DNA from: Streptomyces cupreus
GTDB taxonomy: Bacteria; Actinomycetota; Actinomycetes; Streptomycetales; Streptomycetaceae
DNA length: 64,000 nt
Reading direction: 5' to 3'
Assembly: GCF_014257025.1 (NCBI RefSeq)
Contig: NZ_JACMSF010000002.1
Location: 298,656-362,655, forward strand
Shown here in pieces: positions 1-64,000 of this stretch. The notes under the pieces are model-generated. The model saw nothing but the letters and a program-made list of their open reading frames with translations. It did no database searches and had not been told where the DNA came from. The first letter of the stretch is position 1. The number at the start of each line of letters is the position of its first letter. A program made the position numbers and the translations under genes.

Positions 1-879
1 CGGGGACAGGCCGGCGGCGGCCAGCGCCGCGCCGTACTGCTCGAAGGTCTTCGGGAAGAAGGCGCGCACCACGTGACCGAAGATGATCGGGTCGGAGACC
101 TTCATCATCGTGGCCTTCAGGTGCACGGAGAACAGCACGCCGTCCGCCTTGGCACGGGCGACCTGCGCGGCGAGGAACTCGTTGAGCGCGGCGGCCCGCA
201 TCACGGCGGCGTCGACGACCTCGCCGGCGATGACCTTCAGCGGCGCGCGCAGGGCGGTGGTGGAGCCGTCGGCGCCGACCAGCTCGAAGCGGAGGGTGGT
301 GTCCTCGGGGATCACCACGGACTTCTCGGTGCTGGCGAAGTCGTTCCCGCCCATCGTCGCCACGTTCGTCTTGGACTCGGCGGTCCAGGCGCCCATGCGG
401 TGCGGGTGGGTCTTGGCGTAGTTCTTGACCGAGGCGGGGGCGCGGCGGTCGGAGTTGCCCTCACGCAGGACCGGGTTGACCGCGGAGCCCTTGATCTTGT
501 CGTAGCGGGCCTGGACGTCCCGCTCCTCGTCGGTCTTCGGGTCGTCCGGGTAGTTCGGCAGCGCATAGCCCTGGCCCTGCAGCTCGGCGATGGCCGCCTT
601 CAGCTGGGGGATCGACGCCGAGATGTTCGGCAGCTTGATGATGTTGGCCGCGGGCGTCTTCGCGAGCTCACCGAGCTCGGCGAGGGCGTCCGGGATGCGC
701 TGGTCCTCGGCTAGGTACTCCGGGAACACCGCGATGATGCGGCCGGCCAGCGAGATGTCCCGCGTCTGGACGGCGACACCCGCCTGCGAGGCGTACGCCT
801 GGACCACCGGCAGGAAGGAATACGTCGCCAGGGCCGGGGCCTCGTCAGTGTGCGTATAGATGATGGTCGAGTCAGTCAC
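1..879 (-). CDS. icd: Monomeric NADP-dependent isocitrate dehydrogenase, N-terminal part (runs off the left edge)
   Basis: Oxidative decarboxylation of isocitrate to 2-oxoglutarate in the TCA cycle, cytosolic. The 293 codons visible match the start of the large single-chain IDH family: an opening [20 protein letters not shown], then [33 protein letters not shown] (the substrate-binding serine loop) and [20 protein letters not shown]. The family is about 740 aa, so well over half lies outside the window. The start is a GTG at 877-879, chosen because homologous sequence begins directly there; no ATG suits better. It is divergent from the peptidase gene at 1097. Recognition is from memory of the family, but the motif content is dense. 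Confidence 0.93.
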
Positions 880-1096
880 CGGGTGCTCCGCTCCACGTCT
901 GCAACATTGCTCGACATCAAGATATCTCGTGATCCCCCCTCACTCGACAGGGGTCCGCACTCGGGCGGGACGAGCCGGACACGAGTTTCGGCCGGAAGTG
1001 CAACCTCCGCCCGCGCTTCGGCGGTCCTGCAGGTGGATCACTCATCCGAGGCGATGGCCGGACCTGACCACCCGGCCGCCCGAGCGAAAGCAGACC
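880..1096. promoter_or_regulatory. Divergent intergenic region of icd and the M1 peptidase; possible operator
   Basis: This 217-bp region separates two divergent genes and must hold both promoters. The only structured element seen is the imperfect palindrome TCTTGA-TG-TCGAGC, read on the minus strand at about 910-923, just upstream of icd. It is placed where a repressor or activator of icd could bind. No clear -10/-35 pair could be assigned, so this is suggestive only. Confidence 0.3.
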
Positions 1097-2635
1097 ATGA
1101 GATATCGCACGAGAGTGACAGCCCCGGCCGCCCTGATAGGCACAGCCGCGGCCCTGACCGTGGCACCCTCGGCCCACGCCACCGGGGGCAGGAGCGGCAC
1201 CCCCGGCCCCGAGACCCTCGGTGACCCCGTCTACCCCGCCCTCGGCAACGACGGCTACCGCGTCTCGGCGTACCACCTCGATCTCGCCTACGACGCGACG
1301 ACCCGGCTCGTCGACGCCACCGCGACCCTGCGCATCCGCACCACCCAGTCCCTGACGCGGTTCTCCCTGGACGCCCTCGGCCTGGACATCCGCGCCGTCC
1401 GCGTCGGTGGGCGCGTGGCGACCTTCGAGCAGGCGGGGGAGAAGCTGCGGATCACACCGGCCGCCACCCTGCCGGCGAAGGCCAGGGTCACGGTCTGTGT
1501 GGAGTACGGCGCCGACCCGCGCCGCAGCCTCCCGCACACCGGCTGGGTCCCCACCCCGGACGGCTTCGCGGTGGCCTGCCAGCCGGACTCCGCGCACACC
1601 GTCTTCCCCTGCAACGACCACCCGCTCGACAAGGCCGACTTCACCTTCCGCCTCACCGTCCCCACGGGCCTGCGCGGCGTCGCGAGCGGGCAGCTCGTAC
1701 GCACCGAGACCCTCGACGGCGACCGGACCGCGTACACCTACCGCTCCCGCTCGCCGATCGCCACGGAGATCGTGCAGATCACCGTCGGCGACTATGTGAT
1801 CAAGGACCGGCAGGGCCCGCACGGGCTGCCGCTGAGGGACGTCGTACCGACCGCGCGGGCCGCCGCACTGGAACCGGCGCTGGCGCTCACCCCGGCCCTG
1901 GTCGAGTGGGTCGAGCGGCGCCTCGGGGCCTACCCCTTCGAGACGTACGGCCTGCTTCCCTGCAACTCCGACCTCGCGGAACCCTTCGGCTTCACCGGCC
2001 TGGAGACCCAGACGCTCACCATTTACCGGCCGAAGTACCTCCTCCAGGAGGAGTCGAAGATCGGCTCGCACATGATGCACGAGCTGGTCCATTCCTACTT
2101 CGGCAACAGCGTCAGCCCCGCCACCTGGTCCGACCTCTGGCTGAACGAGGGCCACGCCGACTTCTACGGGCTGCTGTACCGCTACGAGCGCGGCTGGCCC
2201 GACTCGCTCGGCATGACCACCATGGAAGCGCGGATGAAGGACACCTACGCCAAGGGTGACCAGTGGCGTGCCACCTCCGGACCGGTGGCCGCGCCGAACG
2301 CCGTCAACCTCTTCGACTCCCAGCGCTACCTGGGCGGCGTCCTCGTCCTGTACGCCCTGCGGCAGGCGGTCGGCGAGGACGCCTTCCACGCGATCGAGCG
2401 CGCCTTCCTCGCGCGGTACCGCGACGCGTCGGCCTCGACCGAGGACTACATCGCCGTCGCCTGCGAGGTGTCCGGGCAGGATCTGTCGGGCTTCCTGCGG
2501 GAGTGGCTCTACAGCACGAAGACGCCGCGGATGCCGGGCCACCCGGACTGGACGGTCAACCCCGTGACGGCGCCGTCGGCCAGTCCGAACAGGCGGCGCA
2601 ACGGCCACCACCACGACAACTCGGCCACGCTCTGA
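1097..2635 (+). CDS. Secreted M1-family (gluzincin) metallopeptidase
   Basis: A 512-aa zinc aminopeptidase-like enzyme predicted to act outside the cell. The N-terminus RYRTRVTAPAALIGTAAAL ending in SAHA is a Sec-type signal peptide. The zinc site is HELVH at 328-332 with the third ligand E351 in NEGH, i.e. HEXXH-X18-E. The exopeptidase loop that is usually GxMEN reads GLETQ here, so substrate preference may differ from classical aminopeptidase N. The M1 N-terminal beta domain precedes the catalytic domain, and the ERAP-like C-terminal domain of longer members is absent. The start at 1097 was chosen over an upstream in-frame ATG at 860 because the signal peptide begins there and the extension would overlap the icd start. 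It ends four bases from the convergent MscS gene. Confidence 0.85.
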   Translation: MRYRTRVTAPAALIGTAAALTVAPSAHATGGRSGTPGPETLGDPVYPALGNDGYRVSAYHLDLAYDATTRLVDATATLRIRTTQSLTRFSLDALGLDIRAVRVGGRVATFEQAGEKLRITPAATLPAKARVTVCVEYGADPRRSLPHTGWVPTPDGFAVACQPDSAHTVFPCNDHPLDKADFTFRLTVPTGLRGVASGQLVRTETLDGDRTAYTYRSRSPIATEIVQITVGDYVIKDRQGPHGLPLRDVVPTARAAALEPALALTPALVEWVERRLGAYPFETYGLLPCNSDLAEPFGFTGLETQTLTIYRPKYLLQEESKIGSHMMHELVHSYFGNSVSPATWSDLWLNEGHADFYGLLYRYERGWPDSLGMTTMEARMKDTYAKGDQWRATSGPVAAPNAVNLFDSQRYLGGVLVLYALRQAVGEDAFHAIERAFLARYRDASASTEDYIAVACEVSGQDLSGFLREWLYSTKTPRMPGHPDWTVNPVTAPSASPNRRRNGHHHDNSATL

Positions 2636-2639
2636 CGTG

Positions 2640-3737
2640 TCAGTCGAGCCGGGCGGACGGGGCTTCGCCCGGCTCGTTCTCCGGGCCGCGCTGCTGCGGG
2701 ATCGCCACAGAGCCCTGCTGGAGCGCCACCGTCCTGGCGGGCGCCGGGATACGGATGCCCTCCTGGCGGTAGCGCTTGTGCAGGCGCTTGATGAACTCGT
2801 GCTTGATCCGGTACTGGTCGCTGAACTCACCGACGCCCAGGATGACGGTGAAGCCGATCCGGGAGTCGCCGAAGGTGTGGAAACGGATGATCGGCTCGTG
2901 GTCCGGGAGGGCGCCCTCGACCTCGGTCATCACCTCAGCGATGACCTCGTTGGTCACCCGCTCGACCTGCTCCAGATCACTGTCGTAGGCGACGCCGACC
3001 TGGAGCAGGATCGTCAACTCCTGCTCGGGGCGCATGAAGTTGGTCATGTTCGTCTTGGCGAGCTCCCCGTTGGGGATCACGACCAGGTTGTTGGACAGGT
3101 TGCGCACAGTCGTCTGGCGCCAGTTGATGTCCTCGACGTAGCCCTCCTCACCACTGCTCAGCCGGATGTAGTCGCCGGGCTGGACGGTCTTGGAGGCGAG
3201 GATGTGGATGCCCGCGAAGAGGTTGGCGAGCGTGTCCTGAAGGGCGAGCGCGACCGCCAGACCGCCGACGCCCAGGGCGGTGAGCAGGGGCGCTATGGAG
3301 ATGCCCAGGGTCTGGAGCACCACCAGGAAGCCGATGGCCAGGACCAGGATCCGGGTGATGTTGACGAAGATCGTGGCTGAACCGGCCACACCGGGGCGGG
3401 ACTGGGTGACCGTCCGCATCACACCGGCGATGCCGCGGGCCGCCGCCAGCGTCACGACGAAGATGAGCAGCACGGTCAGGATCTGATTGACGTTGTGCTG
3501 AACCGTCTTCGTCAGCGGCAGCGCCGCCCCCGCGGAGGCCGCGCCGCCGAGGAACGCCGCCCACGGCACCACGGTCCGCAGCACGTCCACGATCAGATCG
3601 TCACCGCTCCAGCGGGTCCGATCGGCATGCTTGCCCAGCCAGCGCAGCAACATCCGGAGCAGAAATGCCGCCAGCAGCCCCGCGGCCACGGCGATCCCGG
3701 CAATGACCAGGTCATCCATGGTGAGATCCCGCTTCAC
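2640..3737 (-). CDS. MscS-family mechanosensitive ion channel
   Basis: A 365-aa small-conductance mechanosensitive channel, cytoplasmic membrane, releasing solutes on hypo-osmotic shock. Four hydrophobic segments precede the pore-lining helix region GVGGLAVALALQDTLANLFAG (about 175-195), the hallmark of the family. The beta domain follows with VEDINWRQTTVRN and VVIPNGELAKTNMTNF, then the alpha/beta domain ending in RYRQEGIRIPAPARTV. The GTG start at 3735-3737 is supported by GGAGG seven bases upstream. It is convergent with the peptidase gene. Confidence 0.9.
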   Translation of the reverse strand: MKRDLTMDDLVIAGIAVAAGLLAAFLLRMLLRWLGKHADRTRWSGDDLIVDVLRTVVPWAAFLGGAASAGAALPLTKTVQHNVNQILTVLLIFVVTLAAARGIAGVMRTVTQSRPGVAGSATIFVNITRILVLAIGFLVVLQTLGISIAPLLTALGVGGLAVALALQDTLANLFAGIHILASKTVQPGDYIRLSSGEEGYVEDINWRQTTVRNLSNNLVVIPNGELAKTNMTNFMRPEQELTILLQVGVAYDSDLEQVERVTNEVIAEVMTEVEGALPDHEPIIRFHTFGDSRIGFTVILGVGEFSDQYRIKHEFIKRLHKRYRQEGIRIPAPARTVALQQGSVAIPQQRGPENEPGEAPSARLD

Positions 3738-4172
3738 CGGTCACCTCCGGTACAAGAAGCGACGGCGAAATACTCCGCCGACGGCCGGATGTGAAGTTTC
3801 GTCACGTTGTCACCTGCTCGATGTCCGCGATGTGCCGGGGCGCCGGCCAACCTTCCCCCAAGTCCGACGCGATGGCCCATCCTGCCGTATCGGGCACAGG
3901 TGTTCGTACCAGGGCGGGCGACCGGATCGTGCCACCCCGGCGACGCTTTCGACCGGCTTCGGGCATTCTCCGGTGAACTCCGCCCGCCGGTCCCTCGCTT
4001 GACGCCGCGCGCGGCCCCGGCGGCAGGCCGGCGTGCGGTGATCTACGGGAGGCATACGCCACCACGACGGCCGTCCGACCGTGGGCACCGTGCTGCACCC
4101 GGTGGAGCGGGGGTCAGGTGTGCGAGTCACCCCGGGCCGCCTCGGTCGCCCAGAGACTGACGGCCCTGCAGC
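3738..4172. other. Gene-free stretch, nothing recognised
   Basis: About 435 bp between the MscS gene and the enoyl-CoA hydratase gene. It contains overlapping open frames on both strands, but none has a ribosome-binding site or a protein that looks real. No clean terminator or repeat was seen. It presumably carries the MscS promoter on the minus strand. Confidence 0.4.
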
Positions 4173-4937
4173 TCACAGATCCTCGAAAGCCCCGTGTCGC
4201 CCCGCCCCCGCGGCGAACCGTGCCGCTCCCTCCAGGCTCTGCGCCAACACCCCCATGCCGTGCCGGAGTTCCGAGCGCAGCGCGCCCGGCTCGTCCAGCC
4301 CCTCCTGGTCGAACACGGACGCACGGTCTGCGCGCAGGCACTCCTGCGGGAACCGGGCGATGGTGGCGGCCAGTTCCTCGGCCGCGGCGCGGGCGGTGCC
4401 GGTCGGTACGAGGCGGTTGGCGAGGCCCATCTCGTAGGCCTCGGTGGCCGGCACCGCCCGTCCCGTGAGGATCAGGTCCATGGCGCGGCTCGTGCCGATC
4501 AGCCGGGGCAGCCGTACCGTGCCGCCGTCGATGAGCGGCACGCCCCAGCGGCGGCAGAAGACCCCGAAGACGGCGTCCTGTTCGGCGACCCGCAGATCGC
4601 ACCAGAGCGCCAGCTCAAGGCCACCGGCCACGGCGTGCCCGGCGACCGCGGCGATGACCGGCTTGGAGAGCCGCAGCCGGGTCGGGCCCATCGGGCCGTC
4701 GCCGTCCTCGGCGACCCGATTCCCACGGTCGCCGCCGAGCGCCTTGAGATCGGCACCCGCACAGAACGTGCCGCCCTCACCCCACAGCACCGCTACGCGC
4801 GCCTCGTCGTCCGCCTCGAACTCCCGGAAGGCGGCCGCGAGTTCGACGGCCGTCGGACCGTCCACCGCGTTACGGACCTCGGGGCGGGAGAGGACGACGG
4901 TGGTGACATGACGCCGGCGCTCGATCCGGACCGGCAT
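4173..4937 (-). CDS. Enoyl-CoA hydratase/isomerase (crotonase family)
   Basis: A 254-aa crotonase-fold enzyme, presumably acting on acyl-CoA thioesters in the cytosol. The family core is clear: SRPEVRNAVDGPT near the N-terminus, the oxyanion-hole segment GTFCAGADLKAL (about 62-73) and the second oxyanion helix VAGHAVAGGLELALWCDLRVA (about 105-125). The catalytic-region glutamate pattern is FCRRWGVPLIDGGTVRLPRLIG. The ATG at 4937 is preceded by AAGGGG at good spacing. A much longer open frame upstream in the same phase has no homology and was ignored. Substrate cannot be told from sequence. Confidence 0.9.
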   Translation of the reverse strand: MPVRIERRRHVTTVVLSRPEVRNAVDGPTAVELAAAFREFEADDEARVAVLWGEGGTFCAGADLKALGGDRGNRVAEDGDGPMGPTRLRLSKPVIAAVAGHAVAGGLELALWCDLRVAEQDAVFGVFCRRWGVPLIDGGTVRLPRLIGTSRAMDLILTGRAVPATEAYEMGLANRLVPTGTARAAAEELAATIARFPQECLRADRASVFDQEGLDEPGALRSELRHGMGVLAQSLEGAARFAAGAGRHGAFEDL

Positions 4938-5188
4938 GAGAGAGCCCCTTCCCGTGAGTCGGATCGGCACAGTACTCGGGGTCCGGCCCGACCCATCGGC
5001 GGGGCCGATGATCAGTCGGAACCGATACGGCGGTACGTCGCGGGGCGTCGCACCCCGGCGGAGCGCGCCTGGCAGCGTTCCGCCGACGCCGGCCACCCCG
5101 GAGCCATGTCCGACCTCGGCCTTCTGGTGCACGAGCAGGCGGATGTTGTGGGGACCCGCGCCTGGTCCGCGGTTTCGCCGATCCGGCG

Positions 5189-5443
5189 TCAGCTCCAGCC
5201 GAACCGGCGGTCCACCACCGCGGTGAACTCCTCCAGAGTCAGTACGGCATCCCCGTTCTGGTCTGCGGCGTCGAACAGTGCCGACGACGCTTCGATGTCC
5301 TGCACCCCCCAAACCGGCAGAACGCCCGCTGCGGCCAGCGACGGTCCCTTCTTCTGCAGGGCGACGATCACCTCGTCCCGGGTGAGGGTCCCGTTCTGGT
5401 CGAGGTCGAGCGCCTCGAACAGTCGCCGGGCCTTGTCACTCAT
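5189..5443 (-). CDS. Small EF-hand calcium-binding protein (calerythrin/calmodulin-like)
   Basis: An 84-aa protein with two canonical EF-hand loops: DLDQNGTLTRDE near residue 13 and DAADQNGDAVLTLEE near residue 55. Loop residues D1, D/N3, G6 and E12 are kept in both, so both should bind calcium. There is no signal peptide or membrane segment, so a cytosolic Ca2+ sensor or buffer is likely. The start MSDKARRLFEALD is preceded by AGAGGA. The longer in-frame extension lacks a ribosome-binding site. Confidence 0.82.
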   Translation of the reverse strand: MSDKARRLFEALDLDQNGTLTRDEVIVALQKKGPSLAAAGVLPVWGVQDIEASSALFDAADQNGDAVLTLEEFTAVVDRRFGWS

Positions 5444-5632
5444 GCGTCGTCCTCGTCTCTTGGTATGGCAGGTGGGCAGCCCCACCTCGCTCGCTCGGGA
5501 AGACGCCTTCCGTGCCGACCAAGTTCCCGCCCCCTGCCGGCCCATTCATCAGCAGCTCAGGGACGTCAATCGGGCCCGCGAAAGGGTGCCCGCTGCGCAG
5601 TCAATACACGAAGTTTCGGGAATTCCCAGCAC

Positions 5633-5824
5633 TCACCGCCGCGACAGCTTGGAGGCCAGCTCGTCGACGATCAGTGCGGCGGAGGCGCAGGCGTCCGCGT
5701 CGACGCCCCAGCTGCTGAGCCGGTCCTCCGTGAAGTGCCGGGAGGCGGGAACCGAGACCTCGACCGAGGGGAGAGTCAGCCGGGCCTCGTGAACGGGCGC
5801 CTGCGGGGCATGCTGGGCCAACAT
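5633..5824 (-). pseudogene. 3'-truncated anti-sigma-factor-type ATPase (HATPase_c_2) remnant
   Basis: The 63-codon frame resembles the first third of a streptomycete RsbW/SpoIIAB-like ATP-binding protein: VSVPASRHFTEDRL-SSWG-VDADACASAALIVDELAS. In intact members this last helix continues as ELxxNAxxHG (the N box that binds Mg-ATP). Here it breaks off after ELAS and ends KLSRR-stop, and nothing downstream continues the family. The N box, G1 and G2 boxes are all missing, so it cannot bind ATP. Recognition of the family from a short stretch is moderately secure. Confidence 0.5.
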
Positions 5825-5870
5825 CTTTTCGCTCAGGTTTTTCGAGATCCCCCCGGCACACGCACACGAA

Positions 5871-5898
5871 AGGCGCCCCCGGTAGGGCGGGGGCGCCT
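5871..5898 (-). terminator. Rho-independent terminator downstream of the YbhN-like gene
   Basis: Perfect 10-bp inverted repeat AGGCGCCCCC / GGGGGCGCCT with an 8-base loop at 5881-5888. It lies 37 bases beyond the stop of the minus-strand gene at 5935. Read on the minus strand the stem is followed by TTTCGTG, a short T run typical of streptomycete terminators. Confidence 0.8.
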
Positions 5899-5934
5899 CG
5901 TCCTCTCCGGTTCTCCGGCAACATCAATGCGCCG

Positions 5935-6981
5935 TCAGATGACCTTCCACCGCACCAGCGCCCCCAGCGTCAACGCCCCCGGCAGTATCGGCAGCCACAC
6001 CGTGATGATCCGGTACGCCAGCACCACCGCCGTTGCCACGGCCGCCGGACCCCCCGCCGCCACCAGCGCCACGATCAGCGCCGCCTCGACCGAACCGAGG
6101 CCGCCCGGCGTGGGGATCAGCGCGACCGCGACCGTCGCGGCGAGGTAGGCGACCGCCATGTGCAGCGGAGGCACATCAAGGCCCAGCGCCTCGCCCACCG
6201 CGACCAGTCCCGCCGCCTGGAGAGCCGGGAACGCGAACGCGCCGCCCCACAGGGCCAGCGCCCGGGACGCGCGGGTGTGCACCGAGCGGGCCTCGCCGAG
6301 CGCGGTGCGCAGGAAGGAGACGACCGTGGTGCGCACGCGGCGGATCAACCCCAGGACGCCCGCCGTCAGCAGCACCGCCACGGCCAGCGCGACGATCAGC
6401 GGGCCCACCGCCCCCTCCGGCAGCAGGCTGCTCAGCCGTAGCGCGTCGGGGAAGGCCAGCAGCAGTGCCGCCAGCAGGGCGACCCGGCCTATGGACTCGG
6501 CCAGCAGATAGAGCGCGATGGCCGCCGAGGAGCGGGCGAGCGGCAGCCCGCACACGGTCATGAACCGCAGGTTGACCGCGCTCGCGCCAAGGCCGGTCGG
6601 CAGCAGATGATTGGCGGCGCCCGCCGCGAACTGGGTGGCGAGCAGCCGTGCCGAAGGCAGCCGTTCGACCACCGCGCCCTGCCGGCAGCACGCCGCCGCC
6701 ACCCACGTCAGACAGGTGGCGCCGGCCGCCGCGACCAGCCAGGGCCACTCGGCGGTGCCCAGATGCGCGAAGCCCTCGGCGAGCACGGCACGGTGCTGCA
6801 CCGCCACCACCGCGACCAGCACGAGTGGAAGCAGACACAGGATCTGCCGGACGGGGACGCGTCGGGGGAGTCGTCCCTTGGGCGGGTCGGGGAGTTGTAC
6901 CGCAGTCACACTCGGAGAGGTTTTCCGCGCCGCGCCAACTGCGGGTTGCGGAATCGGGGCTTCCGGCTTACGTCCGGTCAT
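5935..6981 (-). CDS. YbhN/LPG-synthase-transmembrane-type (UPF0104) membrane protein
   Basis: A 348-aa integral membrane protein with about eight hydrophobic segments and the hallmark motifs of the lysylphosphatidylglycerol synthase transmembrane/YbhN family: AAGAANHLLPTGLGASAVNLRFM in the middle and LIPTPGGLGSVEAALIVAL near the C-terminus, then YRIITVWLPILPGAL. Members act as lipid flippase-like proteins; the substrate here is unknown. The soluble catalytic LPG-synthase domain is absent. The ATG at 6981 has GAAGGT upstream. It is divergent from the ABC exporter, with only 72 bp between the starts, so the SoxR-type site may affect both. Confidence 0.8.
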   Translation of the reverse strand: MTGRKPEAPIPQPAVGAARKTSPSVTAVQLPDPPKGRLPRRVPVRQILCLLPLVLVAVVAVQHRAVLAEGFAHLGTAEWPWLVAAAGATCLTWVAAACCRQGAVVERLPSARLLATQFAAGAANHLLPTGLGASAVNLRFMTVCGLPLARSSAAIALYLLAESIGRVALLAALLLAFPDALRLSSLLPEGAVGPLIVALAVAVLLTAGVLGLIRRVRTTVVSFLRTALGEARSVHTRASRALALWGGAFAFPALQAAGLVAVGEALGLDVPPLHMAVAYLAATVAVALIPTPGGLGSVEAALIVALVAAGGPAAVATAVVLAYRIITVWLPILPGALTLGALVRWKVI

Positions 6982-7015
6982 CGGGACCTTCGTACAGGTG
7001 GTCTCGGGAAGCGCG

Positions 7016-7046
7016 TTGACCTCAAGGAAGCTTGAGGTTCTAGGTT
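7016..7046 (+). promoter_or_regulatory. SoxR-type (MerR-family) promoter with operator
   Basis: The -35 hexamer TTGACC (7016-7021) and -10 hexamer TAGGTT (7041-7046) are 19 bp apart, the over-long spacing characteristic of MerR/SoxR-activated promoters. The perfect 8+8 palindrome ACCTCAAG-N4-CTTGAGGT (7019-7038) lies centred in the spacer and matches the SoxR box core CCTCAAG/CTTGAGG. The distance from -10 to the ATG at 7054 predicts transcription starting on or next to the start codon, hence a leaderless mRNA. Confidence 0.85.
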
Positions 7047-7053
7047 CTCTCCC

Positions 7054-8952
7054 ATGAGCATGGAGACCACAGCGTGGACACAGCTGCACACCGTCATGAA
7101 CGCCGAGCAGGAGCGCCGCCCGTTCGCGCGCGAGACGCTGCGCCGCATCGGCGCCTTCGCCCGCCCGCACCGGGCGCGCATCGCGCGGTTCGTGGTGCTC
7201 GGGGTGGTCACCGCGCTGCTCGCCGTGGCGACGCCCGTGCTGGCCGGCCTGGTCGTCGACACGATCGTGTCGGGCGACGACGAGGGCAAGGTCGTACGCC
7301 TCGCCCTGCTGATCGCCCTCATCGCGGTCCTGGAGGCGGCGCTCGGGATCGTCGCCCGGCGGCTTTCGGCGACGCTCGGGGAAGGACTCATCCTCGATCT
7401 GCGGACGGCCGTGTTCGATCATGTGCAGCGCATGCCGGTCGCGTTCTTCACACGCACTCGTACGGGAGCGCTCGTCTCCCGTCTCAACAACGACGTGATC
7501 GGCGCCCAGCGCGCCTTCAGCAACACCCTCTCCGGAGTGGTGAGCAACCTGGTCACGCTGCTGCTCACCCTCGTCGTCATGCTGACCCTGTCCTGGCAGA
7601 TCACCCTGCTCGCGCTGGTGCTGCTCCCGGTGTTCGTGATCCCGGCCCGCCGCATGGGCCGCCGAATGGCCCGGATGCAGCGCGAGGCGGCCACCCTGAA
7701 CGCGGCGATGGGCACCCGGATGACCGAGCGCTTCTCCGCCCCCGGCGCCACCCTCGTCAAGCTCTTCGGCCGCCCCGAGCAGGAGTCCGAGGAGTTCGCC
7801 GCCCGCGCCCGCCGCGTCGCCGACATCGGGATCCGCACCGCCACCGCCCAGTCGGCGTTCATCACCGCCCTGACCCTGGTCTCCGCCCTCGCACTCGCCC
7901 TGGTCTACGGCCTCGGCGGCTTCTTCGCCCTGCGCGGCAGCCTCGAACCCGGCGCCGTCGTCTCGCTCGCTCTGCTCCTGACCCGTCTGTACGCCCCGCT
8001 GACCGCCCTCGCCGGAGCGCGCGTCGAGGTGATGAGCGCCCTCGTCAGCTTCGAGCGCGTCTTCGAGGTGCTCGACCTCGAACCCCTCATCCAGGACAGG
8101 CCCGACGCCAAGGAGATCCCCGAGGGCCCGGTCTCCGTGGAGTTCGCCGACGTCCGCTTCGGCTATCCGTCCGCCGACAAGGTCTCCCTCGCCTCCCTTG
8201 AGGAGGTCGCCTCGCTGGACACCCGCGGCGGCGCCGAGGTCCTGCGCGGCCTTACCTTCCGCGCCGAACCGGGACAGACGGTCGCGCTCGTCGGCTCCTC
8301 CGGCGCCGGCAAGTCGACGATCGCGAGCCTGCTGCCGCGGCTGTACGACGTCGACGGCGGTGCCGTACGCCTCGGCGGCGTCGATGTCCGTGAGGTGAGC
8401 GCCCGTTCCCTGCGCGAGACCCTCGGCATGGTCACCCAGGACGGCCATCTGTTCCACGACACGGTCCGCGCCAACCTGCTGCTGGCCCGCCCCACCGCGA
8501 CCGACGACGAACTGTGGGACGCCCTGCGCCGCGCCCGCCTCGACGACCTCGTCCGCGCCCTGCCCGACGGCCTGGACACGGTGGTCGGGGAGCGCGGCTA
8601 CCGCCTGTCCGGTGGCGAGCGCCAGCGGATGACCATCGCCCGGCTGCTGCTGGCCCGCCAGCGCGTCGTCATCCTCGACGAGGCCACCGCCCACCTCGAC
8701 AACACCTCCGAGGCCGCCGTCCAGGAAGCCCTCGCCGAGGCCCTGGAGGGCAGGACCGCGGTCGTCATCGCGCACCGCCTTTCGACGGTGCGGGCGGCCG
8801 ATCAGATCCTGGTGGTCGAGGACGGCCGGATCGTGGAGCGCGGCACCCACGACGAACTCCTGCTGGCCGAGGGCCGCTACGCCGAGCTCCACCGGACGCA
8901 GTTCGAGGAGCGGACGACGGCGGACCCGCGGGCGGAGGCCCCGGCGGCCTAG
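7054..8952 (+). CDS. ABC exporter half-transporter (TMD-NBD fusion), likely SoxR-controlled
   Basis: A 632-aa ABC exporter of the MsbA/LmrA architecture. Six membrane helices span roughly 40-320. The NBD carries Walker A VALVGSSGAGKSTIASLL (about 411-428), Q-loop MVTQDGHLF, signature LSGGERQRM, Walker B VVILDEATAHLD and the H-loop VIAHRLSTV. An unusual extra segment (about 370-400, SADKVSLASLEEVASLDTRGG) interrupts the start of the NBD between the A-loop strand and Walker A. Its placement behind a SoxR-type promoter suggests efflux of redox-cycling compounds, such as pigmented antibiotics; this is inferred from the promoter, not the protein. S. coelicolor has an ABC transporter in its SoxR regulon, to which this may correspond. 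Confidence 0.92.
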   Translation: MSMETTAWTQLHTVMNAEQERRPFARETLRRIGAFARPHRARIARFVVLGVVTALLAVATPVLAGLVVDTIVSGDDEGKVVRLALLIALIAVLEAALGIVARRLSATLGEGLILDLRTAVFDHVQRMPVAFFTRTRTGALVSRLNNDVIGAQRAFSNTLSGVVSNLVTLLLTLVVMLTLSWQITLLALVLLPVFVIPARRMGRRMARMQREAATLNAAMGTRMTERFSAPGATLVKLFGRPEQESEEFAARARRVADIGIRTATAQSAFITALTLVSALALALVYGLGGFFALRGSLEPGAVVSLALLLTRLYAPLTALAGARVEVMSALVSFERVFEVLDLEPLIQDRPDAKEIPEGPVSVEFADVRFGYPSADKVSLASLEEVASLDTRGGAEVLRGLTFRAEPGQTVALVGSSGAGKSTIASLLPRLYDVDGGAVRLGGVDVREVSARSLRETLGMVTQDGHLFHDTVRANLLLARPTATDDELWDALRRARLDDLVRALPDGLDTVVGERGYRLSGGERQRMTIARLLLARQRVVILDEATAHLDNTSEAAVQEALAEALEGRTAVVIAHRLSTVRAADQILVVEDGRIVERGTHDELLLAEGRYAELHRTQFEERTTADPRAEAPAA

Positions 8953-9023
8953 GGGCTCAGGGACGAGATCCAGCCGTGCGGCCCAACTCGCCCATCAGAA
9001 ACACACAAAGAACGACAGCAGCA

Positions 9024-13048
<4,025 letters not shown>

Positions 13049-14431
13049 TCAGGGCCGGCGGCGGGGTGCGGCCGTACGTCCGACCGTCGCGGCCAGCTTG
13101 CGCAGCCGCCGCCAGTCCAGGCGGGGTTCGCGTCGGGCGAGCCCCGGCCGCTTGCGGGGCACGCGGACGCTGAGCGCGCCGGGCGCGATGCGGCAGCGCA
13201 CCGGCGAGGGCAGCACCAGCGCCTCGCCGTCGAGGCCCACCTCGACCTCCGGCCGGTCGGACTCGACGACGACCTCGGCGGCGGTGTGGACGGTCAGCGC
13301 GGCCGGGGCCGGATCGAGCAGCAGCGCGGCGGCCTCGGCGGCTCTCTCCACCCGTATCCCGAGGACGCCGAGCACGCCTGTGTCGAGCCGGTCGCGCCGC
13401 CCGACCCCGAAGGGATCGCCGGTCCGGTAGGGGTTGTTGCTCACCAGCACGGCCTGCGGGGCATCGAGGGTGACCGCTCCCGCGCGGGCGGTCAGCCGCG
13501 GCCCCTGCCGGCCGGCGAGCAGATCGGGCAGCAGCTCAAGACTGGTGCCGAGCTTGTCGTCGCGGTACGAGGGGCTCTGCACGATCGCCGCGTACGCGCC
13601 GAAGGAGGCGTTGTTCACGAACGGCAGGTCACCGGCGAAACCGAGGTCCACCCGGAGTTCGACGCCGTCGGTCAGCGCGTCGAGACAGGCGGCGGGGTCG
13701 TCGCGGTCCAGGCCCAGGTCCAGCGCGAAGTGGTTGCGGGTACCGGCGCTGATCACCAGGAACGGGATCCCGTGCCCGGCGGCGACGGCCGCGACCAGCG
13801 CCTGGGTGCCGTCGCCGCCCGCGGCCCCGAGCAGATCGGCACCGTCGGCGACGGCGGCCTCGGCGAGCGCGGTCACGTCCTGCGGGCGCTCGGGATCGAG
13901 TACGACGACCCGGGCGCCGAGCCGCTCGGCCCGCTCCACCAGGCCGTACCGGACGACCTTCCCGCCACCGGAGCGCGGGTTCATGATCAGGAACGGCCGC
14001 TTCGGCGGGGGACAGCGGCGCTCCTTCACCCGGTAGGACCCGGTACCGCGCAGCGCGTACCGGCCGCACCAGACGGCGAGGCCCCACAGCGCCAACGACA
14101 GCGGAAGTGCCCAGAAGACGGTGGCGGCGAACAGGGCGACGACACACGCGGGGACGGCCAGGGCCACCAGCGCCGCCACCCACCGCAACGGCCCCCGCAG
14201 ACTCACCGTCCACCACACCGCGACGGCGGTGACGACCAGCCCCACGGCGCCGCCGACGAGCATGAGCACGCCGTCGAGGCCGCCGTAACCGAGCGGGACG
14301 AGCAGCGCGAGCCCGGCCGCCGCCAGCGCCACCCGCGCCGCCCACCGCTGTGCGCGATAGCTCCGCCCGCTCACGTCGTCGATCACGCGGTCATCGTAGG
14401 GGTGGGCGCCCCGGCGTGCGGCAGGGGTCAT
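13049..14431 (-). CDS. Diacylglycerol kinase-like (DAGK_cat/YegS family) membrane-anchored lipid kinase
   Basis: A 460-aa protein whose N-terminal 110 residues hold four hydrophobic segments, followed by a DAGK/sphingosine-kinase-type catalytic domain from about 145. Motifs are FLIMNPRSGGGKV (nucleotide-binding start), GAAGGDGTQALVAAVAAG (the GGDGT phosphate loop) and VISAGTRNHFALDLGL. Such enzymes phosphorylate lipid or isoprenoid alcohols; the substrate here is unknown. The stop abuts the convergent beta-galactosidase stop with no spacer. The ATG at 14431 lacks a clear ribosome-binding site, and an internal GTG about 15 codons later is a possible alternative start. Confidence 0.85.
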   Translation of the reverse strand: MTPAARRGAHPYDDRVIDDVSGRSYRAQRWAARVALAAAGLALLVPLGYGGLDGVLMLVGGAVGLVVTAVAVWWTVSLRGPLRWVAALVALAVPACVVALFAATVFWALPLSLALWGLAVWCGRYALRGTGSYRVKERRCPPPKRPFLIMNPRSGGGKVVRYGLVERAERLGARVVVLDPERPQDVTALAEAAVADGADLLGAAGGDGTQALVAAVAAGHGIPFLVISAGTRNHFALDLGLDRDDPAACLDALTDGVELRVDLGFAGDLPFVNNASFGAYAAIVQSPSYRDDKLGTSLELLPDLLAGRQGPRLTARAGAVTLDAPQAVLVSNNPYRTGDPFGVGRRDRLDTGVLGVLGIRVERAAEAAALLLDPAPAALTVHTAAEVVVESDRPEVEVGLDGEALVLPSPVRCRIAPGALSVRVPRKRPGLARREPRLDWRRLRKLAATVGRTAAPRRRP

Positions 14432-14631
14432 TGACGGGGCGCGAAGCCTGGTCTCACGCGGAGCATCGGCGGTTCCGGCTGCGGGTCACTTGCCCCGTGT
14501 GAGCCGCCGTCCGCACCGGCGGGCCGCACATCCGCACCCCCTGTATGTGTACGCACATCCGACTTGTCCGATTCTCTCCTGGCGCGCACGCTGGAACGGT
14601 GAGTCGCCTCACCGGCGCGAATTGACCCAGA

Positions 14632-17061
14632 ATGAGCACGACAATGACCACTGTTGATCAGAAAAGCGATCACTATGGGTGGTCAACCGATGCCGCGACA
14701 GCCACCATCAGCCTGGAAGGCGTCGTCATGGGGTGGAGTGAGGGCGCTCGGCGGATGCTGGGCCACTCGCCTCCGGACATCGTGGGACGTGCCGTGACCG
14801 ACCTCCTCGCGGGGCCGGAACCACCCGCCGGATTCCTCCCGCTCGGCTCCCGGGAGTGGAGCGGCACGGCGGTGCTCCGGCACCGGGACGGCCATCCCGT
14901 CGAGTTCACCCTGCTCGTCGATCCCCTGTTGGGCGGCGACGGCGCGGCCCAGGGGTTCGTCGTGACCGCCATGACCGGCCGACCTGCCGAGTCGGAGCCG
15001 GACCGGCGGCTGCGGGAGTGGGCCTTCGCCCAGTCCTCGATCGCACTGTCGGCCTATCCGGCCTCGACGAGTCCGGGCGCGGGCGCAGCGGACTCGGCCT
15101 CGCCGGGCTCACGGCAGCCGCACGCGGTCGCGGAAGGCGACGAGCAGGCCCCGACGGCCACGGACGAAGGCTTCCTGCGCTGCGTCCGCCGGGTCGCCGA
15201 GGATGCCCGGCCGATGCGGTACGAACACTTCGCCCCGGCCCCGCCGACCGCCTCCGCCCGCCAGCGCACCTGGATCGTCGAGCTGTGGCCCGTCCGGGAC
15301 CCGGATACCGGCGAGGTGGTCGGGGTCGGCACCGCGGCGTTCGACAGCAGCGAGCACCACTCGGCCCGTCAACGGCTGGCGTTGCTGAACGAGGCGGGCA
15401 CCCGCGTCGGGACGACGCTGAACGTGACGCGCACCGCCCAGGAGCTCGCCGATCTGGCCGTCCCCCGGCTCGCCGACTTCGTGAGCGTGGATCTTCTCGA
15501 CTCGGTGATGTGCGGCGAGGAGCCGACCCCCGGGCCGGTCGACGCCGACGTGGTGCTGCGCCGGGTCGCGCAGCAGTTCTCCGCCGAGGGCGCGGCCGAG
15601 ACGGCCGTCGATCTCGGCGAGACCGATGCCTACCCCTCGTTCTCGCCGCCCGCCCGCTCGCTGGTCAGCGGGCAGCCGGTGCTCAGCGGAGCGGACGATC
15701 CGGACTTCGTCCGCTGGATCAGCCAGGACGCGGCCCGGTCCGCCCTGGCGCGGAAGTACGGGTATCACTCGATCATTGCCACCCCGTTGCGGGCCCGGGG
15801 CACCACCCTCGGAGTGGCGGTCTTCCTCCGTACCGACGGCTCCGAGCCCTTCCAACAGGACGACCTGATCGTCGCCGAGGAACTCGCCGGCCGGGCCGCC
15901 GTCGGCGTGGACAACGCCCGCCGCTACACCCGCGAGCGAACCAACGCGCTCACCCTCCAGCGCAGTCTGCTGCCCCGCGACCTGCCCAAGCAGGCGGCCG
16001 TCGAGGCGGTGTACCGGTACCTGCCGGCCGGTACGGGCGCCGGAGTGGGCGGCGACTGGTTCGACGTCGTGCCCCTGTCGGGCACCCGGGTGGCCCTGGT
16101 CGTCGGCGACGTGGTCGGGCACGGCATCCACGCCTCGGCCACCATGGGGCGGCTGCGCACCGCCGTACGCACCCTCGCCGACGTGGACCTGCCGCCGGAC
16201 GAGCTCCTCACCCACCTCGACGACCTGGTCATTCACCTGACCTCGGACGACGACACCGTGGACAGCCGCTTCCGGGACGACACCGGTGAGATCGGCGCGA
16301 CCTGCCTGTACGCCGTCTACGATCCGGTCTCCCGCGTCTGCACCATGGCCAGCGCGGGACACATCCCGCCCGCCGTGCTGCTGCCCGACGGCACGGTCAG
16401 CGTGGTCCGTCTCACTCCCGGTCCGCTGCTGGGCGTCGGCGGTCTGCCCTTCGAGGCCACCGAGCTGGAGCTGCCCGAGGGCAGTCTGCTCGCCTTCTGC
16501 ACCGACGGCCTGATCGAGGCCCGCGACCGCGACATCACCCTGGGCCTGGAGCGGCTCTGCGAGGCCCTGGCCTCTCCCGTTCCCTCACTGGAGGTGACCT
16601 GCGACGCCATCCTCAAGGCCCTGCTGTCCGACAGCCCCGCCGACGACGTGGCCCTCCTGCTCGCCCGCACCCGGGCGCTGCACGCCGACCAGGTCGCCGC
16701 CTGGGCACTGCCGTCCGACCCGGCGATCGTGGCCGACGCCCGGGCCCAGGCCTCGCGGCAGCTGGCGCTCTGGGGGCTGGAGGACGCGGCGTTCGTCACC
16801 GAGCTGGTGGTGAGCGAGCTGGTCACCAACGCCATCCGCTACGGAGCCGTACCGATCGGACTGAGGCTGATCCGGGACCGGACCCTGATCTGCGAGGTGT
16901 CCGACGCCAGCAGCACGGCGCCCCATCTGCGCCGGGCCCGCACGTACGACGAGGGCGGGCGGGGCCTGCACATGGTCGCCCAGCTCACCCAGGGCTGGGG
17001 GACCCGCCAGACAGCCACCGGGAAGACCATCTGGGCCGAACAACCCCTCCCCGTCAGCTGA
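14632..17061 (+). CDS. PAS-GAF-SpoIIE phosphatase-HATPase signalling protein
   Basis: An 809-aa cytosolic multi-domain regulator. In order: a PAS domain (about 20-110, AGPEPPAGFLPLG, VEFTLLVDPLLG), a second PAS-like region (about 120-245), a GAF domain (about 255-430), a PP2C/SpoIIE phosphatase (about 445-665) and an RsbW-like ATPase (about 690-805). Phosphatase metal ligands are in GGDWFDVV (near 472), VVGDVVGHG and FCTDGLIEARDRD. The ATPase keeps the N box SELVTNAIRYG (near 726) and GGRGLHMV. Such fusions control partner-switching anti-anti-sigma cascades. It is followed after two bases by the LacI-type sensor gene, so the pair is co-translated. A second ATG at 14644 is an equally possible start. 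Confidence 0.9.
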   Translation: MSTTMTTVDQKSDHYGWSTDAATATISLEGVVMGWSEGARRMLGHSPPDIVGRAVTDLLAGPEPPAGFLPLGSREWSGTAVLRHRDGHPVEFTLLVDPLLGGDGAAQGFVVTAMTGRPAESEPDRRLREWAFAQSSIALSAYPASTSPGAGAADSASPGSRQPHAVAEGDEQAPTATDEGFLRCVRRVAEDARPMRYEHFAPAPPTASARQRTWIVELWPVRDPDTGEVVGVGTAAFDSSEHHSARQRLALLNEAGTRVGTTLNVTRTAQELADLAVPRLADFVSVDLLDSVMCGEEPTPGPVDADVVLRRVAQQFSAEGAAETAVDLGETDAYPSFSPPARSLVSGQPVLSGADDPDFVRWISQDAARSALARKYGYHSIIATPLRARGTTLGVAVFLRTDGSEPFQQDDLIVAEELAGRAAVGVDNARRYTRERTNALTLQRSLLPRDLPKQAAVEAVYRYLPAGTGAGVGGDWFDVVPLSGTRVALVVGDVVGHGIHASATMGRLRTAVRTLADVDLPPDELLTHLDDLVIHLTSDDDTVDSRFRDDTGEIGATCLYAVYDPVSRVCTMASAGHIPPAVLLPDGTVSVVRLTPGPLLGVGGLPFEATELELPEGSLLAFCTDGLIEARDRDITLGLERLCEALASPVPSLEVTCDAILKALLSDSPADDVALLLARTRALHADQVAAWALPSDPAIVADARAQASRQLALWGLEDAAFVTELVVSELVTNAIRYGAVPIGLRLIRDRTLICEVSDASSTAPHLRRARTYDEGGRGLHMVAQLTQGWGTRQTATGKTIWAEQPLPVS

Positions 17062-17063
17062 CC

Positions 17064-18026
17064 ATGACCGAGCACAGGGACGAGCCGACGACAGCGTCCC
17101 CCGCTGGCAGGACGCACACACTCGGGCTGCTCTATCCGCCGGCCGGACGCAACCAGGTCTACACCACCATGCAGCTCGCCTTCATCGGCGGAGTGGCCGA
17201 GTCCGCCACGAGACACGGCTACGACCTGCTGCTCTCTCCTGCCGCCACGGACGACGACCCCTCGTTCCGGCGCATGGTCGGCGAGGAGCCGGCGTACGGA
17301 GGTCCTCGCGTGGACGGCGTGATCGTCATGGAGATCCGCCGGGAGGACGACCGCGTCGAGCACCTGGCCGCCACCGGCTTCCCCTTCGTCGCCATCGGCC
17401 GCAACCACCGGGCCGACGCGGTCGGCTGGGTCGATCTGGACTTCGCCGGCCTGGCGAGCGGCTGCGTGCGGCATCTCGCAGACCTCGGCCACCGCGGGAT
17501 CGTCTTCGTGAACCGTTCTGAGCAGCTGTTCGACAGCGGCTACGGCTTCGCCCGGCTCGGCGACGAGGGCTACACCGAGGCGATGACCCAGCTCGGGCTC
17601 GTGCCGCGCGCCTACCTCTGCGGCGACGACCTCGCCTCCGGTGAGGAGGTCGTCGAGCGGATCCTGCTGGACGACCCGATGACCACCTCCATGGTCACCC
17701 AGAACGAGGCGGCCCTGGAGGGCGTCTACCGCGGTCTGACCCGGCACGGCCGCAGCGTGCCGCGCGACTTCTCGGTCGTCGGCGTGGCGGCCAGCCCCTG
17801 GGCCGAGCAGGTGAGTCCGCAGCTCACCGCCGCCGAGATACCCACCAAGGAGATGACCCGGGCCGCCGTCGAGCTGATGGTGGAACGCCTGCGCAAGCCA
17901 GGGGCGCCTCCCCGGCACGTCCTGCTCAGACCCCTGATCACGCTGCGCGCCAGCACCGGTCCCTGCCGTTCGGTGCCCGGATCGGAACCCGAGCCCGAGT
18001 TCCCGGAATTCGACATCGATTTCTGA
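17064..18026 (+). CDS. LacI-type periplasmic-binding-fold sensor protein lacking the HTH domain
   Basis: 320 aa. The two-lobed ligand-binding core of LacI/GalR regulators is clear: HTLGLLYPPAG starts the first lobe at about residue 19, then VDGVIVMEI, FPFVAIGRN, VDLDFAGLASGCVRHLADLGHRGIVF and VPRDFSVVGVAASPWAEQVSPQLT. In LacI proteins this core is preceded by a roughly 60-residue HTH and hinge. Here only 18 non-homologous residues precede it, and the DNA upstream encodes the normal C-terminus of the phosphatase in another frame. The protein therefore should not bind DNA as LacI proteins do. Its position, two bases after the phosphatase gene and 64 bases before a sugar ABC operon, suggests it relays sugar status, perhaps by protein contact; this is inference. 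Confidence 0.8.
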   Translation: MTEHRDEPTTASPAGRTHTLGLLYPPAGRNQVYTTMQLAFIGGVAESATRHGYDLLLSPAATDDDPSFRRMVGEEPAYGGPRVDGVIVMEIRREDDRVEHLAATGFPFVAIGRNHRADAVGWVDLDFAGLASGCVRHLADLGHRGIVFVNRSEQLFDSGYGFARLGDEGYTEAMTQLGLVPRAYLCGDDLASGEEVVERILLDDPMTTSMVTQNEAALEGVYRGLTRHGRSVPRDFSVVGVAASPWAEQVSPQLTAAEIPTKEMTRAAVELMVERLRKPGAPPRHVLLRPLITLRASTGPCRSVPGSEPEPEFPEFDIDF

Positions 18027-18090
18027 TACGCCGTACTTCGGATACGTCGCTTTCTCGCTCTTTATCCGATACGTCCTCCTGGAGGGGAAC

Positions 18091-19323
18091 ATGTCGCACA
18101 AGGTCGACCGCCGCGGCTTCCTGCGCACCGCGGGCGCGGGAGCGGCTGCCCTCGGCCTCGGCGGGTCCCTGGCTTCCTGCGGGTCCGACGAGACGGACAC
18201 GGTCACCCTCACCTGGTGGGACTACTTCACGCTGGACAACTTCCAGCCCGGAATGAACCGCCTCATCAAGGACATCGAGGCGGGCGTCCCGAACGTGAGG
18301 ATCGAGCGGCGGACCTTCCCCTTCGCGGAGCTCGACCGGCAGATCACCCTGGGCGCGATCTCCGGCGACCTGCCGGACATCGCCATCGTCGACAACGTCG
18401 CCATGAACACTCTGGGCGGCGGCGGCCTGCTGGCCGACCTCACCGACCGGGTGGAGCAGTGGGGCCAGGCCGATCAGTACTACAAGGGCCCGTGGGAGGG
18501 CTGCCAGGTCGCCGGGAAGACCCTGGGCATCCCCAACAACAGCAACTGTCTCGCCCTCTACTGCAACATCCGCATGCTCGACCAAGCCGGCGTGGAACCC
18601 CCCACCACCTGGGACGAGTTGGCGTCCGCGGCCCAGAGGCTGACCAGTGGGGACCGGTTCGGCCTGGCGCTCAGCGCGATCAAGACCGAGGAGGGCGTGT
18701 TCCAGTTCCTGCCGTTCCTGTGGCAGGCGGGCGGCGACCTGGACACCTTCGCCACGGACGGCGCGACGGCCCTGTCGTTCATCGAGGACCTGGTCCGCAA
18801 GGGCTCCCTGTCCGAGCAGTGCGTGGGCTGGACCCAGCAGGACGTCAACACGCGGTTCCTCAACCAGCGCGCCGCCCTGCAGATCAACGGCCCATGGCAG
18901 ATCCCCACCCTCAAGAAGGCGGACTTCGACTGGGTCGTCGTCCCCCTGCCCCGCGACAAGGAAGCCGCCACCTGTCTCGGCGGGGAGAACTGGGTCGTGA
19001 TGGCCCAGAGCGAGCACCTCGACAAGGCGTGGGAAGTCCTGGAGTACACCCAGCGACCGTCTGTTCTCGTGCCCTACCTGACGTCGTTCGGCGAGCTCCC
19101 CGCGCGCAAGGACCTCGCCGACGAGGGCACCTGGGCGTCCGACCCGGCCCTGCGGCTGTTCCTCAGCCAGCTACCGCTCGCCCGCCCGCGTCAGTACGGA
19201 GAGCACTACGCCGACGCCTCGCAGGCCATCGCGGAGGCGGAGCAGGCCGTCCTCACCGGTTCCGCGTCGCCCTCGGCCGCGGCGAGGACCGCGGCAACGA
19301 AGATCAACAAGGCGCTGGGTTGA
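18091..19323 (+). CDS. Sugar ABC transporter substrate-binding lipoprotein
   Basis: A 410-aa extracellular solute-binding protein of the family-1 (MalE/UgpB) type. The N-terminus combines a Tat-like RRGFLR with a lipobox LASC (Cys about residue 30), so it is an exported lipoprotein on the outer face of the membrane. TWWDYF at the mature N-terminus and the GGENWVVMAQSEHLDKAWEVLEY segment near 300 are typical. GGAGGGG lies five bases before the ATG. It is the first gene of the transport operon, with the permease starting three bases after its stop. No ATPase gene is present in the operon; a shared MsiK-type ATPase elsewhere is the usual streptomycete solution. Confidence 0.9.
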   Translation: MSHKVDRRGFLRTAGAGAAALGLGGSLASCGSDETDTVTLTWWDYFTLDNFQPGMNRLIKDIEAGVPNVRIERRTFPFAELDRQITLGAISGDLPDIAIVDNVAMNTLGGGGLLADLTDRVEQWGQADQYYKGPWEGCQVAGKTLGIPNNSNCLALYCNIRMLDQAGVEPPTTWDELASAAQRLTSGDRFGLALSAIKTEEGVFQFLPFLWQAGGDLDTFATDGATALSFIEDLVRKGSLSEQCVGWTQQDVNTRFLNQRAALQINGPWQIPTLKKADFDWVVVPLPRDKEAATCLGGENWVVMAQSEHLDKAWEVLEYTQRPSVLVPYLTSFGELPARKDLADEGTWASDPALRLFLSQLPLARPRQYGEHYADASQAIAEAEQAVLTGSASPSAAARTAATKINKALG

Positions 19324-19325
19324 CG

Positions 19326-20240
19326 ATGAGGCACCGCCGCGCCCCGTCCACGCACCGCCGACGCGCCGGCTACCTGTTCTGCCTCCCCGGAATGGCCTTC
19401 CTCGCGCTCTTCCTGGCCTACCCCCTGCTCTACAACATCTGGACGTCCGTCCACGACGTGGAGCTGAGCAGCCTGCTCGGCGGAGCCGAACGGTTCAACG
19501 GCCTCGAGAACTACCGGGCCGTGGTCGACGACGCGGCCTTCTGGCACTCCGTACGCCTCTCACTGATCTTCACCATCGGCTCGCTCGTCCTCCAGTTCAT
19601 CCTCGGCTTCGCGCTGGCCCTGCTCTTCGTCCGCCCGTTCCCGCTCAACGGCCTGCTGCGCTCGCTGCTTCTGGTGGCCTGGCTGCTGCCCCCGGTGGTC
19701 AGCGGCACCCTCTTCCGCTGGCTGCTGGACGCGGAGTCCGGCGCCTACAACGCGCTTCTGCGGGCGGTCGGCCTGGGCTCCCTGTCCCACGACTGGCTCA
19801 CCGACCCGTCCACCTCCTTGGCCGGCGTCGTGTTCGCCAACATCTGGGTCGGCGTGCCCTTCAACATGCTGCTGCTCCTGGTGGGCCTGCACACCATCGA
19901 CCCGCAGCTGTACGAGGCGGCGGCCATCGACGGGGCGGGTGCTTGGCAGCGCTTGCGCCGGATCACGCTGCCGCTGATGCGGCCGGTGTCGGTGACCGTG
20001 CTGCTGCTCGGCCTCATCTACACCTTCAAGGTCTTCGACCTGATCTTCGTGATGACGGGCGGCGGTCCCGTGGACGCCACCCGGGTGCTCTCCCTCTACG
20101 TCTACGAGGTCTTCTTCAAGTTCTTCCGGTTCGGGCAGGGCGCCGCCGCGGGCCTGCTGCTGCTCGTCGTACCGCTGCTCACGGGCGTGTGGTACGTACG
20201 ACGACTGCGCCGGGAGGAACCGGCAGGGGGGTCCGCGTGA
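19326..20240 (+). CDS. Sugar ABC transporter permease 1 (MalF-type)
   Basis: 304 aa with about six membrane helices and the EAA loop EAAAIDGAGAWQRLRRITLPLM (about 198-219), which docks the ATPase. It starts three bases after the lipoprotein stop, and its TGA overlaps the GTG of the next permease (GTGA). It forms the heterodimeric channel with that next protein. Confidence 0.92.
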   Translation: MRHRRAPSTHRRRAGYLFCLPGMAFLALFLAYPLLYNIWTSVHDVELSSLLGGAERFNGLENYRAVVDDAAFWHSVRLSLIFTIGSLVLQFILGFALALLFVRPFPLNGLLRSLLLVAWLLPPVVSGTLFRWLLDAESGAYNALLRAVGLGSLSHDWLTDPSTSLAGVVFANIWVGVPFNMLLLLVGLHTIDPQLYEAAAIDGAGAWQRLRRITLPLMRPVSVTVLLLGLIYTFKVFDLIFVMTGGGPVDATRVLSLYVYEVFFKFFRFGQGAAAGLLLLVVPLLTGVWYVRRLRREEPAGGSA

Positions 20241-21064
20241 AGCCACCCCGCCATCCCTGGCTGCTCACCGCGGTCGCCACCCTGATCACCGCGGCCTTCC
20301 TGCTGCCGGTGTACTGGATGGCCAAGACCAGCCTCACCCCGCCGGACCGGATCCTGACCCCGTCCCCGCAATGGGTGCCCGCACCGCTCACCGGCGAGAA
20401 CTACTCGACGGCACTGGACTACGAGGGGCTTCCGCGGGCGCTGCTCAACAGCCTGGTGATCTCCAGTGGGGTCGTGGCGGTCACCCTGCTGCTGGGCGTC
20501 CCGCTCGCCTACGCCCTGGCCCGGGTCCCGATGCGGGGCTCGGGCGGCATGGTGCTCGCCCTCCTCGTCGCCCAGCTGCCGCCCGCCATCGTGCTGGCGG
20601 CACCCCTGTTCATCCTCGAACGCCGGGCGGGTCTCGACGACACATACGTGGGCCTGATCGCCGCCGACACGACCCTCACGCTTCCCTTCACCGTGATCGT
20701 GCTGCGTCCCGTACTGCGCAGCATCCCGCGTGAACTGGAGGAGGCTGCCCTGGTCGACGGGTGTGGACTGCTCGGCGTACTGCTGCGGGTCGTCCTGCCG
20801 CTCATGGTGCCGGGACTGGTCGCGGCGGCCGGGCTGGCCTTCCTGATCGGCTGGGGCGAGTTCCTCTTCGGCCTCACCCTCGCCGCCGGGCCCGACGTCC
20901 AGCCCGTCACCGTCCTGCTCAACGCGTTCGTCGGCCAGCACGGTACGTCGTGGGGCGCGCTGATGGCCACCGCCACTCTCATCAGCCTTCCGGTGGTCTG
21001 CGTCTTCGCCCTCTTCCAGCGCTTCATCGTCGGCGGGCTCACCGCCGGCAGTGTCCGGGGCTGA
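20237..21064 (+). CDS. Sugar ABC transporter permease 2 (MalG-type)
   Basis: 275 aa with a GTG start overlapping the previous stop by four bases. Five to six membrane helices are visible. The EAA loop is EEAALVDGCGLLGVLLRVVLPLM (about 165-187), and the C-terminus ends QRFIVGGLTAGSVRG, which is conserved in MalG-type subunits. It pairs with the preceding permease. The operon continues 49 bases later with the GH31 enzyme, which would hydrolyse the imported sugar. Confidence 0.92.
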   Translation: MKPPRHPWLLTAVATLITAAFLLPVYWMAKTSLTPPDRILTPSPQWVPAPLTGENYSTALDYEGLPRALLNSLVISSGVVAVTLLLGVPLAYALARVPMRGSGGMVLALLVAQLPPAIVLAAPLFILERRAGLDDTYVGLIAADTTLTLPFTVIVLRPVLRSIPRELEEAALVDGCGLLGVLLRVVLPLMVPGLVAAAGLAFLIGWGEFLFGLTLAAGPDVQPVTVLLNAFVGQHGTSWGALMATATLISLPVVCVFALFQRFIVGGLTAGSVRG

Positions 21065-21112
21065 CGATGCGTCCGCCGAAGAGCGCCATGCCCGAAAGCC
21101 GTCTGGAGAGCC

Positions 21113-23461
21113 ATGCCCTCACCACTGCATCCCCGTGACCAGGCGTCCTTCGTGGCGCCGCCCCCGCCTCTGATCCCCGCCGGTCCCACCGCGCTCGACC
21201 CGGTTGTCACCGCCACCATCGTGCGGGCCGGCGCGGACGCCGCGGTTCTGGACGTGCGCACCGCCGCGGGACGCGCCGGCACCCTGCGTCTGCGGCCCAC
21301 GACGGCACGATCAGTGCGGGTCACCCTCCGTATGGCGGGAGTGCCGACGGCACCGCGGGTCTCCGTCGTCGACGCGCCGGCCGGCGAACGCTGTCACACG
21401 GAGCGGGCGCCGAACGCCGTCGCACTCCAGCTCGACGCCCTGCGCGTGGAGGTCCGTCTGGCGCCCTTCTCCATGCAACTGACCGACTGTCAGGGTCACG
21501 TCCTGCGCCAGGCGACGGACGTACGGGGCCCGTCCGGGGACCTCACCGTGCTACCGCTGGGCGTCACCGAGCTCGCCGACGGCCGGCTCGCCCACCACGA
21601 CAGCTGGATCACCGAACCCGACGAGCACTTCTACGGCCTCGGTGAACGCTTCACCGGCCCTGACCTGCGCGGTCAGTCGGTCGAGTGCTGGATCCAGGAC
21701 GCCCAGGGTTCCACCGGAACCCGCTCCTACAAGGCGGTGCCCTACCTTCTCTCCAGCCGCGGCTACGCCGTCCTCGTGGACACCACGACGGCGGCGGTCT
21801 TCGACCTCGCGCACAGCAACACCGGCGCCTGGTCGATGACCGTCCCCGACGAGCTGCTCGACTACTACGTGATCACCGGCACCCCCGCCGAGTGCCTGGC
21901 CGTCTACCGCGACCTCACCGGCCCCGCCCTGCTGCCGCCCAAGTGGGCCTTCGGCCCGTGGATCTCCGGTGGTTTCCGCCAGGACACCGCGAACGAGGTC
22001 CGCGAACGCGCCCGCCGTATCCGCGAACACCGCTTCCCCTGCGACGTCCTGCACATCGACACGTACTGGCAGCCGCACGGCTCCTGGTCCGACATGCGCT
22101 GGGACACCGAGGCGTTCCCCCGACCGCGGGCGCTGGTGGAGGAATTGGGCGGGCAGGGTTTCCATGTCTCGCTCTGGATGAACCCGTACGTCGGGGTCGA
22201 CAGCCCCTTCTACGGCGAGGCGGACCGGGCCGGCTGGTTCCTGCGCAGCACCTCCTCGGGCACGACCTGGGTCGGCCAGGTCTGGGGCGGCACACATCCG
22301 GACACCGCCGTGCTGGACCTCACTCATCCCGGGGCCGTCGACTGGTTCCGGGGCCGCATCCGCCAGGCCCTCGCGAGCGGCGCGTCCGTCCTCAAGACGG
22401 ACTTCGGCGAGGCCGTCCCCGCCGACACGGTCGCCCACAACGGCATGACCGGCGACCGCCTGCACAACCTCTACCCCCTCCTCTACAACGACCTGGTCGC
22501 CGAGGTCACCCGGGAGGCCACCGCCGGCCATGGCCTGACCTGGGGCCGCTCCACCTGGACCGGCGGCCAGCGGCATGGCGCCAAGTGGACCGGCGACCCC
22601 GACGCCGGCTGGCCGGACCTGGCCTCGACGCTCCGCGCGGGCCTGTCCCTCTCCCTCTCCGGACACCCCTTCTGGAGCCATGACATCGGCGGCTTCCATG
22701 GCACTCCGGACGCCGAACTCTTCGTCCGCTGGGCCCAGTTCGGCCTGCTGTCACCACTGAGCCGATTCCACGGCATGACCTCCCGGCTGCCGTGGGACTT
22801 CGGCGAGGAGGCGTACGCGGCCGTCCTGCACGCGGCCCGCCTGCGCATGAGCCTCCTGGCCCACCTCTACTCGGCCGCCGTCGAGGCGGTCCGCACCGGC
22901 GAGCCCCTCGCCCGCCCCATGTTCCTGGACCACCCCGACCGGCCGGACGCCCACACCGCCGACCTCCAGTACCTGCTGGGCCCCGATCTGCTCGTCGCCC
23001 CGCTGTACGCGCCGGGAGGACGGCGACAGGTGTGGTTCCCTCCCGGAACCTGGCTGCCGTACCGAGGGGGCGCACCGGTCACCGGCCCGGCCTGGCACCA
23101 CGTCGAACTCCCGCTCGCCACCGCACCGCTCTGGCTGCGCGTCGGCGCCCTCCTGCTCACCATGGCCTCAGCCGACCGCGCGGGCAGTGCCCCCTTCCGC
23201 GAGGTGACGGCCGTCTGGGTGCACCCACAGGCCGCGGCCTCCCGTACGGCTCGGACGGTCCTGCATGACGAGGGCGGCGCCCGTGCCGTCATCAGCGCAG
23301 ACCTGTCCGACGGCGACCTCCTGACGGCCCGCACCGAGGGCGGCGGGCCTCGACTGCGCATCGCCGTGGGCGGGTTGCCGCACAGCGCGTCGACGGCCCT
23401 GACGGCTGTGGTGAACGGCGAGCCGACGGAGGTGGAGGCATGGCCGGGAACCGATTGGTGA
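21113..23461 (+). CDS. GH31 glycosidase, YicI-like (probable alpha-xylosidase)
   Basis: A 782-aa intracellular enzyme with no signal peptide. The GH31 barrel carries the nucleophile D430 in LKTDFGEAVP and the acid/base D495 in WTGDPDAGW, plus HDIGGFHGTPDAELFVRW and LRMSLLAHLYSAA. KTDFGE with the following HNGMTGDRLHNLYPLLYND is close to the YicI alpha-xylosidase group rather than to maltases. The exact linkage (alpha-xyloside, alpha-glucoside or alpha-galactoside) cannot be fixed by eye. CTGGAGAG precedes the ATG. It is last in the transport operon and probably cleaves the imported oligosaccharide, complementing the exported GH2 enzyme. Confidence 0.88.
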   Translation: MPSPLHPRDQASFVAPPPPLIPAGPTALDPVVTATIVRAGADAAVLDVRTAAGRAGTLRLRPTTARSVRVTLRMAGVPTAPRVSVVDAPAGERCHTERAPNAVALQLDALRVEVRLAPFSMQLTDCQGHVLRQATDVRGPSGDLTVLPLGVTELADGRLAHHDSWITEPDEHFYGLGERFTGPDLRGQSVECWIQDAQGSTGTRSYKAVPYLLSSRGYAVLVDTTTAAVFDLAHSNTGAWSMTVPDELLDYYVITGTPAECLAVYRDLTGPALLPPKWAFGPWISGGFRQDTANEVRERARRIREHRFPCDVLHIDTYWQPHGSWSDMRWDTEAFPRPRALVEELGGQGFHVSLWMNPYVGVDSPFYGEADRAGWFLRSTSSGTTWVGQVWGGTHPDTAVLDLTHPGAVDWFRGRIRQALASGASVLKTDFGEAVPADTVAHNGMTGDRLHNLYPLLYNDLVAEVTREATAGHGLTWGRSTWTGGQRHGAKWTGDPDAGWPDLASTLRAGLSLSLSGHPFWSHDIGGFHGTPDAELFVRWAQFGLLSPLSRFHGMTSRLPWDFGEEAYAAVLHAARLRMSLLAHLYSAAVEAVRTGEPLARPMFLDHPDRPDAHTADLQYLLGPDLLVAPLYAPGGRRQVWFPPGTWLPYRGGAPVTGPAWHHVELPLATAPLWLRVGALLLTMASADRAGSAPFREVTAVWVHPQAAASRTARTVLHDEGGARAVISADLSDGDLLTARTEGGGPRLRIAVGGLPHSASTALTAVVNGEPTEVEAWPGTDW

Positions 23462-23497
23462 CAGCGGCAGCCTGCCGGTGTCGCCCGCGACGTGCCG

Positions 23498-23662
23498 CTA
23501 GCGGCCCTTGATCTCGATGCCGGGAGCCGGCGTCAGGACCGGAACCCGCATCCCCGGCCACCCGCGTTCGCCGCCCCAACGTGACGTGACCGGGATCTCG
23601 ATGCGGCTCGGGGGTGCAGGTCCATACTCTGGCTGTCGGTCGCGGGTGAGGCGGAAGGACAT
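23498..23662 (-). CDS. Possible small protein or C-terminal gene remnant (54 aa)
   Basis: A 54-codon minus-strand frame reading MSFRLTRDRQPEYG near its start and GWPGMRVPVLTPAPGIEIKG at its end. The composition looks protein-like and the third positions are G+C-rich, but there is no ribosome-binding site and the family is not recognised. It may be the 3' end of a gene truncated close to the island boundary. Confidence 0.2.
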   Translation of the reverse strand: MSFRLTRDRQPEYGPAPPSRIEIPVTSRWGGERGWPGMRVPVLTPAPGIEIKGR

Positions 23663-23744
23663 GAGCGGTCTTCGATGCCTGACTGGCGAACCCGTCAGCG
23701 AACTCGGCAAGCGGTCGGTGTAAACCCTCAACGGGTGGCGAGCG

Positions 23745-23772
23745 TTGTCCGGCGGACGAGCCGTTGTAAGCT
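23745..23772 (+). promoter_or_regulatory. Orphaned panD promoter (left copy)
   Basis: TTGTCC (23745-23750), a 16-bp spacer and TAAGCT (23767-23772). The same arrangement, CTGACC-N17-TACGCT, lies at 61234-61262 before the intact panD. Each -10 lies about 60 bases before its start codon. Transcription from here would now read the stub and run into the island. Confidence 0.5.
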
Positions 23773-23863
23773 GAGAAAACAGCCCTTGACCTGCAAAAAC
23801 GCAGGCAGGGAGCCTAGATCCGGGAGTGCCTCGATGCTTCGCACCATGTTCAAGTCCAAGATC
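23751..23863 (+). repeat. Left boundary repeat of the genomic island (attL-like, panD 5' region)
   Basis: About 113 bp that align along their whole length with 61240-61353: GCCCTTGACCTGCA (23782-23795) is identical in both, followed by GCAGGCAGGGAGC, an AGATC-GGGAGT block, the start codon region and ACCATGTTCAAG, and ending in CAAGATC. The copies differ at many single bases, so they look like orthologous panD 5' ends from different strains rather than a fresh duplication. This is the pattern left when an element integrates into a gene and supplies a replacement 5' end. Confidence 0.8.
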
Positions 23864-23866
23864 TAG
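23834..23866 (+). pseudogene. panD: Truncated panD start (10 codons)
   Basis: Reads [10 protein letters not shown] then TAG. These are the first ten residues of aspartate 1-decarboxylase, identical in residues 2-10 to the intact panD at 61324, where the sequence continues HRATVTQ. The stub uses ATG where the intact copy uses GTG. The processing site Gly24-Ser25 and the whole catalytic chain are missing. Confidence 0.85.
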
Positions 23867-23910
23867 CACCTGGACGTTTGTGCAGGTCAGGGCCCTGTTG
23901 GCTCACCTCG

Positions 23911-23961
23911 GGTCAGCAAAACGGTCAGCATGTGTCGCAGTCGAGTCCCCGCTTGCTGACC
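23911..23961 (+). repeat. Three GGTCAGCA octamers inside the left island end (possible integrase arm sites)
   Basis: GGTCAGCA at 23911-23918 and 23923-23930 (direct, 12-bp pitch) and its complement TGCTGACC at 23954-23961. At the other end GTCAGCA occurs at 61193-61199 and GCTGACC at 61233-61239. Tyrosine recombinases of integrative elements use such short repeated arm-type sites beside the crossover site. Confidence 0.5.
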
Positions 23962-24046
23962 GCCCGCCCGCTGTGTGGGCGCGAGTGTCTGATTACTGAC
24001 GTGCGCTCGGAACGTTCGACATGTGGCCCGATAGCTCGCCCGCGGC

Positions 24047-24200
24047 ATGGGGTCCTCCTTCGAGGACTACGACTGCGCCAGGCCGACCCGTTGCCCTTGC
24101 TCGAACTCGTACGCGACTCGGTTCAGGGCCTTCTCGAGAAGCAGCGTGAAGAGCGGCATCTCCATGAGGGATCCCAGGCGGCAGACATAGGTATGTGTAC
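24047..24200 (+). pseudogene. Degraded phage-type integrase N-terminus
   Basis: From the ATG at 24047 the frame reads MGSSFEDYDCARPTRCPC and then SYATRFRA; the next part of the match continues in another frame as LLEKQREERHLHEG. Together these resemble the N-terminal arm-binding region of actinobacterial tyrosine integrases (FxDYxCxRPxRCPHxYTIRFRDxxGKQREE). At least one frameshift separates the halves, and the rest of the gene is absent. Position next to the left boundary repeat fits an integrase of the island. The match is from memory and short, so treat it as a hypothesis. Confidence 0.4.
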
Positions 24201-24202
24201 AC

Positions 24203-24254
24203 TGTCAACGCACTCTCTTGATTGATGGAGCCATAGGACCCGTGTACGGTGACG
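24203..24254 (+). promoter_or_regulatory. Promoter with bipartite island element; leaderless start for the HTH-methylase gene
   Basis: TGTCAACGCA (24203-24212), 29 bases, then GTGTACGGTGACG (24242-24254). The same two blocks with the same 29-base gap precede the kinase-helicase gene (51984-52035, minus strand). TACGGT (24245-24250) forms the -10 with TTGATG 17 bases upstream. The ATG at 24258 lies seven bases after the -10, so the mRNA is probably leaderless. Confidence 0.65.
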
Positions 24255-24257
24255 CGC

Positions 24258-25919
24258 ATGGCAGACCATCCCGCCCCGCCAGTCGGTGGACCGCTTGTCA
24301 CCGGCTCCGAGATCGCCCGGCTCGCTGGTGTCACGCGTGCCGCAGTCTCCAACTGGAGGCGGCGGTACGAGGACTTTCCCGCGCCCGCAGGCGGCGGTGC
24401 GAACAGTCCGCTGTTCGACCTGGCCGCGGTGCAGGCGTGGCTGGACAAACAGCGCAAGGGGCAGGACGTCTCGGAGGAGGTGCAGCTGTGGCAGGCCCTG
24501 CGAGCGGCCTACGGCGACGAGATGATCGGCGGGCTCGCCGATGTCGCCCAGCTGCTCGCCGGTGCCGAGGGCGAGGCCCCGGAAGCTCTGCCAACGGATG
24601 CCGTTCGACTGGCGCGGAAGCTCGGCAACAGTGGATCACCCGGTGACGTGTTGAGCGCGCTTACCGAGCGCTTCACCGACTCAGTGCGCCGGGCCGGGTC
24701 CGACCAGGTCACATCACCGCGCATCGTCCATGCGGTGCGGCACTTTGCAGGCGAGGTGCCTGCTGATGCGACCCTCTTCGATCCGGCGTGCGGTATCGGA
24801 ACGCTCCTGTTGACTGTCGGACCCGAGCTCGGGCCAAAGCGCTATGGTCAGGAGGCCGACGCCCGCAGTGCTCGATTCGCGCAGCTGCGAGCCGATCTCA
24901 CGGGACGCACCGGCGTCGACATCCTCACCGGAGATTCCCTGCGCGACGACCACTGGCCGGACCTCAAGGCCGATCTCGTCGTCTGCGATCCGCCCGTCGG
25001 TGGCACCGACTGGGGACGCGAGGACCTGCTCCTCGACCCCCGGTGGGAGCTCGGCACACCCTCGCGTGCCGAAGGCGAACTCGCCTGGCTGCAACACGCC
25101 TACGCGCACACCGGTCCGGGCGGGCGCGTCCTCTTGGTCATGCCCGCCTCGGTCGCCTACCGAAAGGCCGGCCGCCGTATCCGGGCCGAGCTCGTGCGCC
25201 GCGGCATCCTCACGCACGTCATCGCACTACCACCTGGGAGCGCTGCCTCGCATGCCCTCCCCGTGCACCTCTGGCATTTGCGTCGCCCGCAGTCCCCGGA
25301 TGATGCCGTCGCCAGGGTGCGCATGGTCGACCTTACGGCGAACGATCTGGACGGCCCGCTGGAGCCAGGGCCCGACCAGACGGCGGACGTACCCCTGATC
25401 GAACTCCTCGACGACGCCGTGGATCTCACTCCCGGCCGTCACGTCGAGGAGTCCCACCGCGACTACGCGACCGAGTACCGGGCTCTGCGGCAGGAGTTGG
25501 CCGAGCAGGTGCGGCTGCTGGCCGACCTGCTGCCGACCTTGATGGGGGGCGTCGGCTCCAGCGCCCTGGAGGGGCCGTCCGTCAGTGTCGCCGACCTCGC
25601 GCGTGCCGGGCTGGTCGAGTACGGCGATCCGGAGCCGGTTTCGGCGAGCGATCAGCTCGACACCGACTATCTCCAGGGTTTTCTGCGCAGCGCGGCGAAC
25701 ACCCGCCGGTCCACAAGCGCCAGCGGCACCTACCGGCTCGACGGCAAGGGCGCCCGCATCCCGCAGATGGACATCGCCGAACAGCGTCGCTACGGGGCAG
25801 CGTTCCGCGCACTGCAGGAGTTCGAGGAGCGGGCGCGGAAGGTGGCCGAACTCAGCAAGCAGGCAGCGTCGCTGGCACGGGACGGGCTCGGCAACGGGGC
25901 GCTTACACCAGGGGATTGA
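24258..25919 (+). CDS. HTH domain-N6 DNA methylase-like protein (HsdM/class I SAM fold)
   Basis: A 553-aa cytosolic protein. The N-terminus is a helix-turn-helix (GSEIARLAGVTRAAVSNW, about 15-32), followed by a helical region. A class I SAM-dependent methylase core follows, with motif I FDPACGIGTLLL (about 174-185) and motif IV VVCDPPVGG (about 241-249). Adenine methylases normally have (N/D)PP(Y/F); the aromatic is V here, so activity or target is uncertain. The C-terminal 150 residues (DTDYLQGFLRS, EQRRYGAAFRALQEFEERARKVAEL) resemble the specificity-like tail of streptomycete orphan HsdM proteins. The ATG at 24258 fits a leaderless transcript. It is the first island gene and is convergent with the helicase gene. 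Confidence 0.8.
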   Translation: MADHPAPPVGGPLVTGSEIARLAGVTRAAVSNWRRRYEDFPAPAGGGANSPLFDLAAVQAWLDKQRKGQDVSEEVQLWQALRAAYGDEMIGGLADVAQLLAGAEGEAPEALPTDAVRLARKLGNSGSPGDVLSALTERFTDSVRRAGSDQVTSPRIVHAVRHFAGEVPADATLFDPACGIGTLLLTVGPELGPKRYGQEADARSARFAQLRADLTGRTGVDILTGDSLRDDHWPDLKADLVVCDPPVGGTDWGREDLLLDPRWELGTPSRAEGELAWLQHAYAHTGPGGRVLLVMPASVAYRKAGRRIRAELVRRGILTHVIALPPGSAASHALPVHLWHLRRPQSPDDAVARVRMVDLTANDLDGPLEPGPDQTADVPLIELLDDAVDLTPGRHVEESHRDYATEYRALRQELAEQVRLLADLLPTLMGGVGSSALEGPSVSVADLARAGLVEYGDPEPVSASDQLDTDYLQGFLRSAANTRRSTSASGTYRLDGKGARIPQMDIAEQRRYGAAFRALQEFEERARKVAELSKQAASLARDGLGNGALTPGD

Positions 25920-25947
25920 CGGGCAGTCACGTCATCGGAGCGGTACG

Positions 25948-28092
25948 TCACTTCGCCTGCGGAACGAATGGACTGGCCGATCCGCTCCACGACACCGCCA
26001 GCGCCTCCCGCGCCCGTGTGCAGGCCACGAACAGCAGACACCGCTCCCGGAGCAGGTCCGAGTCGTGCTGCAGCGCATCCACGGAGGCCGGCGTCACTTC
26101 GCGGGCGAAGGGGAGCGCGCTCGCCGTCGCTCCGAGGACGGCGACGCAGCGGAACTCCAGTCCCTTCATGGCGTGCATCGTGGCCAGCCGTACGCCCTCC
26201 GCATCCGGTCCCGGATTGTCTCTGACCCGGACCACCGGCACCCGGGCCGCGGCCAGCTTGTCGTACGCCTTGTCGAGCAGCACGTTGAAGCGGGCGCACA
26301 CGCCAATCTCCGACGGCCGGATGCCCTGCGCGATCCAAGCCTCGACGCGTTCGACGAGCGCCGCGATCTCCGCCTGCTCCGAGGCGTACCCGTCCACGTG
26401 CGGTCTGCGGCCGTGCAGGAGCGACCGGTAACCCGCCAGGGTGTCGCTGCCCTCGCCGCCCAGGTCGTCGACCGACACCGGGCTGAGGATGCCTGTCGAC
26501 CAGGCGAGGATCTCCTCCGTGCTGCGGTAGTTGATGCGCAGGCGGTGCGTGCGCCCGGCCACCGAGATACCGAGCGAACCGAGTGAGACCTTCGAGTCGT
26601 AGATCCGCTGGTGCGGGTCGCCGGTGATGAACAGGTCATCGCTGCCGGGCGCCACCGCGCCACGTAGGACGCGCCACTGGGCCGGGTGCAGATCCTGTGC
26701 CTCGTCGACCACGACGTGGTCGTGCGTGGGTGAGGAAGCCGCCAGGAGCTCGGCCGCGCGGGCGCACACCTTGAGGTGGGTAGTGGACTTCCGGTCGCGG
26801 AGCATGCACTCGAACAGCTCGACGGCGGGCCACAGTTGCTCCCGCTTGGTCGGCGACAGTGCGCTTCCGCGACCGCGCCGGGAGGCCGCGCGGTAGTCGT
26901 CCAGGCTGCGCAGGTCCTGGGCGAGGACGACGTGGCGGTACTCCTGGGCCAGGAACTGCTCCGTCCATGGCAGGCCGAGCTTCTTGACGACCCGCTGCCA
27001 CACCTGCCGCTCCTCCCGGTCGCCGATCGGGGAGGGCGCCCGGCCGTCGAGACGGGTCACGATGCCGTGCGCGTAGGCATTGACCGTGGTCACCTCGACA
27101 CGGGTGAGCAGCGACTCGTCGTCGTCCAGGAGAGCGGTCAGGTTTTCCCGCAACGACGCGGCCAGGGCATTGGTGAACGTGGTGAGCAGCACGCGGGCGT
27201 CCGGGGAGCGGGTGAGCAGGTGCTTGACCCTGTGCAGTGCCGCGACCGTCTTGCCGGTCCCCGGGCCGCCGGTGACCTGCACCGGGCCGCCGTACGACAC
27301 CCGGTAGGCGACACGGCGCTGCGAGGGGTGCAGGAATACCCGCCAGGCCGCGAACGGCTTCTCCAGGATGTCGGCGAGCTCCTCCGGGCCGGTGACCAGG
27401 GTGATGCGGCTCGTGGTGTTGGCGATGACGACGGCCAGGCTCTCATCCGGGTCGGGCCCCGCATCGACGGGCCGCCGGACGGCGACCACGTCCCGGTACA
27501 CCTCCTCGGGGCTAAACCCCTCGGCCAGATACTGCAACACCTCGCACTGGTCCTCCGGCAGCAGTGTCTCGAAGGCCCGTAGCTGCGCCTTGTCGAGGAT
27601 GGTCCGCACCGCCCTGAGTACCTGGTCGTCGATGCCGAGTTCGCGCAGCACCGTGTCCGAGTACTTCGCGAAGAGCAGCGAGTCGGCGACCGCGGCGGCC
27701 TTCTCCAGGGCCGGGGTCAGCTGTTCGATCGCCGCGACGTTGCGGACCTCCAGCGCCCGGGTCGCGGAGTTCGTCGTGTACAGCCGCTTCGCGGCCCAGG
27801 TGTAGGCGTCGTCGTGGGGGACGACGTTGACGAGCAGGAAGACGTCACTGCCGTCGTCCGGGGCGAGGACGACGCCCCGCCAGAAGTCGTTGATGCGGAT
27901 GGTCCGCATGCGTGGGTCGCGGGCGTTCTCCACGGACTCCAGGTGCAGCCCCTTGTCCGCCTGCAGTTCGGGTACGGTGAGCTGCTGGAACTTCTGCATC
28001 GCCTTGCGCACACCGGCTTTGACGGGCCGCTCCAGGACGTCGTAGCTCTCCCAGAAGCTGTTGGCGAACGCGAGCTGCGGCACGAGGCGCAC
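25948..28092 (-). CDS. UvrD/Rep-like superfamily I helicase with N-terminal RelE-like segment
   Basis: 714 aa. The first 100 residues (HLESVENARDPRMRTIRIND, FLLVNVVPHDDAYTWA) resemble the RelE/ParE-type fold that precedes the helicase in several actinobacterial UvrD-like proteins; whether it has nuclease activity is unknown. SF1A motifs follow: Walker A GGPGTGKTVAALH (about 272-284), Walker B VVVDEAQDLHPAQW (near 459), motif IV LRINYRSTEEIL, motif V ATMHAMKGLEFR and motif VI VACTRAREALAVSW. The start is GTG at 28092, with a second GTG three codons on. It lies 31 bases downstream of mcrC on the same strand, so it probably belongs to the mcrBC operon. Confidence 0.85.
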   Translation of the reverse strand: MRLVPQLAFANSFWESYDVLERPVKAGVRKAMQKFQQLTVPELQADKGLHLESVENARDPRMRTIRINDFWRGVVLAPDDGSDVFLLVNVVPHDDAYTWAAKRLYTTNSATRALEVRNVAAIEQLTPALEKAAAVADSLLFAKYSDTVLRELGIDDQVLRAVRTILDKAQLRAFETLLPEDQCEVLQYLAEGFSPEEVYRDVVAVRRPVDAGPDPDESLAVVIANTTSRITLVTGPEELADILEKPFAAWRVFLHPSQRRVAYRVSYGGPVQVTGGPGTGKTVAALHRVKHLLTRSPDARVLLTTFTNALAASLRENLTALLDDDESLLTRVEVTTVNAYAHGIVTRLDGRAPSPIGDREERQVWQRVVKKLGLPWTEQFLAQEYRHVVLAQDLRSLDDYRAASRRGRGSALSPTKREQLWPAVELFECMLRDRKSTTHLKVCARAAELLAASSPTHDHVVVDEAQDLHPAQWRVLRGAVAPGSDDLFITGDPHQRIYDSKVSLGSLGISVAGRTHRLRINYRSTEEILAWSTGILSPVSVDDLGGEGSDTLAGYRSLLHGRRPHVDGYASEQAEIAALVERVEAWIAQGIRPSEIGVCARFNVLLDKAYDKLAAARVPVVRVRDNPGPDAEGVRLATMHAMKGLEFRCVAVLGATASALPFAREVTPASVDALQHDSDLLRERCLLFVACTRAREALAVSWSGSASPFVPQAK

Positions 28093-28123
28093 TCCCCACC
28101 CTGAACGGACACTCCGCAGTCGA

Positions 28124-29335
28124 TCATACGCGCGGGGTGCTCACCAGACTGGCGGCCACCTTCTTCACATCCGAGAGCAGCCCGGAGGGTTCCTGGTCGA
28201 GGTCGAGGGCGTGCTGGTGGATGACGACGCCCGCGTGCCGCACCCTGTGGGCCGCGTGCGGCGCGTTGCCCTTGGCGTACACCAGGTGGCCTTCGCGCAG
28301 GCCCAGGGCGGTGCAGTACGCGAGCATCTGGTAGAGGTCGGCGTCTGGAAAACCGTCCCGCTTCTCGGCCTTGTACTTGGCGTCCACCACGGCGCACGGG
28401 GCGCCGTTCGGCCCGTACAGCACGAAATCGGGCTTCATGCGGATCGCGGCCGCCTCGTCGAGGTGATGCGGATCCTGGAGCCGCGCCGAGTGCCCGAGGC
28501 TACGGCATGCCTCACGCAGTGCCACGGTCACGAAGTCCTCGAAGAGCTTGTTCATGTCGAACAGGAACGCGTCGACGCGCAGTCCGCCGGGCGCGTGCTC
28601 GACGGAGGCGTTCTCCAGGACGGTACGGGCGAGATGCAGGGCGTGCTGGTAGCGCGAGTTGAGTCGGTTCGGTTGCCAGGCAGGCAGCGGCCGACCGCGC
28701 ACGATCACCGTGACATCGGCCAGGCGGGCACGCTGGTGGAGCAGCCCGCGACGCACATCGTGGGGTACGCCGGGCAGCCGCAGAAGGCGCTCGACGGCGG
28801 CGCGCAGCAGGCGGTTCTCCGCGATGTCGGTGGTGAACTCGTCGTACGTCACCTCCACCGGCAGCGTCGCTCCGAACCGCCGCCGTATCTGCTCGGCTTC
28901 CCGGATGCGACCCCGGACGACCAGGGACGTCGCCTCGGTCACCAGATATCCCTGGAGGAGCCCTTGCCGCAGGGCGCGGTCGATCTGCCGCTCCACGGCA
29001 TGGGCGAGTGCGGGAAGCAGATCGTGGTGTTCGGCGACGTCGACCTCCCCCTCTCGCCAGCCGCCCTTCGGGTCGAGGCTGTACCCGAGGAGGAAGAACA
29101 GGCGGGCGACGGGGACCTTGGGGGTGACGCGTACGGTGATCGGCTGGTCATTCCCTGGCACCGCGACCGCCACGGCGCCGACCTTGCTGCCGGCCCGCAG
29201 TGACCAGTGCCCCGAGACGTACGGATCAGGAGCCGCGTCGACGATGTCCCCGGCCGCCAGCGCGCGTCCGACAGTGTCCGGCAGGGCGACGCCCATGGCC
29301 GGTGCGTGCTCGACGAGTTCGACGACCTGGGTCAC
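28124..29335 (-). CDS. mcrC: McrC-like nuclease subunit of a McrBC type IV restriction system
   Basis: 403 aa. The McrC N-terminal domain (VTVRVTPKVPVARLFFLLGY), the middle region and a C-terminal PD-(D/E)XK nuclease are visible: MKPDFVLYG (about 298-306) followed by AVVDAKYK (about 312-320) and QMLAYCTALGL. McrC binds the McrB ring and cuts DNA after translocation at modified cytosine sites. The GTG start at 29333-29335 overlaps the mcrB stop by four bases (GTGA), so the two are translationally coupled. The longer upstream open frame overlaps mcrB and was rejected. Confidence 0.9.
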   Translation of the reverse strand: MTQVVELVEHAPAMGVALPDTVGRALAAGDIVDAAPDPYVSGHWSLRAGSKVGAVAVAVPGNDQPITVRVTPKVPVARLFFLLGYSLDPKGGWREGEVDVAEHHDLLPALAHAVERQIDRALRQGLLQGYLVTEATSLVVRGRIREAEQIRRRFGATLPVEVTYDEFTTDIAENRLLRAAVERLLRLPGVPHDVRRGLLHQRARLADVTVIVRGRPLPAWQPNRLNSRYQHALHLARTVLENASVEHAPGGLRVDAFLFDMNKLFEDFVTVALREACRSLGHSARLQDPHHLDEAAAIRMKPDFVLYGPNGAPCAVVDAKYKAEKRDGFPDADLYQMLAYCTALGLREGHLVYAKGNAPHAAHRVRHAGVVIHQHALDLDQEPSGLLSDVKKVAASLVSTPRV

Positions 29336-31149
29336 CCCAACGACTCCCGCAAGGCGGCGAGCCCGTACCGCTTCTCGACGTCCACGCCCTCCCCGTAGTG
29401 GTACTCCTCGAGCAGCGGCAGGATCTTGGTCCGCCACGTCCGCTCGAGACCACCCTCCCGATAGACACCCCTCTTCATCAGATACGAGGGCCCGATGCGG
29501 AAGTCGGCGTCGTCGATACGGGAGTTGAGTGCGTCGAGCAGATCAGCCGGCTCGGCATCGCGGCCTTCGCGCGTGAGCCAGCGGCGCAGCAGCCCGCTCG
29601 TCGGCTCGGTGCGCGGGGACAGCTCGACGAAGGCGAAGCGGCGGCGCATCGCCGCGTCGACGAGGGCGATCGACCGGTCGGCGGTGTTCATGGTGCCGAT
29701 CACGAAGAGGTTGGGCGGCAGCGCGAAGTCATCGCCGGAGTACGTCAGCCGAACCGACTTGTTGCGGTACTCCAGCAGGAAGTACAACTCGCCGAAGACC
29801 TTCGCCAGGTTGGCGCGGTTGATCTCGTCGATGATCAGGAAGTGCGGGATGTGCCGGTTGCCCTCGCGGGAGGCGAGGTCGGCGAGTTCGCGCAGCGGCC
29901 CGGCAGTGAGCCGGAAGGCGACCTCCCGCGTCTCCGGGTCCTCCTGTGGCCGGAAGCCCTCGAAGAAGTCCTCGTACGCGTAGGAGGGATGGAACTGCAC
30001 GAGCTTGACCTGCTCCGGGCCCCCACCCAGGAACTCCGCTAGCTTCAGCCCGAGGTACGTCTTTCCGGTGCCGGGCGGCCCGTACAGCACAAGCTGCCGC
30101 TCGTCCCACAGCAGATCTCGAACCTCGCGCAGCCATTCCACGTCATGTACGAGGAGTTCGGCGGCCAGCTCGTCCGTCGGCTCGGGCAGTTCGAGCTCGC
30201 GGCGGGCGGTGAGTGCGGCGAGTTCGATGCTGGGATCCCGTTCTATGGCCTCGGCTTCCTCGGCCAGCTCCTGATCGCTCAGGCCCAGACCCTCGACGAG
30301 GGCCTGGACGGACGACAGGTCGACGACGTCGTGCTGGACGGACAGCCTCTGCTGCAGTTCCTCGGGCAGTTCGTCATACGGATGGCCTTCGGGCTGCCAC
30401 TCCACGGGCCGGCGCAGGTTGGACCGCCGGTCCTCGGACTCCGTCTGTTCCACTTCACCGGTGATCTCCCCGACGTACAGGCTCCCATCGGAGATGGTGC
30501 AGACCGTGTCGCCGGGCTTCATGCGCGACAGGAACGCGTGGAACTCTTCCACCAGCTGTTGCTTCTGGCTGTAGGTGGCCGTGGACTCGTAGTCCTCCTG
30601 GACCAGTGCGCGCAGCTGGTCCTTGCTGATGCCCTGCCCGACACCCTGCCGCAGCCGCGACGCGGCGAGGGTGACCCGCCCTTCGGACAGCCACAGCCGC
30701 TGGACGAGGTCCAGCCCGCTGACGTTCGAACCACGCACCAGCCACGGGCGGTTCGGGCCGGGCCAGGTCCCCGGCATGAAGTCGGCGAGGGGCCGGCCGT
30801 CCTCGGCTTTCCAGTCGACCCAGCCGTTCGGGTTGCGCCCCGTCAGCACCGCCGCCGCTCTCGACGGGGAACCGAAGGTGATCGCTTCCGTCGTCTCCAG
30901 CCAACCGGGCCACTTCTCGGACGGCCCGATCCGTCCCTCCCGCATCAGCTCCTCACGCTGCCGGTGCGCGGCCGCTGCCCGGCCGGCGAACGATGGCACG
31001 ACCTCGGGCCGCACGGGCTGGCCGGCATCCACGACGAAGCTGCGGCTGCCGTTGTCGCCCACCTCATCCGTAGGGCGCCCTTGGGCGACCGGCCCGCCGT
31101 TGGGCAGCCGCAGATAGAACTCCGGGTATCCCAGACCGTCGTCGGCCAT
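29332..31149 (-). CDS. mcrB: McrB-like AAA+ GTPase of a McrBC type IV restriction system
   Basis: 605 aa. The C-terminal AAA+ domain has Walker A YGPPGTGKTY (about 355-364), Walker B FLIIDEINRANLAKVFGELY and the McrB GTP signature MNTADRS (about 487-493). The N-terminal 330 residues are unlike E. coli McrB's DUF3578. They include FMPGTWPGPNRPWLVRGSNV and KPGDTVCTISDGSLYVGEITG, the latter a likely EVE/PUA-like DNA-modification reader; the bases recognised are unknown. The ATG at 31149 follows a G-rich ribosome-binding site and was preferred to the ORF start 13 codons earlier. It is coupled to mcrC. Confidence 0.9.
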   Translation of the reverse strand: MADDGLGYPEFYLRLPNGGPVAQGRPTDEVGDNGSRSFVVDAGQPVRPEVVPSFAGRAAAAHRQREELMREGRIGPSEKWPGWLETTEAITFGSPSRAAAVLTGRNPNGWVDWKAEDGRPLADFMPGTWPGPNRPWLVRGSNVSGLDLVQRLWLSEGRVTLAASRLRQGVGQGISKDQLRALVQEDYESTATYSQKQQLVEEFHAFLSRMKPGDTVCTISDGSLYVGEITGEVEQTESEDRRSNLRRPVEWQPEGHPYDELPEELQQRLSVQHDVVDLSSVQALVEGLGLSDQELAEEAEAIERDPSIELAALTARRELELPEPTDELAAELLVHDVEWLREVRDLLWDERQLVLYGPPGTGKTYLGLKLAEFLGGGPEQVKLVQFHPSYAYEDFFEGFRPQEDPETREVAFRLTAGPLRELADLASREGNRHIPHFLIIDEINRANLAKVFGELYFLLEYRNKSVRLTYSGDDFALPPNLFVIGTMNTADRSIALVDAAMRRRFAFVELSPRTEPTSGLLRRWLTREGRDAEPADLLDALNSRIDDADFRIGPSYLMKRGVYREGGLERTWRTKILPLLEEYHYGEGVDVEKRYGLAALRESLG

Positions 31150-31248
31150 GGTCACCACTCCCCCCACACCGCGCAGAAGATCCACCAAGAACGATAGGGC
31201 CCTCCTCAGACAACGGCGAGTGCCGACGTGGGTCGTTAGTGTTGCCCC

Positions 31249-31560
31249 ATGAGCGCGTTGGACAAGGCCGAGCTCGCGGCCATGATCGAAGAGGCGACTG
31301 TTGACGCCTACAACGAGGACGAGCAGCTGACCGGCCTATTCACCATGCTTGAGGAGCACCTCGACCTGCCCTTCACCACCGTGGTTCTCGGCGTCGAGGT
31401 GACCGTGGGCGGCATCGATCTCACGCTGGACGGGAGGATCGTCGTCCTGTGCTCTCACGGCGGCATGCGGCAGTCGATCGGAATCCTGGATCTGCCGTTG
31501 CCCAGCCCGGCGCCCGAGGGCGCGCAGTGGATCGAGGCGTACCGTCACTGGGCCGGTTGA
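31249..31560 (+). CDS. Conserved hypothetical protein, 103 aa (streptomycete family)
   Basis: Reads SALDKAELAAMIEEATVDAY, NEDEQLTGLFTMLEEHLDLPF, VLGVEVTVGGIDLT, SIGILDLPLPSP and WIEAYRHWAG. The acidic beginning and the compact beta-rich second half match a small family common in Streptomyces, often annotated as calcium-binding because of the acidic segment, but no canonical EF-hand is present. It has no signal peptide. It is divergent from mcrB with 99 bp between starts. Role unknown. Confidence 0.7.
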   Translation: MSALDKAELAAMIEEATVDAYNEDEQLTGLFTMLEEHLDLPFTTVVLGVEVTVGGIDLTLDGRIVVLCSHGGMRQSIGILDLPLPSPAPEGAQWIEAYRHWAG

Positions 31561-31609
31561 GGCCGGGCACTCGCACGCACGCGAAAGCGGTTGTGTGAAA
31601 GGGCTGAAA

Positions 31610-32836
31610 ATGACTGACGCCGAACAGGGCACGCATCAGGAAGCCGGCGAACGGTCGCTGACCGACCTCATCGAGCGCAGTGCCGAGTTGAAGGGGCAGC
31701 TGGTCGCCTTCGGGCAGAGTTCCCGCTTCGACCGGTGGTTGACGCCCCTCCTGCTGGAGGCCGCAGGGCCCGAGCGGCAGCTGGACGAGGGCGAGGCGAT
31801 CCGGATCGTCGACCACTTCATCCTGCGGTACCGGCTGCCGGACGGTTCGACCGTGGTGGACCGGTTCGTCGCCGGACGGACGGACTTGACCGCGGTCGAC
31901 CGGGACATGCTGCTCGGCTGGCGTGACCCGGTCGAGGGCATCTTCGAGATCCAGCGCAAGGAAAAGGATGCCATCGTTCTGCTGAACCTGGTCGACGACC
32001 TGGAGTACCGCACGTACTCGAACGTCGGGCGGGCGGCGTTCCGCGGAGTGTCCAAGGGGGACTTCCTCCACACCTGCCTGGTACCCGTCCACGCGGCCGA
32101 CGGGGCGTGGCTGGTGTCCGGGGCGATGTCGAGCTACCCCAAGTCCAGCGCGACCGAGATCGCCCAGGCCGCTCTCCAACTGGCCACCACCCGACCCGAA
32201 CTGGTCTTCCGCAACCCCCAGAAGATCGAGCAGGGATGGCAGACGATGCGGGAGGACCGGGCCGCGTTCGTCGAGTTCTGCGGCGGCGACGAACTGGTCC
32301 TTCCGCCTGCCGAAGTCGAGGACCTCCTCAACGCCTACTACCGCCACCGCCAAGAGGCCGCCGTCGCCGGACGGCCCGACCGCGCCCAGGGCAGACGGCT
32401 GCCCGGCCTGGACCTGCCCTTCTTCGAGTTGCCGCCGGAACTGGCGGGCTCGGACACCATCGGTGTCATCTACGACCAGGTCGACGGGCTCAACTTCTAC
32501 GCGGACTACGGAATGCTGCGAGACCTCTTCGCGGACCCGGCGCTCGCGGGTCGCAGGCAGCACCAGGACCTGCTGCGCACGTACCTGCGCGAGGAGTCGA
32601 TCGGACCGCTGCCGATCCGCCGACTGGCTGCCGCGTACCCGGAGACAGCCGACACCGTGTTCCGAAAGCTGCTGCGGAAGCCCGGATTCACCTGGAGCGA
32701 GCACGGCGAGGCGCTGCTGCGCCGACGCAAGCCCTGGTACTACGCAACCGAGCCCCGCCCTGGTGTCTCCGTCATCGGCGACCGCCTCAGTGCGCTTGCC
32801 GCCGGCCGTCGACAGTCACCGTTCACACGACCGTGA
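31610..32836 (+). CDS. Hypothetical protein, 408 aa
   Basis: Not recognised. It is a soluble protein without signal peptide or membrane segment, with an acidic N-terminal helix, a beta-rich centre (VDHFILRYRLPDGSTVVDRFV, LLGWRDPVEGIFEI, VVLLNLVDDLEYRTYS) and a helical C-terminal half with HTH-like helices (IGPLPIRRLAAAYPET, VFRKLLRKPGF). The start ATG 31610 follows AAAGGG. G+C content and codon choice match the flanking chromosomal genes. It sits between a small conserved gene and the EVE-domain gene, so a link to the type IV restriction genes is possible but unproven. Confidence 0.65.
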   Translation: MTDAEQGTHQEAGERSLTDLIERSAELKGQLVAFGQSSRFDRWLTPLLLEAAGPERQLDEGEAIRIVDHFILRYRLPDGSTVVDRFVAGRTDLTAVDRDMLLGWRDPVEGIFEIQRKEKDAIVLLNLVDDLEYRTYSNVGRAAFRGVSKGDFLHTCLVPVHAADGAWLVSGAMSSYPKSSATEIAQAALQLATTRPELVFRNPQKIEQGWQTMREDRAAFVEFCGGDELVLPPAEVEDLLNAYYRHRQEAAVAGRPDRAQGRRLPGLDLPFFELPPELAGSDTIGVIYDQVDGLNFYADYGMLRDLFADPALAGRRQHQDLLRTYLREESIGPLPIRRLAAAYPETADTVFRKLLRKPGFTWSEHGEALLRRRKPWYYATEPRPGVSVIGDRLSALAAGRRQSPFTRP

Positions 32837-32919
32837 GCGCTGCGCGACACCGGTCGGTGCAGACAGTGAGGCGGCAGGCGCCGGCGGTTGTGCCGGGCGG
32901 GCCCGTCTGTGAGACGGCT

Positions 32920-32939
32920 GCCGGGGCCGAAGCCCCGGC
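32920..32939 (+). terminator. Hairpin terminator after the 408-aa gene
   Basis: Perfect 8-bp stem GCCGGGGC / GCCCCGGC with loop CGAA (32928-32931), 83 bases beyond the stop at 32836. No T run follows, as is usual in high-G+C actinomycetes. Confidence 0.6.
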
Positions 32940-33042
32940 CCGGGGCCCGGCTGCGGTCAGCATCACCAGGTCACCGCGCGTGATACGGAGGCGTGGAGCC
33001 GCAGGCGCGCCCGGCGGCCCGACCCCGGCTATCGTGATCGGC

Positions 33043-33543
33043 ATGCCGTCCACGCACCTGCTGATCATCGGAGACCGGGCCGCCCTGAGCTGGGTGGTGA
33101 CCGAGCAGCGGATGGCGTTCCCGGCGGGGCGGTCCACGGCGGCCCGTGCTCTGGAGGAGGGCGACGAGGTCTTCCTCTACACCACTCGAACCTGCTTCCG
33201 GAACCCTACGCGCGACCTGGGACGTGTCGTCGGCCGGGCTTTGGTTGCCAGTCCCGTGCGGGTCCTGGACGAGCCGGTCGTCTTCGGAGAGCGCGCGTTC
33301 ACCGAGGGCTGCCGCTTGGAGGTGTCCGGCCTGGCCAGCTTCCGCGAGGGGCTGGTCCTGCGCGACATGGTTCCGCGGCTGTCGGTCTTCCCCGACCCGG
33401 CCACGTGGAGCGCCCGCATGCGACGGGCGTCGCTGACGCTGCCGCCTCGCGATGCCGACCTCGTGCGCACCGAGCTGAAGCCGTTGTTGCGGCCGTACGG
33501 CGAGGTCCGCGACGACTACCGGTGGGAGCCTGCGTCGCTCTGA
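33043..33543 (+). CDS. EVE-domain (PUA-like) modified-base reader protein
   Basis: 166 aa consisting of one EVE/PUA-like domain. Family features seen are the opening strand LSWVVTEQRMAFP, the ARALEEGDEVFLYTTR turn, LGRVVGRALVASPVRV (the GxAxV strand), LEVSGLASFREGLVLRDMVPRLSVFPDPATWSARM. EVE domains flip out and bind modified cytosines and are often fused or adjacent to McrB, HNH or other nucleases. Here it stands alone, directly before the GmrSD-like gene and two genes from mcrB, so it may act as the recognition subunit for one of them. The ATG at 33043 was chosen; an in-frame GTG three codons upstream is possible. Confidence 0.7.
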   Translation: MPSTHLLIIGDRAALSWVVTEQRMAFPAGRSTAARALEEGDEVFLYTTRTCFRNPTRDLGRVVGRALVASPVRVLDEPVVFGERAFTEGCRLEVSGLASFREGLVLRDMVPRLSVFPDPATWSARMRRASLTLPPRDADLVRTELKPLLRPYGEVRDDYRWEPASL

Positions 33544-33617
33544 TCGTCGCCGTTCGCTGCGGGCCCCGACCGGGGGCGATACGGTGTGGACGAAGTCTGA
33601 GTCCGGTGGGGGGACGC

Positions 33618-35459
33618 ATGTCATTCCAGACGCCGATCACGATCGCGAGCGCGCTGGAGAGAATCCATCGCCGTGAGTACGTGCTTCCGGCGATCCAGCG
33701 GGAGTTCGTCTGGTCACGCGACAAGATCACTCGGCTGTTCGACAGCCTGATGCGTGGCTATCCGATCGGCTCCTTCCTCATGTGGCAGGTCCAGGAGGGC
33801 AACTCCGGCCGCTTCACCTTCTACGACTTCATGCGCGACTACCACGAGCGCGACAACGCCCACTGCGCGCCGACGGGCCCCCTCGGCAGCCGGGCGGTCA
33901 CGGCGATCCTGGACGGCCAACAGCGGCTGACGGCCCTGAACATCGGCCTGTACGGGTCGTTCACCGCCAAGCTCCCGCGCATGTGGGCGAACAACCCCCT
34001 CGCCTACCCGAAGAAGTTCCTGTACGTGGATCTCCTGAATCGAGGGCAGGACGACGACCTGGGAGTCGAGTACGACTTCCGGTTCCTCGCGCCGGAGGAG
34101 GCCACGGCGGGGACCGAGAGCGGAGACGCTCACTGGTACCGCGTCCAGGACGTGCGCGAAGTGCGCACCGTCCGGGACGCCGTCCGCACGCTTCAGCACC
34201 GTGGGATCGTAGACAACGACACGGCCGGCGACGTGCTGAGCCGTCTCCAGGAAGTTGTCCACGTCACCCCGACCGTGAACTTCTTCTTGGAAGAAGCGCA
34301 GGAGCTGGACAAGGTCCTCAACATCTTCATCCGGGTCAACTCGGGCGGGGCGGTTCTCTCCTACTCCGATCTGCTGCTGTCGGTCGCCACCGCGCAGTGG
34401 GGTGAGCGTGACGCCAGGGAGACCATCCACCGGCTCGTCGACGAGCTGAACGCAGTCGGCCAGGGATTCGCCTTCAGCAAGGACCTCATCCTCAAGACGG
34501 GTCTGGTGCTGCTCGGCAAGGGGGACATCCGCTTCAAGGTCGACAACTTCGACCGCGAGACCATGACCAACCTGGAGAAGCACTGGTCCGACATCGAGGG
34601 CGCCCTGCGTCTCGGCGTGGCATTGCTGGCCGACTTCGGGTTCTCCGGTGTCACGCTCACGGCCAACAGTGTGCTGATCCCGCTGGCTTACCACCTCCAT
34701 CACCGCAACCTGGGTGAGAACTACCGCACTTCGGACGCTTCCCGAGACGATCGCGCGGCGATCCGCCGCTGGCTCCAGCGCTCGCTCATGAAGTCCGGCG
34801 TGTGGGGCAGCGGTCTCGACCGGCTGCTCACCGGCCTGCGCACGACTCTGGAGAAGGAGGGCGGCCACGGCTGGCCGACCGAGGCCATCGAACGTGAGAT
34901 GGCCCGACAGGGCAAGTCGCTGCGCTTCGAGCCGGCCGAGATCGACGATCTCCTGGACCTCAAGTACGGATCGAAGCGGCTGTTCCCGATGCTGGCGATG
35001 CTGTACCCCGGGGTCGACACCCGTGACCACTTCCACGAGGACCACATCTTCCCGCGCAGTCTCCTGCGGTCACGGGCCAAGCTGCGCAAGACCGGTGTAC
35101 CCGAGGACGCGCTCCCGCTGATCGAGGACCGCGCGGACAGGGCAGCCAACCTGCAACTCCTCAGAGGAGGCGAGAACACCTCCAAGCAGGCCTCTCTGCC
35201 GGCCGACTGGCTTCGGAAGCACTTCCGGTCGGACGCCGAGCGGGAAAGCTGGCTGCGGGAGTTCGACGCCATCGACCTGCCAGAGGACGTGACGGGGTTC
35301 CTGGAGTTCTACGACGTACGCCGGGAGCGCATGCGACAGCGCCTCGTGGCCCTTCTGGACGTGCACACCCACACAGACCAGGGCCCGGCCGCCGTTGCGT
35401 TGGGGGCTGGGCAGACGGTTCCGGACGATGAACCCGATCCGGGGAACGAGGGGCTGTAG
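33618..35459 (+). CDS. GmrSD-like DUF262 + DUF1524 (HNH) type IV restriction protein
   Basis: 613 aa. The N-terminal DUF262 (ParB-like/GmrS fold) shows LPAIQREFVWSRDKITRLFDS, MRGYPIGSFLMW and the nucleotide-site motif ILDGQQRLTAL. The C-terminal DUF1524 His-Me-finger nuclease shows HEDHIFPRSLL (about 472-482) and RAANLQLLRGGENTSKQA. GmrSD-type enzymes use NTP hydrolysis to cut glucosylated hydroxymethylcytosine DNA of T-even-like phages. Single-chain members are about 600-700 aa, so it looks complete. GGTGGGGGGAC precedes the ATG. It follows the EVE gene by 74 bases on the same strand. Confidence 0.88.
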   Translation: MSFQTPITIASALERIHRREYVLPAIQREFVWSRDKITRLFDSLMRGYPIGSFLMWQVQEGNSGRFTFYDFMRDYHERDNAHCAPTGPLGSRAVTAILDGQQRLTALNIGLYGSFTAKLPRMWANNPLAYPKKFLYVDLLNRGQDDDLGVEYDFRFLAPEEATAGTESGDAHWYRVQDVREVRTVRDAVRTLQHRGIVDNDTAGDVLSRLQEVVHVTPTVNFFLEEAQELDKVLNIFIRVNSGGAVLSYSDLLLSVATAQWGERDARETIHRLVDELNAVGQGFAFSKDLILKTGLVLLGKGDIRFKVDNFDRETMTNLEKHWSDIEGALRLGVALLADFGFSGVTLTANSVLIPLAYHLHHRNLGENYRTSDASRDDRAAIRRWLQRSLMKSGVWGSGLDRLLTGLRTTLEKEGGHGWPTEAIEREMARQGKSLRFEPAEIDDLLDLKYGSKRLFPMLAMLYPGVDTRDHFHEDHIFPRSLLRSRAKLRKTGVPEDALPLIEDRADRAANLQLLRGGENTSKQASLPADWLRKHFRSDAERESWLREFDAIDLPEDVTGFLEFYDVRRERMRQRLVALLDVHTHTDQGPAAVALGAGQTVPDDEPDPGNEGL

Positions 35460-35485
35460 GGCCAGGGGAGAACGGGACCGCTCTC

Positions 35486-35501
35486 CCGGCTGGTGAGCCG
35501 G
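35486..35501. terminator. Hairpin between convergent genes
   Basis: CCGGCT-GGTG-AGCCGG, a perfect 6-bp stem with a 4-base loop, in the 55 bases between the DUF262 stop and the minus-strand ATPase pseudogene stop. A second stem, GGGAGA/TCTCCC, partly overlaps it upstream. Either could terminate from both sides. Confidence 0.45.
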
Positions 35502-35514
35502 TGACTCTCAACTC

Positions 35515-35938
35515 CTAACGGATCGGCCTCGGCTCGCATGGACCGAGGCCGAGTTCGGCCCACACGGTCTTCCCACTGGGCGGATACGGCTCGGTGCCCC
35601 ATCGGTCGGCCAGGACGGTGACGAGCAGGAGCCCACGGCCCGTTTCGGCGTCCGGTGGTGTCTCGACATCCGTCGACGGGGTGGGCAATTGATCACCTCG
35701 GGCATCGGTGACGGCGATGCGGAGGACGACGTCGGCGGACGGTCGCAGCCTTGGGTGCGGCCGTGCAGTGCCGCGTTGGCGGCCAGTTCGGCCACGATCT
35801 GCTCCGCGCGCTCGGCCACGGACGGCGGCACCTGCCAGGTCTGGAACTCCGCGACAGCGAGCAGACGGGCGAGTCGTGCGCCGCGACGGGTGGACGACAG
35901 TTGACGGTGGCGGGGGAGTGCGGCGAGCTCACGTTCAT
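35515..35938 (-). pseudogene. Frameshifted anti-sigma-type ATPase (HATPase_c_2)
   Basis: The protein can be followed only by switching frames. MNVSSPHSPATVN begins at 35938, STRRGARLARLLAVAEFQTW and IVAELAANAALHGR (N box) are in a second frame, and ADVVLRIAVTDARGDQLP, GRGLLLVTVLADRWG and GKTVWAELGLGPCEPRPIR-stop are in a third. Frame changes lie near 35895 and 35780. A short segment (typically VPGRDFRLRL) is also lost at the second break. All three ATP-binding boxes exist but cannot be made as one chain. It is divergent from the XRE gene, the usual arrangement of this regulator trio. Confidence 0.6.
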
Positions 35939-36099
35939 GGGGCCACCGTGACCCGCGTGGGCGGCGTGCGCCAGGAGCGTGGCCCGTACGTTGAGTCAGA
36001 GTACGGACACGTTCGGTGGACAGTACGAATTGGCTTGGCCACTCTGGGTGTTCTCGATCAGGGGGAACTGGCACGCGTGCACCTGGAGGTGGGCCTCGA

Positions 36100-36962
36100 A
36101 TGACGACCGACCACGTCGAACCGGTGGGGCTGGGCGGAGAGTGCGAGCGGGAACCGGATCCGTCGGACAGTCTGCGGACGTTCGGGGCGGTGGTACAGGC
36201 GCTGCGCGAGCATGCGGGGCTGAGCCGGGTTTGGAGTTCGGGGAGATGGTCCGCTTCTCCAAGCACACTGTGGAGTCGGTGGAGTTGGGGCGGCGGATGC
36301 CGGACGCGTCGTTCGTGGAGCGGGCGGAGGAGGCCCTGGGCAACACCGGGGCGTTGCGGCATTCGGCGCGGTTTCTGACTCGGGGGGAGGCGGGGCTGGC
36401 TGCGTGGTTCCGGCAGTGGGCTCGGCTGGAGCGGAGGGCGGTGAGTCTGTGCACGTATGAGTGCCGGTTGGTGCCTGGGTTGTTGCAGTCAGAGGGGTAT
36501 GCGCGGGCGCTGTTCGAGAACCGCATTCCGCTGCTTACGGACGAGCAGCTGGAGGCACAGGTATCAGCTCGGTTGGAGCGGCAGAGAATGCTGCGTGAGC
36601 GGCCGACTGTTCCCTTCAGCTTCATCGTTGAGGAGTCTGTGTTCAGGCGGAGGCTGGGCGGCGTCGAGGTACTGCGCCATCAGTTGGACCACGTACTGGA
36701 GCAGACGGCCGCTCGAAACGTGACTCTGCAAATTGTGCCGCTGGAGGCCGAGTACCACTCATGCATGGACGGCCCGCTACGGCTGTTGGAGACCCCGGAG
36801 GGAAGGCGGCTCGCGTACTCGGAGGGGCAGGAAAGCGGCCGTTTGATCTCCGGCCCGAAAGAGGTGAGCGTTCTCTGTCAACGCTATGACACACTGCGCT
36901 CGCAGGCCCTGCACCCCAAAGACTCACAAGGCCTGCTGGAGCGGATGCGAGGAGATCTATGA
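36100..36962 (+). pseudogene. XRE-family DUF5753 regulator, frameshifted in the HTH
   Basis: The N-terminus starts at ATG 36100 (MTTDHVEPVGLGG, FGAVVQALREHAGLSR). Near 36230 homology jumps to another frame (EFGEMVRFSKHTVESVELGRRMP), which continues through the DUF5753 domain (CRLVPGLLQSEGYARALFEN, VTLQIVPLEAEYHSCMDGPLRLLE) to the stop at 36962. The region around AGCCGGGTTTGGAGTTC needs an indel to be read through, and the break falls inside the HTH. The ligand/partner domain remains open, but no full regulator can be made unless the base is a sequencing error. It overlaps the DUF397 gene by four bases. Confidence 0.7.
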
Positions 36963-37144
36963 GCACGACGGAACTCGCCTGGTTCAAGTCCAGCTACAGC
37001 GGCAGTTCGGGCGACGACTGCGTGGAGGTGGCCGTCACCGAGCAGGCTGTTCACGTGCGGGACTCCAAGGATGTGATGCGCACCCCCTTTGCTGTGGGCC
37101 GGGACGGCTGGTCGCGCTTCCTGAACCTTGTGGCGGAGGCCTGA
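36959..37144 (+). CDS. DUF397 small regulator-partner protein
   Basis: 61 aa with the DUF397 signature: LAWFKSSYSGSSGDDCVEVAV, VHVRDSKDVMRTPFAVGRDGWSRFLNLV. DUF397 proteins are encoded next to XRE-DUF5753 regulators and act as their small partner (BldB/WhiJ-like modules) in streptomycetes. The ATG overlaps the stop of the XRE gene (ATGA). It is intact although its presumed partner is frameshifted. Confidence 0.85.
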   Translation: MSTTELAWFKSSYSGSSGDDCVEVAVTEQAVHVRDSKDVMRTPFAVGRDGWSRFLNLVAEA

Positions 37145-37151
37145 AGACGAA

Positions 37152-37193
37152 GCGTCACGGTGGCAGGCCCGCAGGCGCGTGCCACCGTGACGC
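37152..37193 (+). terminator. Strong hairpin terminator after the DUF397 gene
   Basis: Perfect 14-bp stem GCGTCACGGTGGCA (37152-37165) / TGCCACCGTGACGC (37180-37193) with a 14-base loop, seven bases after the stop. It could also protect against transcription from the opposite-strand operon that ends at 37261. Confidence 0.75.
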
Positions 37194-37206
37194 GTAGACC
37201 GGCTCT

Positions 37207-37221
37207 TCGCAGTTGACGGTG
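37207..37221 (+). repeat. 15-bp direct repeat, copy 1 (flanks the coiled-coil gene)
   Basis: TCGCAGTTGACGGTG; copy 2 is TCGCAGTTGAGGGTG at 38534-38548, 14 of 15 identical and in the same orientation. The two copies lie just outside the two ends of the gene 37261-38511. Confidence 0.5.
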
Positions 37222-37260
37222 TACTTGGGGCTGTCCACGTGGCTGACGGTCGGCGTTCAC

Positions 37261-38511
37261 TCAGCCTTCCTCGGCGCGTTCCTCCTCACCCCCACGCCGA
37301 CGGCGCGCCCGCTCGGCGATCTCACTGGAGAGCCTGCCCTTGACCGAGGTGGCCCGGTCGAGCGTCTCGCTGCCGAGGCTTCTGGCGGCATCGACGCCTT
37401 TTGCTCCTGTCTCGAGCGCCTTGTCCCTCACCTCCGCGGCCGCGTGCACCCATCGCCTCGCCTCTGATGACCGGCGACCAGACTCAATCCCGAGCCGCCC
37501 GTGGAAGTCATGGACGCCGGTTGCGACATGGTTGCTCGACTGGACTACGGCCGGGGACTTGGTCGGGTGCAGCAGCACCTTCGCGTTGGCCGCGTCAGCA
37601 GCCGCATTCATCCGGGCCACCAGACGCTCGGTGCTCCGCGAGATGACATCCAGCCGCTTCTCTCGGGCAACCCGAAGCCCGAGGCGATGCCGGTCCAGCT
37701 CGTCCGGAGCCGCGTCCAGCACTCGATCGAGTTCGAGCAACGCGAACGCGTCCTGCAATTGGAAGCAACGAGCCAGTACAGCGAGCCACTCCCGAGCCTT
37801 GGACTCGACTTCCTTGGCCGTCGTGGCGAGGTCACCGATCTTGGTCTTGCCCTCCATCTTCTCCGCGAGTGCATCGAGTTGACGCAACGCATACGCCTGG
37901 GTGTCTGCGATCGCCGTCGGCGCGGCCTGCACCTTCGACCACGTGACCTCGGAGACCCGGCCCACCTGCTCCCGGATGGTCATGGCCTCCTCGATGATGA
38001 GGTCCACCCCGATCATGCGGGCCACCGCAGCGTCCTTCTGAGCGCGGAGCACGTCGTCGACCTTCTCGTCGATCCTCGCGAGATAGTCGGTGATCTCGTC
38101 CATGGTCTGCTGCATCGCGAGCTGTGCCATGATCCCTGCGGCACCAGCCAGACGCGCCGGGTTGGCCAGGAACGAGCCGGCCCCCTTCTCGACCTGGAGC
38201 CAGTTCTTGATCGAGCCAGGTTTCCCCACCATCGCATGGCTGATGCCTGGCCTCTTGGTCTCCGTAAGCCCGAACTTCTTGACACGCTCCGCGGACTCCT
38301 TGGTCAGCATCACCCACCGACCGGAGTTGGCGGCAATCTCCGAACCTGCCTGAGCGGCTGCGGCCCCGGTACCGAAGACGGACTTGAGGCGTTGCACACC
38401 GAGGTCCTTCGACGGCAGTCCCTCCGAGAGGAGGAAGCGTTCGACATCCGTCGCATTCCCGATGACCGCCAGTCCGTCGCCGTCACTGATCAGCTGAATC
38501 TCGTTGGCCAT
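37261..38511 (-). CDS. Hypothetical alpha-helical protein at the end of the kinase-helicase operon
   Basis: 416 aa, not recognised. The N-terminal 60 residues are alpha/beta (EIQLISDGDGLAVIGNATDVERFLL). A hydrophobic Ala/Gly-rich stretch follows at about 112-132 (PARLAGAAGIMAQLAMQQTM), perhaps membrane-active, then a long helical region with coiled-coil character (DEITDYLARIDEKVDDVLRAQKD to about 300). The C-terminus is highly charged (EIAERARRRRGGEEERAEEG). The helical core with a hydrophobic hairpin is reminiscent of pore-forming or membrane-remodelling effectors, but no family can be named. It begins 69 bases after the methylase stop on the same strand. It is flanked by near-identical 15-bp direct repeats. 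Confidence 0.7.
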   Translation of the reverse strand: MANEIQLISDGDGLAVIGNATDVERFLLSEGLPSKDLGVQRLKSVFGTGAAAAQAGSEIAANSGRWVMLTKESAERVKKFGLTETKRPGISHAMVGKPGSIKNWLQVEKGAGSFLANPARLAGAAGIMAQLAMQQTMDEITDYLARIDEKVDDVLRAQKDAAVARMIGVDLIIEEAMTIREQVGRVSEVTWSKVQAAPTAIADTQAYALRQLDALAEKMEGKTKIGDLATTAKEVESKAREWLAVLARCFQLQDAFALLELDRVLDAAPDELDRHRLGLRVAREKRLDVISRSTERLVARMNAAADAANAKVLLHPTKSPAVVQSSNHVATGVHDFHGRLGIESGRRSSEARRWVHAAAEVRDKALETGAKGVDAARSLGSETLDRATSVKGRLSSEIAERARRRRGGEEERAEEG

Positions 38512-38533
38512 TGCCCGCTCCTGAAGTGGCTTG

Positions 38534-38548
38534 TCGCAGTTGAGGGTG
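38534..38548 (+). repeat. 15-bp direct repeat, copy 2 (flanks the coiled-coil gene)
   Basis: TCGCAGTTGAGGGTG, one mismatch from copy 1 at 37207-37221. It lies between the start of the coiled-coil gene (38511) and the methylase stop (38580). Confidence 0.5.
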
Positions 38549-38579
38549 ATCGGGGGTGCGCGCGGCGATCGCCGGGCGA

Positions 38580-41500
38580 TCAGGCGGGGTGCCGGGGGCC
38601 GTGGCCCGGGGGCGGGGTGAGAGTGGAGGTGTAATTCTCGCCGTCCACCAAGGGGTTTCCGAGGCTGACGCCAGCTGTGGCCATGCGGTCGTACTCGGCG
38701 AGGATCAGTTCCTTGGTGCGGTAGGTGCCATAGTTGGCCTCGTCCTTGCGGCGGACGATGGGGAAGGTGTCGAGGATGTAGTCGACGTCGGCGCGTGAAA
38801 TTCCGTAGATGTGGAAGAAGAGGGAGTCGAGTTCGGCCCGAATAATTGCCCGGCGCCGCTTATCCCAATGGAAAGGAGTTCCTGTATCACCTAGATCGTG
38901 CGCAAACGGGGCCATATCATAGGCGACGTAAGTCAGTTCCATGACGCGCGGAATGATGAACTCACGGTGTCGTTCAAGAGCCTTTGATGGGGGGACGGGG
39001 ATCTGCTCGAATGTGCTTTGCGGAATACTCGGCTGGCTAAAACTGTTTCGTAGTGCATAGTCATAAGGGAAGGAGTTGTATACGGCCACCAACAAGGAAA
39101 TCTGAATGGTGGAGGGTCCGGTGGAAAGAGTCCATCCGTATGAAGCGGCGCCCCACGGAATGATAGCAGCGATGGATGTACGCTCGTCGTTGTTTCGAGC
39201 GATACGTCGCTGCCCAAGTAGTCCGACTTTGCATTCATGGTGCCGCCGCTCTTGGCGGCTGCGAGTTTCTGTTTCGGTAACCCAGTATTGTGGCTGGACT
39301 ACGAAATCCGCCTTCAGCAAATCAATTTCAGTGGCCTCGCGGCCGTCTGTCGAGTGGGCGAAGCGATGATTGTATTGGTGTCCCATTCGCCCCTCATAAA
39401 GTGGCAGCATCTTATATCCCTCATTCTCGAATCGGTTTCCGTGAATGGACCATCCGCTGGATTCTAGGGAGTTGGCCGTTTGGAATAGGTGTGAATCCTG
39501 GGACATGTGGAACATTCGACCGAGAGATACTCGCCAGGGGTTTCCATGTGGGTCGTTTAGCTTGTTCAGGACCGGGATTCTCTGATAGATAGAAATGCAG
39601 ATCTCGGCGTCACGGCGGGATCGGAAGACGGGGCAGGTGCCCGTGTTGGGGTTAAGGAGGGTGATCTCCTCCGGAGTGAGCGTGAAGGTCTTGCCTGAAT
39701 CGTCCAGATCGGACGGATCGTGGAGGAAGAAGGCGAATCGTGCGGCCGGTTCACGCATGCCGCGGCCGGTCAGCGACAGAATGCTGAACTTCATCCGGGA
39801 GTCAACAGCAGGAAACAGGTTGCTGCGGTTCTCGAAGTCGTACAGCGCCGCGATCGAACCGTTGTGTACCAGGTCCTTGAAGAAGTACTGCGTCGTCGCA
39901 TCCGTCGCGATGCCCGTAGGTACGATGACGCCCATACGGCCACGTGGGTCGGTGAGGCGGCGACTACTTTCAGAGAATGCTGCATACGTGTTTACTGTGC
40001 CGATTCCGGTCAACTCAAACTTTCCGGAATCTCGGATAAAGTGCGCCTCGCCATCGCCCTGCCGCTTGGCCTCGCTGAATTCGAGTGCCAACTCCGGCTG
40101 GGTGCTGGCCAGCTGGGAAATCAGTTTTCGGCGTGCGGCGGCATTTTCTGCCGTTGCAATCGCGGTATTTCGCTGAGCGAAAAACTCCTGCTCCAGAAGT
40201 TTGATGCGCTCCCAAGGAGGGTTCCCCAATAGGCAGGAGAAGCCTCCAAGCCACCCCGTAGTCGAATCAACGTCACTGTCCGCAGCCTCGGAGACTGCGA
40301 ACACCTCCGGAAACTCCAGATGCCAGTGGAAGAACTTGTACTGCTGCGCGAGCCGGATAATCTCGTCGTTTGTGCTCACCGGGATGCCCGCGCCCGCGCT
40401 TTGGAGGTCATGGAATACTGCTTCCGTCACCGGCGTCGGCGCGCCCTGGACCTTGGGCCAGACGAAAGCAGCGCACCAGGCGTCGCCGATGTGCAGCGCT
40501 CGGAGATAGTCCGCCGACTGCTCCAGGTCACGGAACCGGCTGGACTGGAGTCGGACGTCGCGCAAGGTGTTGGTCGGCGCCTCAGTGATGTCGCGCAGGC
40601 TCGCCGCGAAGGCCGCGTTCGACACCCAGATGCGTTCCTCCGTGTGGAAGCTCAACTGGCCTCCGCGCTCCGCAGCGTTCCGCTTCTTGATGGCCGACGC
40701 GATCCTCTTGTCGTCGCCCTCGATCGGCTTGAACGCGTCGTCCGGGATGCCCTTGGCCAGTAGCGCCGGCGTAGCCCCGATCAACGCGTTCCCGTGCTTG
40801 ACGTGAGCGTCCAGGAAGCCCAGCGGCTTCCCCGGTTCCAGTGCCTCCAGCCACAGCGACACCTTGGCCAGTTCGACCGCCATCGGGTTGAGGTCGACCC
40901 CGTAGATGCACCGGGCCACCACCTCGTGCAGCGCGTGCCGCACCGCGTCGATCGTCGGCTCCGGGTTCTGCTCCCGTACCGCGGCCACCCGCTTCGCAAT
41001 CCGCCGAGCCGCAGCCACTAGGAAGTGGCCGGACCCGCAAGCTGGGTCGCAGACCGTCAGGTTCAGTAGTTCCTCGACGATGACCGGGCCCGGGTCCGGC
41101 TGGCCCGAGTGCGTCGCCCGGATCTCACCCCGCTTCACCGCATCGTCGATCACCGGATCCAGCGCCGAGTCCAACAGGCACTCGATCAGCGAGGACGGGG
41201 TGTAGTAGGAACCCGTCGTCTTCCTCGCGTTGCCCGCCAGCTCGACCAGCTCGAAGGTGCGCTCGGTCGCGTTGTGCTTGGGGACCAGCTCCAGCAGGGA
41301 CTCGTAGATGGAGCCCAGCTCCTCCGCGTCCAGGTGGCGGTAGTCGACCACCCGGTTCCGCTTGCTGCTCGTGTCCCGGACGATCGACAGCGCCCGGACC
41401 GCCTCCAGCAGCGGCTCGTTCGACAGGGACAGGCCGTGCAGGACCTTGTCCGCCTCCGTGTCGTCGAAGATGCCGCCCAGACCCGGCAGGCCCAACTCCG

Positions 41501-42596
41501 GAAGGCCGTCGTCGTTGCCCAGGCCCGACAGGACGAAGCGCAGCGCCTGGTACAGGTCGCCGTGGGCCGTGCCCCGGCGGCGCTGGGCGTGCCGGCGCAG
41601 GCGGGCCGAGGAGAAGTAGGCCGCGTACCGCTCCTTCGCCGTCTCGTCGGCCGACGGGGACAGCAGGACCTCGCGGTCCTCAGCCACGAACAGGAACAGG
41701 AGCCGGTAGACCATGCGCAGCAGCGCGTAGTGGAAGGTCTTGACCTCCAGGCTCTCCCTCAACTCTCGGTTCTCCGGGTGCTTCAAGAACCCCGTGCCCA
41801 GCGTCGTAATCGCCCGCTGCACACCCTTCCTCAACTGGTCCAGCGCCCGCGTGCCCTGGGCGATCGCCTCCGTGCGCCACTTCTCCAGCCAGCACGTCGA
41901 CGGCGCCGCGTCCTCCGCGACCTCGAAGCGGGACACGTGCAGCAGGCGGTACAGCAGTACGAACTCGCTGAACAGCTCGCCGTCGAAGATCGCCTCCAGG
42001 TCGAACTCGACGTACGACGCCGTGGCCAGGGCGCTGGAGTCCCGGAGCAGGCGGACCTGGCGGCCGTTGGTCAGGATGCCCCACAGGTGGGCCTCTGTCC
42101 GGTTCAGACACTCCTGGAGCATCGACTGCGGCGGGACCGTGCCCGCGCCGCCCGGTCGCTTGTCCAAGTTGGCGTTCCAGGACACCTGGTGGATGAGCGC
42201 GTGCTGCCAGCGGTGCGAGACCTCGAACCGCTTCTCCGTGTCCGAGTCCGCCGTAACGCCGTCCGTGCCGATCGGCGTCAGGCGGCCGAAGCCCAGCTCC
42301 CGCCACAGCGGCGCCAGCCAGTCGGCGCCCGCACGGCCGGTCGGGTCGGTCGCGGGCAGGCCCGTCTCCCGGTCCTCGGGGAGGTGCTTGCGCAGCTCGC
42401 GCCAGAGCGGCTTCAGATACTCCCAGCTGCGCTCCGCCTCGTCCCGTACCGAACGCGACGACGGCAGGCCGTAGTCGGCGGGCTTCGAGCCCGGGACGTC
42501 CTTGCCCTCGGAGATGCGCAGCAGCATGTCGGCCGGCAGCAAACCTCCGACCGTGTGGACGGCGGTGAACACCTGGTTGCGGGTCGTGGCGGACAT
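38580..42596 (-). CDS. drmMI: Eco57I/PglX-like N6-adenine methylase (DrmMI-like)
   Basis: A 1338-aa single-chain type IIG/BREX-like adenine methylase. The N-terminal 350 residues are helical. The SAM site is VCDPACGSGHFLVAAARRIA (near 518), and the catalytic motif is LLGNPPWERIKLLEQEF (near 792), both canonical. The following target-recognition region (about residues 800-1250, DNA about 38840-40220) has much lower G+C than the rest of the gene and non-streptomycete codons such as ATA and AAA. No PD-(D/E)XK nuclease motif was seen at the N-terminus, so it is probably a pure modification enzyme protecting host DNA. In class 1 DISARM the DrmMI methylase accompanies the SNF2 helicase DrmD; here the ATG overlaps the drmD stop (TGATG). 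Confidence 0.85.
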   Translation of the reverse strand: MSATTRNQVFTAVHTVGGLLPADMLLRISEGKDVPGSKPADYGLPSSRSVRDEAERSWEYLKPLWRELRKHLPEDRETGLPATDPTGRAGADWLAPLWRELGFGRLTPIGTDGVTADSDTEKRFEVSHRWQHALIHQVSWNANLDKRPGGAGTVPPQSMLQECLNRTEAHLWGILTNGRQVRLLRDSSALATASYVEFDLEAIFDGELFSEFVLLYRLLHVSRFEVAEDAAPSTCWLEKWRTEAIAQGTRALDQLRKGVQRAITTLGTGFLKHPENRELRESLEVKTFHYALLRMVYRLLFLFVAEDREVLLSPSADETAKERYAAYFSSARLRRHAQRRRGTAHGDLYQALRFVLSGLGNDDGLPELGLPGLGGIFDDTEADKVLHGLSLSNEPLLEAVRALSIVRDTSSKRNRVVDYRHLDAEELGSIYESLLELVPKHNATERTFELVELAGNARKTTGSYYTPSSLIECLLDSALDPVIDDAVKRGEIRATHSGQPDPGPVIVEELLNLTVCDPACGSGHFLVAAARRIAKRVAAVREQNPEPTIDAVRHALHEVVARCIYGVDLNPMAVELAKVSLWLEALEPGKPLGFLDAHVKHGNALIGATPALLAKGIPDDAFKPIEGDDKRIASAIKKRNAAERGGQLSFHTEERIWVSNAAFAASLRDITEAPTNTLRDVRLQSSRFRDLEQSADYLRALHIGDAWCAAFVWPKVQGAPTPVTEAVFHDLQSAGAGIPVSTNDEIIRLAQQYKFFHWHLEFPEVFAVSEAADSDVDSTTGWLGGFSCLLGNPPWERIKLLEQEFFAQRNTAIATAENAAARRKLISQLASTQPELALEFSEAKRQGDGEAHFIRDSGKFELTGIGTVNTYAAFSESSRRLTDPRGRMGVIVPTGIATDATTQYFFKDLVHNGSIAALYDFENRSNLFPAVDSRMKFSILSLTGRGMREPAARFAFFLHDPSDLDDSGKTFTLTPEEITLLNPNTGTCPVFRSRRDAEICISIYQRIPVLNKLNDPHGNPWRVSLGRMFHMSQDSHLFQTANSLESSGWSIHGNRFENEGYKMLPLYEGRMGHQYNHRFAHSTDGREATEIDLLKADFVVQPQYWVTETETRSRQERRHHECKVGLLGQRRIARNNDERTSIAAIIPWGAASYGWTLSTGPSTIQISLLVAVYNSFPYDYALRNSFSQPSIPQSTFEQIPVPPSKALERHREFIIPRVMELTYVAYDMAPFAHDLGDTGTPFHWDKRRRAIIRAELDSLFFHIYGISRADVDYILDTFPIVRRKDEANYGTYRTKELILAEYDRMATAGVSLGNPLVDGENYTSTLTPPPGHGPRHPA

Positions 42597-45562
42597 CAGG
42601 CGGACGCTCCAGAGACAGCAGCAGGGGCAGGAGAGGAAGCAGAGGGGTTGGCGGGCAGGTACAGATACGCGCCCAGGACGTCGGCCGGCTTCTGCGCCGT
42701 CACCGACAGGCCCCGGACGATCTCGCCGGATGCCTGCCGCACCCGGCGGTGCGAGGCGTCCAGCTCGGCGGCCAGTTCCTCGCCGTACGTCTCCAGGTAG
42801 CCGTTCGCTTCCGGGAGTTGGTCGAGGATGCGCTTCATCATGCGCTCACCGAAGTGCGGGTCCGTGTTGTCGGACGCCGTCGCGTCCAGCAGCGCCGCCG
42901 CACGCTCCTGCGACAGCCACACCGCGCTCTTCGGGGAGCCCTCGAAGGCCAGCAGCCGCGCGTCCTCCGCCACCAGCTGCTTCTCGCCGCTCCGCGACGG
43001 CAGGGTCAGGTGGAAGCGGTAGCGGACCAGCAGCAGGGTCGTACGCGTCGTCACCGCGTCCGTCGTCACCACACCGCAGCGGCGTGCCGGGCGTGCGCCG
43101 TCCGCCTGGGTGTCCAGCGCCGCGTTCAGGACGTGCGACGCGAGCGCGCCCACCACCGGGTCCGTCCGCACCAGAGCGGCCTCGCCCCGCGCCACCGCCG
43201 GGTCCGTCCGGAACGGGATCGGGCGGTCCTGCTCGATCACCTCCGCACCCACGGCCGTCGCCAGCGCGTCCCGCAGCCCCGCCGGCGTACCGCCCACCTG
43301 GGCTGTGAAGTCCTCCAACTGGTCGGTTCCCCGCAGCACCGCGCCCAGCGAGCCCAGCGCCTCCCGTACGAACGTCCTGACCTCGCCCGTACCGCCCAGC
43401 GCGTCCCGGATCGCGGCGACCTCCCTGGCCACCTCCTCCGGGTGGATCGAGCGCTGCGCGAACCGCGAACGCGACGCCTTCTCCCGCTCCGCCGCCGAGT
43501 TCCAGTCGCTGTCCAGCTTCGCCGTGCTCACCTTGAACGCGTCCGCGCCGAACAAGGCGTCCTCGTTCTCGCGGCCGCGCATCAGCAGCCACTCCACGAT
43601 CGCGTCCGTCACGCCTGTCGACAGCTCGTCCGGGACGGACACCGAGATGCCCAGGTCCTTTTTGATCTGGCGGTGCTTCTTGATGAGGACTTCGAGGACC
43701 TTGCCGTCGATGCCGTTGTCCTCGCCGTACAGGGTGATGACGCGGACCTCGTCGCGGCGCTGGCCGTAGCGGTCGACGCGGCCCTCGCGCTGGTCGTGGC
43801 GGGTGGGGTTCCACGCCAGGTCGTAGTGGACCACCGCGTCGAAGTAGTGCTGGAGGTTCACGCCCTCCGACAGGCAGTCCGTGGCGATCAGCACCCGGCG
43901 CGCGGCGGCGTCCTCGCCGGCCTCCGTCGCCAGCGCCTCGATGTTGTCGATGCGCTGCTGCGGCGAGAGCTCGCCCGTGACCGCCTTGACGACCGTCTTC
44001 GCGCCCAGCGGGCCGCGCTTCTTCGTCTCCGGGTCGTTCGCCAGCTGCTCGGCCAGGTACTTGGCCGTGGGGATGTAGCGGCAGAAGACGATCGGGTTGT
44101 AGCCGTCGGCGAGCAGGCCCTTGAGGTGCTTGATCAGGGCCTTCAGCTTGAGGTCCTGCGCCGGTCCCTCCAACTCCTCCGCCCGTTCGGCGAGTTCGGC
44201 GAGGCGCGAGCGCGGGTCGTCGGCCTCGATCTCGGCACCCGGCGCTACGTCCATGCCCTCCATCGAGTCGCTGTCGGCCGCGTCGCTGTTCAGCGGGGCG
44301 CCGAGCTTGTCGGCCTCCTCCGCCGAGGACGCGACCGCGGCCGCGGACCTCGTGCGGAGCGTCTGAGCCGCCGCCCGCGGGGACGACACCAGCGAGCGCA
44401 GCAGCGCGATCGCCGACCACCACGCTATTCGGGCCTCCCTGCGGCCTCGGCCGTCCGCCTCCTCCACCCGCTCGCTCGCGTAGGCGATCGCGTCGTCCAG
44501 CAGGGCCCGGTACTCCGGGGACAGCTTGTACGTCTCGTCCTTGAAGTAGCGGTCCGAGGGGAACGCGGTGCGCTCCGCGAGGGAGTCGTCGGCCAGTCCG
44601 TCCTCCTTGGTGAGGTACTGGCGTACGTCCGCGCGCTTGCGGGCCACGAAGTGCTGCGCCAGCAGCTTCCGGCCTGTCTCCGACTCCAGGTTCACGTGCG
44701 CCAGGTCGGGCTTGACCAGGCCCAGCAGGTTCCGGAACGCGGACTCCTTGCCGCTGTGCGGTGTCGCCGTCACCAGCAGCAGGTGCCGTTCCGCGTCCTC
44801 GGCGACCCGTCGCAGCAGCTCGTAGCGCAGCTGGTTCTGCGTGCCGGTCTTGGTGTCGTCGGCCGCCACGCATGTGTGGGCCTCGTCGACGATCACCAGG
44901 TCGGGACAGTGCCGTACGAAGTCGTCGCGGTGGCGGGTGGACTTGATGAAGTCCGTGGAGACGATGACGTTCGGGTAGCGGTCGAAGAGGGACTGGCCGA
45001 GGTCCAGGCGCCGCTCCAGGCGCGTCACCGTCGACGACAGCACCAGCTCCGCGTCGATGCTGAACTTGCCGCGCAGCTCCTGCTGCCACTGTTCCGCCAG
45101 CGCGGGCGAGCACAGCACGGCCAGGCCCGACGCCTCGCCCTGCGCGAGGAGTTCGCTCGCGATCAGGCCCGCCTCGACGGTCTTGCCGATGCCGACGTCG
45201 TCGGAAACCAGCATACGGACCGTCTTCTGACGCAGCGCCATCAGGAGCGGGACGAGCTGGTACGCGCGCGGTTCCACGGCGATGCCGGCCAGCGAGCGGA
45301 ACGGGCCCGCGCCCGAGCGGAAGCCGACGCGCAGGGCGGTGCGGAGCAGGCCGGCCGCCCGCTGGTCGCCGAGGTCGCTCGGCTCCGGCGCGGCGAACCG
45401 GGCCTCCTCGACCGTCTCGAACGCCGGGAACACGGCGGCGATGTCGTCGTCCGAGCCTCCGAGCGGGCGCAGGACGAGCAGGTCGGGCTTGCTCTCGGGG
45501 AGCACCACCCATTCGCGGCCGCGGGCCTTCACCAGGGAACCTGCGGAGTACGTGAGTGCCAT
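42596..45562 (-). CDS. drmD: SNF2/Rad54-family helicase (DrmD-like)
   Basis: A 988-aa SWI2/SNF2 ATPase. The N-terminal 60 residues form a small beta domain (SLVKARGREWVVLPES). Helicase motifs are Q/I VSDDVGIGKTVEAGLIASEL (about 117-136, with DVGIGKT as the P loop), DLVIVDEAHTCVA (near 224), LLVTATPHSGKE, a helicase-C domain with VLIATDCLSEGVNLQ, and motif VI HDQREGRVDRYGQRRDEV (near 595). An insertion (about 360-470) separates the lobes. The size and order match DrmD of class 1 DISARM, which translocates on DNA with the methylase. It lies 33 bases after the kinase-helicase stop and overlaps the methylase start. Confidence 0.87.
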   Translation of the reverse strand: MALTYSAGSLVKARGREWVVLPESKPDLLVLRPLGGSDDDIAAVFPAFETVEEARFAAPEPSDLGDQRAAGLLRTALRVGFRSGAGPFRSLAGIAVEPRAYQLVPLLMALRQKTVRMLVSDDVGIGKTVEAGLIASELLAQGEASGLAVLCSPALAEQWQQELRGKFSIDAELVLSSTVTRLERRLDLGQSLFDRYPNVIVSTDFIKSTRHRDDFVRHCPDLVIVDEAHTCVAADDTKTGTQNQLRYELLRRVAEDAERHLLLVTATPHSGKESAFRNLLGLVKPDLAHVNLESETGRKLLAQHFVARKRADVRQYLTKEDGLADDSLAERTAFPSDRYFKDETYKLSPEYRALLDDAIAYASERVEEADGRGRREARIAWWSAIALLRSLVSSPRAAAQTLRTRSAAAVASSAEEADKLGAPLNSDAADSDSMEGMDVAPGAEIEADDPRSRLAELAERAEELEGPAQDLKLKALIKHLKGLLADGYNPIVFCRYIPTAKYLAEQLANDPETKKRGPLGAKTVVKAVTGELSPQQRIDNIEALATEAGEDAAARRVLIATDCLSEGVNLQHYFDAVVHYDLAWNPTRHDQREGRVDRYGQRRDEVRVITLYGEDNGIDGKVLEVLIKKHRQIKKDLGISVSVPDELSTGVTDAIVEWLLMRGRENEDALFGADAFKVSTAKLDSDWNSAAEREKASRSRFAQRSIHPEEVAREVAAIRDALGGTGEVRTFVREALGSLGAVLRGTDQLEDFTAQVGGTPAGLRDALATAVGAEVIEQDRPIPFRTDPAVARGEAALVRTDPVVGALASHVLNAALDTQADGARPARRCGVVTTDAVTTRTTLLLVRYRFHLTLPSRSGEKQLVAEDARLLAFEGSPKSAVWLSQERAAALLDATASDNTDPHFGERMMKRILDQLPEANGYLETYGEELAAELDASHRRVRQASGEIVRGLSVTAQKPADVLGAYLYLPANPSASSPAPAAVSGASA

Positions 45563-45595
45563 GTGTGTTTTCGAGTCCTCAGGAGAAGGCGGTCG

Positions 45596-51882
<6,287 letters not shown>

Positions 51883-51886
<4 letters not shown>

Positions 51887-51957
51887 TGCCGCTCCCCCTG
51901 TCCTGCACTCGCGTTCCCGCGCAGGAACGCGCCCTGGCCTGCTGCCGCACGGTCCAT
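51883..51957 (-). CDS. 24-codon leader ORF overlapping the kinase-helicase start
   Basis: ATG at 51955-51957, then 24 codons (MDRAAAGQGAFLRG, NASAGQGERQ) and TGA at 51883-51885. The kinase GTG (51884-51886) overlaps that stop as GTGA, so ribosomes finishing the leader can restart on the kinase. The middle of the ORF contains the hairpin at 51910-51931. It has no good ribosome-binding site of its own. It may be a regulatory upstream ORF or chance. Confidence 0.4.
51910..51931 (-). promoter_or_regulatory. Hairpin in the kinase-helicase mRNA leader
   Basis: Perfect 8-bp stem CGCGTTCC / GGAACGCG with a 6-base loop (51918-51923), located between the promoter and the ribosome-binding site GGGGGAG, about 12 bases upstream of the latter. 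It could act as an attenuator or control access of ribosomes. Confidence 0.5.
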
Positions 51958-51983
51958 CGTGTCAGAACAGACAGTGAGGTAGT

Positions 51984-52059
51984 CGTCACGGTACACGATG
52001 AAGGCCATTCCTGATAGGTGTTTGATGCGTTGACATTGTCAACACGTCACTCCTAATCT
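51984..52059. promoter_or_regulatory. Divergent promoter-operator of the DISARM-like locus
   Basis: Read on the minus strand, TGTCAACGCA (52026-52035), 29 bases, then GTGTACCGTGACG (51984-51996) is the kinase-side element, with TACCGT (51988-51993) as -10. On the plus strand TTGACA (52030-52035), 18 bases and TAATCT (52054-52059) form a near-consensus promoter for the sigma-like gene and drmAB. The perfect palindrome TTGACA-T-TGTCAA (52030-52042) covers the plus -35 and the outer block of the minus element, so one bound protein could control both directions. Confidence 0.65.
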
Positions 52060-52086
52060 TGCCATGAGTGAGCGGGGGTGGGTGTC

Positions 52087-52230
52087 GTGCAGGATCGAAC
52101 CGCCGGTGAAATGGGTCCGCCCGGCTTGAGAGTCGCTGTGGGGGAGTTGCTGGCTCGGTTGAGGCGCGCCGCCGTGGACGGTGTCGTGCCGGAGCCGCTC
52201 TTCGCGCAGAACGTGGCGCGCTCGGGCTGA
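52087..52230 (+). pseudogene. 47-codon frame before the sigma-like gene; likely its frameshifted N-terminus
   Basis: From GTG 52087 (or ATG 52111, MGPPGLRVAVGELLARL) the frame reads on to RRAAVDGVVPEPLFAQNVARSG and stops at TGA 52228-52230, which overlaps the ATG of the sigma-like frame (TGATG). The helical segment resembles the N-terminal region 1.1-like domain of large primary-type sigma factors. The most economical reading is that an internal deletion with frameshift removed region 1.2 to 2.2 and separated this part from 52230-54548. A genuine coupled small ORF is the alternative. Confidence 0.4.
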
Positions 52231-54548
52231 TGAGTGCCGCTCGCAAATTCGACCCGACGAAGGGCTACAAGTTCTCTACGTACGCGACCTGGTGGGTCCG
52301 TCAGCAGATCACACGGGCCATCGCGGACGAGGGTGCGCTCATCCGGATTCCGGTCCACATGCACGAGCAGATGCGCAAGGTCTCGGCTGCGGAACGCGCT
52401 CTCGCCGCGCAAGGGCGGCCCGCGTCGGCCGTTGACGTGGCGGTGCAGTGCGACATGACCGTGCAGAGGGTGGAGGAGATACGGAGACTGAGTCGACGCA
52501 CTGACTCGCTCGACCGCGTCATCGGTGACGGCGCCACTCTAGGCGACTTCGTCGAAGAAAGCCACGCGTTGCCGTCGGTGGAGCAGGGTGTGGTGAACAC
52601 ACTCCTGATGGAAGACGTCATGGCCGTCGTCGACACCTTCTCCGAGCGTGACGCCCGCGTCCTCGTCCGACGCCTGGGCCTCGACGGCGACGATCCCTCG
52701 ACGCTCGACGAACTGGGGCGGGAGTTCGGCGTGACCCGGGAGCGCATCCGGCAGGTGGGGAGCAAGGCTCTCTCGGCATTCAGGGCGCGCCTGCGGATGG
52801 CCGGGGTCGTCAGTGCGTACGAGGGCGGGAATGCGCAGGAGGCCGCGGAGTACTGGAAGCTGGCCCGGTGGACAAAACGGCGTGCTCATAGCAGGGCGAT
52901 GCCCGTGGTCTTGGTGGACGGGCCGTCATCCCGAGCCCACGACGGCCCGACGCAGGCCGATGAGTCGTCACACCGGAACGACGGGGAGGAGGCCGCGACG
53001 GTGGAGGAAAGCGAGAGGGACGCGGGGAAGGACACGCTAGACGGTTTCGCGGAACCCCCTTTTGCGACCTCGGCCGTTGAGGCCGCCGAGCGAGAAGGGC
53101 CCGACCAAGCCGACGAGCCCGAGTCGCCTGAGTCGCCCGAGGAGCGCAACCCCGCCGAGCCGCTGCAGCGCACCGCGGACTGGGAGAAGGCCCTGCGCCT
53201 GGGGGCGAGGTTCGAGGGCGGCATCGACTGGCTGGCCGAATACGCGCTGCTGGCGCTGGGACAGGCCCAGCTGACGGTGATCCTCGGGCCTCGGGCCGCC
53301 GCGGACGTCGTACGCGCGGCGCGGGAGCGCAGCATGCCGGACCGACAGGTGCTCACGGCTCTGGAAGTCCTGCAGCGCGTCTTCGACACGCTGAGAAAGG
53401 CCCAGCGTCGGCCCGAGGACTTCTTCGAGCGGCCCTCGGAGGCACTGGTCGGGCTAACCCCCAGGGCGTACTTGGCCAGGAAGCCGTTGGTGAACTCGGA
53501 GTCCCGCCTGGCCGTGCGTGACGCGCTGCGGGAACTCGCTGCGGGCATCCCGAGCCTACGGGCGCCCGGGGAACGACGACCCGCGTCCGATGCGCACCTG
53601 GGCGGCGCGTCCGCGGGGGCCTCGGACGGTGAGGCCACGATGCCGGAGGACGTGTCCGACGATGCACGGCCGTCCACCCCTGGGGCAGCTGACGGGAAGA
53701 GCCGGACCGAGACGGTCCCCCGCCGTGGTGCACGCTCAGGCGAGAGCGGGCAGAGCCACCACCACGTGCCAGGACACGATGAGGCGATGGACGGCCCAGG
53801 AGGCCCTTCCGCAGCGGACACAGAGCTGTCCTCTGAAGACCGGGATGAGGGAACACAGTCCGTCGCCGTCCAGGGTGAGGAGCAGGGGAGCCCTGACGAC
53901 GGGCAACTCGTCGCCGGGATCCGCCGTGAGCACGAGGCCGAGCTGGAGCGTGTGCGGCTCGAACACCAGGAGCGCCTCGTCCAGGAGCGCCAGGCGCGGC
54001 AGGTCGTCGAGGAACGTGCCGCTGCCGTGGAGGCGGATACCGAGCGGCAGCTCGATGCCCTTGAGGGCGCGTTGCTGCGGCGTATGGACAAGACACTGGC
54101 TCGCCGCGAGGAGTTTCTGCGGGCCGAGGCCGGAGCGCGGATCGCGCTGCTGAAACAGGAGCAGCATGCGATGCGGCAGGAACTTGTCCGTCAGGTGGAG
54201 CAGGGTGAGGAATCCGTCCGGGTCGCCACCGAGAAGGCTGACTTCCACCAGAAACGGGCCGGAGAGACGGACAGGCGTCTGCGGGAGTACCGGGAAGGAG
54301 TCGAGACGCGTATCTCCGACCTCGAGGCGAGACTTCGACAGGCGGAAGCCACACTCGCCCAACGGAACCAGGCCGTCGAGGCGGCCCGCCGGCACGCGGA
54401 GACCGTCGAGCAGCAGGCCGCCCAGCGCATCGCCCAGAGCGAGCACAACGCCTGGGCCCGCATCAGCGAACTGCAACAAGAGCTGGCCGCGGCGCAGGCA
54501 GCCGACACCGACGGCAGCACTTTCCGGGACCGCTGGCGCCGGATCTGA
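52230..54548 (+). CDS. Sigma-70-like protein fused to a long coiled-coil region, N-terminus truncated
   Basis: 772 aa. Residues 1-190 are a group 1/2-type sigma factor from the second half of region 2.2 on: RKFDPTKGYKFSTYATWWVRQ (regions 2.2-2.4), ITRAIADEGALIRIPVHMHEQ (region 3.0) and region 4.2 STLDELGREFGVTRERIRQVGSKAL. The -10-melting aromatics YKFSTYATWW are kept. Region 2.1 and half of 2.2, needed for core RNA polymerase binding, are missing. About 300-440 is an unknown helical domain (RFEGGIDWLAEYALLALGQ), 440-560 a low-complexity linker, and 560-760 a long coiled coil (RQVVEERAAAVEADTERQLD). It is the first gene of the drmAB arm, 41 bases before drmA, behind the TTGACA/TAATCT promoter. 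It may be an autogenous activator or, as broken, a decoy or regulator. Confidence 0.75.
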   Translation: MSAARKFDPTKGYKFSTYATWWVRQQITRAIADEGALIRIPVHMHEQMRKVSAAERALAAQGRPASAVDVAVQCDMTVQRVEEIRRLSRRTDSLDRVIGDGATLGDFVEESHALPSVEQGVVNTLLMEDVMAVVDTFSERDARVLVRRLGLDGDDPSTLDELGREFGVTRERIRQVGSKALSAFRARLRMAGVVSAYEGGNAQEAAEYWKLARWTKRRAHSRAMPVVLVDGPSSRAHDGPTQADESSHRNDGEEAATVEESERDAGKDTLDGFAEPPFATSAVEAAEREGPDQADEPESPESPEERNPAEPLQRTADWEKALRLGARFEGGIDWLAEYALLALGQAQLTVILGPRAAADVVRAARERSMPDRQVLTALEVLQRVFDTLRKAQRRPEDFFERPSEALVGLTPRAYLARKPLVNSESRLAVRDALRELAAGIPSLRAPGERRPASDAHLGGASAGASDGEATMPEDVSDDARPSTPGAADGKSRTETVPRRGARSGESGQSHHHVPGHDEAMDGPGGPSAADTELSSEDRDEGTQSVAVQGEEQGSPDDGQLVAGIRREHEAELERVRLEHQERLVQERQARQVVEERAAAVEADTERQLDALEGALLRRMDKTLARREEFLRAEAGARIALLKQEQHAMRQELVRQVEQGEESVRVATEKADFHQKRAGETDRRLREYREGVETRISDLEARLRQAEATLAQRNQAVEAARRHAETVEQQAAQRIAQSEHNAWARISELQQELAAAQAADTDGSTFRDRWRRI

Positions 54549-54589
54549 AGCGCGCGCCGCCCACGTCCCCGTACCTCTGAAGGAACAGC

Positions 54590-57500
54590 ATGGACCCCAG
54601 ACAGGAACTCGTCGCCTACCTGCACAGACAGCTCGTCGGCCCGGCGGGGGGCGAAGACGAGACGCTCGACGCCCCGCCGGACAGGCAGTACCTGATGGGC
54701 ACCCTGTATCCCCAGGACGCCGATCTGCAGCGCCAGTTGGACCTGGCCGCCGAGGAGCCGGACGGTGCCGGTACGGAGAGGGCGGCCGAGGACACCGCTC
54801 CCGCCGCCGACCCCGTCGCGGAGTCGAACTCGTGGCTGCCCTCCTCGCTCGGCCTCAGCTTCCACACCGACGCCGCCACCGTGGAGATCCGCTGTTCCGG
54901 TGCCCGCTACGAGACCCGCTCCGGTACGAGCGAACGGGGCCGGAGCTGGCAGCGCATTCCACTGCTGGCCGAGACGCACATCCTCGGCCCCGACCGCCTT
55001 GAGGTTGCCGTCCTCGACGCGCGCGCCGAACTCCGCGTAAGGCGCCGCGCGTTCGGTACCGGACAACTGGTGACTGTGGCTCTGGTAAATGCGATCCGGC
55101 ACGAGCCGGCCCTCGGCAAGGCCGCCCAGTGGGATCGCATGCTGTTCCAAGTGGAGCTGGAGGCACGGCCCGTCGACGGCAGGGTGCTCCAGTACCCAAG
55201 CGTCCGCCTCGCCAGCCGCGACCCGGAGGAGCAGGAACTGCGCCTGCAGTACCGGCACGTGCGCACCCACGCCGTGGGACATGGCTGCGCGGTCGAGGAG
55301 CAGTACGACGATGCGGGCGGCCAGGTCACGGCGCTGCGCGCGGCCGTCATGCCGGAGGCCGAGGTCACCGGTGTGCGGGCGGCGGGCCCCAGCGGCACCC
55401 CGGTGCTGAACCTTGGGCACCTTGCCGACCCCGATATCCCTGTCAACCAACTTAGCGAAGAACTCTGGGAGTTCGCCGCCGACTACCGTGCGTGGTACGT
55501 GGGGCAGCTGAACGCGGACATCCCCGAGTGGGGACGAGCCGCCGCGGACCGCGTCCTGGGCCGTATCGCCGCCGCCGTCGCCCGCATCGAGTCAGGGGTG
55601 CGCACCCTCTGCGATCCGTCCCGGCCCGAACTGCTGCGCGCCTTCCGTACCGCCAACCACGTCATGGCGCTCCAGATGCGCCACTTCGCCCCGGATCTGG
55701 CGGGGACGCGCCGGTCTCGCCGCGACGCCGTACCCCCGGACCCAGAGCCGACTCCCGACGCCGCCTGGCGCCCCTTCCAGCTGGCGTTCTTCCTGCTGGC
55801 GCTGGACGGCGTGGCCGACCCCCGGCACCAGGACCGGGCCGTCACCGACCTCATCTGGTTCCCGACCGGCGGCGGCAAGACCGAGGCGTACCTGTTGCTC
55901 GCGGCCTTCACCATGACTCTGCGCAGGCGCGAACCCGACGGGGGCGGCACGGCGGTCCTCAGTCGCTACACCCTCAGCCTGCTCACCACCCAGCAGTTCC
56001 AGCGCGCGGCCACCACCGTGTGCGCCCTCGAAACCCTCCGTCGGGCGGACCCGGCCGGCTACGGTGACGAGCCCTTCTCGATCGGCCTGTGGGTGGGCGA
56101 GACGACCACACCGAACACGTACGAAAAGGCCCGTGCGGCCTTCGATGACGTGCGCGCAGCCGCCCGGCCCGAGGATGTGTTCATCCTCGACCGCTGCCCC
56201 TGGTGCGGCACCCGCATCCTGCCCGCCCACAAGTCACCTGACATCGCTGACTACGGCGTGCGCGCCAAAGCAGACTCCTTCGCCTTCTTCTGCCCGCGCG
56301 AGGAGTGCGTCTTCCACGACGAGCTGCCCGTCGCTGTGGTGGACGAGCACCTGTACGACCGGCCGCCCACGTTCGTCCTTGGCACCGTCGACAAGTTCGC
56401 CCGACTGGCATGGGAGCCCCGTGCCGGACGGCTGTTCGCGGCGGGCGGTACGCAGCTGCCGCCGTCCCTCGTCATCCAGGACGAACTGCATCTGCTCACC
56501 GGCCCCCTCGGCACCACGGTCGGCCTGTACGAGGCCGCCGTGCTGGGGCTGTGCACCCGGCCCGACGGCATCGGACCCAAGGTCGTGGCGTCGACGGCCA
56601 CCATCCGCCGCTCAGGGGAACAGATCCGCGCCCTCTACGGCGGTGGCGTCCAGCTCTTCCCACCCGCCGGGCTCGACGCCCGCCACTCGTACTTCGCCGA
56701 ACCGGACACCTCCCGGCCCGGCCGCCGCTACCTCGGAGTCATGGCCCAGGGACACACGGCAGGCCGCGCCGCCGTCGCCGTGGCCGCCGCCATGCTGCAG
56801 GGCGCATGGGAGCTGCCCGAGGAACACCGGGACGCCCACTGGACACTCGTCGCGTACCACCACAGCCTGCGTGAACTCGGCCGGACCGTCACCGCTGCGG
56901 CCGATGACATTCCCGCTCAGCTCGCCGGACTTGAATCCGGCCTGGGAACAAGGAAGTTGACGGATCACCAGGTGCAGGAGCTGACCAGCAACCTGCCGCG
57001 TGCGGAACAACCCGTACTGCTCGATCGGCTCGAGAAGCGATGGGACCATCCGGAGTCGGTGTCCTTCCTGCCCTGCACCAACATGCTGTCCGTCGGCGTC
57101 GACGTGAAGCGACTGGCACTGATGCTCATGCAGGGGCAGCCCAAGACGACGGCCGAGTACATCCAGGCCACCAGCCGTGTCGGCCGCCACGTCGTGCCCG
57201 GCCTCGTCGTCACCTTCTTCAACGCCACCCGGCCGCGGGACCGTTCGCACTACGAGACCTTCGACGTGTACCACCGCTCGCTGTACCGGCACGTCGAACC
57301 GACCAGCGTCACTCCGTGGTCCGTGCCCTCGCGCCGCCGCGCCCTGCACGCCGCTCTCGTCATCCTCGTCCGGCACCGCCTCGGCCTCGCCGCGGAGAAC
57401 CAGGCGGGGGCGATACTGCACCACCTGCCCGAAGCGGAGGCCGTGGTGGAGGAGCTGGCGGTGCGCGCCGAGGCCTGCGAACCCGCCGCGGGCGACGCCG

Positions 57501-57715
57501 TGCGCAAGGAACTGTCGGACCTCCTCGCGGACTGGGAGGAAGCCGCGCGCGCAGCACGCAAGGACGGCCGGGAGCTGTTCTACCGCAGTCAGGGCAAGGG
57601 CCAGTCCAACCTCATCAAGAGCTTCGAGCAGAGATACGGCCTGTGGGAGACGCCCAACTCGATGCGCAACGTCGACCGGGAGTGCCAGGTGATGGTGAAG
57701 GGAGCCGACCTGTGA
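54590..57715 (+). CDS. drmA: DISARM helicase DrmA
   Basis: A 1041-aa superfamily II helicase. The N-terminal 400 residues are a beta-rich domain of the family. Motifs are LIWFPTGGGKTEAYLLLAAF (about 422-441), a zinc-like CPWCG...CPREEC insert (about 545-575), VIQDELHLLTGPLGT (near 628), VASTATIRRSGEQIRALYGG, and motif VI IQATSRVGRHVVPGLVVTFFN (near 857). DELHL-TGPLGT and SVGVDVKRLALMLMQGQPK are characteristic of DrmA. DrmA and DrmB form the core DISARM complex that recognises DNA with free 5' ends and restricts phage. GAAGGA precedes the ATG. The stop overlaps the drmB GTG by four bases. Confidence 0.9.
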   Translation: MDPRQELVAYLHRQLVGPAGGEDETLDAPPDRQYLMGTLYPQDADLQRQLDLAAEEPDGAGTERAAEDTAPAADPVAESNSWLPSSLGLSFHTDAATVEIRCSGARYETRSGTSERGRSWQRIPLLAETHILGPDRLEVAVLDARAELRVRRRAFGTGQLVTVALVNAIRHEPALGKAAQWDRMLFQVELEARPVDGRVLQYPSVRLASRDPEEQELRLQYRHVRTHAVGHGCAVEEQYDDAGGQVTALRAAVMPEAEVTGVRAAGPSGTPVLNLGHLADPDIPVNQLSEELWEFAADYRAWYVGQLNADIPEWGRAAADRVLGRIAAAVARIESGVRTLCDPSRPELLRAFRTANHVMALQMRHFAPDLAGTRRSRRDAVPPDPEPTPDAAWRPFQLAFFLLALDGVADPRHQDRAVTDLIWFPTGGGKTEAYLLLAAFTMTLRRREPDGGGTAVLSRYTLSLLTTQQFQRAATTVCALETLRRADPAGYGDEPFSIGLWVGETTTPNTYEKARAAFDDVRAAARPEDVFILDRCPWCGTRILPAHKSPDIADYGVRAKADSFAFFCPREECVFHDELPVAVVDEHLYDRPPTFVLGTVDKFARLAWEPRAGRLFAAGGTQLPPSLVIQDELHLLTGPLGTTVGLYEAAVLGLCTRPDGIGPKVVASTATIRRSGEQIRALYGGGVQLFPPAGLDARHSYFAEPDTSRPGRRYLGVMAQGHTAGRAAVAVAAAMLQGAWELPEEHRDAHWTLVAYHHSLRELGRTVTAAADDIPAQLAGLESGLGTRKLTDHQVQELTSNLPRAEQPVLLDRLEKRWDHPESVSFLPCTNMLSVGVDVKRLALMLMQGQPKTTAEYIQATSRVGRHVVPGLVVTFFNATRPRDRSHYETFDVYHRSLYRHVEPTSVTPWSVPSRRRALHAALVILVRHRLGLAAENQAGAILHHLPEAEAVVEELAVRAEACEPAAGDAVRKELSDLLADWEEAARAARKDGRELFYRSQGKGQSNLIKSFEQRYGLWETPNSMRNVDRECQVMVKGADL

Positions 57716-59559
57716 GCCGCACACTGCGGGTACGCCAGTCCCAGACGGTGGTGCCCTTCGGGGTCGGAGCCGTCTTCGACATCCAGGGCGAGTCGTTCGT
57801 CGCCACCGGAATCGGCGACTGGCCGAGCCGGGGCAGGCAGCAGGTCGACTCGCCCAGGCTGGCCTCCCGGATCGGGGTGACCGGCTTCTACGCCGCGCCG
57901 GCGACGGCCAATGACCGGTTCGACACGCCGGACGCGCCCGGGGCGCCGTACATCCGTTTCCCGTCCTGGCTCTTCTGTGGTGCCTGCCGTCGCATGACCA
58001 GGTGGCGCATCGCGGACGAGAAGCCAGGCCGGCCGCCGCGCTGCCCGTCCTGCTCGCCCGGGCGGGCGCTCGCACCCATGCGATTCGTGCAGATCTGCCC
58101 GGCCGGACACCTGAGCGACGTCGACTGGTGGTTCTGGGCCCATTCCCGAAAGGACGCGGGCGAGCGCCGGCAATGCGGTGACCGTGACAAGCTGCGCTTC
58201 CTGGTCTCAGAACGCGCCTCCGGCCTCGAGGCACTCTCCGTGGCCTGCACCGCCAAGGGCTGCGGAGCGGCCCGGGACCTGCTCGACATCCTCGGCACGC
58301 ACGGCATGCGCTGCTCGGGACGCAACCCCTGGCAGCGGGCGAGCGAGGCCGGGGAGTGCGTGAAGCCGGTGCAGGTGGTGCAGCGCACCGCGGGAAACCT
58401 GTACTACCCGATCGTTCACTCGGCGCTCGACATCCCCGAGACCGACGCACCGGCCGTCACCGACGACGCGCTCGCCGCACGAGTGCGCGGACACGATCTG
58501 TGGGTGTCGCTGTGCAGAGGCGCCGACTCACCGCGGGCCGAGGTCTTCCGCTCGATGATTCAGGAGGACACCGGCGCCGACGACCAACTCCTCGACACCC
58601 TCCTCGCCGAGGAGACGGGGAGGCCCACCGCGGCGACCTCCACCGGGACCGGTACTCCCGACCGGCCCGACCTGAGTCGGGAGGAATGGGACGCCTTCAC
58701 CGCTCCGGCACCGCCGGCCACCCGCGACTTCGCGCTGCGCGAGACCACGCTCGGTCTCGCCAGCGAGACCGCCGACCCCTGGGTGAGCCTCAGCCGCCGG
58801 TTCGGCCGGATCGTCCTCGCCGACCGGCTACGCGAGGTGCGCGCCCTGTCGGGCTTCACCCGGGTGTCCCCGGACGCCACCGTCGTCCCCGCCGACACCG
58901 CGCGGCGCCTGAGGTGGCTACCCGCCGTGGAGGTCTTCGGAGAGGGCATTTTCCTCACCCTGAACAAGAGTGAACTCGCCGCCTGGGAAGCGGACACCAG
59001 GGTCCGACGCCAGGTCTCCGGCATGCGAGCCGACCTCGATCGCTCCTTCCAGAAGGACCGTCTGGAGATCCTGACCGGACCGGAGCTGTCCCCGCGATTC
59101 GTGCTCCTGCACACCCTCGCGCATCTGCTGATCCGCCAGCTCTCCTTCGAATCCGGATACACGACGGCGAGTCTGCGCGAACGCATCTACGCACGCCGTG
59201 AGCAGGATCAGTACGGCATCCTCGTCTACACGGCCGCAGGCGACGCGGAGGGAACTCTCGGCGGTCTCGTCCAGCAGGGTGAGCCGCCCAGGCTCGCTGA
59301 GACCCTGCTCCGGATGACGGAGGCCGCAGCCTGGTGCTCTGCCGACCCCCTCTGCGCCGAGCACACCGGCCAGGGCTTCGGCAACCTCAACCGCGCGGCC
59401 TGCCACGCCTGCGCGCTGCTCCCCGAAACCAGTTGCGAGACCGGAAACACCCTCCTCGACCGCGCCCTCCTCGTCGGCGGCGAACGGGTGCCCGGCTACC
59501 TGGAGTCCATCGTCACCGCGGCCCGCGCCGCAGCCGCCGACGCCGTGGAGGAGATGTGA
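57712..59559 (+). CDS. drmB: DISARM protein DrmB (DUF1998)
   Basis: 615 aa. It opens LRVRQSQTVVPFGVGAVFDIQGESF, the standard DrmB N-terminus, followed by Cys pairs CGACRR and CPSC (near 84-113), QICPAGHLSDVDWW and CPAGH-type zinc residues. The C-terminal DUF1998 has LLHTLAHLLIRQLSFESGYTTASLRERIY, DPLCAEHTGQ and the closing Cys set NRAACHACALLPETSCE. DrmB partners DrmA. The GTG start overlaps the drmA stop and its own stop overlaps the next gene's GTG, so three proteins are translationally coupled. Confidence 0.92.
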   Translation: MSRTLRVRQSQTVVPFGVGAVFDIQGESFVATGIGDWPSRGRQQVDSPRLASRIGVTGFYAAPATANDRFDTPDAPGAPYIRFPSWLFCGACRRMTRWRIADEKPGRPPRCPSCSPGRALAPMRFVQICPAGHLSDVDWWFWAHSRKDAGERRQCGDRDKLRFLVSERASGLEALSVACTAKGCGAARDLLDILGTHGMRCSGRNPWQRASEAGECVKPVQVVQRTAGNLYYPIVHSALDIPETDAPAVTDDALAARVRGHDLWVSLCRGADSPRAEVFRSMIQEDTGADDQLLDTLLAEETGRPTAATSTGTGTPDRPDLSREEWDAFTAPAPPATRDFALRETTLGLASETADPWVSLSRRFGRIVLADRLREVRALSGFTRVSPDATVVPADTARRLRWLPAVEVFGEGIFLTLNKSELAAWEADTRVRRQVSGMRADLDRSFQKDRLEILTGPELSPRFVLLHTLAHLLIRQLSFESGYTTASLRERIYARREQDQYGILVYTAAGDAEGTLGGLVQQGEPPRLAETLLRMTEAAAWCSADPLCAEHTGQGFGNLNRAACHACALLPETSCETGNTLLDRALLVGGERVPGYLESIVTAARAAAADAVEEM

Positions 59560-60644
59560 CCGTCACCTATCTCGACCTCACCCGGGAACAGCGCTCCTGC
59601 CTCGACGATTTGCCCTTCGACGGCAACCACCTCATCAGTGGTCCGCCGGGAAGCGGCAAGAGCCTCCTTGCGGCCCAGCGAGCCGTCATGCTCGCTCTGA
59701 CGGGAACGCCGGTGGTCCTGCTGACCTATTCCAACCTGCTGCACCAGTCGCTGGCCGGAGCCGTCCACGCGCTGGGACCCGCGGACCGCAGCGTGCGGGT
59801 GCGGACCGCGCACGCCTGGCTCACCGAGTGGTACGGCGGGAAGCCGCCCGGTGGTCCGGACGGCTGGTTCGACTGGCCCGCCCTGTACGAGCGGGCCGCG
59901 GCGACCGACCCTCCGCCCGGACTCACCCTGGTCGTGGACGAAGGCCAGGACCTGCCGCCGGAGTTCTACCGCCTCTGCCGACTGCTAGGAGCCCGCACGA
60001 CGGTGTACGCGGACGAGTGCCAGCGTCTGACCGACACCAACTCAACACTCGCCGAGATCGTCGAGCGCCTGGGCCGCTGCGCGCGCCACGAACTCGACGG
60101 CAACCACCGCAACACCCGGCAGATCGCCTCCTTCGCGGCCCACTTCCACACCGGAGCCGGCCTGCCCCCGATACCCGAACGGGCGGGCCCGTCTCCGCGG
60201 CTGCACCGTCTCCCGCAGCGTGGTGCCGCCGACCTGGTGATGCTGCTGGCCAAGCAGCATCCGCAGTACAGCATCGGAGTGATAACCCACTCCAAGCACA
60301 CTCAGTTCTCATTGCTCGGCACCCTGCAGAACAAGGCGCCCAGACTCAAACCACAGCTCTATACCTCCGATGCCTGGAAAGGGGGCCGCTACCACCGCCT
60401 GGACCTTGGCCGTCCCGGCGTCGTCCTGGTCCATCGGAGAAGCGCCAAGGGACTCGGCTTCGACACCGTCGTCATCCCCGACACGCACACCGACGCCGCC
60501 ACTGATCCCACCTCGGCCGCGCTGCGCATGGAGTACTACGTCATGGCCACGCGAGCCCGACGCGAGCTGCATCTCGCTTACGAAGGAGCATCCGAGCCGC
60601 CGCTGTTGGCGCAGGTAGGGCCGAGCGATTTGCTACGTGGCTGA
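59556..60644 (+). CDS. Compact superfamily I (UvrD-like) helicase/ATPase in the drmC position
   Basis: 362 aa. SF1A motifs: ISGPPGSGKSLLAAQRAVM (about 28-46), VVDEGQDLPPEFYRLCR (near 125, DEGQD in place of DExQ), ELDGNHRNTRQIA (motif IV) and VMATRARRELHLAY (motif VI). LVHRRSAKGLGFDTVVIPD is motif V. At this size the 1B and 2B subdomains are nearly absent, so processive unwinding is doubtful and a switch or DNA-sensing ATPase is plausible. It is coupled to drmB by a four-base overlap, exactly where DISARM loci usually carry drmC, a phospholipase-D-family nuclease. No HxKxxxxD motif exists in it. It is the last gene of the arm and of the island. Confidence 0.85.
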   Translation: MTVTYLDLTREQRSCLDDLPFDGNHLISGPPGSGKSLLAAQRAVMLALTGTPVVLLTYSNLLHQSLAGAVHALGPADRSVRVRTAHAWLTEWYGGKPPGGPDGWFDWPALYERAAATDPPPGLTLVVDEGQDLPPEFYRLCRLLGARTTVYADECQRLTDTNSTLAEIVERLGRCARHELDGNHRNTRQIASFAAHFHTGAGLPPIPERAGPSPRLHRLPQRGAADLVMLLAKQHPQYSIGVITHSKHTQFSLLGTLQNKAPRLKPQLYTSDAWKGGRYHRLDLGRPGVVLVHRRSAKGLGFDTVVIPDTHTDAATDPTSAALRMEYYVMATRARRELHLAYEGASEPPLLAQVGPSDLLRG

Positions 60645-61239
60645 CATACCTGGCCCGCCCGGCGTTCGGGAGCGTGCCGGTCGAGGTCCGCTGCAAGCAA
60701 GCCCGAGCCTCCATCAGAACCGGAGCGGTTCAGGGAGACAAGGCGACCGGTACGCCGCAGCGCGGCAGCGTGTAGAGCTTTGGGCCGGGCTGCGACGCCC
60801 GTGGTGCCTGGCTACCTTGTCCCAACCTTGTGCTGACTCTGCGGCGTGGCCGGTGTCGGCGTCTGGGAGGCTCTGACAGAAGTCCCAGGTCATGAGGCGT
60901 GAGACCCAGGTCTCCCCGCTGCAGTGGGCCGTGGTCTGCGAGGCGGCACAGGGGCCGGTGAGCGGCGACGTGGGAGACCGTGGAGGGGCCGACGAGCTCG
61001 CCGACCGTTCGGGCGAGGCGCTGGTGCGGAGCGCTGCTGATCAGGAGAGCGGCACTGCCAAGGCCCTGGTGGAGGAAGGCGTCGTGGCCCATCAGACGGC
61101 CGAGGGCGGCGGATCGCCGAGGCACCAGGCCGAGCCCTCGCGGCCGTGGCCACCCGCAGCCGACGCAGCCCGCCTGACGGCGCGTCACGAAAGTCAGCAA
61201 TGTCAGTGTGAGCCCTGAAACACCTGGGGACGGCTGACC
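60645..61239. other. Right end of the island without a recognised gene
   Basis: About 595 bp between the last helicase gene and the right boundary repeat. On the minus strand a frame from about 61093 to 60730 (MGHDAFLHQGLGSAALLI, GELVGPSTVSHVAAHRPL) has coding-like third positions, but no ribosome-binding site and no recognisable family. A plus-strand frame at 60892-61218 is no better. It may hold decayed mobile-element sequence. GTCAGCA at 61193-61199 and GCTGACC at 61233-61239 match the octamers at the left end. Confidence 0.4.
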
Positions 61240-61353
61240 GGCGATGCGAATCGTTGTACGCTCCGAAGACCGCCCTTGACCTGCAATAAGCAGGCAGGGA
61301 GCAGACAGATCGGGAGTTTTTCCGTGCTTCGAACCATGTTCAAGAGCAAGATC
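61240..61353 (+). repeat. Right boundary repeat of the genomic island (attR-like, panD 5' region)
   Basis: Aligns with 23751-23863. It contains a -10 TACGCT (61257-61262) with CTGACC 17 bases upstream, the identical GCCCTTGACCTGCA block (61272-61285), a 5-bp hairpin CCTGC-AATAA-GCAGG (61280-61294), and the first codons of panD up to AAGATC. This copy is continuous with the intact panD coding sequence. Confidence 0.8.
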
Positions 61354-61743
61354 CACCGTGCCACCGTCACCCAGGCCGACCTCCACTACGTGGGATCGGT
61401 GACCATCGACGCGGACCTGCTCGACGCCGCCGATCTGCTGCCCGGCGAGCTGGTGCACATCGTCGACATCACCAACGGCGCCCGGCTGGAGACGTACGTC
61501 ATCGAGGGCGAACGCGGCTCCGGGGTGATCGGGATCAACGGCGCCGCCGCCCAACTCGTGCACCCCGGAGACCTGGTGATCATCATCAGTTACGCTCAGG
61601 TCACCGACGCCGAGGCGCGGTCACTGAAGCCGCGGGTCGTGCACGTGGACCGTGACAACCGGATCGTGGCCCTCGGCGCCGACCCGTCCGAGCCGGTGCC
61701 GGGCTCGGACCAGGAGCGCAGCCCGCAGGCCGTACCGGCCTGA
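61324..61743 (+). CDS. panD: Aspartate 1-decarboxylase proenzyme
   Basis: 139 aa. It makes beta-alanine from aspartate for pantothenate (CoA) synthesis. The pyruvoyl enzyme is self-cleaved at Gly24-Ser25, seen here as [10 protein letters not shown]9 ([12 protein letters not shown]) and Y58-region [16 protein letters not shown] are the active-site segments. Length is typical for actinobacteria. The GTG start at 61324 follows a G-rich leader with a small hairpin. The first ten codons lie in the island boundary repeat, so the promoter and N-terminus probably arrived with the island while the rest is the resident gene. It is followed by a GNAT gene. Confidence 0.95.
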
Positions 61744-61768
61744 CGGACGCAGGATCAGGAGCGTGCCC

Positions 61769-62113
61769 ATGAGCGACATAGAGATCCGCGACGACCGGGC
61801 GGCGGGCCGCCTGGAGGCGTTCGCCGGCGACGAAGTGGTCGGCCACATCGAGTACTTCGTCCTCGAGGCCCCCGGGCACGCCCTGGTCCCCGTCCACACC
61901 ATCGTCGAGCCCGCCCATGAGGGAAAGGGCATCGCCGACTCCCTCGCCCGCGAGCTGTACGCCATCGCCGCGCGTGAGGGCACGGTCGTCGCCCCCCTGT
62001 GCCCGTACGTTTTCAAGTGGGCGGAACGCCACCCCGACGAGGCCCCCGCCGCCGCCCCCGAACTGCTCCGCGCGGCAAAGGAATGGCTCGTGGCCCACCC
62101 CGGCCGCTTCTGA
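61769..62113 (+). CDS. Small GNAT acetyltransferase (YjdJ/Gcn5-like)
   Basis: 114 aa. The compact YjdJ-type acetyltransferase fold is seen: AFAGDEVVGHIEYFVL, a central strand VPVHTIVEPAHEGKGIADSLARELYAIA with the acetyl-CoA loop (E/HEGKGIA), and the end PLCPYVFKWAERHPDE. The substrate is unknown; relatives acetylate small molecules or protein N-termini. It starts 25 bases after panD with AGGA-like spacing. Its TGA overlaps the ATG of the racemase gene (TGATG). Confidence 0.85.
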   Translation: MSDIEIRDDRAAGRLEAFAGDEVVGHIEYFVLEAPGHALVPVHTIVEPAHEGKGIADSLARELYAIAAREGTVVAPLCPYVFKWAERHPDEAPAAAPELLRAAKEWLVAHPGRF

Positions 62114-62778
62114 TGTCCCTCGCCCTCCTGCACACCTCACCGGTCCACATCCCGGTCTTCGACGCCCTGCGCGACGAGACCCGTCCCGGTCTTGAGCTAC
62201 GACACTTCGTCGACGAGGTGCTTTTGGAGCAGGCCCGCGCCGAGGGCCCCGAGGCGGTCGCGGACGCCGTGGCGGCGGCATTGCGCCACGCGGTCGCCGA
62301 GGGCGCGCGGGCGGTGCTGTGCACCTGCTCGACCATCGGCGGCGTGGCGGAGGCGGCAGCCGCCGACGTCGGAGTGCCGGTCCTCCGCGTCGACCGCCCG
62401 ATGGCTGCCACCGCGGTCGCGACCGGCCCCCGGATCGTCGTCCTCGCCGCGCTGGAGAGCACGCTCGCCCCGACGGCGGACCTGATCGAGGAGGAGGCGG
62501 AGCGCGCGGGACGCCGGGTCGCGGTGGAGACCCGCCTCGTCGAGGGAGCCTGGCCGCGCTTCGAGGCAGGCGACCCGGAGGGGTACGTACGGCTGATCGC
62601 CACCGCGGCCGACGAGGTCACCTCCGCCGACGTGATCGTCCTGGCCCAGGCCTCGATGGCCCCGGCCCAGCGCCTGACGACGACCGCGGTCCCGGTGCTC
62701 TCCAGCCCGCGTCTCGGCCTCGCGGCCGGGGCCCAGGCGGGTGACTGCACGGGCGAGCCGGGGTACGCGGGGCAGTAG
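62113..62778 (+). CDS. Aspartate/glutamate racemase-family protein
   Basis: 221 aa. The Asp/Glu/hydantoin racemase fold shows LLHTSPVHIPVFDALRDE at the N-terminus, the first active-site cysteine region AVLCTCSTIGGVAEAA (near 75) and VIVLAQASMAP where the second cysteine of racemases usually lies (AQxSM). The second Cys is replaced by alanine/serine, so it may be a one-cysteine decarboxylase- or isomerase-like member rather than a racemase. It is coupled to the GNAT gene by TGATG. Substrate unknown. Confidence 0.75.
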   Translation: MSLALLHTSPVHIPVFDALRDETRPGLELRHFVDEVLLEQARAEGPEAVADAVAAALRHAVAEGARAVLCTCSTIGGVAEAAAADVGVPVLRVDRPMAATAVATGPRIVVLAALESTLAPTADLIEEEAERAGRRVAVETRLVEGAWPRFEAGDPEGYVRLIATAADEVTSADVIVLAQASMAPAQRLTTTAVPVLSSPRLGLAAGAQAGDCTGEPGYAGQ

Positions 62779-62816
62779 TCCAAAGAGCCGCTCTTCATCA
62801 CAGGCCGGAGGACACG

Positions 62817-63029
62817 ATGACCAATCCGTACCCGGACCCGGTCCACCCGGACCCGACCCCAGGACCCACGCCGACCCCACCCCCGGAACCACACCCGTCC
62901 CCGGGCCCGGTCCCCACACCCCCACCACCGCCTCCGGGCCCCCAGCCGGTCCCGGAGCCGAACCCGTCCCCGATCCCTCCGGGACCGGAGCCGGTACCGA
63001 ACCCGGAACCGGGTCCACCGCTGACGTGA
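62817..63029 (+). CDS. Proline-rich low-complexity peptide, 70 aa
   Basis: Begins MTNPYPDPVHPDPTPGPTPT and continues as a near-uninterrupted Pro-x or Pro-Pro repeat with Gly, Glu, Thr and Val to the end (EPGPPLT). A strong ribosome-binding site GGAGGA stands five bases before the ATG, which argues that it is translated. It has no signal peptide or Cys. Polyproline runs would need EF-P for translation. Possibly a structural or adhesive peptide; function unknown. It is convergent with gnd, nine bases apart. Confidence 0.5.
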   Translation: MTNPYPDPVHPDPTPGPTPTPPPEPHPSPGPVPTPPPPPPGPQPVPEPNPSPIPPGPEPVPNPEPGPPLT

Positions 63030-63038
63030 AAGAGGGAG

Positions 63039-64000
63039 CTAGGCGGAAACCTCAGCCCGATCCCCACCCCACAACGTGTGGAACGACCCCTCCCGATCGG
63101 TCCGCCGATACGTGTGCGCCCCGAAGAAGTCCCGCTGCCCCTGCGTCAGCGCCGCGGGCAACCGCTCGGCGCGCAGCGCGTCGTAGTACGCGAGGGCCGC
63201 GGAGAAGCCGGGCGTCGGTACGCCCTGCCGCGTCGCCGACACGATCACCTCGCGCCAGTCGTCCTGAGCGGAGGCGATCTCACGGGCGAACGTCTCGTCG
63301 GACAGCAGGCTCGGCAGATCCGCCCGCGCGTCGTACGCCGCCCGGATCCGGTCCAGGAACGCGGCCCGGATGATGCAGCCGCCACGCCAGATGGAGGACA
63401 CCGCACCGAGGTCGATGTCCCAGTCGTACTCCGCGCGCGCCGCGTCGATCTCGTGGAAGCCCTGCGTGTAGGACACGATCTTCGACGCGTACAGCGCCTG
63501 CTCCACCCGGTCCGCGAACGCGGCCGCCTCGGACTCGCTCAGCGCAGACGCCTTCGGGCCCGCCAGCCCCCGCGAGGCCTCGCGCAGCGCCGCGTGCCCG
63601 GACAGGGAGCGCGCGAAGACCGCCTCCGCGATGCCGGACACCGGGACGCCGAGGTCGAGGGCGATCTGCACGGTCCACCGCCCCGTGCCCTTCTGCTCCG
63701 CCTGGTCCACCACCACGTCCACGAACGGCTTCCCGGTCGCCGCGTCCACGTGCGCCAGCACCTCGGCCGTGATCTCGATCAGGTAGGAGTCGAGACGGCC
63801 GGTGTTCCAGGTACGGAAGATCTCCGCGATCTGTGCGGGGGAGTAGCCCGCGACATCCCGCAGCAGTTGGTACGCCTCACCGATCAGCTGCATGTCGGCG
63901 TACTCGATGCCGTTGTGCACCATCTTCACGAAGTGCCCGGCGCCGTCCGGACCGACGTGGGTCACACAGGGTGCCCCATCCGCCGCCTTCGCCGAGATCT
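63039..64000 (-). CDS. gnd: 6-phosphogluconate dehydrogenase, C-terminal part (runs off the right edge)
   Basis: Oxidative pentose-phosphate enzyme making ribulose 5-phosphate and NADPH. The visible 320 residues contain the family signature VGPDGAGHFVKMVHNGIEYADMQLIGEAY (catalytic Lys and Asn in FVKMVHNGIEY), QKGTGRWTVQIALDLGVPV and the C-terminal arm FFGAHTYRRTDREGSFHTLWG. The start lies outside the window. The gene faces the small proline-rich gene tail to tail. Confidence 0.95.
   Translation of the reverse strand, partial: ISAKAADGAPCVTHVGPDGAGHFVKMVHNGIEYADMQLIGEAYQLLRDVAGYSPAQIAEIFRTWNTGRLDSYLIEITAEVLAHVDAATGKPFVDVVVDQAEQKGTGRWTVQIALDLGVPVSGIAEAVFARSLSGHAALREASRGLAGPKASALSESEAAAFADRVEQALYASKIVSYTQGFHEIDAARAEYDWDIDLGAVSSIWRGGCIIRAAFLDRIRAAYDARADLPSLLSDETFAREIASAQDDWREVIVSATRQGVPTPGFSAALAYYDALRAERLPAALTQGQRDFFGAHTYRRTDREGSFHTLWGGDRAEVSA

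Follow-up and report, generated by a model that had tools for sequence, protein, structure and literature searches.

A predicted composite of ARMADA type I-like, DISARM-like and McrBC modules in a Streptomyces genome

Overall organization of the locus

The chromosomal stretch analysed here (64,000 nucleotides, hereafter the window) contains two back-to-back gene clusters, a minus-strand arm that is ARMADA-like and a plus-strand arm that is DISARM-like. The locus is read as an ARMADA type I-like operon with a divergent DISARM-like DrmA-DrmB-SF1 operon and nearby McrBC and RelE-UvrD genes, which on balance probably constitute one co-regulated array that would destroy incoming phage DNA, the coupling between the modules being predicted. 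The module kinds are known and their combination is a variant; judged from sequence, such a composite appears to be the best reading. The observations behind it are the genes present, their family assignments, the repeated joint occurrence of the modules, a dyad kept upstream of the operon heads and the truncation of a sigma-like gene. The eight genes that an earlier note had placed in the two arms are all present at their positions, and the recurring array reaches further left than the stretch given there, as far as position 24249.

24249..25919, plus strand: HsdM-like N6-methyltransferase, 556 aa, linked module; imperfect dyad (2 mismatches) at 24195-24209
25948..28092, minus strand: RelE-like domain fused to a UvrD/GajB-like helicase, 714 aa, ArmD-like, linked module
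28124..29335, minus strand: McrC, 403 aa, PF10117, linked module
29332..31188, minus strand: McrB-like AAA protein with DUF4357, 618 aa, linked module
37261..38511, minus strand: 416-aa protein (H416) of no family, optional
38580..42596, minus strand: PglX/DrmMI-like N6-adenine methyltransferase (Eco57I), 1338 aa, from models and motifs
42596..45562, minus strand: SNF2/BrxHII-RapA-like helicase, 988 aa, from model matches and ATPase motifs
45596..51886, minus strand: kinase-YprA helicase fusion (KH), 2096 aa, with Ser/Thr kinase, DEAD/Helicase_C, MZB (DUF1998) and a predicted PD-(D/E)xK nuclease tail
52029..52043, plus strand: GTTGACATTGTCAAC, a perfect dyad lying between the two arms and predicted to act as an operator or promoter element
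52078..52230, plus strand: 5' remnant of the sigma-like gene, short and in a different frame from the remainder, with a TGA that overlaps the ATG of the 772-aa frame
52230..54548, plus strand: sigma-70-like and coiled-coil-like protein (SIG), 772 aa, 5'-truncated, without the N-terminal part and sigma region 2.1/2.2
54590..57715, plus strand: DrmA-like helicase, 1041 aa, lacking the N-terminal ~130 residues found in the solved DrmA
57712..59559, plus strand: DrmB-like DUF1998 protein, 615 aa, family match
59556..60644, plus strand: compact SF1 (UvrD/GajB-like) helicase, 362 aa, family match

The minus-strand arm resembles ARMADA type I

The KH, SNF2 and methyltransferase genes form one operon of their own. 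KH contains Pkinase (residues 11-275), DEAD (432-615), Helicase_C (1298-1366) and MZB/DUF1998 (1839-1933) domains, and all three parts of the kinase-helicase-DUF1998 fusion described earlier are thus matched by domain models. The kinase motifs (VAVK, HRD, DFG and APE) are present in KH, as are Walker A and DELH/DEAH/DEGQ in the four ATPases of the eight-gene locus; motifs were counted as strings matched anywhere in a protein and not at aligned positions, with VA[VI]K in 67/74. The best PADLOC matches of the helicase part are DruE models. No DruH or other Druantia label appears among the best 25 matches per protein, which contain DruE-like matches only (for KH and, weakly, DrmA).

The C-terminal tail of KH is predicted to belong to the PD-(D/E)xK fold class. 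Its PD/FVD-type and RD...W.V.R columns are invariant across 16 aligned sequences. A structure model of the tail, which suggests this class, matches PD-(D/E)xK proteins weakly, at E values near 0.05 and with none reaching 0.001. Among the first 15 fold matches are 13 proteins that we take to carry a PD-(D/E)xK-type nuclease, and the list also holds gelsolins and other unrelated folds. Sequence comparison gave no Vsr match for the tail and a PDB sequence search gave no match.

The SNF2 protein matches the PADLOC model DpdE (PDLC02853) best, at 1973 bits versus 274 bits for the best DrmD model, and also matches the BrxHI and BrxHII models (2.3e-56 and 1.5e-44). Because its best match is DpdE and that of the KH helicase part is DruE, DrmD is one of several fitting labels. 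Assignment to the Dpd system was not taken up despite the 1973 bits; the other seven proteins have no Dpd best match and the operon order fits ARMADA. The methyltransferase contains the NPPW and DPACGSG motifs, matches DrmMI (4.2e-72), Eco57I (2.1e-17) and PglX (1.5e-14), and evolves largely apart from the other genes, showing a weak distance correlation even with its own operon. The protein ending this arm, described earlier as an unknown helical protein, has no family match, and Pfam at E values up to 10 returned nothing useful for it, for the KH tail or for the UvrD N-terminus. Its gene is present in 14 of 79 KH loci (from the best 80 of 557 matches) and adjoins the plus-strand arm in L129 and L147.

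In their ARMADA preprint, Bell et al. (2025, PMC12458937) give the type I gene order as YprA-BrxHII-PglX, liken the YprA proteins most to those of Druantia and describe type I as abundant in Actinomycetota, as here. Further features of type I are a Vsr-type nuclease at the C-terminus of the YprA protein, a place in the ARMADA clade of the YprA tree, and BrxA-like and MarR-like insertions. The minus-strand arm shares with this description a YprA-like helicase with DUF1998/MZB and a putative nuclease-like C-terminus, followed by a BrxHII/RapA-like SNF2 protein and then a PglX-like methyltransferase. By gene order, the DruE-like YprA part and the co-occurrence of SNF2 and methyltransferase, the arm matches the published system and is predicted to be ARMADA type I-like. 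It differs in the N-terminal Ser/Thr kinase on the YprA protein, the divergent DrmAB arm and the linked McrBC and RelE-UvrD genes; the word kinase has 0 occurrences in the main text of the preprint, the supplements lying outside that count.

The earlier note had read the locus as one signalling-controlled DISARM subtype spread over two operons. DrmA, DrmB, DrmMI-like, DrmD-like and kinase components are indeed all in the locus, but the kinase/SNF2/methyltransferase operon has the ARMADA type I order and occurs without a plus-strand arm at 57 of the 79 KH loci (at 45 over the full 10 kb upstream and at 12 over less), and the SNF2 bit scores favour DpdE over DrmD. We therefore regard a single split DISARM system as highly unlikely. 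DrmA and DrmB of the proposed DrmA/B/D/MI set stand as true relatives of the solved DISARM core. Filing the whole locus as DISARM was rejected, since two defining features (DrmC and a methyltransferase with DrmAB) are absent and the minus-strand operon stands alone. DrmC had rightly been called missing: a PLD search gave 0 matches in the eight proteins, 0 on the contig of the window and 3 in the genome, all on other contigs.

The kinase is assigned, from its distribution among homologous loci, to the minus-strand operon and not to a control link between the arms. Because the query that yielded the 79 KH loci includes the kinase, these loci over-represent kinase-bearing copies, and a class-wide sample of SNF2 loci is fairer. 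This sample comprises 20 of 25 loci (the locus of the window, G013, G365, G409 and the second G374 match being left out), 9 with a kinase, 10 without and 1 without a YprA match. Where the SNF2 of a class-wide locus reaches 62% identity or more, the kinase is fused in 9/9 cases, with a plus-arm trace in 1/9 over the ~2 kb upstream examined. A kinase-to-sigma signalling axis is not supported, because the kinase is retained at loci with no visible plus-strand arm.

The plus-strand arm contains a DISARM-like core and a truncated sigma-like gene

DrmA and DrmB match the solved DISARM chains 7S9V_A (E 1.2e-151) and 7S9V_B (E 7e-66). In the scripted comparisons, the DrmB query began at 57715, one codon after the gene start at 57712. 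Compared with DISARM as described in the consulted sections of PMC9142583, both proteins show homology along almost their full extent, and a shorter stretch aligns with the trigger loop. The arm differs from that system in that its operon lacks both DrmC and a methyltransferase, in the shortened N-terminus of DrmA and in the addition of the sigma-like protein and the SF1 helicase, which the earlier note placed in the drmC position. The nearest methyltransferase is that of the minus-strand operon.

The protein heading this arm had been described as a sigma-70/coiled-coil protein. In line with that description, it has part of sigma-70 region 2 together with regions 3 and 4 and a charged coiled-coil-like tail (judged by eye), but the copy is 5'-truncated by an out-of-frame deletion. 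All 36 compared copies are longer, with 162-673 additional residues at the N-terminus when measured from the furthest upstream start; L124, which has a C-terminal sigma match alone, was left out of these 36 rows, and at least two genomes are represented twice (L009/L123 and L054/L121). The predicted role of SIG in linking the DrmAB operon to RNA polymerase has probably been lost in this genome.

The loss of the 5' part, with an out-of-frame remnant left behind, could mean that the entire plus-strand arm is decaying and that only the minus-strand arm, together with McrBC, works in this genome. We hold this to be rather unlikely. The alignments of DrmA, DrmB and SF1 with the copies of relatives run over the full length, the ATPase motifs of DrmA and SF1 are intact, and the truncated frame could still be translated by re-initiation at the TGATG overlap.

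A dyad is kept upstream of the operon heads

The dyad between the arms has the pattern GTTGAC-N3-GTCAAC and is found upstream of most KH and sigma genes. With at most one mismatch, it precedes 51/89 KH and 19/29 SIG genes, 0/318 SNF2, methyltransferase, H416, DrmA, DrmB, SF1, McrC and UvrD genes and 17/838 other genes; at one mismatch it is rare by McrB (4/25) and the HsdM-like methyltransferase (1/16). Exact duplicate upstream stretches and those shorter than 150 bases were dropped from these counts, and matches below 100 bits were classed as other. Of the other genes with a dyad, several lie divergently beside KH, and the one at L125 is a sigma gene unlabelled by the gene caller. At two mismatches, the background is 230/3000 random 450-base windows of such loci. 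The dyad is absent by SIG in L120, L128 and L130-L133, and it also occurs, at up to two mismatches, at 34/54 KH loci without a plus-strand arm. It may be an ordinary promoter element, given the -35-like TTGACA within it.

The two arms recur together and separately

The earlier note had proposed looking for the two arms together in other genomes. They are found together there, in divergent or convergent layout, and the contrary case, that they never co-occur, is therefore set aside. Among the 79 KH loci, SNF2 accompanies KH in 79 and the methyltransferase in 77, DrmA is present at 19 and some plus-arm trace at 22. Among 150 same-genus genomes, SNF2 is present in 12 of the 15 with a close DrmA (Fisher p=2.8e-9; 1.5e-8 without the genome of the window). 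Within 50 kb of the 25 SNF2 loci in these genomes, the HsdM-like methyltransferase is found at 23, McrC at 20, UvrD at 19 and a close DrmA at 11. These linkage counts draw on the 15 DrmA rows of 68-100% identity (lower ones left out), the best 26 UvrD rows, all 36 McrC rows and all 43 methyltransferase rows.

Neither arm needs the other, because 57 of the 79 KH loci show no plus-strand arm in the upstream stretch covered (the full 10 kb at 45 of them) and DrmA cassettes of 56-57% identity occur without SNF2. G136 (L120) retains the plus-strand arm with ARMADA genes only as fragments, and L067 is the reverse. The slot divergent to KH can also be taken by Mokosh-like (L140/L142), DrmD-like (L035/L056) or TmtA (L072) genes. 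The arms may accordingly be independent systems that share a defence island, with an ARMADA type I operon beside an unrelated DISARM-like neighbour and the dyad a common promoter type. Defence genes cluster anyway, and related genomes are non-independent samples. We nevertheless consider independence rather unlikely. A close DrmA lies within 50 kb of SNF2 in 11/15 loci and in two different layouts, and in 4/5 genomes with convergent arms, which lie kilobases apart, the dyad is kept separately by KH and by SIG. Cross-arm distances also correlate (0.58-0.74 for KH or SNF2 versus DrmA, DrmB and SF1, reached by at most 2/2000 permutations, with host ancestry not removed); within-arm correlations are 0.86-0.93.

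One protein of the left-hand module resembles ArmD of ARMADA type II

The RelE-UvrD protein shares with ArmD of ARMADA type II, to which it is likened by description, a RelE-like domain and a GajB/UvrD-like helicase. It comes after McrB-McrC, whereas ArmD comes after the YprA gene. The first 27 listed PDB matches of a structure model of the RelE-like domain are RelE/YoeB/YafQ/ParE-type toxins or complexes, none at E 0.001. McrBC operons have been associated with a DISARM-like system, for which a legend in PMC11090510 lists YprA, DUF1998, SNF2 and PglX. The consulted part of that source announces the association only, and no kinase fusion, sigma-like protein or dyad was found in it. Literature searches gave nothing further on this gene set.

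A proposed mechanism for the composite locus

In the favoured composite reading, the methyltransferase would mark host DNA, with a specificity that strains may exchange rapidly. Both helicases, SNF2 and YprA, would load on unmarked DNA, which the PD-(D/E)xK tail of the YprA protein would cut. The fused kinase may gate the YprA protein, similar to the role proposed for PglW in Pgl/BREX type 2. DrmAB would handle single-stranded or 5'-ended DNA and, because its own arm has no methyltransferase, may borrow that of ARMADA for self-recognition. Phage DNA that carries modifications would fall to McrBC. In relatives with a full-length copy, the sigma-like protein may tie the DrmAB operon to RNA polymerase.

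A bolder version is conceivable, although we find it decidedly doubtful. In one immune network, both the kinase-fused ARMADA helicase-nuclease and DrmAB, as engines of the YprA type, would be served by a single SNF2-methyltransferase pair. The sigma-70-like protein and the RapA-like SNF2 would bring DrmAB to promoters of the invader that RNA polymerase has opened, a transcription-coupled restriction switched by the fused kinase.

On the composite reading, components of ARMADA, DISARM-like and McrBC systems recur in a joint array under apparently shared regulation, and the ARMADA helicase of one actinobacterial lineage includes a Hanks-type kinase. This makes concrete the questions of what the kinase phosphorylates, whether DrmAB can recognise self through the methyltransferase of another system and what accounts for the association of sigma-70-like proteins with DrmAB. 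There is also a caution here, in that two systems can pass for a single known one when judged by their gene list (DrmA, B, D and MI) alone.

Relation to other defence systems

Pgl/BREX type 2 also contains, in Streptomyces, a kinase protein with an endonuclease domain (PglW) and a methyltransferase, as described in the consulted part of PMC12839542, whereas the kinase here is fused to a YprA helicase. No PglZ family match was present among the matches listed for the eight proteins. Among those listed for 14 proteins of the window, the sigma-70-like part matches MzaA, with no other Mza label. In the same set, the kinase matches mad6 of MADS and the HsdM-like methyltransferase matches mad2, the other MADS matches being weak ones to mad8 and mad1.

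Architecture of the two-armed locus

Two divergent operons with a junction at ~52 kb occupy positions 37261–60644 of the window, which belongs to a 9.4 Mb genome in 209 contigs. The features are as follows:

24249–31188, left of the minus arm: HsdM-like methyltransferase, McrB, McrC and UvrD-like helicase
37261–38511, minus arm: protein without known family (416 aa)
38580–42596, minus arm: Eco57I-class adenine methyltransferase (1338 aa)
minus arm: SNF2-type helicase (988 aa)
minus arm: kinase-helicase (2096 aa) with Ser/Thr kinase (11–275), DEAD/Helicase_C core and DUF1998/MZB
52029–52043, between the arms: perfect dyad GTTGACATTGTCAAC
plus arm: sigma-70-region protein (772 aa), then DrmA, DrmB and SF1
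plus arm, after DrmB: SF1 helicase (362 aa)

The starts and stops of the DrmA, DrmB and SF1 genes overlap, and the expected motifs of the kinase, the four ATPases and the methyltransferase are all found. The 416-aa protein occurs at the end of either arm: it follows the methyltransferase in 14 of 79 named loci (from the best 80 of 557 matches to the kinase-helicase) and sits beside SF1 in one genome (G057; loci L129 and L147). A further candidate restriction gene, encoding a GmrSD_N/HEC-05 protein, lies between the 416-aa gene and McrBC (33606–35459). Positions 36231–37144 hold what we take, by eye, to be an HTH-like protein paired with a small DUF397-like protein; similar small-protein pairs recur near the locus in L018, L019, L139, L141, L146 and L147. 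Elsewhere in the same genome there is another YprA-like open frame of 2250 aa, a distant one (G000:C199:20989–25140).

The minus arm is ARMADA-like

By gene order and model matches, the minus arm is ARMADA-like. ARMADA type I generally comprises a YprA-like helicase, then a BrxHII/RapA-like helicase and then a PglX-like methyltransferase (Bell et al., preprint, September 2025, PMC12458937), which is the order in the minus arm. The YprA proteins of ARMADA are nearest to that of Druantia and carry a terminal Vsr-type nuclease (PMC12458937). The helicase part of the 2096-aa protein is best matched by DruE models (3.3e-102). Among PADLOC models, the SNF2 protein matches DpdE (1973 bits), DrmD (274 bits) and also BrxHI/BrxHII, and the methyltransferase matches DrmMI and PglX models. 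The SNF2 gene accompanies the kinase-helicase in 79/79 named loci and the methyltransferase in 77/79; in the other two, the contig ends before its place. The methyltransferase diverges largely apart from its operon neighbors, as if its specificity were swapped: its protein distances correlate weakly with those of its own operon (0.27–0.28; 17–18 of 2000 permutations) and not with those of the plus arm (0.02–0.07), as would be expected from an exchange of target specificity.

Kinase fusion and predicted nuclease tail

The kinase was apparently captured once, in a single lineage. A kinase domain is present in 116 of the best 120 YprA relatives (from 7995). Among class-wide loci sampled with the SNF2 protein as query (20 of 25 loci taken), all nine with an SNF2 identity of ≥62% have the fused kinase and all ten with an SNF2 identity of 50–55% lack it; one locus has no YprA match. 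Some single close relatives, such as L048, also lack the kinase, and in the genome G117 the kinase and the YprA helicase are two divergent genes (L145:4680–5645 and 5810–11071). HRD or YRD, DFG and APE-type strings occur in 74/74 kinase-bearing loci checked. A contig labelled Candidatus Melainabacteria (L038), likely a binning contaminant, carries a kinase-helicase with 69% identity.

The last 139 residues of the kinase-helicase contain invariant PD...FVD...RD...W.V.R-type columns (16 relatives aligned), and 13 of the first 15 fold matches to the tail model (pLDDT 78) are proteins that we take to bear a PD-(D/E)xK nuclease. A PD-(D/E)xK nuclease tail is suggestive at this level, because the top matches reach E-values of only ~0.05–0.14, unrelated folds such as gelsolin appear lower in the list and a sequence profile search of the tail found no Vsr.

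The plus arm contains DrmAB and a damaged sigma-like gene

DrmA and DrmB align with the solved DISARM core over almost their full length. The window DrmA lacks an equivalent of the first ~130 residues of the solved protein, and its stretch aligned to the trigger loop (176–232 of the solved protein) is also shorter. Neither the eight proteins of the two arms nor the window's contig yielded a PLD nuclease match.

Compared with its relatives, the sigma-like gene of S. cupreus is damaged. All 36 compared copies are 162 to 673 residues longer at the N-terminus, counted from the most upstream start, and sigma region 2.1/2.2, located in the N-terminal part of 15/15 aligned copies, is absent from the window copy. 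The kinase gene is separated from the matching sigma stretch by 344 bases, versus ~1.0–1.3 kb in relatives with divergently arranged arms, and a 50-codon 5' remnant persists out of frame. It is therefore doubtful that the S. cupreus protein retains whatever sigma function its relatives may have.

More distant DrmAB cassettes (L131–L133 and L135–L137) have other partner genes. The L131 cassette contains a NERD-helicase, DUF6339 and a sigma-HTH protein in which a GHKL-ATPase-like motif was read by eye, as well as apparent C5 methyltransferases, also identified by eye; that of L137 contains an HTH protein without sigma.

The two arms recur together

The earlier note had proposed that the two arms form one system, and their joint recurrence is borne out: close DrmA lies within 50 kb of SNF2 at 11 of 15 DrmA loci, own locus included. 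Among 150 same-genus genomes, 15 carry close DrmA (68–100% identity), 23 carry SNF2 and 12 carry both (Fisher p=2.8e-9, or 1.5e-8 with the own genome excluded), p-values that overstate the case because the genomes are related. The arms are adjacent and divergent in G000 (the own genome), G128, G101, G024, G124 and G142, and convergent in G013, G049, G085, G117 and G057. Protein distances correlate less across the arms (0.58–0.74) than within them (0.86–0.93), over 16–21 loci with shared host ancestry retained. DrmA is found in 19/79 named loci and any plus-arm trace in 22/79, all from Streptomyces or Kitasatospora; of the 57 loci lacking a trace, 45 were covered over the full 10 kb of upstream sequence and 12 over less.

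Natural deletion scars are seen on both sides: in G136 (L120, L148) the kinase-helicase and the methyltransferase beside the plus arm are reduced to their ends, and in L067 only DrmB/SF1 fragments remain beside the minus arm. The slot head-to-head with the kinase-helicase can also hold other defense genes, namely a Mokosh-like helicase-PLD (L140:1720–4791, L142:11080–14130), a DrmD-like SNF2 (L035:4631–8017, L056:6288–9710) or TmtA (L072:5329–9672), and in all five loci the dyad (≤1 mismatch) lies upstream of the kinase-helicase.

A dyad precedes the operon heads

The dyad is predicted to be a shared control sequence of the operon heads, a promoter or operator element that sequence does not distinguish because it includes a -35-like TTGACA. 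At ≤2 mismatches, the window contains nine sites versus 1.94 expected, and the dyad lies upstream of the kinase-helicase in 21/21 loci that have plus-arm genes at that position (mean of shuffles, 0.24) and in 34/54 others (mean, 0.69); the background at two mismatches is 230 of 3000 random 450-base windows. At ≤1 mismatch, it precedes 51/89 kinase-helicase, 19/29 sigma, 4/25 McrB and 1/16 HsdM-like genes (11/16 at two), 0/318 internal genes (SNF2, methyltransferase, 416-aa protein, DrmA, DrmB, SF1, McrC, UvrD) and 17/838 other genes.

Both heads keep their own dyad in four of the five genomes with convergent arms (kinase-helicase side, L140, L142, L144 and L147; sigma/McrB side, L125, L126, L127 and L129). 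The exception, G117, has a dyad with two mismatches on the kinase side and none on the sigma side (L128); the dyad is likewise absent at the sigma gene of L120 and L130–L133. A second conserved element near CGTACACGA lies upstream of the kinase-helicase, a few tens of bases away from the dyad, and occurs at one mismatch in 18/21 plus-arm loci (shuffles mean 0.68) and 28/54 others (mean 2.15).

The array extends to McrBC

The recurring array extends left beyond the two arms. Within 50 kb of 25 SNF2 loci, the HsdM-like methyltransferase is found at 23, McrC at 20 and UvrD at at least 19 (best 26 UvrD matches), and in 8/10 kinase-less class-wide loci McrB and McrC come after the ARMADA genes in the same orientation. 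The modeled N-terminal part of the UvrD-like protein has a fold like that of RelE-family toxins, with RelE-superfamily toxins or their complexes as the first 27 matches (TM-scores on target up to 0.72, E no better than 0.01). The protein thus resembles the RelE-UvrD protein ArmD of ARMADA type II.

Proposed working and relation to described systems

ARMADA, DISARM and a McrBC link to a DISARM-like system, the last announced in PMC11090510, are already in print. In the ARMADA preprint (PMC12458937), the main text does not contain the word "kinase". In the main text of the open-access papers searched, no description was found of the kinase fusion, the sigma-DrmAB-SF1 arm beside ARMADA or the dyad.

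In the proposed working, methylation of host DNA would serve as the self mark. The SNF2 and YprA motors would engage unmarked DNA, which the nuclease tail would cut, and the fused kinase would gate engagement or cutting. The solved DISARM core acts on DNA with 5' overhangs (7S9V, PMC9142583); DrmAB may attack such DNA and depend on the ARMADA methyltransferase, and modified phage DNA would be covered by McrBC. ARMADA type II requires all four genes and protects without cell killing (PMC12458937); by analogy, the window system may plausibly act in a direct, non-abortive mode. BrxHII helicases have a parallel in RapA, which associates with RNA polymerase (PMC12839542), and together with the sigma-like protein this parallel opens a transcription-coupled reading.
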